NCBI GenBank assembly: GCA_023664865.1
Contig: JAMPEU010000026.1
Location: forward strand, 1 to 35,333
From: Butyrivibrio sp.
GTDB taxonomy: Bacteria > Bacillota > Clostridia > Lachnospirales > Lachnospiraceae
DNA: 35,333 bases
Direction of reading: 5' to 3'
The translations under genes were made by a program, and so were the position numbers. Numbering within the stretch: position 1 is the stretch's first letter; each line of letters begins with the position of its first letter. Below are positions 1-35,333 of the stretch, piece by piece. Under the pieces are notes generated by a model. That model had not been told where the DNA came from, did no database searches, and saw only the letters and a program-made list of their open reading frames with translations.

Positions 1-263
1 ATGATTTAAGCCAGTATACGATGGCGATAGACAGACAGAACCAGAACCTGCAGCCTTTTTTTAATCCACACCATGAGGCTGTATTTAAGCTTATTGAAAT
101 GTCGGTAGAGGCGATTCATAAAGAGGGCAAGTGGGCAGGCATCTGCGGAGAACTTGGAGCTGACCTTGAAGTGACGGGGCGGCTTATCGAAATGGGGATT
201 GATGAACTTAGCGTATCGCCGGGATTGCTGCTGAAACTGCGGCAGAAAATCAGGGAGATATAA
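1..263 (+). CDS. ptsI: PTS enzyme I (phosphoenolpyruvate-protein phosphotransferase), C-terminal fragment
   Basis: Only the last ~86 codons are in the window; the gene begins before base 1. The frame is open from base 3 and reads DLSQYTMAIDRQN, then HKEGKWAGICGELGAD and GIDELSVSPGLL. These are the end of the PEP-binding TIM barrel of enzyme I: the DL(T/S)QYT strand, the active-site CGE(L) cysteine motif, and the G(I/L)DE(L/F)S motif. Enzyme I is the cytoplasmic protein that takes phosphate from PEP and passes it to HPr in sugar uptake. Pyruvate phosphate dikinase shares this barrel, but the short tail after DELSVSP fits enzyme I better. It ends in TAA 28 bp before rarA. Confidence 0.88.
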   Translation, partial: DLSQYTMAIDRQNQNLQPFFNPHHEAVFKLIEMSVEAIHKEGKWAGICGELGADLEVTGRLIEMGIDELSVSPGLLLKLRQKIREI

Positions 264-291
264 TAAGATATTATAAAAGGAAAATTTGCGT

Positions 292-1617
292 ATGGAACAG
301 ATGACATTATTTGACAACAGGGAAGAAACGATACCGCTTGCCAGCCGCTTAAGACCGCAGCGGCTTGAAGATTTCATAGGGCAGGAACATCTGCTTGGAC
401 AGGGGAAGATGCTTAGGCAGATAATTGAGAAAGACCAGATTTCTTCAATGATATTTTGGGGACCGCCCGGAGTCGGCAAGACCACGCTTGCAAGCATAAT
501 TGCTGGAAGAACTAAAGCGGATTTCGTTAATTTCAGCGCCGTTACAAGCGGCATAAAAGAGATTAAAGATGTCATGAATCAGGCAGAATTAAGTCGCAAA
601 ATGGGAAAGCGGACGGTTCTTTTCGTAGACGAGATTCACCGCTTTAATAAGGCGCAGCAGGACGCTTTTCTTCCATTTGTGGAAAAGGGGAGTATTCTGC
701 TGATAGGCGCTACCACGGAAAATCCCTCGTTTGAGGTAAATGCCGCCCTGCTTTCCAGATGCAGGGTGTTTGTCTTAAAGGCGCTGGAAGAAGATGAAAT
801 AGTCAGACTCCTTGATAATGCCATACATAATCCGGCGGGGTTTCCGGGACAGAAGATAGAGATTAGGGACGAGCAGCTTCATGCAATCGCCGTGTTTGCT
901 AACGGAGACGCAAGAACTGCGCTTAATACATTGGAAATGGCGGTACTAAACGGAGACATTACCGTCCAGGGCAGCATCGTAGTCACTGACGAAGGGCTTT
1001 CACAGTGCATTAACAGGAAATCACTTTTGTATGATAAATCCGGCGAGGAACATTATAACCTGATATCCGCGCTGCATAAGTCCATGCGTAACAGCGACGC
1101 GGACGCGGCAATTTATTGGATGTGCAGAATGATAGAAGGCGGTGAGAATCCGCTTTATATTGCCAGACGGCTAATTCGTTTCGCCAGTGAAGATATCGGA
1201 ATGGCGGACAGCAATGCTTTGCAGGTGGCAGTTGCCGCCTATCAGGCGTGTCATTTTCTGGGGATGCCGGAATGTGACGTTCATCTGACGCATGCTGTTA
1301 CATACCTTTCCATGGCGCCCAAATCCAACGCATTGTACGTGGCGTGCGAAAAGTGCAAGGAAGACGTAAGGAACAATATCGCGGAGCCGGTTCCTTTGCA
1401 GCTTAGAAATGCGCCGACTAAACTCATGAAAGAGTTAGACTACGGCGCGGGATACCAGTATGCGCATGACACTGAAGAGAAACTTACGCATATGGAATGT
1501 CTGCCCGAATCCATGAAAGGCAGCCGCTACTACTTCCCCACAGAGCAGGGAGATGAAGCGCAGGTCAAGGCAAGACTGGAAGAAATCCGGGAGTGGAAGA
1601 ATATAGGGTTTTCCTGA
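292..1617 (+). CDS. rarA: Replication-associated recombination protein A (RarA/MgsA), AAA+ ATPase
   Basis: A cytoplasmic AAA+ ATPase of the clamp-loader-like RarA/MgsA/WRNIP1 family, which acts at stalled replication forks. At 441 aa it has the usual family length. It shows the N-terminal PLASRLRPQ...FIGQEHLL segment, Walker A GPPGVGKT at residues 57-64, Walker B VLFVDEIHR near 109-117, sensor 1 GATTENPSFEV, and the arginine-finger/sensor-2 segment NGDARTALN. The C-terminal tetramerisation region carries HKSMRNSDADAAIYW. I start at ATG 292; an in-frame TTG at 286 lies closer to the AAAAGG ribosome site (275-280) and cannot be excluded. It follows ptsI closely, probably without functional linkage. 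Confidence 0.95.
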   Translation: MEQMTLFDNREETIPLASRLRPQRLEDFIGQEHLLGQGKMLRQIIEKDQISSMIFWGPPGVGKTTLASIIAGRTKADFVNFSAVTSGIKEIKDVMNQAELSRKMGKRTVLFVDEIHRFNKAQQDAFLPFVEKGSILLIGATTENPSFEVNAALLSRCRVFVLKALEEDEIVRLLDNAIHNPAGFPGQKIEIRDEQLHAIAVFANGDARTALNTLEMAVLNGDITVQGSIVVTDEGLSQCINRKSLLYDKSGEEHYNLISALHKSMRNSDADAAIYWMCRMIEGGENPLYIARRLIRFASEDIGMADSNALQVAVAAYQACHFLGMPECDVHLTHAVTYLSMAPKSNALYVACEKCKEDVRNNIAEPVPLQLRNAPTKLMKELDYGAGYQYAHDTEEKLTHMECLPESMKGSRYYFPTEQGDEAQVKARLEEIREWKNIGFS

Positions 1618-1654
1618 ATTATCAGATGTATTATATGAAATTGCATTAAATCAG

Positions 1655-1683
1655 TTGACATAAATTTTTTTATATGGGATAAT
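1655..1683 (+). promoter_or_regulatory. SigA-type promoter upstream of nrdR
   Basis: A perfect -35 TTGACA (1655-1660) is followed by a 17-bp AT-rich spacer and a -10 GATAAT (1678-1683). It lies in the 99-bp gap between rarA and nrdR. The expected start near 1690 leaves a leader of about 25 nt that includes the AGGGGG ribosome site. No NrdR-box repeat was seen around it. Confidence 0.85.
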
Positions 1684-1716
1684 ACTTTTATACTAAATAA
1701 GCAGGGGGTTATCCGA

Positions 1717-2181
1717 ATGAAGTGTCCATATTGTGGTCATGAGAATACAAGGGTTATTGACAGCCGTCCGGCGGATGATAACAACTCTATTAGGAGAAGA
1801 CGCGTGTGCGACGAGTGCGATAAGCGTTTTACGACATATGAAAAAATCGAGACTATTCCGCTGATTATAATTAAGAAGGATAATAACAGGGAGACTTACG
1901 ACAGGTCGAAGATTGAGGCAGGCGTACTGCGCGCGTGCCATAAGAGGCCTATCAGCGCAAATAGGATTAATCAGCTTATAGACGAAGTTGAGGCAGAAAT
2001 ATTTGCCATGGAAGAAAAGGAAATCTCCAGCCAGGTAATCGGCGAGCTGGTTATGAATAAGCTGAAGGACTTAGAGGCGGTGGCATATGTCAGGTTTGCA
2101 TCCGTAAATCGTGAATTTAAAGATGTCAGCACCTTTATGGAAGAATTGGGGAAATTCCTTAACACTTCGGAGAAAAAGTAG
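1717..2181 (+). CDS. nrdR: Transcriptional repressor NrdR of ribonucleotide reductase genes
   Basis: NrdR is a nucleotide-sensing repressor of ribonucleotide reductase operons, with an N-terminal zinc ribbon and an ATP-cone. The 154-aa product has the full family layout. The zinc ribbon is C3-x2-C6 and C31-x2-C34, with the basic run IRRRRVCDEC between the pairs. The motif DSRPADDNNSIRRRRVC is characteristic. The ATP-cone follows from about residue 49 (IIKKDNNRETYDRSKIEAGVL). The ATG sits behind AGGGGG. The gene has its own strong SigA promoter and is followed after 6 bp by a small membrane protein. No ribonucleotide reductase gene is in the window. Confidence 0.96.
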   Translation: MKCPYCGHENTRVIDSRPADDNNSIRRRRVCDECDKRFTTYEKIETIPLIIIKKDNNRETYDRSKIEAGVLRACHKRPISANRINQLIDEVEAEIFAMEEKEISSQVIGELVMNKLKDLEAVAYVRFASVNREFKDVSTFMEELGKFLNTSEKK

Positions 2182-2187
2182 AGGTGC

Positions 2188-2460
2188 ATGATGACTGATA
2201 AGGAAAAAGAAATTGTAGGCAGAGCCAGCGTACCGATGACTATTGCCAACGGACTTAGGCTGTTTTTTATGACAATCGCGTTATTGCTTTTATTATTTAT
2301 TTTCTTTGGCGGTAAATTCTTTGAAGGAGCCGCATGGTACGAGGCATTTAGGCAGCGTTCATATTCCTTTTTATTCTGGGACATTATGCTTATGCTTATA
2401 TGTACGATAGCGAGAATAATTTTTACAATAAGGTATAACCATATCGTGAAAAATCTGTAA
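2188..2460 (+). CDS. Small two-helix membrane protein of unknown function
   Basis: I do not recognise this 90-aa protein. It has a short polar N terminus and two hydrophobic segments, about residues 25-42 (LFFMTIALLLLLFIFFGG) and 62-80 (FLFWDIMLMLICTIARIIF), then a basic tail, so it is probably an inner-membrane protein. It begins 6 bp after nrdR behind AGAGGTG and ends just before a terminator, so it is probably the last gene of the nrdR transcript. ATG 2188 and ATG 2191 are equivalent start choices. Nothing in the sequence ties it functionally to NrdR. Confidence 0.75.
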   Translation: MMTDKEKEIVGRASVPMTIANGLRLFFMTIALLLLLFIFFGGKFFEGAAWYEAFRQRSYSFLFWDIMLMLICTIARIIFTIRYNHIVKNL

Positions 2461-2470
2461 GCGAATATAG

Positions 2471-2499
2471 ACGGAGCCCATTGAATGGCTCCGTTTTTG
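2471..2499 (+). terminator. Rho-independent terminator after nrdR operon
   Basis: ACGGAGCC (2471-2478) pairs with GGCTCCGT (2487-2494) around a short loop and runs into TTTTT. It is a compact GC-rich hairpin with a U-tract, 10 bp after the small membrane protein stop. It contrasts with the long U-less palindromes elsewhere in the window. Confidence 0.9.
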
Positions 2500-2532
2500 C
2501 CTTAATACTAAACGGAAGGAACAACTTTAAAC

Positions 2533-3030
2533 ATGCTGGAACGTTTTTATCCGGATGTGTATCTGGACTCTGCATATGATATTGATTACGAAACCCTGTA
2601 TAAACAGGGCTATCGGGGAATTATCTTTGACATTGACAATACCCTGGTGCCGCACGGCGCTCCCGCGGACGCAAGAAGCGTGGCGCTTTTTGAGAGGCTG
2701 CGCGCCATCGGCTATGAAAGCATGCTTCTATCCAACAATAAAGAGCTGCGAGTCAAATCGTTCAATGATAAGGTACATTCACGGTATATATATAAGGCTA
2801 ATAAACCGTTTCCGGAAAGCTATCTCAAAGCCATGCAGCAGATGGGTACAACCCCTGAAACTACGCTGTTTGTAGGCGACCAGCTTTTCACCGACGTATG
2901 GGGCGCCAAAAAAGCCGGAATCAGAACTTATCTGACTAAGCCTATCCACCCCAAGGAAGAAATACAGATTGTATTAAAGCGGTATCTGGAAAAAATTGTG
3001 CTATTTTTTTATATGAGGCGTAATCATTAG
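2533..3030 (+). CDS. YqeG family HAD IIIA-type phosphatase
   Basis: A 165-aa HAD-superfamily phosphatase of the YqeG type. Motif I is DIDNTLVPHG (nucleophile D33, general acid D35). Motif II is LLSNN (67-69), motif III the lysine in YKANKPFPE (K91), and motif IV GDQLFTDVWGAKKAG (115-129). These are all the catalytic elements of a Mg-dependent phosphoaspartyl phosphatase. In Firmicutes YqeG often lies next to aroE, as here. Its substrate is not evident. A GGAAGGA ribosome site precedes the ATG by about 12 bp. The TAG stop (3028-3030) is the first edge of a long palindrome that separates it from aroE. Confidence 0.93.
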   Translation: MLERFYPDVYLDSAYDIDYETLYKQGYRGIIFDIDNTLVPHGAPADARSVALFERLRAIGYESMLLSNNKELRVKSFNDKVHSRYIYKANKPFPESYLKAMQQMGTTPETTLFVGDQLFTDVWGAKKAGIRTYLTKPIHPKEEIQIVLKRYLEKIVLFFYMRRNH

Positions 3031-3113
3031 GTTAAGTCTGAATGAACAAAATAAGGGACGACTTACCGCTTTTCAGGCATTGGAGTCCCGTTTTTGTTCA
3101 TTTAGACTTAACC
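3030..3113. repeat. Nested palindrome, family A copy 1 (between yqeG and aroE)
   Basis: An imperfect 84-bp inverted repeat. The left arm ggttaagtctgaatgaac pairs with gttcatttagacttaacc with one G-T pair, then caaaa/ttttg, then an inner GGGAC/GTCCC stem. The loop starts with cgacttaccgcttttcagg (3059-3077). The same 19-mer is in the loops of the elements at 11828-11913 and, inverted, 15543-15624. It starts at the last base of the yqeG stop. There is no U-tract, so it is not a standard terminator. It contains an ATG (3042) in frame with aroE. Confidence 0.9.
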
Positions 3114-3152
3114 GGAGTTGCTTCAAGCGGCAAATATGAAAGGAGTCATGTA

Positions 3153-4016
3153 ATGATTGACGGAAAAACAAGGCTTTGCGGCCTTATCGGCAACCCGGTG
3201 GAACATACTGTGTCGCCGGTTATACATAATACATTGGCGCAGATATACGGACACAATCTTGTCTATGTGCCATTTCTGGTAGATGAGGGAAAAACAGACG
3301 AGGCTGTGAAGGGTGCGTACGCGCTTAATATTCTGGGAATGAACGTAACGGTGCCATATAAAAGCGAAGTAATAAAGAGCCTTGTGGAAGTGGATGAACT
3401 TGCCGCCCGCATCGGCGCGGTCAATACGCTTGTCCGTACAGAAGGCGGTTACAAAGGCTATAATACGGATATGAGCGGCTTACAGCGTGCAATGGAATGT
3501 GAAGGCATCCGTCTTGAAGGCGAAGAAATCATACTGCTGGGTGCAGGCGGCGCGGCGCGGGCGGTAGCATATCTGTGTGCTTCCCGTAAGGCAAAAAAGG
3601 TGTATATGCTGAACCGGACTCTTGATAAGGCGAAAAAGGTCGCAAATGAGGTAAATGAGTCGTTTGGCAATGAAATTATAATGCCTATGCTTTTGTCAGA
3701 CTACCCGCAGCTTCCCGACGGAAAGTTCCTTGCGATACAGGGGACGTCGGTCGGACTTGCGCCAAACGACAATGAAGCCGTGATAGAAGACGAGGCTTTT
3801 TACCGTAGGGTGCATACTGGTTTCGATTTAGTATACAGACCGTTTGCCACGCGTTTTATGAAACTGACGCAGGCGGCGGGCGGCAGGGCGTATAATGGAC
3901 TTAAGATGCTGCTGTACCAGGGCGTAGATGCGTATGAGTTGTGGAATAATGTGACGGTTAGCGATGAAGACGCTGATGCTGTCTATGGGAAAATGAAGGA
4001 GACAATGCAGTTATAA
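3153..4016 (+). CDS. aroE: Shikimate dehydrogenase (NADP+)
   Basis: Reduces 3-dehydroshikimate to shikimate in the cytoplasmic aromatic amino acid pathway. With ATG 3153 the product is 287 aa, the normal length. N-terminal substrate residues are GNPVEHTVSPVIHN; the catalytic lysine is K70 in MNVTVPYKS, with N91 and D106 (YNTDMSG). The NADP-binding fold has GAGGAAR at 130-136 and MLNRT. The start is fixed by AAAGGAG at 3139-3144. The open frame runs a further 37 codons upstream to ATG 3042, but those codons are mostly the palindrome at 3030-3113 and have no family homology. aroK follows 72 bp downstream. Confidence 0.95.
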   Translation: MIDGKTRLCGLIGNPVEHTVSPVIHNTLAQIYGHNLVYVPFLVDEGKTDEAVKGAYALNILGMNVTVPYKSEVIKSLVEVDELAARIGAVNTLVRTEGGYKGYNTDMSGLQRAMECEGIRLEGEEIILLGAGGAARAVAYLCASRKAKKVYMLNRTLDKAKKVANEVNESFGNEIIMPMLLSDYPQLPDGKFLAIQGTSVGLAPNDNEAVIEDEAFYRRVHTGFDLVYRPFATRFMKLTQAAGGRAYNGLKMLLYQGVDAYELWNNVTVSDEDADAVYGKMKETMQL

Positions 4017-4088
4017 TGATAATCTTAACATTACGAGTTTAGGTTAAATGAAGTTTTACAATTATAGAGCGAGGGAGATAACCGGCAT

Positions 4089-4628
4089 ATGGGAAATATT
4101 ATTTTGATCGGTTTTATGGGCTGTGGGAAAAGCACGGTAGGGGTGAAGTTGTCTTATCGTCTGCGCCGCACGATTGAAGATACTGATAAGCTGATAGAGA
4201 AAGAAGAAGGAAGAACGATTTCCGAAATATTTGCGGCTGACGGCGAAGAATATTTCAGGAATCTGGAGACGGAATGTCTAAAGAATATGCGGCAGACAGT
4301 ACATAATCAGATTATATCCGTAGGCGGAGGGCTTCCCATGCGCGAAGAGAACCATAAGCTGTTAAAAGAACTTGGGACGGTCATATACCTGCGCGCAAGT
4401 GCAGATACGATATATGAAAGACTGAAATATGACACAACCAGACCGCTTTTACAAGGTGATAATCCGCAGGAGAAAATACGCACGCTGCTTAAGGGACGCG
4501 CGGCAACTTACGAGCGCGCTGCAGATGTGATAGTGGACGTGGATGATAAGGATTTTGATGCGATATTGGATGAGATTGTAAAATACTTGCAAATTAAGGA
4601 TAACCCGAAAGCAAATAAAATTTTATAA
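4089..4628 (+). CDS. aroK: Shikimate kinase
   Basis: Phosphorylates shikimate at the 3-hydroxyl with ATP, the step after AroE. The 179-aa product has Walker A GFMGCGKST at 8-16 and the DTDxxIE segment as DTDKLIEKEEGRTISEIF (shikimate D residue). It also has FRNLETE, the GGG shikimate loop in SVGGGLPMREEN, the LID arginine region RPLLQGDNPQ, and RAATYERAADVIVDV. A GAGGGAG-like ribosome site lies upstream of ATG 4089. The last genuine housekeeping gene before the AT-rich accessory islet. Confidence 0.95.
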   Translation: MGNIILIGFMGCGKSTVGVKLSYRLRRTIEDTDKLIEKEEGRTISEIFAADGEEYFRNLETECLKNMRQTVHNQIISVGGGLPMREENHKLLKELGTVIYLRASADTIYERLKYDTTRPLLQGDNPQEKIRTLLKGRAATYERAADVIVDVDDKDFDAILDEIVKYLQIKDNPKANKIL

Positions 4629-4938
4629 AAACCCTCTTGCATTATCCCATATTCTATGATATTATAAACGAAATAAAACAAATCTTGACTCTTATACATG
4701 ATAACTGGGATATGTGGTTGTATTATAACATATTAGCATATACAGTTGCATGATTCCGGCAGTTCTGCCAGAGATTCAATTTTGTTTGGCAGGATTGCGG
4801 TAAATGATGGAAACACAGCCTATGATGTGATTTTTCTGTCTTCCAATGCCATAGCTTATTATGGCGGCACTCCTGCAAAATTATAACCAAGAGAAAGGCA
4901 GGGGGATTAAATGGAAGAAGAAACAATACTAAAGACTT
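4629..4938. other. 310-bp gap without a supported gene
   Basis: AT-rich at the aroK side. An ATG at 4911 behind AGGGGG opens a ~36-codon frame overlapping the next gene out of frame; it resembles nothing I know. TTGACT near 4684 has no convincing -10 partner. Nothing here reads as the missing N-terminal part of the PDDEXK_2 gene that follows. No structured RNA or palindrome element was found. Confidence 0.5.
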
Positions 4939-5493
4939 ATGAAGAAAGAAGAAAACAGGCGGGTGCGTTATTACTTGTCGAGCATAGACATGAGCATACT
5001 CGAAAAAGGAAAGCCATATAGTGAATTGCCCGATGTGACACTGGTATACATATCCAAAGGCGATTTCATAGGAGATGAAAGAGGACGTTACAAACCGCCC
5101 AGAAAAGCAGACGGGCAGGACGTTACAATGTCGCTGGACAGTGGACTGCAGGAGATATATTTTAATCTGGAATACTATACGGACGATGCAAAGATAAATG
5201 AACTGCTTGAGTATTTCAAGGACTCGAAGCCGGACTACATAACAGAGAATTTTCCAAGAATAGTGGAGCGTGTAAGATTTTTCAAAGTACAGAAGGAAGG
5301 GGTAAATATTATGTGTGAAATAGCTGACAGAATTAGAAGGGAAGGAGAGCGGGAAGGAATAAGGAAAGGCGAAAATCTGTTTGCCTCGCTGTTAAACCTG
5401 CTCTTTGCCGACGGACGAACAGAAGATGCAAAGAAGGCAGCGGCAGACGTTACAATGAGAAATAAACTCTACAAAGAATACGGAATTGTATGA
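4939..5493 (+). pseudogene. 5'-truncated PDDEXK_2 (Rpn/transposase-type nuclease family) remnant
   Basis: The 184-aa frame resembles the C-terminal two thirds of the PD-(D/E)XK family transposase/Rpn-like proteins common in Lachnospiraceae. It shows RRVRYYLSSIDMSILEKG, YSELPDVTLVYISKGDFIGD, then IYFNLEYYTDD and RVRFFKVQKEGVNIMCEIAD. The charged tail RIRREGEREGIRKGE is typical. Full-length members are usually about 280-330 aa, with the catalytic core N-terminal to this region. That core is absent: the frame is closed by TAA at 4930-4932, just before ATG 4939. I therefore read it as a decayed fragment. The assignment is from memory of the family pattern. Confidence 0.6.
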
Positions 5494-5625
5494 CATTATG
5501 TATGTAAAAACTGGGCGAATGTTTTCATAGCTTAGATACCCAACCGCAAATTTCTTGACAGAAAGATATACGTCATGTAAGATGATTATAATGATTACGT
5601 TGCAGAAACTTGCGAGAATGTGACT

Positions 5626-5660
5626 GGAGAAGAACCTGCGGGAGTCTTCTCCTTTTCTTT
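5626..5660 (+). terminator. Probable Rho-independent terminator after the PDDEXK_2 remnant
   Basis: GGAGAAGA (5626-5633) pairs with TCTTCTCC (5645-5652) across an 11-nt loop, followed by TTTTCTTTCCC. It lies in the 237-bp gap between the remnant and the next small gene, 130 bp past the remnant stop. Beyond it I see only the ribosome site of the next gene. Confidence 0.65.
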
Positions 5661-5730
5661 CCCATTTATCCGCACTAAGCAGAAGGAAATGCCAGATATT
5701 TAGACTAGGTACATCTAAAAGGAGATAGCC

Positions 5731-6192
5731 ATGAAAAAGAAAAAAATCATCCCATTAATAGTTATCGCTGCGGCAGTTATTATTACTGCGTTTTTCCTGA
5801 TTAGAAGCGGATACAAAGATTTATGCAAATATACAGAAAACCTATTAGATATTGAATGGAATAACTGCATTGAATCAGCCGAGGGCAGCGTGGAAGATAA
5901 ATATAATATATCTGAAGAAGAAAGGGCTTTTATTAAATTAAAGGTAAAGAGCGGGTGCGAAGAGACTGTTTCAGATATTTTACAGGAACGATTTAAGCAA
6001 AATATTATGGAACTGCCCGGCTTTTCCATACTCAACTATCAAGGGCATGATTTTGGAACCGAACTTAAAAACAGCGATATTCAAGCCGTTTATTCAAAAT
6101 TCATGGAAGGGAAGGCGGCAAAGACCAGAGAGATAACGATTTATGTAGTTTATAATGAAAATAACCTGATGTATATATATGTGATGGGGTAG
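5731..6192 (+). CDS. Hypothetical membrane-anchored protein
   Basis: I do not recognise this 153-aa protein. It begins MKKKKIIPLIVIAAAVIITAF, a basic start plus one hydrophobic helix (about residues 5-24), without a lipobox cysteine. It is therefore likely anchored in the membrane with the rest outside. The soluble part is acidic, with DIEWNNCIESAEGSVEDKYNIS and a beta-rich end (REITIYVVYNENNLMYIYVM). A strong AAAGGAG lies 6-7 bp before ATG 5731. It is followed 8 bp later by a second protein of the same design, so the two are probably co-transcribed. Codon and base composition are AT-richer than the flanking aro and met genes, suggesting acquired DNA. Confidence 0.7.
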   Translation: MKKKKIIPLIVIAAAVIITAFFLIRSGYKDLCKYTENLLDIEWNNCIESAEGSVEDKYNISEEERAFIKLKVKSGCEETVSDILQERFKQNIMELPGFSILNYQGHDFGTELKNSDIQAVYSKFMEGKAAKTREITIYVVYNENNLMYIYVMG

Positions 6193-6200
6193 AGGGAAAC

Positions 6201-6602
6201 ATGAAGAAAAATAAAATTTTTATTGCTTTGGCTTGCATAGGCATAGTTCTAATCAGTTTATTTATTATTGTAAATAAGAATTTGCGGGAAAGTAAAAATA
6301 AGTATCATGGAGCAATAATGGTAGGAGGCTTGTTTGCAACATATGAATATATTGACAGAAATATCGATATTGATTATTTTTACGATTTAGACGCTGATAC
6401 AACATACAAAGACTTAGAAAATGAAATTGGTAAGCCTAATGGCGACAGAGGCTCCGGTCTTATATTTCCTTATTATCAAGTAGGAGAGCAATATGTTGTG
6501 ATATGGTTTGCCCGTGATGAAGATGGAATGTATACAAATATATCGCGAATGGCTTTATATACGCAGGAGGAGTATGTAGAAGATATTCCTTTGAAAGAGT
6601 AA
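6201..6602 (+). CDS. Hypothetical membrane-anchored protein
   Basis: A 133-aa protein with an N-terminal helix (KIFIALACIGIVLISLFIIV, about residues 5-24) and an extracytoplasmic domain. The stretch DLDADTTYKDLENEIGKPNG followed by GSGLIFPYYQVGEQYVVIWF resembles the small domain in which a strand-helix unit carries a GxP turn before a beta-meander, as in SmpA/BLIP-like folds. This is only a pattern impression and I assign no function. The ribosome site AGAGGG overlaps the end of the previous gene region, 8 bp away, so the two are likely one operon. AT-rich like its neighbours. Confidence 0.7.
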   Translation: MKKNKIFIALACIGIVLISLFIIVNKNLRESKNKYHGAIMVGGLFATYEYIDRNIDIDYFYDLDADTTYKDLENEIGKPNGDRGSGLIFPYYQVGEQYVVIWFARDEDGMYTNISRMALYTQEEYVEDIPLKE

Positions 6603-6674
6603 AAAGAAAATAGAAAGAACAGACCTTTTTATTAGAGTGGAAGCGGGAATTTTGAATATGTGGAGATAATTGTG

Positions 6675-7094
6675 ATGCCTCATCAAATTGATAAATTGTT
6701 AAAAAGAAAAGAATATGACATATACAATAATACAAACATCGGCGACAACGAAATTAGTGAGATAGCTAAGGCGATTTCCGTTGATAAAAGCCTTGACTTG
6801 AACGAATGTTTTAATTTGTTGAAGTGCTCTTCTAAATTTTGTTGGTTCAACTATTTAAAAATTCTGGCGGAAATGCCCCAAGAGGATATAACCAGAGGAC
6901 TTCCAATCTTATTTGAATTATTACAAGACAGCAACTGGCCTACTTTTCAAAAGACTATGGAGATATTTGGAACTATTGACAAACAAGCGTTTGAACCATA
7001 TTTAGATAAGTATTTAGCGAGGGCCTATGCGGAAGATGATGAGATGTGGATTGCCAATATACAGTTGTTGGCGGAAAAAGTGAAGGAGACATAG
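6675..7094 (+). CDS. DUF5071-like small protein
   Basis: A 139-aa soluble protein with no signal peptide. The central and C-terminal part (GLPILFELLQDSNWPTFQKT, then PYLDKYLARAYAEDDEMW) resembles DUF5071, a helical HEAT-like family with a conserved LxDxNWP motif and a C-terminal DDxW pair. Function is not established. I start at ATG 6675, behind TGGAGAT at 6661-6667; an upstream in-frame GTG at 6660 has no comparable ribosome site. It lies between two orphan membrane proteins and the met importer; the stop is 4 bp before the met promoter -35. Some HEAT-like families act as immunity proteins, but nothing here shows that. Confidence 0.65.
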   Translation: MPHQIDKLLKRKEYDIYNNTNIGDNEISEIAKAISVDKSLDLNECFNLLKCSSKFCWFNYLKILAEMPQEDITRGLPILFELLQDSNWPTFQKTMEIFGTIDKQAFEPYLDKYLARAYAEDDEMWIANIQLLAEKVKET

Positions 7095-7097
7095 AAC

Positions 7098-7126
7098 TTG
7101 ACACGCCACATGATGTAGGATAGTAT
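7098..7126 (+). promoter_or_regulatory. SigA-type promoter of the methionine importer operon
   Basis: TTGACA (7098-7103), a 17-bp spacer, and TAGTAT (7121-7126). The leader to ATG 7191 would be only about 55-60 nt. That is too short for an S-box or T-box, and no such structure is visible. Confidence 0.8.
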
Positions 7127-7190
7127 ATATTTGTTAAAAACTTAAAAACTGCACTGAACGAATTAGATTGAGCGAAGATTGGAAAAGCAT

Positions 7191-7976
7191 ATGGACGAAA
7201 AGTTTATAGAGGTATCACAATTATATAAAACCTTCTATAATAAGAAGCAGAAGATAGAGGTTCTAAAGGGCATTGACCTTTCGGTAGAAAAAGGCGAAAT
7301 CTACGGCATTGTGGGATTTAGCGGCGCCGGAAAGTCAACCTTGGTCAGATGCATGAACCGCTTAGAAGAGCCTGACAGCGGCAAGGTCAGAATCGGTGAG
7401 ATGGAGATTACAAGTCTGGGAAAAGCAGCTCTGAATGAACAGCGCAGAAAAATTGGCATGATTTTTCAGCAGTTTAATCTATTTGATTCCATGACGGTAT
7501 CGCAGAATGTTGCATATCCGCTTAAATTAACGGGAATAAACGGCAAAGAAGCGGACGAGCGTGTAGAAGAGATGCTTACGTTGGTAGGGCTTATGGAAAA
7601 AAAGAACGCTTATCCGGGAGAACTTTCCGGTGGGCAGAAACAGAGAGTCGGCATCGCGAGGGCTTTGGCGAACCGCCCTGACGTGCTTTTATCAGACGAA
7701 GCGACAAGCGCATTGGATCCGCAGACTACCCTGTCCGTATTAGACCTTTTGAAAGAAATAAATAAAAAGCTGGGGCTTACCATTATTCTCATTACGCACG
7801 AGTTAGAGGTAATCAAGTACGCCTGTCACAGAATGGCGGTTATGGAAGACGGCAGGCTGCTTGAACAGGGGCTTGTGAAAGATATCTTCATGAATCCACA
7901 GTGCGAGACGGCGAGAAATTTTATCGGCGTATATAATAAATTCAGAAGTGATAAGTGGCAGGAGGAAACGGAATGA
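7191..7976 (+). CDS. metN: Methionine-type ABC importer ATP-binding protein (MetN-like, no NIL domain)
   Basis: The cytoplasmic ATPase of a MetNIQ-type importer for methionine or a related compound. Walker A is GFSGAGKST (42-50); the Q-loop lies in MIFQQFNLFDSMTV; the signature is LSGGQKQRVGIARAL, Walker B VLLSDEATSALDP, and the switch histidine is in ILITHELEV. The FNLFDSMTVSQNVAYPL segment is typical of MetN. At 261 aa it stops after the ATPase domain (FIGVYNKFRSD). Well-studied MetN proteins are about 340 aa, with a C-terminal NIL domain for feedback inhibition by methionine. ATG 7191 is preferred; an in-frame TTG at 7179 extends it by four residues. The stop overlaps metI as ATGA. Confidence 0.85.
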   Translation: MDEKFIEVSQLYKTFYNKKQKIEVLKGIDLSVEKGEIYGIVGFSGAGKSTLVRCMNRLEEPDSGKVRIGEMEITSLGKAALNEQRRKIGMIFQQFNLFDSMTVSQNVAYPLKLTGINGKEADERVEEMLTLVGLMEKKNAYPGELSGGQKQRVGIARALANRPDVLLSDEATSALDPQTTLSVLDLLKEINKKLGLTIILITHELEVIKYACHRMAVMEDGRLLEQGLVKDIFMNPQCETARNFIGVYNKFRSDKWQEETE

Positions 7977-8683
7977 GCCTTTATAAGTATTCTTTTTGGG
8001 AAGTATTAAAGCATTCCTTCAGCGCGGAAGTGTGGGAGAAGGTAATCCCCGCCATAGGCGAAACCATGTATATGGTAGCGGTATCATCGATTTTTGTCCT
8101 GATTTTCGGCATCCTGCTCGGACTGGTTTTAGTTATGACGAGTAAAGAAGGTCTGATGCCCTGCAAGGCAGTACATAGTATTCTGGGGGCTGTCATTAAT
8201 TGTTTCCGTTCGCTGCCACAGGTGATTATCATTATAGTAATGCTTCCGGTGGCAAGGGCGCTCGTGGGGAAATCCTACGGTTCCAACGCCTGTATCATTT
8301 CGCTGATTGCAAGCTGCGTACCGCTTTTTGCGAGGCTGGTTGAGAGCAGTCTGCTTGAGATTGATAAGGGAAAAATTGAGGCGGCAAAAGCTATGGGGAG
8401 CGGTAATGCACGTATCCTGTTTGCCATCATGGTGCCTGAAACGCTGCCGTCGCTGATTCGTGCTTTTACGAATGCGGTGGTAATCGTTATCTCCATGACG
8501 GCGTTGGCAGGGAGCTTTGGAGCCGGTGGAATCGGATATATTGCGGTTACATTCGGTTACACCAGATACCAGCATGACCTTTTATTTGCAACTATCGTCG
8601 TTTTGATTGTGATTGTGCAGGCAGTCCAGCTTGTAGGGGATACAATCTCTAAGATAATTTTAAAGAAGAGGCATTTAATTTGA
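7973..8683 (+). CDS. metI: Methionine-type ABC importer permease (MetI-like)
   Basis: The membrane permease of the importer, 236 aa, the usual size. It has about five hydrophobic segments: AIGETMYMVAVSSIFVLIFG, then PQVIIIIVMLPVARAL, an arm starting NACIISLIASCVPLFARLVE, a region near AFTNAVVIVISMTALAG, and LLFATIVVLIVIVQAVQLVG. The cytoplasmic EAA-type loop, which docks on MetN, reads GKIEAAKAMGSGNARILFAI. The start ATG 7973 overlaps the metN stop (ATGA) and is preceded by AGGAGG at 7961-7966; a GTG at 7955 is in frame but lies upstream of that ribosome site. Two bases after its TGA a 186-bp palindrome begins, separating it from metQ. Confidence 0.93.
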   Translation: MSLYKYSFWEVLKHSFSAEVWEKVIPAIGETMYMVAVSSIFVLIFGILLGLVLVMTSKEGLMPCKAVHSILGAVINCFRSLPQVIIIIVMLPVARALVGKSYGSNACIISLIASCVPLFARLVESSLLEIDKGKIEAAKAMGSGNARILFAIMVPETLPSLIRAFTNAVVIVISMTALAGSFGAGGIGYIAVTFGYTRYQHDLLFATIVVLIVIVQAVQLVGDTISKIILKKRHLI

Positions 8684-8684
8684 C

Positions 8685-8870
8685 GTAACAGTTCAGCCAT
8701 GCAGAAATGAATGTACAAATTGCCTGTGGGAGCTTGCTCACTAAGGGCAACTTGCATATTCATTTCTATAGGGCGGACGCCCGACATGAATAATTTGCCT
8801 GCCAGTCTGTAAATCCTTTGTGCATAATTTATATTCAGGCAAATTATGAATGGCATGGCTGAACTGTTAC
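8685..8870. repeat. Branched palindrome element between metI and metQ
   Basis: The outer stem is gtaacagttcagccatgc (8685-8702) with its exact complement at 8853-8870. Inside are three further hairpins. One runs from 8703 to 8767 (agaaatgaat...attcatttct, then ttgcc/ggcaa, with gtgggagc/gctcac at the tip). A small GGGCG/CGCCC hairpin sits near 8773-8784. A third pairs aataatttgcctg with caggcaaattat. The whole would fold as a four-way junction. The first 14 bases of the outer stem are shared with the element at 13817-14004, which has an unrelated interior. No U-tract. Confidence 0.88.
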
Positions 8871-8935
8871 AATCTGACATTTCTGGCGCTTATGCGTCTT
8901 AAATGAATATACAAGTTCCAAGAGGAGGAAAAGTT

Positions 8936-9766
8936 ATGAAAAAGAAACTTGCAACATTATTGCTTGCAGTCCTGACAGCATCGACGCTGCTTACTGGCTG
9001 CGGTAATGCGGAAGAGACAACTGCGTCAGGTGATGCGCAGGGTGACAAAGTGGTGCTTAAATGCGTCTGCGACCTTACGCCCCACAGTGAAATTCTTAAT
9101 TCAGCGTCTGAGCAGCTTGCACAGCAGGGAATCGAACTGGATATCGTATCTACGACATGGGACGCTACATGGAATGACATGCTGGTTGACGGTGATATCG
9201 ACTTCGCATATTTCATGCACGTACCGGCGATGGAGAGCATTGAAGAAGAGATGGGAGTTACCCTTTACAGCATGGGCGGTGTTCATGTAGAGCCTTATGC
9301 ATGCTTTTCCGATAAGTATGCGTCTAAGGACGAGATTCCTGAAAATGCGGTTATCGCCATACCTAATGATTCGTCTAACGAGTACAGAGCGCTTAAAGTT
9401 CTGGAAAAAGAAGGCTTTGTGAAGCTCAATCCGGACATGACTGCGATTGACGCATCTGCGGACCAGATTGCAGAATATCTTATTCCTATCGAAATCGTGG
9501 AAATGGATCAGGCTAACATCATTCCTTCATCAGCAGATTTTGACGCTTACTTCGTAAATGTCAACAGGGCTTTGGAAGCCAATATTGACACTACGGCTTA
9601 TCTGATGAGAGAAGGCGAGGACTCTGAGTACGCCAACATCATCACGGTAACAGAGGCAAACAAAGACAATGAAGCAATCAAAAAGCTTGTAAACGTGCTT
9701 CAGTCCGATGAAACAAAGAAGTTTATTGAGGATAACTTCAACGGCGCGGTTATTCCGGCTAAATAG
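8936..9766 (+). CDS. metQ: Methionine-type substrate-binding lipoprotein (MetQ/NlpA family)
   Basis: The extracellular ligand-binding lipoprotein for MetNI, 276 aa. The signal peptide MKKKLATLLLAVLTASTLLTGC ends in a lipobox (LLTGC, Cys22). The mature part has NlpA-family hallmarks: the start of the fold at VVLKCVCDLTPHSEIL, then DIDFAYFMHVPAME, the HVEPYACFSDKY segment, AIPNDSSNEYRALKVLEK, and the C-terminal NIITVTEANKDNEAIKKLV. AGGAGG at 8921-8926 sets ATG 8936; the frame is open 11 codons further up without a ribosome site. The ligand is inferred as methionine from family only, since NlpA relatives also bind other amino acids or peptides. Confidence 0.9.
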   Translation: MKKKLATLLLAVLTASTLLTGCGNAEETTASGDAQGDKVVLKCVCDLTPHSEILNSASEQLAQQGIELDIVSTTWDATWNDMLVDGDIDFAYFMHVPAMESIEEEMGVTLYSMGGVHVEPYACFSDKYASKDEIPENAVIAIPNDSSNEYRALKVLEKEGFVKLNPDMTAIDASADQIAEYLIPIEIVEMDQANIIPSSADFDAYFVNVNRALEANIDTTAYLMREGEDSEYANIITVTEANKDNEAIKKLVNVLQSDETKKFIEDNFNGAVIPAK

Positions 9767-9775
9767 TAAGTAATT

Positions 9776-9908
9776 GTAACCGTTCAGCAGGTCTGCGCAT
9801 TTACTGCGCTGACCGTACGAAAATGTAAATTTTGCAAGCAAAAATCCATCACCGAAGGTGATTTGGAATGGATTTTTGCTCGTAACTGTGAAGGAACTGA
9901 ACAGTTAC
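9776..9908. repeat. Nested palindrome element between convergent metQ and ABC exporter gene
   Basis: The outer stem gtaaccgttcag (9776-9787) pairs with ctgaacagttac (9897-9908) with one mismatch; it is the same outer stem as in the elements at 8685 and 13817. Inside are two hairpins. The first is ggtctgcgca/tgcgctgacc, with a single mismatch. The second is gcaaaaatccat/atggatttttgc, capped by caccgaaggtg. It fills the gap between two convergent stop codons (9766 and 9915), so it may serve as a two-way terminator, though U-tracts are weak. Confidence 0.85.
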
Positions 9909-9914
9909 AAGTAA

Positions 9915-11798
9915 TTATTTAAACAACGCTGCTGCGGTGTCCTTATAATATTGCGCCTGTGCCGACCACATTTGAGCATAGACACCGCAGTCTTTTATAA
10001 GGGCATCGTGGTTTCCGCGTTCGACTATGCAGCCGTTATCAAGCACTGTTATATCGTCGCAGAACCGGCACGAAGACAGCCTGTGCGAAATATATATTGC
10101 TGTGCGCGTTCCCACAATGCTGTTGAACTTAGTGTAGATATCATATTCGGAAATAGGATCAAGCGCTGCGGTAGGCTCGTCAAGAACAATAAATGGCGAG
10201 CCTTTATATATTGCCCTTGCCAGACAGAGTTTCTGCGCTTCGCCGCCGGAAATCTCCACGCCTTTTTCATCGAAATCCTTATACAGGAAGGAGTCCAGAC
10301 CATCGGGCATCTCGTCAAGACGCTGCGAAAATCCCGCGCGGCGTACACATTCTTCTGCTAACGCCCTGTCATATTCCGTATCTGCAGCGACATTTTCACC
10401 AACAGAGAAAGAAAATAGTGCGGAATCCTGAAATACCACTGAAAATAAATCCATGTATTCTTGTAAGTTGTATTTTTTAATATCTACACCGTTAAGCGTG
10501 ATTTCTCCTTCGCTTGCGTCGTAAAGCCTGCATAAGAGCTTGATAAGCGTAGACTTGCCTGAACCGTTCCTGCCTACGAGAGCCATCTTTTCACCTATGC
10601 GCCACTTTAGGTTGATATCCTTAAGCACATAGTTCTCGCTGCCCGGATATTTAAAGTAAACATGCTTAAACTCAAATTCAAACTGGTTATCGTCTCTTTT
10701 TTCCGTGGGGATAGTTCCCTTATACCTGTCGTCCGGAATATCAAGAAAATCAAATACAATCTTATAGAAATCCGCCTGCGTAAGCAGTGATGTCATGGAG
10801 CCTGAAGCCTGTAATATTCCCTCACGGATTTCAGTAAAATACATGGCAAACGCCACTATCTGACCGGGGGACATCATTCCGCCCGCCGCCCTAAGCAGCG
10901 CGAAACCATACATAATAATTGTCATTACAAGCTGGACTGCATTTGCCATATAGTCGGCGCGGTTCATTTTTTTAGTAAGATAATCCCACTTGTCGGTAAA
11001 AACCTTGCCGGAAGCGGCAAAAATGTCAAGCATAAGCTGTTGTTCGCCATAAATACGGATTTCTTTGCCATTGCGGTAATTATATTGCGTTCTGTTAGCA
11101 ATAGAAGAGCCGACACGCTGCGCCTCATGCACATTTGCGTCGGAAAGTCCCTCATGGTTGTAGCGCACGATTATAGGATTGATTACCAGACTTACGATAC
11201 AAACAAGCCCTACGGATATCAGAATCATTGTCAAAAATCCCCACGGAGACTGGATAAAGCCCATGAATCCTTCCGTTACCGTCCGTCCTGAAAATGCGAT
11301 GGGAATTATCAGAATTATGCCGATAAGCGCATTAATGGAGCTGACTACCGTGCTGGAAATCAGGTAAATGAGGTTATTAATTCCGCAATTATTCAGGTAA
11401 TTTCGCGCCTCTTGATATTTGCTCTTTGTGTCCGGATTTTCTGATTTGGCGTAATCCATAGTGAGCAGTTTTTCCCATAACTTTTTGTTGGAAACGCTTT
11501 CATAAGTAAAATTATGAGCGTTTGAGCGCATGAAAATAATCCGTTCCACAATGCTTGTAAAAAGCATTACTCCGCAGACAATCGACGCTCTTATAAGAAG
11601 TTCAGAGGCCGGTTTTGCGCTGGCAACGCCGTCTATAACAAGGCTTGAGAGATATATCCCCGAAAAGATTTTTACTATATCAGGCAAAAGCGAGGCAACA
11701 GCCCTGAAAGTCCTGCCCTTGTCCGCAGCCTCCACAAATTTAAGGCTACGTTTAATAATTATAATTTTTTCCCTAAATGTTAATTTTTTATCGTCCAT
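9915..11798 (-). CDS. ABC exporter half-transporter (fused permease-ATPase), second of a pair
   Basis: A 627-aa type IV ABC exporter half-transporter: six-helix membrane domain (about 1-330) and C-terminal ATPase. Walker A is GRNGSGKST (from about 409), the Q-loop is in SVVFQDSALF, the signature is VEISGGEAQKL (about 515-523), Walker B FIVLDEPTAALDP, and the H-loop YISHRLSS. The start at 11798 (MDDKKLTF) is set by AAAGGAGAT just upstream; the frame continues eight codons further (MKTLKEIS), through the ribosome site itself. It lies downstream of a homologous half-transporter, and the two probably form a heterodimer exporting a peptide or drug-like compound. The substrate is not visible. Separated from its partner by a palindrome at 11828-11913. 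Confidence 0.9.
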   Translation of the reverse strand: MDDKKLTFREKIIIIKRSLKFVEAADKGRTFRAVASLLPDIVKIFSGIYLSSLVIDGVASAKPASELLIRASIVCGVMLFTSIVERIIFMRSNAHNFTYESVSNKKLWEKLLTMDYAKSENPDTKSKYQEARNYLNNCGINNLIYLISSTVVSSINALIGIILIIPIAFSGRTVTEGFMGFIQSPWGFLTMILISVGLVCIVSLVINPIIVRYNHEGLSDANVHEAQRVGSSIANRTQYNYRNGKEIRIYGEQQLMLDIFAASGKVFTDKWDYLTKKMNRADYMANAVQLVMTIIMYGFALLRAAGGMMSPGQIVAFAMYFTEIREGILQASGSMTSLLTQADFYKIVFDFLDIPDDRYKGTIPTEKRDDNQFEFEFKHVYFKYPGSENYVLKDINLKWRIGEKMALVGRNGSGKSTLIKLLCRLYDASEGEITLNGVDIKKYNLQEYMDLFSVVFQDSALFSFSVGENVAADTEYDRALAEECVRRAGFSQRLDEMPDGLDSFLYKDFDEKGVEISGGEAQKLCLARAIYKGSPFIVLDEPTAALDPISEYDIYTKFNSIVGTRTAIYISHRLSSCRFCDDITVLDNGCIVERGNHDALIKDCGVYAQMWSAQAQYYKDTAAALFK

Positions 11799-11827
11799 AG
11801 ATATCTCCTTTAATGTTTTCATATCCA

Positions 11828-11913
11828 GAGTTTAGTCTAAATGAACAAAATAAGGGGCGACTTACCGCTTTTCAGGCATTGGAGCCCCGTTTTTGTTCAT
11901 TTAGACTAAACTC
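11828..11913. repeat. Nested palindrome, family A copy 2 (between ABC exporter genes)
   Basis: The stem gagtttagtctaaatgaac (11828-11846) pairs perfectly with its complement at 11895-11913. Inside is GGGGC/GCCCC and the loop cgacttaccgcttttcagg (11858-11876), the same as at 3059-3077. Compared with that copy, the inner stem changed from GGGAC/GTCCC to GGGGC/GCCCC, so both sides changed and pairing is kept. It encodes the last 13 residues and stop of the upstream ABC exporter gene. Confidence 0.92.
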
Positions 11914-13725
11914 GTTACAATCAATGCTATTATCATTATAGTAGCTGCTTTGCATATTAAAAAGTTCTGCATATTTTCCGTTTAACTCCATAAGTTCTGC
12001 ATGGGTTCCACATTCGGAAATCATGCCGTCATCTATTAGGATTATCCGGTCGCAGAATCGCGTCGAAGCAAGTCTGTGTGAGATGAAAACGCCGGATTTG
12101 TCCTTTGAAAACCGCGTGTAGTTAAGATACATTTCCTGTTCTGCGATTGCGTCTAAAGCAGCGGTCGGTTCGTCTAAAAGAAGGATGGGCGCGTTTTTAT
12201 ACAAAGCTTTTGCGAGGGCAAGCTTTTGGATTTCCCCGCCTGAAAAGTCAACCGAATCTGCGTATACGCCGCGGGTAAGCTGCGTATGCTCGCATTTCTC
12301 AAGGCTTTGAATTTTATCGTACAGTCCTGCGTTTTTAAGACAGTCATACAACCGCGTCCCGTCATAATCTTTTCTTCCCGTGACATTCTCGCCGATGCTT
12401 GCGGCAAAGGGGGAAATATCCTGAAATACCGCTGAAAAAAGCGTAAAATACTCGTCGCGGTTGTATTCGTTTACAGGTACGCCGTTTAACAGTATCACCC
12501 CTTCGGTAGGTTCATAAAGCCCGCACATTAACTTGATGATGGTGGTTTTGCCAGCACCGTTAAGTCCGACTAAGGCAAGGTTCTCACCCTTATGCAGCGT
12601 AAATGAGAGATTTTTAATCGTAGGCGCATCAGCGCCGAAATAGGTATATGACACGTTCCTAAATTCCAGTTCGCACTGCCCGCTTGGTAAGGGTACGCCT
12701 TTTTGACGGTTGGTTTTATCTTCCATTTCAAGATAATCGCGGACATAACTTATGTTATTGGATATCCACTGGTATCCGGAAAAGTTGTTGAACCATTCGC
12801 TTGTGGCAGCGGAAAGCCGCATAATGGAATTAAAGTACAGTACGAAATCCCCTGCGCCGATGTTTCCTTTTGTCACTAATAGGATTACATATGCGTAAGC
12901 CGCGAAATTGCCTAAGGAATTGATTACTGCAAAGAGCAGGTCGTGTTTAAATTCCCATGAATCCTGTTGCCTGTACCAGTTCATGCGCTCCTTGAAGGCA
13001 CGCGCGAAGCTTTTATCTAAGAGATTCTGCAGATGAAAAATCCGCACGTCTTTTGCCCTTGATACGTCTATGGCAGCGGTTTTGACGTAGTTTAGCTGAC
13101 GCTCGCTGCGCTGCCAGTTATCAGCCTTGTTCCATACCCATGACATTTTGTGGCGGTTTACATAAAAGCAAAGTACGGCAGGAACGGCGACAATCGGCAC
13201 CAGCCATATGTTAAGCATGGATAATATCGCCGAATATGTGAAAAATTCTGCAATATGACGTATACTGCCCCTGATATTGATAGGCGTGTTATACATAGCC
13301 ACTTGAACGCCTTCTAAAGCCTTGTTCAGCTTATCGCCATTCTCAGCGTTCTCATTGTTTTCATAATCTGTGGTCATGCACTTTTCCATTATCAGTCCGT
13401 GGATATGCTGATCGCTTTTGGCGAAGCCGGAGTTATTCATATAACGATGCGCCCCTTCCTTTAAAGCACCAAAGAAAAATTTCATTAAGAATACCGCGCC
13501 GCAGATAAGCAGAATTGTTTTGTCGATTCCGGACAGCGCGAGTTCTACTACATATTTGTTTATATAGGTGTCAGAAAGATTGCGGATAAATAAGCCGATG
13601 GCAAAAATAAAGCAGCAGATAACGATATTTTTATCCGCCTGCCATATTTCGCGCATTGCCCAGATGAGATTGGCCATGATGCCGTATTTATTTCTTTTTT
13701 TGTCATGGTTTGCAGCCTTTGCCAT
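11872..13725 (-). CDS. ABC exporter half-transporter (fused permease-ATPase), first of a pair
   Basis: A 617-aa exporter half-transporter with an N-terminal membrane domain and a C-terminal ATPase. Walker A is GLNGAGKTT (from about 387), Q-loop SAVFQDISPF, signature VDFSGGEIQKLAL (about 493-505), Walker B PILLLDEPTAALD, H-loop FISHRLAS. The signature starts FSGGE rather than LSGGE. The start at 13725 (MAKAANH) follows GGGAGGCGAT; the frame is open eight codons more. The final 13 residues, EFSLNEQKRGSNA, are read from the palindrome at 11828-11913 and are not expected to be conserved. The gene is first of the exporter pair, behind a candidate LytTR-controlled promoter, next to a LytTR/GHKL two-component pair. 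Confidence 0.9.
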   Translation of the reverse strand: MAKAANHDKKRNKYGIMANLIWAMREIWQADKNIVICCFIFAIGLFIRNLSDTYINKYVVELALSGIDKTILLICGAVFLMKFFFGALKEGAHRYMNNSGFAKSDQHIHGLIMEKCMTTDYENNENAENGDKLNKALEGVQVAMYNTPINIRGSIRHIAEFFTYSAILSMLNIWLVPIVAVPAVLCFYVNRHKMSWVWNKADNWQRSERQLNYVKTAAIDVSRAKDVRIFHLQNLLDKSFARAFKERMNWYRQQDSWEFKHDLLFAVINSLGNFAAYAYVILLVTKGNIGAGDFVLYFNSIMRLSAATSEWFNNFSGYQWISNNISYVRDYLEMEDKTNRQKGVPLPSGQCELEFRNVSYTYFGADAPTIKNLSFTLHKGENLALVGLNGAGKTTIIKLMCGLYEPTEGVILLNGVPVNEYNRDEYFTLFSAVFQDISPFAASIGENVTGRKDYDGTRLYDCLKNAGLYDKIQSLEKCEHTQLTRGVYADSVDFSGGEIQKLALAKALYKNAPILLLDEPTAALDAIAEQEMYLNYTRFSKDKSGVFISHRLASTRFCDRIILIDDGMISECGTHAELMELNGKYAELFNMQSSYYNDNSIDCNEFSLNEQKRGSNA

Positions 13726-13782
13726 TGTATCGCCTCCCATGGACAGCATAATATAAAACCGGACGTTTAAGTTTATTTTGTA

Positions 13783-13811
13783 ACGAATGGTTAATATATT
13801 GCACGAATGGT
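13783..13811 (-). promoter_or_regulatory. Candidate LytTR response-regulator operator upstream of ABC exporter pair
   Basis: On the minus strand two identical 9-mers, ACCATTCGT, lie at 13811-13803 and 13791-13783, 20 bp start to start with an 11-bp gap. Paired 9-bp direct repeats about two helical turns apart are how LytTR regulators such as AgrA and ComE bind. A TATATT/TATTAT -10 candidate follows about 27-29 bp beyond the inner repeat. There is no good -35, which fits an activator-dependent promoter. The ABC exporter ATG is at 13725. Confidence 0.65.
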
Positions 13812-13816
13812 CAGAT

Positions 13817-14004
13817 GTAACAGTTCAGCCTACAGGCGTATAGACGCATATGCTTCCGTGCAGAGGTCCTTGGAAAACGCCGGTACTTAGTGAAAAAGGC
13901 GCAAAGCGTTTTTTGAACTTAGTACCGCTGCGATTTTCCACGGAGCGAGAGCGTGCCTCAAGGGGAAGCATATGCGTCTATACGCCTGTAGGCTGAACTG
14001 TTAC
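13817..14004. repeat. Nested palindrome, family B copy 1 (between kinase and ABC exporter genes)
   Basis: A perfect 41-bp outer stem (13817-13857 with 13964-14004), starting gtaacagttcagcc. Inside is a second imperfect hairpin whose core, ggaaaacgccggtacttag (13872-13890) and cttagtaccgctgcgatttt (13918-13937), recurs at 27524-27542 (inverted) and 31613-31631. A 13-mer, cggagcgagagcg (13941-13953), is kept on one side only. It ends 3 bp from the kinase stop codon. No U-tract. Confidence 0.93.
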
Positions 14005-14007
14005 GAC

Positions 14008-14739
14008 TTATCCAAGCGGTATCAATATTTCGGTTGCAAAAATCCCTTCTTCATTCTGGCGGTTGACATATCCGCCGTATTTTAGCACAATGCGGTCAAT
14101 GCGGAATATCCCGTAGCCGTGGGAATCGCCGCTTTTGGTCGTGAGATATTTTCCATCTGCTTTTTTGACCTTTCCTGCGGAATTTTGCACTGAAAGATAG
14201 AACTGGTTTTTCAGATTTCCCATATAGACGCGGAGAAAACGCTGCTCTTCTTTAAGCTTTTCACATGCTTCCAGAGCGTTATCGAGAAGGTTTCCCATTA
14301 CCGCGCACAGTTCAACGTCCGACATAGTAAGCCCTGCCGGGACGTTGGCGGTTACGTTTATGCGTATCCCAAGCTTAGCGGCAAGGTCAAGTTTTGTATT
14401 AAGAACGGCGTCCGCCGTAACGTTTCCGGTTTTTATAACGGTATCAACTGTGCTTAAGTCTGCGGCAAGTTCGGACAGATAGCTGTCAAGCTTATCGTAA
14501 TTTTTCTTGGCAAGCTGTATTTTCATATTTTGGATATGATTCCTGTAATCGTGCCGCCAGCCCCTGACCTGCCTGTACATATTTTGCGTTTCGCGTATCT
14601 GTTTCTCAATCAGTTCGCTCTGGAAACGTTCTATACGGCGGTCAATCATGTTGTACATCGCTCTGCGCAAGGCGAAGAAGATTAAGGTAAAAAGTCCGGC
14701 TGCTGCAAGGATTATAGTAAAAATTATCACATATTTCAT
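14008..14739 (-). CDS. GHKL-domain sensor histidine kinase with minimal sensor region (AgrC/BlpH-like catalytic core)
   Basis: A 243-aa membrane-attached histidine kinase. It has one N-terminal helix (YVIIFTIILAAAGLFTLIFF), a coiled-coil segment (about 33-58), and the phosphoacceptor H63 in WRHDYRNHIQN, the AgrC-type box. The ATP lid follows: N-box GNLLDNALEACE (149-160) and G-box GYGIFRI (208-214). Relatives that sense peptides have a multi-helix N-terminal sensor of about 200 residues, which is absent. A distant AAAGGA precedes ATG 14739. It lies 77 bp downstream of the response regulator and is probably co-transcribed with it. It may sense membrane stress or work through the adjacent ABC exporter; that is inference. 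Confidence 0.9.
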   Translation of the reverse strand: MKYVIIFTIILAAAGLFTLIFFALRRAMYNMIDRRIERFQSELIEKQIRETQNMYRQVRGWRHDYRNHIQNMKIQLAKKNYDKLDSYLSELAADLSTVDTVIKTGNVTADAVLNTKLDLAAKLGIRINVTANVPAGLTMSDVELCAVMGNLLDNALEACEKLKEEQRFLRVYMGNLKNQFYLSVQNSAGKVKKADGKYLTTKSGDSHGYGIFRIDRIVLKYGGYVNRQNEEGIFATEILIPLG

Positions 14740-14816
14740 AATAGTAGCTGTATTCCTTTCTATTATTCTGAGTAATTGCTGCTTTAGCTAAACTTCTAAT
14801 TTTGCATTACTTAGTA

Positions 14817-15518
14817 TTACTCCATCGTATAAAACTCAATAAACAACTTATTTACATTATTATACAGCCTGCGTGAAATGGGGATTTTGCTTCCGTCATC
14901 GAGTGTAAGGGCATTTTTTTCGATGCTTCTTACGAACCTTAGATTTACAATATATGAGCGGTGCGGGCGGATAAACCCCTGCGTTTTCTCAAATTTACTT
15001 ATGCCCATATTACAGTCAAAAGTATTGCCGTCTAAAGTATGTACGGCGCTGTTTCTGCCAAACGCTTCTATATAAGTAATATCATCAGTGGAGATGTGCA
15101 TGATGCCATTAGCAGTTGTAAGAAGTATCTGGTCGGAATGTTCCCGTTTCTGTGAATATTTGTCCAGAACGGCAAAAAGCTTGTCCTTTTCTATCGGCTT
15201 TATCAGGTAGTGGAGAGCTTCCACGTCATACCCCTGCTCCATATATTCAGAATAGCCCGTGACAAAGATTATCGGAAGCATATCGCCGTTTGCACGAAGT
15301 TTCTTCGCCAGTTCCATGCCGTTTATGCCGCTCATTTCAATGTCTAATAAAAGCAGTCCGCAGGGCTTTTCTTCGTATTCAAAAAGAAACTGTTCCGCGT
15401 TTTCATAGCACGCAGTGCTTACCGCAAAAGGTTTCTGTGACGACCATTCGTCAATCATATTGCGAAGATGCTTTATCTGTTCGTAATCGTCGTCGCATAG
15501 AGCGATTGAGACGGACAT
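14817..15518 (-). CDS. LytTR-family response regulator
   Basis: A 233-aa DNA-binding response regulator. The receiver domain (1-120) has the acidic pocket CDDD (8-11), phosphoacceptor D59 in LLLLDIEMSG, T/G in FVTGYSEY, and K107 in YLIKPIE. The LytTR domain (about 130-230) contains TYIEAFGRNSAVHTLDG, GFIRPHRSYIVNLRFV and SIEKNALTLDDGSKIPISRR, the beta-rich DNA-binding fold of AgrA/ComE/BlpR. ATG 15518 follows AAGGAG with good spacing. It is the first gene of a minus-strand pair with the GHKL kinase. Its likely target is the direct-repeat operator at 13783-13811. No peptide-precursor gene was found beside it. Confidence 0.94.
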   Translation of the reverse strand: MSVSIALCDDDYEQIKHLRNMIDEWSSQKPFAVSTACYENAEQFLFEYEEKPCGLLLLDIEMSGINGMELAKKLRANGDMLPIIFVTGYSEYMEQGYDVEALHYLIKPIEKDKLFAVLDKYSQKREHSDQILLTTANGIMHISTDDITYIEAFGRNSAVHTLDGNTFDCNMGISKFEKTQGFIRPHRSYIVNLRFVRSIEKNALTLDDGSKIPISRRLYNNVNKLFIEFYTME

Positions 15519-15542
15519 ATGCTAATACTCCTTATTAATGAG

Positions 15543-15624
15543 AATTCAGGTAAAATAAACACACATGGGGTTCCACGCCTGAAAAGCGGTAAGTCGCCCC
15601 ATGTGTGTTTATTTTACCTGAATT
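15543..15624. repeat. Nested palindrome, family A copy 3 (between response regulator and spoIIIAA)
   Basis: A perfect 28-bp stem, starting aattcaggtaaaataaacac, from 15543 to 15570 and from 15597 to 15624. The loop carries cctgaaaagcggtaagtcg (15578-15596), the exact reverse complement of the family A core. The stem sequence is unrelated to the other two family A copies. It lies in the leader of the response-regulator gene (minus strand), upstream of its AAGGAG site. Confidence 0.92.
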
Positions 15625-15682
15625 TGAAGGTTATAGCAAGAGTCTATTAGTATTTGAAAGTATAAGCCAAATAAATAATTCA

Positions 15683-15711
15683 GTCATAACTTGGCCTTCT
15701 TTTCATATATT
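15683..15711 (+). promoter_or_regulatory. Candidate SigE promoter of the spoIIIA operon
   Basis: GTCATAAC (15683-15690), 13-bp spacer, CATATATT (15704-15711). This resembles the SigE pattern (KMATATT, about 13-15 bp, CATACAmT). The position, about 20 bp before ATG 15732, fits the known SigE control of spoIIIA in Bacillus and Clostridia. The leader would be short but holds the AAGGGGGCGG ribosome site. Confidence 0.6.
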
Positions 15712-15731
15712 GAGATAAGGGGGCGGCTGAT

Positions 15732-16688
15732 ATGCAGAAAGAAGAAATTTTACATATTTTTCCTGACTTTATGCGCAGCAGATGGGAGAAAGTGGCAGAG
15801 CAGGCGAAACGACTTCAGGAAATACGGATGCGCGTCAATCAGCCTGTTATGATACTCATGGACAATAAGGAGTGGTTTCTTAAGAGCAGCGGAGAGTTGA
15901 CGAATGATGTGTCTTGGGCAGTATGCAGTAGTGAAAAGGAGCTGGAAGCGGTTCTTGCCCATGTATGCCATTATTCCATCTATGCTTTTGCAGATGAAAT
16001 AAGGCAGGGGTTTATGACGATTCCGGGCGGACACCGCATCGGGCTGTCGGGACAGGTTATATTGGAGAATAGTGAGCAGATAAGAAATATAAAATACATT
16101 CGCTATCTTAATATCCGTATTGCGCATGAAATCAAAGGAGTATCGGATAAAGCGCTTCCTTATTTATACCAAGGAAAAGAGGTATTGAATACCTTGATTA
16201 TTTCACCGCCCGGCTGCGGTAAAACCACGATGTTAAGGGATTTAGTGAGAAACTTTTCGCGGGGAAATGCTTATGGAAAAGGAAGAAACGTAGGGCTTGT
16301 TGACGAACGCTCCGAGATTGCGGGAAGTTTCTTGGGAGTGCCGCAGAATGATATCGGAACGCGCACGGATGTGATGGATGCCTGCCCGAAAAGCGAGGGA
16401 ATGATGATGATGATTCGTTCCATGGCGCCTGATGTTCTCGCCGTCGATGAGTTGGGAAGTGCAAAAGATATAGAAGCTATGCGCCAGGCGTTTCAATGCG
16501 GCTGCAAGATGCTTGCCACGATACATGGCTTTTCCATCGGAGAAGTGGAGCGCAAAGAGTATATGAAGTCTGTTATTAAAGAACAGCTTTTTGACAGGTA
16601 CATGCTGCTTGGAAAGAAAAATGACAGGTGCGTCATAATTGGCATATATGACAGAGAGAGGAAATTATGCTCAGACTTGCAGGAATAA
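15732..16688 (+). CDS. spoIIIAA: Stage III sporulation protein AA (secretion ATPase-like)
   Basis: A 318-aa cytoplasmic ATPase related to type II/IV secretion ATPases. It energises the SpoIIIA-SpoIIQ channel between mother cell and forespore. It has the N-terminal RLQEIRMRVNQPV segment, the FADEIRQGFMTIPGGHRIGLSG region, Walker A SPPGCGKTT (158-166), GLVDERSEIAG (Asp box), and Walker B VLAVDELGSAKD followed by ATIHG. The ribosome site AAGGGGGCGG precedes ATG 15732. It is first of the eight-gene spoIIIA operon, behind a candidate SigE promoter, and overlaps spoIIIAB by 22 bp. Confidence 0.96.
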   Translation: MQKEEILHIFPDFMRSRWEKVAEQAKRLQEIRMRVNQPVMILMDNKEWFLKSSGELTNDVSWAVCSSEKELEAVLAHVCHYSIYAFADEIRQGFMTIPGGHRIGLSGQVILENSEQIRNIKYIRYLNIRIAHEIKGVSDKALPYLYQGKEVLNTLIISPPGCGKTTMLRDLVRNFSRGNAYGKGRNVGLVDERSEIAGSFLGVPQNDIGTRTDVMDACPKSEGMMMMIRSMAPDVLAVDELGSAKDIEAMRQAFQCGCKMLATIHGFSIGEVERKEYMKSVIKEQLFDRYMLLGKKNDRCVIIGIYDRERKLCSDLQE

Positions 16689-17185
16689 TTATGCTTATGT
16701 GCGGCTGTATAGGACTTGGAGTCAATAAGGCTTCGGAGGAAAAGCAGCGTATAAGCGGACTTAGGGAAATCAGGCGTATGATTGTGAGGATTCAAAACGA
16801 GATGGTCTATGGCAAGAGGACTCTGCCGGAAATATGCCTGATATTTTCTGAAAACAGTACAGAACCTTATAATAACGCTTTTTTAGGGATTTTTAAACAG
16901 TTAGAGGCAAATGACGGGCGTGCATTGGAAGATATCTGGAAAGAAAGCCTTACTTACTGCATGAAAGATATGCCGCTTGAGACAGAGGAGAAGAACATAC
17001 TTATCAATCTGACAGACCATATAGGCATCATGGACGAAACGGCGCAGGCTGCGGATATCGGACAATCTCTGGATATGATTACTGACCATATAGCGCAGGC
17101 AGAAGCGGAATATAAGAATAAAGTCAAAGTTATTATGAGTGTAAGCGTTATGGCAGGATTGTTTCTGACAATATGGCTTATTTAA
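16667..17185 (+). CDS. spoIIIAB: Stage III sporulation protein AB
   Basis: A 172-aa membrane protein with GspF-like (type II secretion) character and the normal length. An N-terminal hydrophobic segment (LAGIIMLMCGCIGLGVN) and a C-terminal helix (VIMSVSVMAGLFLTIWLI) flank a helical cytoplasmic domain with GLREIRRMIVRIQNEMVYGK and TLPEI, both typical of SpoIIIAB. The start overlaps spoIIIAA by 22 bp, with AGAGAGG in the upstream gene as its ribosome site, so translation is probably coupled. It ends 18 bp before spoIIIAC. Confidence 0.95.
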   Translation: MLRLAGIIMLMCGCIGLGVNKASEEKQRISGLREIRRMIVRIQNEMVYGKRTLPEICLIFSENSTEPYNNAFLGIFKQLEANDGRALEDIWKESLTYCMKDMPLETEEKNILINLTDHIGIMDETAQAADIGQSLDMITDHIAQAEAEYKNKVKVIMSVSVMAGLFLTIWLI

Positions 17186-17203
17186 TAGGAGAAAGGTTAT
17201 AAA

Positions 17204-17401
17204 ATGGGCATTGGTCTTATTTTTAGAATTGCGGCAGTAGGCATATTGGTAACAATATTAAATCAGATATTGAAGCACAGCGGCAGGGAAGACCAAGCTT
17301 TTTTAGTCAGTCTTGCCGGACTGATTCTGGTTCTTACATGGATTGTACCGTATATATACGATTTATTTCTGATGATTCAGGATTTATTTTCAATTGAATA
17401 G
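17204..17401 (+). CDS. spoIIIAC: Stage III sporulation protein AC
   Basis: A 65-aa membrane protein of two helices (IGLIFRIAAVGILVTILNQI and FLVSLAGLILVLTWIVPYIY) joined by KHSGREDQA. The size and the LKHSGREDQAF loop match SpoIIIAC. It is an integral part of the mother-cell side of the SpoIIIA channel. An AGGAGAAAGG ribosome site precedes ATG 17204. Third gene of the operon. Confidence 0.96.
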   Translation: MGIGLIFRIAAVGILVTILNQILKHSGREDQAFLVSLAGLILVLTWIVPYIYDLFLMIQDLFSIE

Positions 17402-17430
17402 GTTATATTGCAGGCAGGGAGAAGTTTCAT

Positions 17431-17817
17431 ATGGATATTATTAAAATCGTACTGATTGGTCTTATAGGAGTATTATTTGCCGTACCGTTAAAAAGCTATA
17501 AAGCGGAATACAGCATCTACATTGGACTTGCAGTGTGCCTTATTATACTGACCTATTCCGTAAATTACTTTACAAGCATATTAAGCGGCATGGATAGCCT
17601 GCAAACTTATCTGGGGGAGAATTTTAAATATCTTTCAATCCTGTTTAAAGCCGTAGGTGCGGCATATGTATGCGAGTTCTGCTCTTCCATATGCAAAGAT
17701 GCCGGATACATCGGCATAGCGGGACAAGTAGAAACTGTAGGCAAGATGTATATTCTGTTAATCGGAATGCCGGTCTTGTTTGCTTTAATGCAGAGCATAC
17801 ATGAGCTGGCAGGGTAA
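17431..17817 (+). CDS. spoIIIAD: Stage III sporulation protein AD
   Basis: A 128-aa membrane protein with about four helices. The hydrophobic segments are IIKIVLIGLIGVLFAVPLK, IYIGLAVCLIILTYSVNYF, the region ILFKAVGAAYVCEFCSSICK, and the C-terminal MYILLIGMPVLFALMQSI. The AAYVCEFCSSICKDAGY...GQVETVGK motif is the SpoIIIAD signature; AC and AD share this fold. It follows spoIIIAC by 29 bp with GCAGGGAG upstream of the ATG. Channel component, membrane-embedded. Confidence 0.95.
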   Translation: MDIIKIVLIGLIGVLFAVPLKSYKAEYSIYIGLAVCLIILTYSVNYFTSILSGMDSLQTYLGENFKYLSILFKAVGAAYVCEFCSSICKDAGYIGIAGQVETVGKMYILLIGMPVLFALMQSIHELAG

Positions 17818-17852
17818 GGAAGGAGCATGGTTATCAGTATGGAATTGGAATT

Positions 17853-18989
17853 ATGAAAAAAAGAAAGAAAACGGCAGCAGTATTCATACTTATAATAACT
17901 ATTCTGATACAGCCTGTAAAAGCATACGCATATTCGGGAGAGGATATATGGCAGGAGAATGATTTAGATTTGGCGCAGGATGCGTTCAAGTCCATGTTTC
18001 CCGAATACAGTTTCGATGGAAAACAGGTGTTATCATTAATAGCCCAAGGGAAAATTATGTCTGCACTATCAATGCTTGCATCGGGGCTTATAGATATGGT
18101 TAAGGCGCAGTTTGGCGAGATAAAAATGATTTTTGTAATGATTTTGCTTCTGGGTATTACAGCTGCGTTGTTTTCTAATTTTGCAGACGTATTACAAAGC
18201 CGTCAGGTGTCGGATATTGCATTTTACTTTATATACCTAATGCTGATTACAGTCTTAATCAAGGTGTTTGGGAATGCGGCAGAGATTGTAAAAGAAATGT
18301 TAAATCAACTTATAACTTTTATACAACTGTTTATTCCAGCGTATATTCTGACTATTGGAACGGCGTCGGGAGCGGCGTCAGCAGCCTCGTATTATCAGCT
18401 TTTTTTAATGGCGGTTTACATAATTGACAAGCTATATTTATTATTAATTATGCCGATGGTGTATTGTTTTGTTCTGCTTAGCGTTATCAATGGCGTGTGG
18501 ATGGAAGAAAAATTGAACCTTCTGCTGGACCTTCTGCATAAAGTCATAGGCGGCTGTATTAAAATAACACTTGGTATAGTAACCGGATTGGGAATGATGC
18601 AGTCCATGATATCACCGATTATAGACGCATTGGAGACTTCGGCATTGAAAAAAGCAGTTTCCGCTATTCCGGGCATAGGGAATCTCACGGAAGGGGTTTT
18701 TGAGATGGTAGTGGGTTCGGCGGTACTTATTAAAAACAGTATCGGAATATACATTACACTTGTTATGCTGTTTATATGCGCCATTCCACTCATCAAACTT
18801 TTGCTATTGTCGGGAGTCCTTAAGGCAGGTTCGGCATTGGTCGGAATAGTGAGCGATAAGAGACTTACCAACTGCGCTAACCGTGTAGGAGACGGCAGCC
18901 TGATGCTGCTTAAGATTTCGTTGTCGTCAATTGCTCTGTTTATTATAAGCATCGCCATAATGGCTTGTGCGACCAATCGGGGAATGTAA
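17853..18989 (+). CDS. spoIIIAE: Stage III sporulation protein AE
   Basis: A 378-aa polytopic membrane protein, the largest membrane component of the SpoIIIA complex. A signal-like N terminus (KKTAAVFILIITILIQPVKAYA) is followed by a soluble stretch (EDIWQENDLDLAQDAFKSMF), then about seven hydrophobic segments including IKMIFVMILLLGITAALFSN and LLLIMPMVYCFVLLSVINGV. The conserved AVSAIPGIGNLTEGV...LIKNSIG block is present. Its ATG overlaps the TGA of a nine-codon upstream frame that starts at 17827 behind AAGGAG, so translation may be coupled. It ends TAATG, overlapping spoIIIAF by one base. Confidence 0.95.
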   Translation: MKKRKKTAAVFILIITILIQPVKAYAYSGEDIWQENDLDLAQDAFKSMFPEYSFDGKQVLSLIAQGKIMSALSMLASGLIDMVKAQFGEIKMIFVMILLLGITAALFSNFADVLQSRQVSDIAFYFIYLMLITVLIKVFGNAAEIVKEMLNQLITFIQLFIPAYILTIGTASGAASAASYYQLFLMAVYIIDKLYLLLIMPMVYCFVLLSVINGVWMEEKLNLLLDLLHKVIGGCIKITLGIVTGLGMMQSMISPIIDALETSALKKAVSAIPGIGNLTEGVFEMVVGSAVLIKNSIGIYITLVMLFICAIPLIKLLLLSGVLKAGSALVGIVSDKRLTNCANRVGDGSLMLLKISLSSIALFIISIAIMACATNRGM

Positions 18990-19684
18990 TGAATACGTTG
19001 GTGGAATTGATTAAGAAAATAGGCATATTCATGATTGCGGCGCAGGCTGTGATTCACTTTGCACCGGATATAAAGTATGCCAAATATATGAAGCTCATAG
19101 TAGGGATAATGGTGCTGCTGCAGTTTTTATCCCCTATATATGGAATAGTGAACGGAATGGAGGCGGATTGGGAAAAGAAACTGTCAGATATCGGGCAGGA
19201 ACTTGGCATATATGGAGAAACAGCAGAATTTGAAAGTATGTATTCCGCCGCTGAAACAGCCGCAAAAAGCATGGAAGAAGAAATTAAATCTAAATTAAAC
19301 AGCGCGCAAGTGGCTGATTTTGGCGGAAAAACCTATACGGTGACAAATGTTAAGATAGAACTTGTGAGAGGCTATGAGAATGATGAAGGCGCAGTCCAAT
19401 ACAGTATTAATAAGATACGAGTCATAGCATGGGAGCGTACCAATGGAAGAAGCACAGACGCAAAAGATACAGGAAATATAAACAGCGTAGACAAAATACA
19501 GATTGATAAAGTTGAAAAGATAACAAGTGATATCTATGAGAATGATGAAGAATACAATAGCAATGAATACATACAGATAAATGTTATGGAAGATGAAATA
19601 ACGGGTATCCTGCGCAAAAGGTTCTGCGGCGTGCTTGGTATGGAAGAAAGTTATATGGAGGTGATAGTATACGGAGCAGATTAA
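18989..19684 (+). CDS. spoIIIAF: Stage III sporulation protein AF
   Basis: A 231-aa membrane protein. Two N-terminal helices (IGIFMIAAQAVIHFAPD; YMKLIVGIMVLLQFLSPIYG) are followed by an extracytoplasmic domain with the ring-building-motif-like region VKIELVRGYENDE. I choose ATG 18989 (MNTLVELIKKIG), whose first base is the last base of the spoIIIAE stop (TAATG), so coupling is likely. An in-frame ATG at 18965 would overlap spoIIIAE by 25 bp and lacks a ribosome site. The C-terminal coding end (MEVIVYGAD) contains the ribosome site of spoIIIAG. Confidence 0.92.
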   Translation: MNTLVELIKKIGIFMIAAQAVIHFAPDIKYAKYMKLIVGIMVLLQFLSPIYGIVNGMEADWEKKLSDIGQELGIYGETAEFESMYSAAETAAKSMEEEIKSKLNSAQVADFGGKTYTVTNVKIELVRGYENDEGAVQYSINKIRVIAWERTNGRSTDAKDTGNINSVDKIQIDKVEKITSDIYENDEEYNSNEYIQINVMEDEITGILRKRFCGVLGMEESYMEVIVYGAD

Positions 19685-19691
19685 GAAACTT

Positions 19692-20324
19692 GTGAGTAAA
19701 ATAACAGGCGGTACCAAATTGCGCAAAGACCAGCTTTTAATTATGGTTTTATGCGGAATACTGTTGTGCATTATTGCGATACCGATAGGAGAAAAAGATT
19801 CAGATTCCAATTTTTTTATAAAAAAGTCCAATAAACAGGACAGTGGTTATGATATAGTGGATAATAACCAGACGGTGCGGGGGAATAGCGAAGTGCCTTC
19901 ATCAGACTATGATTTATCTTATATATCTTATTGGGAAGAGAAGCTTAAAGCTTCCTTATCACAAATCGACGGAGTGGGCGAAGTCGAAGTTTTAATTACC
20001 TTAAAGGAATCAGAAGAGAGAGTTACGGAGAAAGATATACCGCAAGAGACGAAAGAGACGGTAGAGGCAGACTCGGAAGGCGGCAGCCGCAGGGTTATCG
20101 AGAAGAGCCTGAATGAGTCTACTATATATACGGTGAATGAAGAAGGACAGAATGTGCCATACATAAGCAAGGTTATACAGCCAGTGGTGGAAGGCGTGGT
20201 GGTTATTGCGCAGGGCGGCGGTTCGGATGCCGTGAAACTTAATATTATTGAGACAATTAAGGTATTATTTGCTATTGACGTGAATAAGATAAGAGTAGTA
20301 GAGATGAAAACAAATACTAAATAA
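19692..20324 (+). CDS. spoIIIAG: Stage III sporulation protein AG (probable true start ACG at 19671)
   Basis: A 210-aa protein from the GTG at 19692. One helix (LLIMVLCGILLCIIAIPIG) is followed by the ring-building domain (YWEEKLKASLSQIDGVGEVEVLITL), which forms a large ring in the intermembrane space, and the end NIIETIKVLFAIDVNKIRVVEM. The GTG has no ribosome site. A strong GGAGGTGAT lies at 19657-19665 and is correctly spaced for codon 19671, which is ACG, followed in frame by EQIKKLVSKITGG, a plausible natural N terminus. So the functional start is either a non-standard ACG or GTG 19692 by coupling. Confidence 0.92.
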   Translation: MSKITGGTKLRKDQLLIMVLCGILLCIIAIPIGEKDSDSNFFIKKSNKQDSGYDIVDNNQTVRGNSEVPSSDYDLSYISYWEEKLKASLSQIDGVGEVEVLITLKESEERVTEKDIPQETKETVEADSEGGSRRVIEKSLNESTIYTVNEEGQNVPYISKVIQPVVEGVVVIAQGGGSDAVKLNIIETIKVLFAIDVNKIRVVEMKTNTK

Positions 20325-20337
20325 AGGGGAGAATGCT

Positions 20338-21051
20338 TTGAAAAATATGATTAAGAAAAATCAGGTAATGATTACGGCTTTGGCAATTATGATTGCAGTT
20401 GCAGGATACCTGAATTTTGCAGGCACGAAGGTAACGGACGAAGAGATTTTGACAGTGAACGGCGGTATAGCTACAGACGACTTGGGCAATATGTCGCTGA
20501 CAGACGATGAAATTGATTACAGTACATTATTTGATCTTTCGGAAGAAGACATAGAGCAGTCTTCCAATGATATACTCAGTCTGGACAGCGACGTAGAAGT
20601 GAGCAGTTCAGGCGTGCTTGATGAAAGCGTAGCGGAAGGAATAGACAATGGCGAAGTGCCGGGAGAAGCAGTATTCACCGCCTCATCGGGACTGACGACA
20701 TTATATGGCGCTAAATTGCAGAAGGAGCAGACCAGGGCGCAGATTAAGGAGACGCTTCTGGGACTCATTAATAATGAGAATATCAGTGAAGACCAGAAAC
20801 AGGCGGCAGTAGACAGCATGATTGTAATGACTGATATCGCGGAGAAAGAGACGGCGGCGGAGATTCTGCTGGAAGCCAAAGGATTTACGGATTCTATTGT
20901 CAGCATTGACGGTGAAAGCGTGGACGTAGTAATCAATATGCCGGAGCTTACGGAGGCCCAGCGCGCGCAGATAGAGGATATTGTTACAAGGAAGACAGGA
21001 TTAAGCGCGGAGGCTGTCGTAATCAGTACGGTGAATTCGACATCAAATTAG
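20338..21051 (+). CDS. spoIIIAH: Stage III sporulation protein AH
   Basis: A 237-aa protein with one N-terminal helix (VMITALAIMIAVAGYLNFAG) and an extracytoplasmic ring-building domain (ETAAEILLEAKGFTDSIVSI, with VDVVINMPELTEAQRAQIED). This domain pairs with forespore SpoIIQ in the channel. An acidic linker (LDSDVEVSSSG...) lies between. The start is TTG 20338, with AAAGGGGAG 6-7 bp upstream; ATG 20347 is an alternative. Last gene of spoIIIA; no U-tract hairpin follows before deoB, so read-through is possible. Confidence 0.94.
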   Translation: MKNMIKKNQVMITALAIMIAVAGYLNFAGTKVTDEEILTVNGGIATDDLGNMSLTDDEIDYSTLFDLSEEDIEQSSNDILSLDSDVEVSSSGVLDESVAEGIDNGEVPGEAVFTASSGLTTLYGAKLQKEQTRAQIKETLLGLINNENISEDQKQAAVDSMIVMTDIAEKETAAEILLEAKGFTDSIVSIDGESVDVVINMPELTEAQRAQIEDIVTRKTGLSAEAVVISTVNSTSN

Positions 21052-21071
21052 GTGCAACTTTTAAACATTTA

Positions 21072-21080
21072 TGATATAAT
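21072..21080 (+). promoter_or_regulatory. Extended -10 promoter element for deoB
   Basis: TGATATAAT: a perfect TATAAT (21075-21080) with an upstream TG at 21072-21073. The -35 is poor. It lies 62 bp before ATG 21142 and gives deoB a vegetative promoter separate from the sporulation operon. Confidence 0.65.
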
Positions 21081-21141
21081 GAGCGTTAGCAATAAGCGTA
21101 AAGGAAAAATAAGCAGCATTTGTGAAAGAGAGGGGCAAAAG

Positions 21142-22296
21142 ATGAAAAGAGTTTTTCTTATTGTATTAGATAGCTTTGGAATAGGTGAGATGGAAGATGC
21201 GGCTTTGTACGGTGACAAAGGCACAAGTACAATCAGGTCCGTATCTTCCAGCTCATATTTTAATATGCCGAATATGGCGAAGATGGGGCTTTTCAATATA
21301 GACGGAGTGGACTGCGGGGAAAAGACTGATGCCTTTAGCGCAAGAATCGCCCGTATGAAAGAGGCTTCAAAAGGCAAAGATACTACTATCGGACATTGGG
21401 AGATTGCAGGAATATATTCCCCGAAGCCGCTTCCAACTTATCCTAACGGTTTCCCGCAGGAAGTTTTAGACGAATTTAGTAAAAAGACCGGCAGGGGAGT
21501 GCTTTGCAATAAGCCGTATTCGGGTACTGTGGTTATTCAGGAGTACGGAGATGCGCATATGGATAGCGGGGATTTAATTGTGTATACTTCCGCAGACAGC
21601 GTATTCCAGATTGCAGCGCATGAAGATATAGTTCCGATAGAGCAGCTTTATGAATATTGCCATATAGCACGTGATATTCTTCAAGGTGAGCATGGTGTTG
21701 GAAGGGTTATTGCGCGTCCGTTTATCGGTCCGCACGGCGGTCCCTATACCAGAACGCCCCGCCGACATGATTTTTCAATTTTACCGCCCTCGGTTACTAT
21801 GCTCGACCAGCTCTCAAGCAGTGGCAAGGACGTGATAGCGGTAGGCAAGATTAAGGATATTTTCGCGGGCAAAGGAATAACCGAATCGGTATATACAAGC
21901 GGGAATGAAGAAGGAATAGAGCGGACGCTTGAGTATCTGGATAAAGATTTCGAGGGTTTATGCTTTGTTAATCTGGTCGATTATGATATGCTTTACGGGC
22001 ATCGCAATGACATTGACGGCTATGCCAAGGCGCTTGCTTATTTTGATGCTAAACTGCCGGAAATTTGTAATAAAATGCGTGGAGACGATATCCTGATGAT
22101 TACGGCGGACCACGGCTGCGATCCCGGCTACACTGTGTCTACGGACCATTCCAGGGAGCATACTCCGTTTATTATGTACGGAGCAGGGATAGAGCCTGCC
22201 AATCTTGGCACCAGAGACACTTTTGCGGATATCGGAGCCACTGTGCTTGATTATTTTAACATAAAACCGGAGTTTTCCGGCACATCGATGATGTAA
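21142..22296 (+). CDS. deoB: Phosphopentomutase
   Basis: Interconverts (deoxy)ribose 1-phosphate and 5-phosphate in nucleoside salvage. With ATG 21142 the product is 384 aa, near the usual ~390. Alkaline-phosphatase-fold metal sites are visible: VLDSFGIGEMEDA (N-terminal Asp), GKDTTIGHWEIAG (catalytic Thr region), and near the end DILMITADHGCDPGYTVSTDHSREHTPF, with metal-binding DH/H residues. GAGAGGGG lies just before ATG 21142. The frame is open 30 codons upstream, but that stretch contains the extended -10 promoter at 21072-21080 and is not coding. Confidence 0.95.
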   Translation: MKRVFLIVLDSFGIGEMEDAALYGDKGTSTIRSVSSSSYFNMPNMAKMGLFNIDGVDCGEKTDAFSARIARMKEASKGKDTTIGHWEIAGIYSPKPLPTYPNGFPQEVLDEFSKKTGRGVLCNKPYSGTVVIQEYGDAHMDSGDLIVYTSADSVFQIAAHEDIVPIEQLYEYCHIARDILQGEHGVGRVIARPFIGPHGGPYTRTPRRHDFSILPPSVTMLDQLSSSGKDVIAVGKIKDIFAGKGITESVYTSGNEEGIERTLEYLDKDFEGLCFVNLVDYDMLYGHRNDIDGYAKALAYFDAKLPEICNKMRGDDILMITADHGCDPGYTVSTDHSREHTPFIMYGAGIEPANLGTRDTFADIGATVLDYFNIKPEFSGTSMM

Positions 22297-22347
22297 AGCC
22301 AAGGTGGACAACCTTATGAGAATATAGTATTTGTGGAGGATAAGAAC

Positions 22348-23940
22348 GTGAGCAGTTACGCGGATGAGATTAACAAAAGAAGGACATTTGCCATTATCTC
22401 GCATCCCGATGCAGGGAAGACGACATTGACAGAGAAGTTTCTTCTATATGGCGGGGCAATCAACCTTGCCGGAAGCGTTAAAGGCAAGGCTACGGCAAGA
22501 CATGCGGTTTCCGACTGGATGGAAATTGAGAAGGAGAGGGGTATTTCAGTCACTTCTTCCGTTCTGCAGTTTCAGTATGGGGGATTTTGCATTAATATTC
22601 TGGACACGCCGGGGCATCAGGATTTCTCGGAAGATACCTATAGAACCTTGATGGCGGCGGATTCAGCCGTGATGGTGATTGACGCGTCTAAGGGAGTTGA
22701 GGCGCAGACCAGAAAATTATTTAAAGTATGCGTTATGCGCCATATCCCCATTTTTACTTTTATTAATAAGATGGACAGGGACGCCAACGATACGTTTGAA
22801 CTTTTGGATGAAATAGAGAAGGAGCTTGGAATTGCGACATGCCCCATGAACTGGCCTATCGGTTCGGGTAAAAGCTTTAAAGGCGTATATGACAGGGAAG
22901 ATAAATGCGTAATCACATATTCCGACACGGAAAAAGGAACGAAAGAAGGACTGTCAAAGCGTATTCCGATTACCGAAGAGGGAGAGCTTACAGACAATAT
23001 TGGAGAGCAGTTTAAGGCGCAGCTTTTAGACGAGATAGATTTGCTTGATGGAGCCAGTGCGGAATATGATTTAGGCAAGGTTCGCGCGGGTGAACTGACG
23101 CCGGTATTCTTCGGTTCAGCGCTTACAAACTTCGGTGTAGAGATTTTCCTGCAATATTTTCTGAAAATGACGACTACGCCGCTGCCGCGCAAAGCAGATG
23201 CAGGATTGATTGATCCTGTGGAAAATGAATTTTCCGCCTTTGTCTTTAAGATACAGGCTAATATGAATAAGGCACATCGTGACAGGGTAGCGTTCATGCG
23301 TATATGTTCAGGAAGATATGACGCCAATATGGAAGTTAGGCATGTACAGGGCGGCAAGGTTATGCGGCTTTCGCAGCCGCAGCAGATTATGGCTGACGAA
23401 CGCAAGATATTGAGTGAGGCATATGCCGGAGATATTATAGGCGTGTTTGATCCGGGAATTTTCTCTATAGGGGATACTTTATGTATGCCGAAGGAAAACT
23501 TTCAATATGAAGGAATACCTACATTTGCACCGGAACATTTCGCCAGAGTACGCCAGCTTGACACTATGAAAAGAAAGCAGTTCGTCAAAGGAATCACGCA
23601 GATTGCACAGGAAGGCGCGATTCAGATTTTTCAGGAATTTAATACGGGAATGGAAGAGATTATCGTAGGCGTGGTCGGAGTCCTGCAGTTTGACGTTCTG
23701 AAATATCGCCTTGAGAATGAATACAATGTAGAGATAAGGCTGGATAATCTTCCGTATGAGCATATCAGGTGGATTGAGAATAAAGATATTGATTTGGATA
23801 AGCTGACCGGAACTTCGGATATGAAGAAAATCAAGGACTTAAAGGGCAATCCGTTGCTGCTTTTCGTCAATCCGTGGAGCGTTAAAATGACACAGGAGAG
23901 GAATGAAGGTCTGATACTTTCCGAATTTGGCAGAAATTAA
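22348..23940 (+). CDS. prfC: Peptide chain release factor 3
   Basis: A GTPase that recycles RF1/RF2 from the ribosome; 530 aa is the standard length. G1 is HPDAGKTT (19-26), the switch region ERGISVTSSV, G3 DTPGHQDFSEDTYR, G4 NKMDRD. The RF3-specific C-terminal region has GVVGVLQFDVLKYRLENEYN and the RWIENKD segment. The start is GTG 22348: GGAGG at 22334-22338 lies 9 bp upstream and the protein then begins MSSYADEINKRRTFAIISHP. An in-frame GTG at 22333 overlaps the ribosome site. It follows deoB by 51 bp. Confidence 0.96.
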   Translation: MSSYADEINKRRTFAIISHPDAGKTTLTEKFLLYGGAINLAGSVKGKATARHAVSDWMEIEKERGISVTSSVLQFQYGGFCINILDTPGHQDFSEDTYRTLMAADSAVMVIDASKGVEAQTRKLFKVCVMRHIPIFTFINKMDRDANDTFELLDEIEKELGIATCPMNWPIGSGKSFKGVYDREDKCVITYSDTEKGTKEGLSKRIPITEEGELTDNIGEQFKAQLLDEIDLLDGASAEYDLGKVRAGELTPVFFGSALTNFGVEIFLQYFLKMTTTPLPRKADAGLIDPVENEFSAFVFKIQANMNKAHRDRVAFMRICSGRYDANMEVRHVQGGKVMRLSQPQQIMADERKILSEAYAGDIIGVFDPGIFSIGDTLCMPKENFQYEGIPTFAPEHFARVRQLDTMKRKQFVKGITQIAQEGAIQIFQEFNTGMEEIIVGVVGVLQFDVLKYRLENEYNVEIRLDNLPYEHIRWIENKDIDLDKLTGTSDMKKIKDLKGNPLLLFVNPWSVKMTQERNEGLILSEFGRN

Positions 23941-24012
23941 GGCGTATCTTCCATAGCCTTCCATAGTCTGCGAGTTTTTTTACACTATTATAATATGTCA
24001 GAAGGTGATATT

Positions 24013-25284
24013 ATGAGAAAGTCTTTTTTGTCACGGCTTAGCAGTTTAATCTGTGTAATGGTGATTGGCGGTTGTTTAATTTATGCCGCGAATACTGACA
24101 AGAAAACAGGAGCAGTTGAAGGCAGTTATGCCGCTTCCGGACTCAAAGTTCAGGTCAGTGATGATGAAGGAATTCTCGTGGCAAGGGAAACCGTTGCGGA
24201 AATGGACGGCGATGACAGTTTTTCCGTGGGCGAAAAGCTTACGGAAGATAATAGGCATGCCGTTGAAGAAGAACTTGAGGATGCCTATGCCTATAATAAT
24301 CTGACTAAAGAAGAACAGACTGTGTATGTGGAGATTTTACACTCACTTTTGGAGTTTGAAGAGGATACAGAGCTTTCGACGCTTAATAGCGATATAGTAC
24401 CGCGTATATTTCAGTGCGTGCTGAACGACAACCCTGAAATATTTTATGTAAATGGATACAGATATACCACGTATACTTTAGGGGATATTCCTAAAAAGCT
24501 TACGTTTACCGGAACTTATGATATGGATAGGGATGAGGCGGAAGTAAAGCAGGAGGCTATAAATAATTATGTAAACCAATGCCTTGCAGGAATACCTAAG
24601 GATGCCGACGAATATGAGACGGTTAAATATATTTACGAGTATTTGATAGAGCATACTGAGTATGATTTATTCGCGGAAGACAGCCAAAATATCTGTTCTG
24701 TGTTCATCGATGGCAAATCCGTATGTCAGGGATATGCCAAGGCTACGCAGTATTTACTGCAAAGAGCCGGAATAAGCGCGACACTGGTATTAGGAAAAGT
24801 GTCGTCGGGAGAAGGCCATGCCTGGAATTTGGTAAAAATAGACGGAGACTGGTATTATGTCGATACGACATGGGGGGACGCTTCTTATAGGACTCAGAGT
24901 GGCGAAGAGGCATTTCCCAAGCAGCATGTGCCGTTAATAAATTATGACTATCTGTGTGTCACAACGGAGCAGATAGATGAGACTCATATAATAGACAATG
25001 TCGTGGACATGCCTATGTGTACTTCTATGGAAGCGAACTATTATGTAAGGGAAGGGCTTTATTTTACAGACGTTGATGAGGATAAACTTAGCAAAATCTT
25101 TGACGAAGGATACGATAAAGGGCGGGCTTACGTCACTTTAAAATGTGCGTCTTTAGAAATATATGATAAAATGTATGAGAAGCTTATCGACAATCAGGAG
25201 ATTTTCAGGTATCTGGATTGTCCGGACGGCGTTGTATCCTATACTGTAAGTGACGAACAATGCAGTATGAGTTTCTGGTTATAA
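24013..25284 (+). CDS. Secreted transglutaminase-like domain protein
   Basis: A 423-aa protein with an N-terminal signal or anchor (LSSLICVMVIGGCLIYA; the cysteine at 21 is in a poor lipobox) and a transglutaminase/protease-like domain. The catalytic triad is visible: C238 in KSVCQGYAKATQYLLQRAG, H269 in GEGHAWNLVKIDG, D284 in YYVDTTWGD. Upstream, YKYIYEYL-type sequence (VKYIYEYLIEHTEYD) is typical of bacterial surface proteins of this class, which crosslink or cleave peptides at the cell envelope. Substrate unknown. ATG 24013 follows GAAGGTGAT; the frame opens six codons earlier. A TATAAT at 23989-23994 is close upstream. Confidence 0.87.
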   Translation: MRKSFLSRLSSLICVMVIGGCLIYAANTDKKTGAVEGSYAASGLKVQVSDDEGILVARETVAEMDGDDSFSVGEKLTEDNRHAVEEELEDAYAYNNLTKEEQTVYVEILHSLLEFEEDTELSTLNSDIVPRIFQCVLNDNPEIFYVNGYRYTTYTLGDIPKKLTFTGTYDMDRDEAEVKQEAINNYVNQCLAGIPKDADEYETVKYIYEYLIEHTEYDLFAEDSQNICSVFIDGKSVCQGYAKATQYLLQRAGISATLVLGKVSSGEGHAWNLVKIDGDWYYVDTTWGDASYRTQSGEEAFPKQHVPLINYDYLCVTTEQIDETHIIDNVVDMPMCTSMEANYYVREGLYFTDVDEDKLSKIFDEGYDKGRAYVTLKCASLEIYDKMYEKLIDNQEIFRYLDCPDGVVSYTVSDEQCSMSFWL

Positions 25285-25324
25285 AAGTTTATATAATGCG
25301 GTACTATGCAAAAAACATAAATTT

Positions 25325-25333
25325 TGTTATACT
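25325..25333 (+). promoter_or_regulatory. Extended -10 promoter element upstream of asp23
   Basis: TGTTATACT: TATACT (25328-25333) with upstream TG. The -35 region is poor. It lies about 53 bp before ATG 25386 and could drive the asp23-nusB-xseA block. Confidence 0.5.
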
Positions 25334-25385
25334 TAGACAAAATCAAATGATTAGCGCGAAGTGAAAACAGGAATGGAGGGTTTAT

Positions 25386-25772
25386 ATGGAACAGGAAGCT
25401 AAAAAGAATACTTATGTATTGGATGAAAATGAAAAGGTCGGCTCGGTCAAAATAGCGGACGACGTTGTAGCGATGATTGCGGCACTGGCAGCTACGGAGG
25501 TAGAAGGCATCGCTTCAATGGCGGGAAACGTTACGCACGACCTTCTTAGCAGAGTCGGTGTAAGAAACGCTGCCAAGGGTGCAAGAGTGGAAGTATTGCA
25601 AAAGAAAGTAAAAGTGGACTTGGCGATTACGATAGAATACGGATACAATATTCCTGCAACATGCCAGAGGGTACAGGCAAAAGTTAAGAATGCGGTTGAG
25701 AATATGACAGGTCTGGAAGTGACCGACGTAAATATCCGCATCGCAGGTGTAAGCGTGTCTAAGGAAAAATAA
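25386..25772 (+). CDS. Asp23/Gls24 family envelope stress protein
   Basis: A 128-aa soluble protein of the Asp23/Gls24 (YqhY-like) family. It shows the conserved start GSVKIADDVVAMIAALAATEVEGI, the middle VEVLQKKVKVDLAITIEYGYNIP, and the end VENMTGLEVTDVNIRIAGVSV. Members are abundant membrane-associated proteins linked to envelope homeostasis or fatty-acid control; exact role unclear. GGAGGG precedes ATG 25386. Its place directly before nusB is the standard Firmicute arrangement for YqhY. Confidence 0.93.
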   Translation: MEQEAKKNTYVLDENEKVGSVKIADDVVAMIAALAATEVEGIASMAGNVTHDLLSRVGVRNAAKGARVEVLQKKVKVDLAITIEYGYNIPATCQRVQAKVKNAVENMTGLEVTDVNIRIAGVSVSKEK

Positions 25773-25790
25773 CATTGAGCAGAGGTTTGC

Positions 25791-26186
25791 ATGAGCAGAA
25801 GAGAATTAAGGGAGCAGATATTTAAGCTGCTGTTCCGTGTAGAGTTTAACAATCTTGAGGATATGTCTGAACAGGAGAAGTTTTTCTTCGATGATGAATG
25901 TAAGGCGGATACTGCAGACGCGGAGTATATTTCCGCCAAATACCATAAGATTGAAGAAAAACTGGAAACAATAGACAATATGCTGAATGAGAGGGCGCAG
26001 AACTGGGTTACTTCGAGAATGGGCAAGGTGGATTTGACAATCCTCAGGCTTGCCGTCTATGAAATCGCCTTCGACGATGAAGTGCCTACGGGCGTGGCAA
26101 TTAACGAAGCGGTAGAGCTGGCGAAAAAGTTCGGACAGGACGCATCATCGGGCTTTGTCAACGGCGTTTTGGCGAAATTTGCATAA
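25791..26186 (+). CDS. nusB: Transcription antitermination factor NusB
   Basis: A 131-aa all-helical RNA-binding protein. With NusE (S10) it binds the boxA of rRNA leaders to prevent termination. It starts MSRRELREQIFKLLFRVEF, the arginine-rich helix of NusB, and ends with VDLTILRLAVYEIAFDDEVP followed by AINEAVELAKKFGQDASSGFVNGVL, the strongest family signature. It lies 18 bp after the Asp23 gene and 12 bp before xseA, probably in one operon. Confidence 0.96.
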   Translation: MSRRELREQIFKLLFRVEFNNLEDMSEQEKFFFDDECKADTADAEYISAKYHKIEEKLETIDNMLNERAQNWVTSRMGKVDLTILRLAVYEIAFDDEVPTGVAINEAVELAKKFGQDASSGFVNGVLAKFA

Positions 26187-26198
26187 AAAGGTGTCGCA

Positions 26199-27410
26199 AT
26201 GCAGAATGTATATACGGTAACGCAGGTTAATTCATATATCAGAAATATGTTCACTCAGGACTTTATGATGCAGTCTATCTCCGTTCAGGGTGAAGTAAGT
26301 AATTGCAAATACCATACGTCGGGGCATATCTATTTTACCTTAAAGGACGAAAAAGCAACAATATCATGTGTTATGTTTGCGTCCAACAGAGGCGGACTTT
26401 CCTTTAAAATGGCGGAAGGGCAGCAGATAGTCGTAAAAGGCGCTATTGATGTCTATGAAAGGGACGGAAAGTACCAGTTATATGCTAAAGAAATCAAACA
26501 GGCAGGCGCTGGGGCGCTGTATGAGCGTTATGAGCGTCTTAAGGCGGAATTAGAGGAGCGCGGCATGTTTGCCAAGGAGTACAAACAGCCTATACCCAGA
26601 TATATAAGCCGACTTGGAGTCGTTACGGCGCAGACCGGGGCGGCAGTCCGCGATATTATTCAGATTGCATCGAGAAGAAATCCGTATGTGCAGATTATCC
26701 TGTATCCGGCTATTGTACAGGGAGATATGGCGGTAAGCAGCATTGTGAACGGTATACGCGCTATGGAACGCTATGACGTGGATACGATTATCGTCGGAAG
26801 AGGCGGCGGTTCTATTGAGGATTTGTGGGCGTTTAACGAAGAGGCTGTCGCACAGGCGATATTTGACTGCCCTATTCCTATTATCTCCGCAGTCGGGCAT
26901 GAGACCGATGTAACAATAGCGGATTTTGTGGCGGACCTTAGGGCTCCTACCCCGTCGGCAGCGGCGGAACTTGCCGTATATGATATAGAACAGCTTAACG
27001 AGCGTTTAAGCGAGTATGCTTATACCATGCAGCACTTATGCAGGAACAATATAGCCGCATACCGCAGCAGGCTTAATAATTATCAAATGAGGATTAAATA
27101 TTTAAGCCCGTTCAACCGTATCAGAGAAAAGCGCACATATATGATGAAACTGGAAGAAAGCCTTCAAAACTGCATGGAGAACAGGATTGCAGATAAGAAA
27201 CACAGGCTTGCGCTGTATATAGAGCAAATGAAAGGGTTGTCGCCGCTCGATAAGTTAAATCAAGGGTATTCGTATGCGTCGGACTCTCAGGGCAAGACGG
27301 TCAACAGGTTAGAACAGGTATCGGCTGGCGGGCGGATAGATGTTTATGTCAAAGATGGCGTGTTTATTACGGAAGTCGTGGATAAACATAAGATATCGCA
27401 CGATATTTAA
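26199..27410 (+). CDS. xseA: Exodeoxyribonuclease VII large subunit
   Basis: The catalytic subunit of the single-strand-specific ExoVII, 403 aa. N-terminal OB-fold: VTQVNSYIRNMFTQDFMMQS, VQGEVSNCKYHTSGHIYFTL. The catalytic domain has GVVTAQTGAAVRDIIQIASRR, DTIIVGRGGGSIEDLWAFNE, and ISAVGHETDVTIADFVADLRAPTPSAAAE. A coiled-coil C-terminal part follows, which binds XseB. The ATG at 26199 follows AAAGGTG. A 176-bp palindrome element separates it from xseB, its partner subunit. Confidence 0.96.
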   Translation: MQNVYTVTQVNSYIRNMFTQDFMMQSISVQGEVSNCKYHTSGHIYFTLKDEKATISCVMFASNRGGLSFKMAEGQQIVVKGAIDVYERDGKYQLYAKEIKQAGAGALYERYERLKAELEERGMFAKEYKQPIPRYISRLGVVTAQTGAAVRDIIQIASRRNPYVQIILYPAIVQGDMAVSSIVNGIRAMERYDVDTIIVGRGGGSIEDLWAFNEEAVAQAIFDCPIPIISAVGHETDVTIADFVADLRAPTPSAAAELAVYDIEQLNERLSEYAYTMQHLCRNNIAAYRSRLNNYQMRIKYLSPFNRIREKRTYMMKLEESLQNCMENRIADKKHRLALYIEQMKGLSPLDKLNQGYSYASDSQGKTVNRLEQVSAGGRIDVYVKDGVFITEVVDKHKISHDI

Positions 27411-27420
27411 ATGCAGATTG

Positions 27421-27596
27421 TTACTATTCACAGTAGTTGGGGGCATGAACTCATATGTTTTTATGAGTGGTACGCTCTCGCTCCGTGGAAAATCGCAGCG
27501 GTACTAAGCTCGAAAATACCTCGCTAAGTACCGGCGTTTTCCAAGGACCACTTATAAAAACATATGAGTTCATGCCATATAGGCTGTGAATGGTAA
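27421..27596. repeat. Nested palindrome, family B copy 2 (between xseA and xseB)
   Basis: Three layers. The outermost ttactattcacag (27421-27433) pairs with ctgtgaatggtaa (27584-27596), with one G-T. The next, 29 bp starting ggcatgaactcatatg (27442-27470 with 27548-27576), has one mismatch. The inner core is family B in inverted orientation (27524-27542). The second layer is shared with the element at 31579-31726. It begins 11 bp after the xseA stop, inside an operon. No U-tract. Confidence 0.92.
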
Positions 27597-27632
27597 TCAT
27601 GGATTGATTTTATCAAGTAAGAGGGCTAATAC

Positions 27633-27875
27633 ATGAGTAAAGCAAAAAAAGAAATTGATGAAACTTTAAACCTTTCTTTAGAGCAGGCTTTTGAGCAGAT
27701 AGAGAATACAATAGAGAATTTGGAAGACGAAAATATCACTTTGGAAGATTCGTTCCGTGAGTATCAGCAGGGAATGAGGCTCCTTAAATATTGTAATGAA
27801 AAAATCGACATGGTGGAAAAAAAGGTCTTAAAAATAAATGAAGATGGAGAATTAGATGAACTTGATGAACTTTGA
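27633..27875 (+). CDS. xseB: Exodeoxyribonuclease VII small subunit
   Basis: An 80-aa helical-hairpin protein that coats the XseA coiled coil. SLEQAFEQIENTIENLEDEN, then ITLEDSFREYQQGMRLLKYCNEKIDMVEKKVL is the family pattern (F-E-Q/L-xxxVxxLE...LE-x-SL-x-xF-x-xG). Ribosome site AAGAGGG. The end overlaps ispA by 20 bp. Confidence 0.95.
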   Translation: MSKAKKEIDETLNLSLEQAFEQIENTIENLEDENITLEDSFREYQQGMRLLKYCNEKIDMVEKKVLKINEDGELDELDEL

Positions 27876-28767
27876 GGAAGAGTTAAAGGATAGAACGGCA
27901 CATATGGAAGAAGTGCTTGATGCTTTTTGGCCTAAGGAAGAAGGGCTGCAAAGGACGGTTATCGAAGCGATGAATTATTCGGTCATGGCAGGCGGTAAGA
28001 GGCTGCGCCCTATGCTTATGGAAGAAACCTATAAGATGTTTGGCGGCAGCGGAGAGCTGATAGAGCCATTTATGGCGGCTATAGAAATGATTCATAATTA
28101 TTCGCTTGTGCATGACGACCTTCCGGCGATGGATAACGATGAGTATAGACGGGGAAGAAAGACCACGCATATAGTATACGGCGAAGGAATGGCTGTGCTG
28201 GCAGGCGATGCGCTGCTCAATTACGCCTTTGAAACGGCATGTCTTGCCTTTGATAAAGCGAAGACATATGAAGAATACCAAAGAACCGCAGCCGCGCTTA
28301 AAGTGCTTGGCAAGAAAGCCGGAATATACGGAATGATTGGCGGTCAGTGCGTGGACATTGAGTCAGAAGATAAGCAGACGGATTTGACAGAAGAACTTAT
28401 TCTTTTTATACATGAGCATAAGACCGCAGCGCTCATACAGAGCGCAATGATGATAGGCGCCATACTTGCCGAGGCTGATGATGAGCAGGTTAAGGCAGTT
28501 GAAAAATGCGCTTACAATATAGGCATTGCTTTCCAGATTCAGGACGATATCCTTGATGTGACAAGCAGTACGGAAGTCTTGGGCAAGCCTGTAGGGAGCG
28601 ATGAGAAAAATAATAAGATAACATATGTTACTATACACGGAATAGAGCAGTCAAAGGAAAAGACCGCGGAATTATCCGCTGAGGCAATCCATATTCTCGC
28701 TTCCTTTCCACAGAGAAATTTATTTCTGGAAGAGTTGGTCAAAGAACTGATTTACCGTAAGAAATAG
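27856..28767 (+). CDS. ispA: Polyprenyl (farnesyl/geranyl) diphosphate synthase
   Basis: Condenses isopentenyl diphosphate with allylic diphosphates to make FPP or GPP, 303 aa. It has GGKRLRP (47-53), the first aspartate-rich motif DDLPAMD (87-93) with the RRGR following, GQCVDIESE, a KTA motif (EHKTAALI), and the second aspartate-rich motif QIQDDILDV. The start at 27856 is set by GGAG at 27846-27849; ATG 27865 is possible but too distant from it. It overlaps xseB and precedes dxs, matching the isoprenoid block of Clostridia. Confidence 0.95.
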   Translation: MNLMNFEEELKDRTAHMEEVLDAFWPKEEGLQRTVIEAMNYSVMAGGKRLRPMLMEETYKMFGGSGELIEPFMAAIEMIHNYSLVHDDLPAMDNDEYRRGRKTTHIVYGEGMAVLAGDALLNYAFETACLAFDKAKTYEEYQRTAAALKVLGKKAGIYGMIGGQCVDIESEDKQTDLTEELILFIHEHKTAALIQSAMMIGAILAEADDEQVKAVEKCAYNIGIAFQIQDDILDVTSSTEVLGKPVGSDEKNNKITYVTIHGIEQSKEKTAELSAEAIHILASFPQRNLFLEELVKELIYRKK

Positions 28768-28800
28768 GCAGGAATACTGTGAAAGAGTAGAGGAAATACT

Positions 28801-30678
28801 ATGTTCTTGGAGAAAATTGAAAAAACTAATGATATAAAGGAAATCGGTGCAGAGAATTACGATGCGCTTGCGGAAGAAATCAGGCAGTTCCTGATTCAGT
28901 CGATAAGCGTGACAGGCGGACACTTAGGCTCTAACCTTGGAGCTGTGGAGCTGACTATGGCGCTGCATCTTTTCTTAAATCTGCCTGAAGATAAAATTAT
29001 ATGGGACGTAGGGCATCAGTCATATACCCATAAGATTCTGACAGGAAGAAGGGACGGCTTTGCCAATCTGCGCAAATATGGCGGAATAAGCGGATTTCCC
29101 AAGCGTAAAGAGAGCGATTGCGACTGTTTCGATACAGGACACAGCTCCACTTCCATATCCGCGGGGCTTGGCATGGTAAGGGCTAGGGACCTTGAAGGTG
29201 GCAGCAACACGATTGTTTCTGTAATCGGAGACGGCTCCCTTACAGGTGGAATGGCATATGAGGCGCTTAATAATGCGGCAAGACTGGATACGAATTTTAT
29301 TATTGTTCTTAATGATAACAACATGTCGATTTCCGAAAACATAGGCGGCATTTCTAAATATCTGAATAATATCAGAACCACGGATATGTATCTTGATTTA
29401 AAGGAAGGCGTATATAATTCGCTGAATGGCAAATCCAAGTATGCAAATAAGCTGGTATCGCAGATTCGCCGTGTTAAGAGCAGTTTTAAGCAGCTGGTTG
29501 TACCGGGAATGCTATTTGAAGATATGGGTATCACCTATCTTGGACCGGTAGACGGACATGACATTCATGCGATGGTGAGAATGTTCAAGGAAGCAAGAAA
29601 GATAAAGAAAGCTGTAATGGTACATGTTATTACGCAGAAGGGAAAAGGATATGCTCCGGCGGAGAGACACCCTGCCAGATTCCACGGTGCGGAGCCTTTT
29701 GATATAGAGACCGGAATACCGAGCAATCCGCACTCAAAAGCAAGCTATACCGATGTTTTTTCTACGGTTATGTGTAAATTAGGTCAAAGAGACGAAAAGG
29801 TAGTTGCGATTACCGCGGCGATGCCGGACGGAACCGGTTTAAAACGCTTTAGGAATATGTACCCGGAGCGATTTTTCGATGTGGGGATAGCGGAAGAACA
29901 TGCGGTTACTTTCGCGGCGGGGCTTGCAGCGGGCGGACTTAAGCCTATCGTAGCGATATATTCTTCTTTCCTACAAAGGGCTTACGACCAGATACTTCAT
30001 GATGTCTGCATACAGAATCTTCCGGTTGTATTCGCGATTGACAGGGCGGGTCTTGTAGGGAGCGACGGCGAGACGCATCAGGGCATATTTGATTTGTCCT
30101 ACCTTTCTTCCATACCGAACATGCACATAATGGCGCCGAAGAATAAGTGGGAGCTTTCGGATATGATTAAATTTGCAGTCGAGAGTTCAATGCCGATGGC
30201 GGTAAGATATCCGCGAGGGGAAGCTTATGACGGGCTTGCGGATAACAGGACGAAAGTAGAATTTGGGAAGAGTGAAACCATCTATGAAGAAAAGGATATC
30301 GCACTCTTCGCAGTCGGCAGCATGGTAAAAACGGCGGTTGAGGTGCGGAAGAAACTTAAGGAAATGGGATATTCCTGCTCGCTTATAAATGCCAGATTTA
30401 TTAAGCCCATCGACGAGGAAACAGTAGAGAAATCATGCAAAGGACATAAATTAATCGTCACGATGGAAGAGAATGTCCTAAGCGGCGGCTTTGGCGAAAA
30501 AGTCAGGACATATGTGGATTCATTACATACCGAAGCCTCAGTATTGTGCATCGCGCTTCCCGACGAATATGTGGAGCATGGGAATGTCGAACTCTTAAAG
30601 CAGGAAGTCGGCATTGATGCGGACACAGTGGTTAAAAGGATTACGATTGAGTATATCGAAATGACAGGTAAAAAATAA
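28801..30678 (+). CDS. dxs: 1-deoxy-D-xylulose-5-phosphate synthase
   Basis: The first, thiamine-diphosphate-dependent enzyme of the MEP isoprenoid pathway (pyruvate + glyceraldehyde 3-phosphate), 625 aa. It shows GGHLGSNLGAVELT, the GDGSLTGGMAYEALNNAA...NDNNMSIS ThDP/Mg motif, KGKGYAPAE, the pyrimidine-domain FFDVGIAEEHAVTFAAGLA, and DRAGLVGSDGETHQGIFDLS. Start ATG 28801 follows AGAGGAAA. With ispA upstream it forms the isoprenoid pair. Confidence 0.97.
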   Translation: MFLEKIEKTNDIKEIGAENYDALAEEIRQFLIQSISVTGGHLGSNLGAVELTMALHLFLNLPEDKIIWDVGHQSYTHKILTGRRDGFANLRKYGGISGFPKRKESDCDCFDTGHSSTSISAGLGMVRARDLEGGSNTIVSVIGDGSLTGGMAYEALNNAARLDTNFIIVLNDNNMSISENIGGISKYLNNIRTTDMYLDLKEGVYNSLNGKSKYANKLVSQIRRVKSSFKQLVVPGMLFEDMGITYLGPVDGHDIHAMVRMFKEARKIKKAVMVHVITQKGKGYAPAERHPARFHGAEPFDIETGIPSNPHSKASYTDVFSTVMCKLGQRDEKVVAITAAMPDGTGLKRFRNMYPERFFDVGIAEEHAVTFAAGLAAGGLKPIVAIYSSFLQRAYDQILHDVCIQNLPVVFAIDRAGLVGSDGETHQGIFDLSYLSSIPNMHIMAPKNKWELSDMIKFAVESSMPMAVRYPRGEAYDGLADNRTKVEFGKSETIYEEKDIALFAVGSMVKTAVEVRKKLKEMGYSCSLINARFIKPIDEETVEKSCKGHKLIVTMEENVLSGGFGEKVRTYVDSLHTEASVLCIALPDEYVEHGNVELLKQEVGIDADTVVKRITIEYIEMTGKK

Positions 30679-30696
30679 AAAGCGTGGCAATAAATT

Positions 30697-31578
30697 ATGA
30701 AGGAAAGACTGGATATACTGCTCATGAAGCAGGGCTTTGCCGAGTCGAGAGAGAAGGCGAAAGCTATAATAATGACAGGCAGCGTTTTTGTCAACGGACA
30801 GCGTGAAGATAAGGCGGGCGCGGCATTTGATGAAAGCAAGATACATATCGAAGTAAGAGGGGAAACGCCTAAATACTGCAGCAGAGGCGGTCTTAAGCTG
30901 GAGAAAGCGATGGAAGAATTTCATATCAGCTTAAACGGCATGGTGTGCATGGATATCGGGGCATCTACCGGCGGCTTTACGGACTGTATGCTGCAAAGCG
31001 GAGCATCTAAGGTCTATTCCGTAGACGTAGGACACGGACAGCTTGCGTGGAAACTGCGAAACGACGAGCGGGTTGTCTGCATGGAAAAGACGAATTTCCG
31101 CTATATGAAGCCCGAAGATATAACCGATAGGCTGGATTTCGCGTCCATAGACGTTTCTTTTATTTCCCTGACGAAAATACTGATTCCGGCGAGAAATCTT
31201 CTCAAAGAAAAGGGGAAAATTGTCTGCCTTATCAAGCCGCAGTTTGAAGCGGGCAGGGAAAAGGTAGGTAAAAAAGGAGTCGTAAGGGAGCCGGAAATTC
31301 ATGAAGAAGTCATTCGCAAGATTATCACCTATGCGGATATGATAGGATTTGAAGTAAAACAGCTTACCTTTTCACCAATAAAAGGACCAGAAGGCAATAT
31401 CGAATACCTTGTGTATCTTAAGAAACGAGAGCAGATAGAAGAGGATATACTAGCACTTACAGAGGCGGAAGCGGAGAAGATGCTGCAAAATGTGCTTACA
31501 GGTGCAACTAACGCGGCTGAAAAAAATGCTATAAATATTGCAGAAATCGTAGAAACAGCTCACCACAGCCTGAATTGA
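30697..31578 (+). CDS. tlyA: TlyA family rRNA (cytidine-2'-O)-methyltransferase
   Basis: A 293-aa protein with an N-terminal S4 RNA-binding domain (ERLDILLMKQGFAESREKAK, then GSVFVNGQREDKAG) and an FtsJ-type SAM methyltransferase domain (CMDIGASTGGFTDCMLQSGA; VDVGHGQLAWKLR; IDVSFISLTKIL; IKPQFEAGRE). TlyA homologues methylate ribose 2'-OH in rRNA; some were named hemolysins. It carries a ~25-residue C-terminal extension rich in Ala and Glu. Its TGA is followed at once by the palindrome at 31579. Confidence 0.94.
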   Translation: MKERLDILLMKQGFAESREKAKAIIMTGSVFVNGQREDKAGAAFDESKIHIEVRGETPKYCSRGGLKLEKAMEEFHISLNGMVCMDIGASTGGFTDCMLQSGASKVYSVDVGHGQLAWKLRNDERVVCMEKTNFRYMKPEDITDRLDFASIDVSFISLTKILIPARNLLKEKGKIVCLIKPQFEAGREKVGKKGVVREPEIHEEVIRKIITYADMIGFEVKQLTFSPIKGPEGNIEYLVYLKKREQIEEDILALTEAEAEKMLQNVLTGATNAAEKNAINIAEIVETAHHSLN

Positions 31579-31726
31579 GGCATGAACTCATATGCTTACT
31601 CTTGAGGCCCTTGGAAAACGCCGGTACTTAGTGAAAAAGGCGTGTAAGCGGCTTTTGAACTTAGTACCGCTGCGATTTTCCACGGAGCGAGAGCGTGCCT
31701 CAAGAGTAAGCATATGAGTTCATGTC
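31579..31726. repeat. Nested palindrome, family B copy 3 (between tlyA and nadK)
   Basis: A perfect 28-bp stem starting catgaactcatatgcttact (31581-31608 with 31697-31724), sharing its outer half with the copy at 27442. The inner core ggaaaacgccggtacttag (31613-31631) is identical to the 13872-13890 copy, and the one-sided cggagcgagagcg is also present. It begins one base after the tlyA stop codon. No U-tract. Confidence 0.93.
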
Positions 31727-31782
31727 GGGCAAACAACTGAGAATAATAACAAAGAATCAAATATGGAGTTTAATTATATCTT

Positions 31783-32628
31783 ATGAACAATTTTTTCCTA
31801 ATTACAAACAGGGCGAAAGACCCCGACAGCATATATACCGCCAGGATTACAGAATATCTGAAAGTCAGGGGCGCACAAGTATCCTGCGTGGTATTTGACA
31901 GAATGGCTGAACATACCCAAGTGCCTAAAGAAGCGGAGTGCGCGGTTGTGCTGGGGGGAGACGGTACGCTGCTTAAGGCGGCAAGGGATATGATAGAGTA
32001 TGAGATTCCGCTTATAGGAGTCAATCTCGGTACTCTCGGATATCTGGCGGAAGTAGAGATAGGAAATGTCGAAATGGCGTTGGATATGATTCTTGAAGAT
32101 AAATATACCAGAGAATACAGAATGATGCTGGACGGCAGGGTATGCCGTAAGGAAAAGAGCGAAGTCAACAATTTTGCCCTCAACGATATAGTCATTTCCA
32201 GATGCGGACCACTGCAGATTCTTCAATTTGATATTTATGTAAATGGGAGATTTTTAAATTGGTATAGTGCCGACGGCATCATTGTGGCGACTCCTACGGG
32301 TTCGACGGGCTACAATATGTCTGCGGGCGGACCGATAGCGGAGCCGGGAGCGAGTCTGATTCTGCTTACGCCCATTTGTCCGCATACGCTCAATACCAGA
32401 AGCATTATCCTTTCACAGGAAGACGAGGTCACAATCGTGATTCCTAATGGAAAAGAGAATGCCGTGCAGACCGTTGAAGCAAGCTTTGATGGGACTCACA
32501 AAGTCACGCTGACAACAGGCGACAGGGTTGTGATAAAAAAAGCGTCAAAGACGACGGGAATATTGAAGCTTAATACGGAAAGCTTTCTGGAGATACTGCA
32601 TAAGAAAATGAGCGGTAGTGATAAATAA
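31783..32628 (+). CDS. nadK: NAD+ kinase
   Basis: Phosphorylates NAD+ to NADP+. The 281-aa protein has GGDGTLLKAARDM (GGDGT 58-62), GVNLGTLGYLAEVE, NDIVISR, and the glycine-rich DGIIVATPTGSTGYNMSAGGP segment, then the conserved LTPICPHTLNTRSIILS. These are the NadK family signatures. The ribosome site is weak (TATGGAG about 20 bp upstream). In many Clostridia argR follows nadK; here it is missing. Confidence 0.95.
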   Translation: MNNFFLITNRAKDPDSIYTARITEYLKVRGAQVSCVVFDRMAEHTQVPKEAECAVVLGGDGTLLKAARDMIEYEIPLIGVNLGTLGYLAEVEIGNVEMALDMILEDKYTREYRMMLDGRVCRKEKSEVNNFALNDIVISRCGPLQILQFDIYVNGRFLNWYSADGIIVATPTGSTGYNMSAGGPIAEPGASLILLTPICPHTLNTRSIILSQEDEVTIVIPNGKENAVQTVEASFDGTHKVTLTTGDRVVIKKASKTTGILKLNTESFLEILHKKMSGSDK

Positions 32629-32719
32629 AATCAATAAAAAGAGATAAATTAAAGCGGTAAATAGAATCAATTAGAAATCAATAGATAAAACCGATAGATA
32701 AAAGGGGTTATAAAAATAT
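32629..32719. other. AT-rich repetitive spacer where argR would be expected
   Basis: 91 bp rich in A, with the units aatcaat, gataaa and atagataaaa repeated several times, and no coding potential. The AAAAGGGG at its end serves recN. In the usual Clostridial order an arginine repressor gene lies at this position. Confidence 0.5.
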
Positions 32720-34402
32720 ATGTTAATAAGCTTACATGTGAAAAATCTTGCGCTGATTGACGAAACGGAAGTGTATTTCGGCAGCGGGCTCAACATACTG
32801 ACAGGAGAGACGGGTGCGGGCAAGTCAATCATCATTGGCTCAGTGAATCTTGCGCTTGGCGCGAAAGCCGATAAAGAAATGATTCGCACAGGGGAAGAGT
32901 ATGCCTTAGTGGAGCTTGTATTTCAGGCGGAGAAAGAGGAACAGATGCGCAGGATAAGGCAGATGGAGCTTCCGATAGAAGACGACGGCACGATAATAAT
33001 GCAAAGAAGGATTATGCCCGGCAAGTCAGTCTGCAAGGTCGGTGGCGAGACAGTCAGCGTAAAACAGGTTAAAGAACTGGCGGAAATATTGATTGATATT
33101 CATGGACAGCATGAGCATCAGTCGCTTTTGCGTGCGGATAAACAGATGGAGATTTTGGATAACTATTCAGGTGAAGCGCTGAATCCGCTTAAACAGCAGT
33201 TAAAAGAATGTTATACGCAGTATAAGGACGTGTTAAATCAGCTGTCTGAGAACAATATGGATGAAGAAACCAGAAAACGTGAGATTTCACTTGCCGAATT
33301 TGAGGCAAAGGAGATAGAAGAGGCGGAACTTACGGACGGCGAAGACATTAAGCTTGAACAATCGTACCAGAAACTTGTACATGCGCAGAAAATTAAAGAA
33401 GCAATGACGATGGCGTATCAACTAAGCGGCAATGACGACGGCGGGGCGTCTGATGCAGTCGGCAGAGCTATAAGGGAGATAAGGAGCGTCGCTTCATACG
33501 ACGAAGCTTTAGCAGATTTTGAAAGACAGCTTCTTGATATTGACAGCCTGCTTAATGACTATAACAGGGCGGCGGCTGATTATTTGTCCGATTTGGACTT
33601 TGATGCGGAACAGTTTGACCGTATAGAGAAGAGGCTTGATTTAATCAATCATTTAAAGTCAAAATATGGCAGTTCAATCGCAGAAATCGCCGCATATCAG
33701 GCGAAACTTCAGGAGAAACTGGAAAAGTATCAGGACTATGACGCATACAGGCAGAAGCTGATAAATGAAGAACGTAAGCTGAAAGACGAACTTCTTAAGT
33801 TGTGTGCCAAGATATCCGCAATCCGTAAGAAAAATGCCGCAGAACTGTCTAATTCATTGAAAGAAGCCCTTATTGACTTAAATTTTACCAACGTGGAATT
33901 TGAAATCGACGTACAGCCCATGGAAGACAGAATCGGCGTAGATGGATATGATAAGATAGAATTTATGATATCGACCAATACCGGCGAGGACTTAAGACCG
34001 CTTTCGCAGGTGGCAAGCGGCGGCGAACTCTCAAGAATCATGCTTGCGCTCAAGACTGTATTAGCGGACAAAGACGATATCGACGCGCTTATTTTTGACG
34101 AAATAGATACTGGGATCAGCGGAAAGACCGCATGGAAGGTTTCTGAAAAAATGGGTATTCTTGCCACTAAACACCAGATTATATGTATTACACATCTGCC
34201 ACAGATTGCAGCGATGGCGGACACACATTTCCAGATTGAAAAATCCGTGGAAGAAGAGCGCACTAAGACAAAGATACATAAACTTAATGAGAACGAAAGC
34301 GTGGAAGAGCTTGCCAGAATGCTCGGAGGCGCGGAAATTACGGAAAATGTGTTGAATAATGCCAAAGAAATGAAAGATTTGGCAAGAAAAACAAAACAAT
34401 AA
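32720..34402 (+). CDS. recN: DNA repair protein RecN
   Basis: An SMC-like ATPase that gathers broken DNA ends for recombination, 560 aa. Walker A is LTGETGAGKS (27-36), followed by GSVNLALGAKAD. IHGQHEHQSLL is the RecN-specific Q-loop region; a long central coiled coil follows (about 150-390). The C-terminal half has QVASGGELSRIMLALKTVLA (signature) and LIFDEIDTGISGKTAWKVSE (Walker B), then ITHLPQIAAMADTHFQIEK. ATG 32720 follows AAAAGGGG. A terminator lies just downstream. Confidence 0.96.
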   Translation: MLISLHVKNLALIDETEVYFGSGLNILTGETGAGKSIIIGSVNLALGAKADKEMIRTGEEYALVELVFQAEKEEQMRRIRQMELPIEDDGTIIMQRRIMPGKSVCKVGGETVSVKQVKELAEILIDIHGQHEHQSLLRADKQMEILDNYSGEALNPLKQQLKECYTQYKDVLNQLSENNMDEETRKREISLAEFEAKEIEEAELTDGEDIKLEQSYQKLVHAQKIKEAMTMAYQLSGNDDGGASDAVGRAIREIRSVASYDEALADFERQLLDIDSLLNDYNRAAADYLSDLDFDAEQFDRIEKRLDLINHLKSKYGSSIAEIAAYQAKLQEKLEKYQDYDAYRQKLINEERKLKDELLKLCAKISAIRKKNAAELSNSLKEALIDLNFTNVEFEIDVQPMEDRIGVDGYDKIEFMISTNTGEDLRPLSQVASGGELSRIMLALKTVLADKDDIDALIFDEIDTGISGKTAWKVSEKMGILATKHQIICITHLPQIAAMADTHFQIEKSVEEERTKTKIHKLNENESVEELARMLGGAEITENVLNNAKEMKDLARKTKQ

Positions 34403-34432
34403 ATAATTAAAATTGAAGTTTTCTCACATACT

Positions 34433-34463
34433 AAAAAGGACATACTTATGTATGTTCTTTTTT
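34433..34463 (+). terminator. Rho-independent terminator after recN
   Basis: AAAAAGGACATAC (34433-34445) pairs with GTATGTTCTTTTTT (34450-34463) across TTAT. It is a near-perfect hairpin merging into a U-tract. It separates recN from spoIVB, whose ribosome site follows within about 10 bp. Confidence 0.8.
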
Positions 34464-34489
34464 ATTATGGAAAGGAATGCGGTACAGAT

Positions 34490-35333
34490 ATGACTGATTA
34501 TAAATTGAAAAACTATCGCAGATTTTTATATATACTATTCGTGACCGGATTATTGGCTCTGGCTGCGGCAGTGTACATTAATTATTGGAAAAAGGTGCCG
34601 TCTACGATTATGATTCGTGTCGGAGTCGAGCAGGAACTGGATTTTAAAGTTCCGGCTTCTGGTGAAATATACCAGCAGGAATCGGTAGAAAGCGTATCCT
34701 CGAGCGTAGAGAGCCTGCATGTCAATTTTAATAAGGGAGTGACGCTTAAAGCCAACCGGATAGACAACTATAAAATGAATTTGAAACTGTTCGGAATACT
34801 TCCTTATAAGGATGTGGATATTCAGGTTATTCAGGATAAAACGCTGATACCGTCGGGCATTCCCATAGGCATATATGTAAAGACGCAGGGAGTTTTGGTC
34901 GTAGGCATAGGCGAGTTTAAAAATCCGGCGGGAGAGGTAATTTCACCGGCAAAATATATTCTCCAGCCGGGCGACTATATTCTGGAAGTGAATGGAGAAA
35001 AAATAGAAAATAAGAAACAGTTTGTTTCAATTGTAGAGAAATCGGAAGGAAATGAACTTATACTGACGATTCTTAGAAACGAAGAGACTACGGAGGTAAA
35101 AATCGCGCCGCAGAGCAACCATAACGACGAATGGAAGCTCGGCATCTGGGTAAGGGATAATGCGCAGGGTATCGGCACGCTGACTTATGTAGATTATGAT
35201 GATACATTCGGGGCGCTGGGGCATGGAATTAACGACGTGGATACTTCCACCCTGATGCTGCTTGGCGAAGGAACTTTGTATAAAACCGAAATCATAGGGA
35301 TTACAAGAGGGGAGAACGGCTCGCCCGGAGAGC
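34490..35333 (+). CDS. spoIVB: SpoIVB serine peptidase, N-terminal part (runs off window)
   Basis: The open frame from ATG 34490 has no stop before the window ends (281 codons). It has an N-terminal helix (FLYILFVTGLLALAAAVYI), then a PDZ domain (about 125-215) with GIYVKTQGVLVVGIGEF and YILQPGDYILEVNGEKIENK, then the peptidase domain beginning LGIWVRDNAQGIGTLTYVD. The catalytic histidine is H245 in FGALGHGINDVD. The serine would lie beyond the edge. SpoIVB is made in the forespore and cleaves SpoIVFA to activate SigK. Its place after recN is standard, usually followed by spo0A. AAAGGA lies about 13 bp upstream of the ATG. Confidence 0.94.
   Translation, partial: MTDYKLKNYRRFLYILFVTGLLALAAAVYINYWKKVPSTIMIRVGVEQELDFKVPASGEIYQQESVESVSSSVESLHVNFNKGVTLKANRIDNYKMNLKLFGILPYKDVDIQVIQDKTLIPSGIPIGIYVKTQGVLVVGIGEFKNPAGEVISPAKYILQPGDYILEVNGEKIENKKQFVSIVEKSEGNELILTILRNEETTEVKIAPQSNHNDEWKLGIWVRDNAQGIGTLTYVDYDDTFGALGHGINDVDTSTLMLLGEGTLYKTEIIGITRGENGSPGE

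What the first reader, a model, noticed from the sequence alone, without database searches (positions are those of the whole stretch)
3030..31726. Eight modular nested palindromes with exchangeable stems and cores
The window holds eight intergenic palindromes of 82-188 bp (3030-3113, 8685-8870, 9776-9908, 11828-11913, 13817-14004, 15543-15624, 27421-27596, 31579-31726). They are mosaic. The gtaacagttcag outer stem occurs around three different interiors (8685, 9776, 13817). The family B core occurs inside two different outer stems. The family A core occurs inside unrelated stems. Exact pairing in such long arms needs recent homogenisation, selection on structure, or active formation. I know of no named family with exchange of nested layers. 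Candidates are non-autonomous mobile palindromes (REP/MITE-like), RNA 3'-end modules, or a DNA hairpin substrate system.
Basis: partly seen in the sequence, partly recalled or inferred. Interest (0 to 1): 0.78.

Follow-up and report, generated by a model that had tools for sequence, protein, structure and literature searches.

The report
Mobile hairpins with swappable conserved cores
The eight palindromes belong to families of small, gene-free jumping elements that fold into long hairpins, tend to sit just after genes, and carry a structurally conserved centre that turns up inside different outer arms and often differs between two sister species at the same site.

Summary
All eight palindromes are real and belong to a large hairpin-repeat population: in 0.84 Mb of this genome core B lies at 46 places and core A at 25. 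The GTAACAGTTCAG outer stem is a transposon end: among 33 candidate elements with such ends, 11 have 8-bp target duplications matching at 7-8 bases, 0.4 expected. Single-ORF IS66-family transposons of the genus have similar ends, as does a published ISBst12-group element with an 8-bp repeat (PMC12898284, passages). So families B, C and D are best read as non-autonomous IS66/ISBst12-type MITEs. A second end class, TAGATAATTGCGAAACT, holds cores A and B. Core B is conserved across the genus under different arms: GNRA loop in 26 of 27 aligned sequences, tandem G.A in 26. At eight B sites filled in a sister species, the core differs in six, is inverted in one and unchanged in one. Arms covary. Modularity is supported; a REP/Y1 system is not. 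What keeps the arms paired, whether the core acts as RNA or single-stranded DNA, and the present mover remain open.

The parts
3030..3113 (+). Family A hairpin (22-bp arms, 95% complementary), core A forward; at the end of the ORF 2533-3030
   Evidence: model R2 hit 3026-3118, 104.8 bits
8685..8870 (.). Family C element with GTAACAGTTCAG ends (IS66/ISBst12-type) and internal hairpins; six full-length copies in the genome
   Evidence: 8-bp target duplication 7/8
8677..8684 (.). left target duplication AATTTGAC, contains the stop codon of ORF 7955-8683
8871..8878 (.). right target duplication AATCTGAC
9776..9908 (.). Family D element with GTAAC(C/T)GTTCAG ends; two full-length copies plus solo ends and 27-bp derivatives elsewhere
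9768..9775 (.). left target duplication AAGTAATT (8/8)
9909..9916 (.). right target duplication AAGTAATT (8/8)
11828..11913 (+). Family A hairpin, core A forward; the stop of the minus-strand ORF 11872-13749 lies inside it
   Evidence: model R2 118.9 bits
13817..14004 (+). Core B inside 41-bp exact arms that begin with GTAACAGTTCAG; no target duplication left (1/8)
   Evidence: R3 core 13867-13955, 85.5 bits
15543..15624 (-). Core A variant in a different 28-bp stem
   Evidence: R2 77.2 bits on the minus strand
27420..27597 (-). Core B element with GTTACTATTCACAG-type ends; target duplication decayed (4/8)
   Evidence: R3 core 27471-27547, 95.0 bits
31579..31726 (+). Core B hairpin directly after the stop of ORF 30697-31578; right end CTGAGAATAATAAC reaches 31750
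   Evidence: R3 core 31608-31697, 84.8 bits

Best explanation
The palindromes are foldback MITEs: short non-coding elements mobilised in trans by IS66-family (ISBst12-type, single-ORF) transposases for families B, C and D, and by an unidentified transposase for the TAGATAATTGCGAAACT-ended elements that hold core A and also core B. Outer layer = transposon end (supported for B, C, D). Middle layer = long arms whose sequence drifts but whose pairing is kept (shown). Inner layer = a core with conserved non-Watson-Crick features: tandem G.A, a T.T mismatch and a GNRA-loop side hairpin (shown for core B). Arms most likely stay exact because replication template switching or intra-element conversion copies one arm onto the other, which can also invert cores (inferred; one inversion seen). 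Cores move between copies by recombination (exchange shown, route inferred). Many copies are old and lose the hairpin centre by deletion (shown). They persist mainly at 3' ends of genes, where a hairpin does least harm (location shown, reason inferred).
For: 8-bp target duplications: 11 of 33 candidate elements match 7-8 of 8 bases, 0.41 expected from re-dealt flanks; two of these hold core B (C92:15485, C92:224977). A G020 site has a single TATAATTT where G000 has a family C element between two (pair 143). Six of 16 loci fetched with the IS66-like transposase show inverted end pairs of this kind: GTTACAATTCAGT, GTTACTTTTCAC, GTTACTATTCAC/GTTACAATTCAT, GTAACTATTCAG/GTAACTACTCAG. ISDge4 of the ISBst12 group has ends GTGACTACTCAGCA/GTAACTGCTCAGCA and an 8-bp repeat (PMC12898284, passages). 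Arms: core B alignment 94.1% paired, 188 double-change cells against 46.5 in shuffles; core A 120 against 31.8. Ten sites filled in both species: 22 double paired changes, 14 single, 2 other, 254 unchanged. Exchange: at 6 of 8 shared B sites the core or its apical module differs, at 1 it is inverted; 27 of 45 trait pairs show all four combinations. Core B inside TAGATAATTGCGAAACT ends: C158:85137-85368 and 112156-112360; L301. Location: 30 of 40 hairpins in tandem gene gaps are nearer the upstream stop codon, median 21.5 against 88 bases.
Against: No IS66-family transposase was found in this genome or its sister, so the present mover is missing or lost. 22 of the 33 candidates have 6 or fewer matching duplicated bases, and 5 of the 11 good ones had been noticed before the test (8685, 9776, L069, L084, L087). 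Without fixed ends no duplication signal appeared, and none at the hairpin edges of 30 genus loci bar one 7-base near-match. The IS66-like elements show no clear target duplication of their own. 13 of the 22 double arm changes come from two sites (58 and L007A) where the element may have been replaced; without these it is 9 double against 13 single. Template switching is not separated from compensatory selection. Different families occupy the same site in pairs 84 and 136, so whole-element replacement could mimic exchange. The A/E class has no identified partner.
Confidence: 0.68

Rival explanations
1. Selected structured RNA: the hairpins are co-transcribed RNA modules (3' ends, stability or protein-binding elements) kept by selection on RNA folding.
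For: GNRA loop in 61 of 62 aligned G000 copies and 26 of 27 genus sequences; G.T over A.C in core helix P2 of G000, 32 to 13, and 25 to 0 at columns 11/101; 3'-end location.
Against: Core B orientation relative to tandem genes is mixed (10 same, 13 opposite). Across the genus G.T is no commoner than A.C in P2 (7 to 8 among 594 cells), and in the ten inner arm pairs of G000 it is 25 to 26. No Rfam family at gathering.
Confidence: 0.2
2. The core is a folded single-stranded DNA substrate of a recombinase (HUH- or attC-like), so its structure is conserved as DNA.
For: Pyrimidine-GA-purine context on both strands of the tandem G.A and few wobble pairs in the 27 genus sequences; core inversion and exchange at orthologous sites.
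Against: Y1_Tnp has 0 matches in G000 and G020; other HUH or integrase families were not searched. Target duplications fit a DDE enzyme at the outer ends. No core-less intact palindrome was seen as a landing site; the arm-only G020 sites I read look like asymmetric deletions.
Confidence: 0.15
3. REP/BIME system moved by a REP-associated TnpA (Y1).
For: Intergenic, hairpin-forming, high copy number, located at gene ends.
Against: 0 Y1_Tnp matches in G000 or G020; length 82-188 bp; 8-bp target duplications.
Confidence: 0.04
4. Assembly or binning artefact, or contamination (G000 has 180 contigs and 5.1% estimated contamination).
For: Some copies lie at contig ends, for example C22:12-124 and C11:113981-114057 of 114093.
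Against: The same kinds of element at orthologous sites in the separate MAG NALB_7961_5 (G020), and core B in 25 further genus genomes aligned.
Confidence: 0.01

Closest known systems
IS66 family, ISBst12 group (single ORF), and MITEs derived from it
   Same: Ends of the type GTAACNGTTCAG / GTTACTATTCAC and 8-bp target duplications, as in ISDge4 (PMC12898284, passages)
   Different: No transposase found in this genome; elements are full-length foldbacks with a conserved core. The listings showed no published IS66-derived MITE of this build
BOX elements of streptococci
   Same: Modular; in S. suis the same boxB modules sit inside boxA/C or boxE/F flanks (PMC3049150, passages)
   Different: BOX modules are described as blocks, with boxB in tandem arrays, not concentric layers of one palindrome; no sequence comparison was made here
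REP/BIME
   Same: Intergenic hairpins, mosaic, high copy number
   Different: REPs are 20-40 bp (PMC3733652, listing) and linked to REP-associated tyrosine transposases (PMC2817692, title in listing); here 82-188 bp, target duplications, no Y1 gene found
Template-switch mutation in inverted repeats
   Same: Described outcome is arm homogenisation and spacer inversion (PMC8604942, abstract; PMC8794818, passages), both of which fit what is seen here
   Different: Reported there for yeast coding DNA and rRNA genes, not for exchange of cores between mobile elements

Membership tests
IS66/ISBst12-type MITE (families B, C, D) | Ends shared with an autonomous IS66-family element | tested here: met
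   similar 12-14 bp ends on 6 of 16 loci, not identical; ISDge4 ends
IS66/ISBst12-type MITE (families B, C, D) | 8-bp target site duplication | tested here: met
   11 of 33 candidates at 7-8 of 8 against 0.41 expected; the window's 13817 (1/8) and 27420 (4/8) lack it
IS66/ISBst12-type MITE (families B, C, D) | Short and non-coding | tested here: met
   rows are 27-229 bp; 31 sampled B elements with both neighbours called, 0 overlapping an ORF of 90 aa or more (crude ORF calls)
IS66/ISBst12-type MITE (families B, C, D) | Autonomous partner in the same genome | tested here: not met
   0 matches for PF03050 and for the 578-aa transposase in G000; 9 of 77 genus genomes have the latter. Not required of a MITE, but current mobility is unproven
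IS66/ISBst12-type MITE (families A and E) | IS66-type ends | tested here: not met
   ends TAGATAATTGCGAAACT where ends can be seen; one 9-bp duplication, in G020 C10:32819
REP (TnpA-REP) | Y1 transposase gene in the genome | tested here: not met
   0 matches in G000 and G020; 30 of 77 genus genomes have one
REP (TnpA-REP) | 20-40 bp length | tested here: not met
   82-188 bp
REP (TnpA-REP) | GTAG or CGTC tag at the foot of the hairpin | not tested
   not searched for
Known Rfam RNA family | Covariance-model score above gathering | tested here: not met
   window: 0; six genus loci: only mir-2513, below its gathering score and on both strands
BOX element | boxA/boxC sequence | not tested
   no BOX model was available

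The most novel reading that the evidence does not exclude
Core B is a selfish module in its own right: a folded core that travels between the tips of unrelated foldback transposons, using their ends and transposases for dispersal while being copied from tip to tip by its own structure-dependent recombination. The family would then be a two-level mobile system, a core parasite inside arm-and-end parasites, spread through several genera of one bacterial family.
Probability: 0.2. Interest if true: 0.82.

Novelty: new variant of a known kind. Interest (0 to 1): 0.6.

Why it matters
It offers a dense natural experiment on how long perfect hairpins stay perfect: some 200 core B copies per genome (extrapolated), a sister genome about 90% identical, and orthologous sites that are filled, emptied, inverted or exchanged. 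That makes the template-switching model for paired arms directly testable in bacteria. It also adds a structurally conserved core, with no Rfam match at gathering, that crosses two classes of transposon ends, which the usual origin of MITEs by internal deletion of one IS does not predict.

Tried and rejected
Rejected: IS66 transposase in the own genome (none); Y1/REP transposase (none in G000 or G020); known Rfam family. A 22-base core A pattern has 0 exact matches in the viral contigs. Searching for target duplications without fixing the ends failed: 2 of 58 perfect against 0-4 in shuffled pairings. The idea that 27-bp 'solo' hairpins are minimal transposons was dropped: at pair 147 the two species keep different deletion products inside the same target duplication. 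A clean split 'core evolves as RNA, arms as DNA' from G.T/A.C counts was dropped: full arms are also skewed (B 37 to 22, A 15 to 7) and the genus-level core is not (7 to 8).

Limits: ORFs were called by a crude longest-ORF rule. One search aligned 62 of 63 core B rows (the copy at C92:109714 with an inserted side hairpin left out); one search aligned 39 of 47 family A rows (8 variant, truncated or hairpin-bearing rows left out, among them the window's 15543); one search aligned 27 of 30 genus loci (two near-duplicates and one rich in N left out). Seven wrong-strand rows were dropped from the 70. Genus loci were picked by a model of G000 copies, so their conservation is partly selection. The genus search with R1 (72 of 77 genomes) may include unrelated hairpins at weak scores; homology was read only for the aligned loci. 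The non-genus hits could not be read as sequence. Some of the 33 rows are nested in one another.
Full report
Observation. The eight palindromes exist where stated; five have exact or 97% arms of 23-41 bp, 3030 has 22 bp at 95%, and 8685 and 9776 have 18 and about 12 bp at their ends. A stricter scan of the window plus 0.8 Mb of the same genome gave 59 inverted repeats (63 minus 4 runs of N), 5 of them in the window; one block shuffle gave none. Covariance models place core B at 46 distinct places and core A at 25 in these 835,333 bases (48 and 45 raw matches before opposite-strand echoes are merged). If the sample is typical of the 3.82 Mb, that means about 210 and 115 copies; this is an extrapolation. 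The interiors at 8685 (family C) and 9776 (family D) have 6 and 2 full-length copies.

What the outer layer is. GTAACAGTTCAG and the related GTTACTATTCACAG behave as transposon ends. In 33 candidate elements with both ends (27-229 bp; G000 and sister genome G020; some nested in one another), the 8 bases on either side match at 8 of 8 in 6 and at 7 of 8 in 5; re-dealt flanks give 0.18 and 0.23. Five of these 11 had been noticed before the test. In the window, 9776-9908 has AAGTAATT on both sides and 8685-8870 has AATTTGAC/AATCTGAC; 13817 and 27420 have lost theirs. G020 has one TATAATTT at the site where G000 has a family C element between two (pair 143). Without fixed ends no signal appeared, and the hairpin edges of 30 genus loci gave only one 7-base near-match.

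Which enzyme. The IS66 DDE family has no match in this genome or in G020. A single-ORF IS66-like transposase (NF033517, 131.5 bits, below its 180 cut-off; PF03050, 58.8 bits, above its 23.1) occurs in 9 of 77 genus genomes. Six of the 16 loci fetched show inverted end pairs of the same kind (GTTACAATTCAGT; GTTACTTTTCACACCCACGC; GTTACTATTCAC with GTTACAATTCAT; GTAACTATTCAG with GTAACTACTCAG), but no clear target duplication of their own. Independently, ISDge4, a transposing ISBst12-group element of Deinococcus, has ends GTGACTACTCAGCA and GTAACTGCTCAGCA with an 8-bp repeat (PMC12898284, passages). Families B, C and D are therefore best read as non-autonomous relatives of that group.

A second end class. 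C158:85137-85368 (both ends perfect TAGATAATTGCGAAACT) and C158:112156-112360 (one mismatch each end) hold core B; C103:35925-36067 (3 and 2 mismatches) holds a core A variant. A further species has core B between similar ends (L301). One G020 copy (C10:32819) is flanked by a 9-bp repeat, ATAAATGAA. So each end class holds more than one interior, and core B occurs in both. Many family A copies show no clear outer ends.

The arms. In 62 core B copies the proposed structure is 94.1% paired, with 188 double-change cells against 46.5 in shuffles and at most 35 when partners are slid. In 39 core A copies the figures are 97.8%, 120, 31.8 and 19. At ten sites filled in both G000 and G020 (eight B, two A; genomes roughly 90% identical where compared), 292 arm pairs compare as 254 unchanged, 22 changed on both sides and paired in both species, 14 changed on one side, 2 other. 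Two sites (58 and L007A) give 13 of the 22; without them it is 9 double and 13 single.

The core. Core B is a long helix (P2) with a T.T mismatch and tandem G.A pairs, and a small side hairpin (P3). P3 has a GNRA loop in 61 of 62 aligned G000 copies and in 26 of 27 sequences from 27 genus genomes, G000 and G020 included (GAAA 11, GAGA 9, GCAA 3, GGAA 2, GCGA 1; one GAAG). Tandem G.A is kept in 59 of 62 and 26 of 27, T.T in 61 of 62 and 27 of 27. In the genus set P2 covaries (89 double-change cells against 24.7 shuffled), although one measure, further pair types, does not exceed shuffles (209 of 500). Several arm types in other species show no evident similarity to those of G000 yet are paired. 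The trimmed model R3 finds the core in 9 of 146 genomes drawn from the order, all in the same family, in 5 genera; the hits outside the genus could not be read as sequence. Core A is narrower: 4 of 41 genomes, G000 included. Rfam has no match at gathering (for the window; for six loci).

RNA or single-stranded DNA? Mixed. In G000 G.T exceeds A.C in P2 (32 to 13) and at the junction pair (25 to 0), and the loop variants obey GNRA, as RNA predicts. But the ten inner arm pairs give 25 to 26, full arms 37 to 22 (B) and 15 to 7 (A), and across the genus P2 has 7 G.T and 8 A.C among 594 cells; from general knowledge an RNA helix would carry more wobbles. Copies of one family are related, so these counts are not independent events.

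Exchange and loss between species. 62 comparisons of G000 elements with 1.62 Mb of G020 fall on 54 distinct sites (one search counted 55 because one site was split). G000 has core A or B at 48 of them. G020 has a core at 11 and none at 37; the window's own element at 3030 is one of the 37. In the alignments I read, several coreless sites keep stubs of arms with the centre deleted (pairs 22, 28, 82, 95, 100, 131), others look empty (20, 91, 103, 105). Of the 11, one is family A, nearly identical (21); one (84) holds family A where G000 holds B; one (101) holds core B in different surroundings. In the other eight B sites the core is unchanged in one (70), inverted inside conserved arms in one (113), and different in six (57, 58, 61, 79, 97, 104), five of them swaps between the long and short apical hairpin. 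Site 61 is the clearest: an unusual arm (GGATACATATG) is shared, while the core differs in apical module, a P2 pair and the P3 loop. Within G000, 27 of 45 pairs of core and arm traits show all four combinations at least twice, as recombination among copies would give, though recurrent change can contribute.

Where they sit. Of 40 strong hairpins in tandem gene gaps, 30 are nearer the upstream stop codon than the downstream start (median 21.5 against 88 bases; binomial P 0.002; a few of these hairpins belong to none of the families). Core orientation is mixed for B (10 with, 13 against the genes) and mostly against for A (1 with, 6 against). A palindrome gives a hairpin either way, so mixed orientation fits tolerance at gene ends better than a sense-strand RNA function.

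How it most likely works. Shown: recurrent ends, target duplications, paired drifting arms, a conserved core, in-place differences in core, one in-place inversion, loss by central deletion. Inferred: an IS66/ISBst12-type enzyme supplied the mobility and is now absent; template switching keeps arms exact; exchange between dispersed copies is gene conversion through the shared core. Template switching is described as giving arm homogenisation plus spacer inversion (PMC8604942, abstract; PMC8794818, passages).

Known or new. The mobile kind is known (MITE). Modularity has a precedent in S. suis BOX elements, where boxB modules sit inside two flank types (PMC3049150, passages). What I did not see in the listings is a bacterial foldback MITE family with a structurally conserved core shared by two end classes. 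Those searches cover openly licensed papers only.

Noticed in passing
C158:97014 and C158:87478 (G000), L063 (sister MAG), C158:85168: A hairpin of about 27 bases, CAGATAATTTACGAAGTAAATTTTCTG, is inserted in the right arm of some family A copies in both species, and in opposite orientation inside a core B element: small hairpins nest inside larger ones.
   Followed up: partly
C92:109714, C103:123247, C158:46122, G020 C11 (pair 79): A side hairpin AGACCACT...AGTGGTCT replaces part of helix P2 of core B in some copies, and is present in one species but absent in the other at a shared site.
   Followed up: partly
L035 from 1586 onward: The right end of a family A element (TAAACTCGTGACAGCAAA) is repeated in tandem just downstream.
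   Followed up: no
L077, L078, L081; G020 C2 and C3: 27-base hairpins with 8-bp target duplications look like internal-deletion products of family D, probably through the GTAACTGT direct repeat.
   Followed up: partly
G000 C92:107856, 145021, 192180, 256602: Runs of about 100 N in the contigs score as perfect palindromes in a naive scan and must be removed.
   Followed up: yes
window 3030-3113: The orthologous gap in the sister genome (G020 C33) has no core A, so this window element is variable between species; the alignment itself was not read.
   Followed up: partly
   Followed up: no
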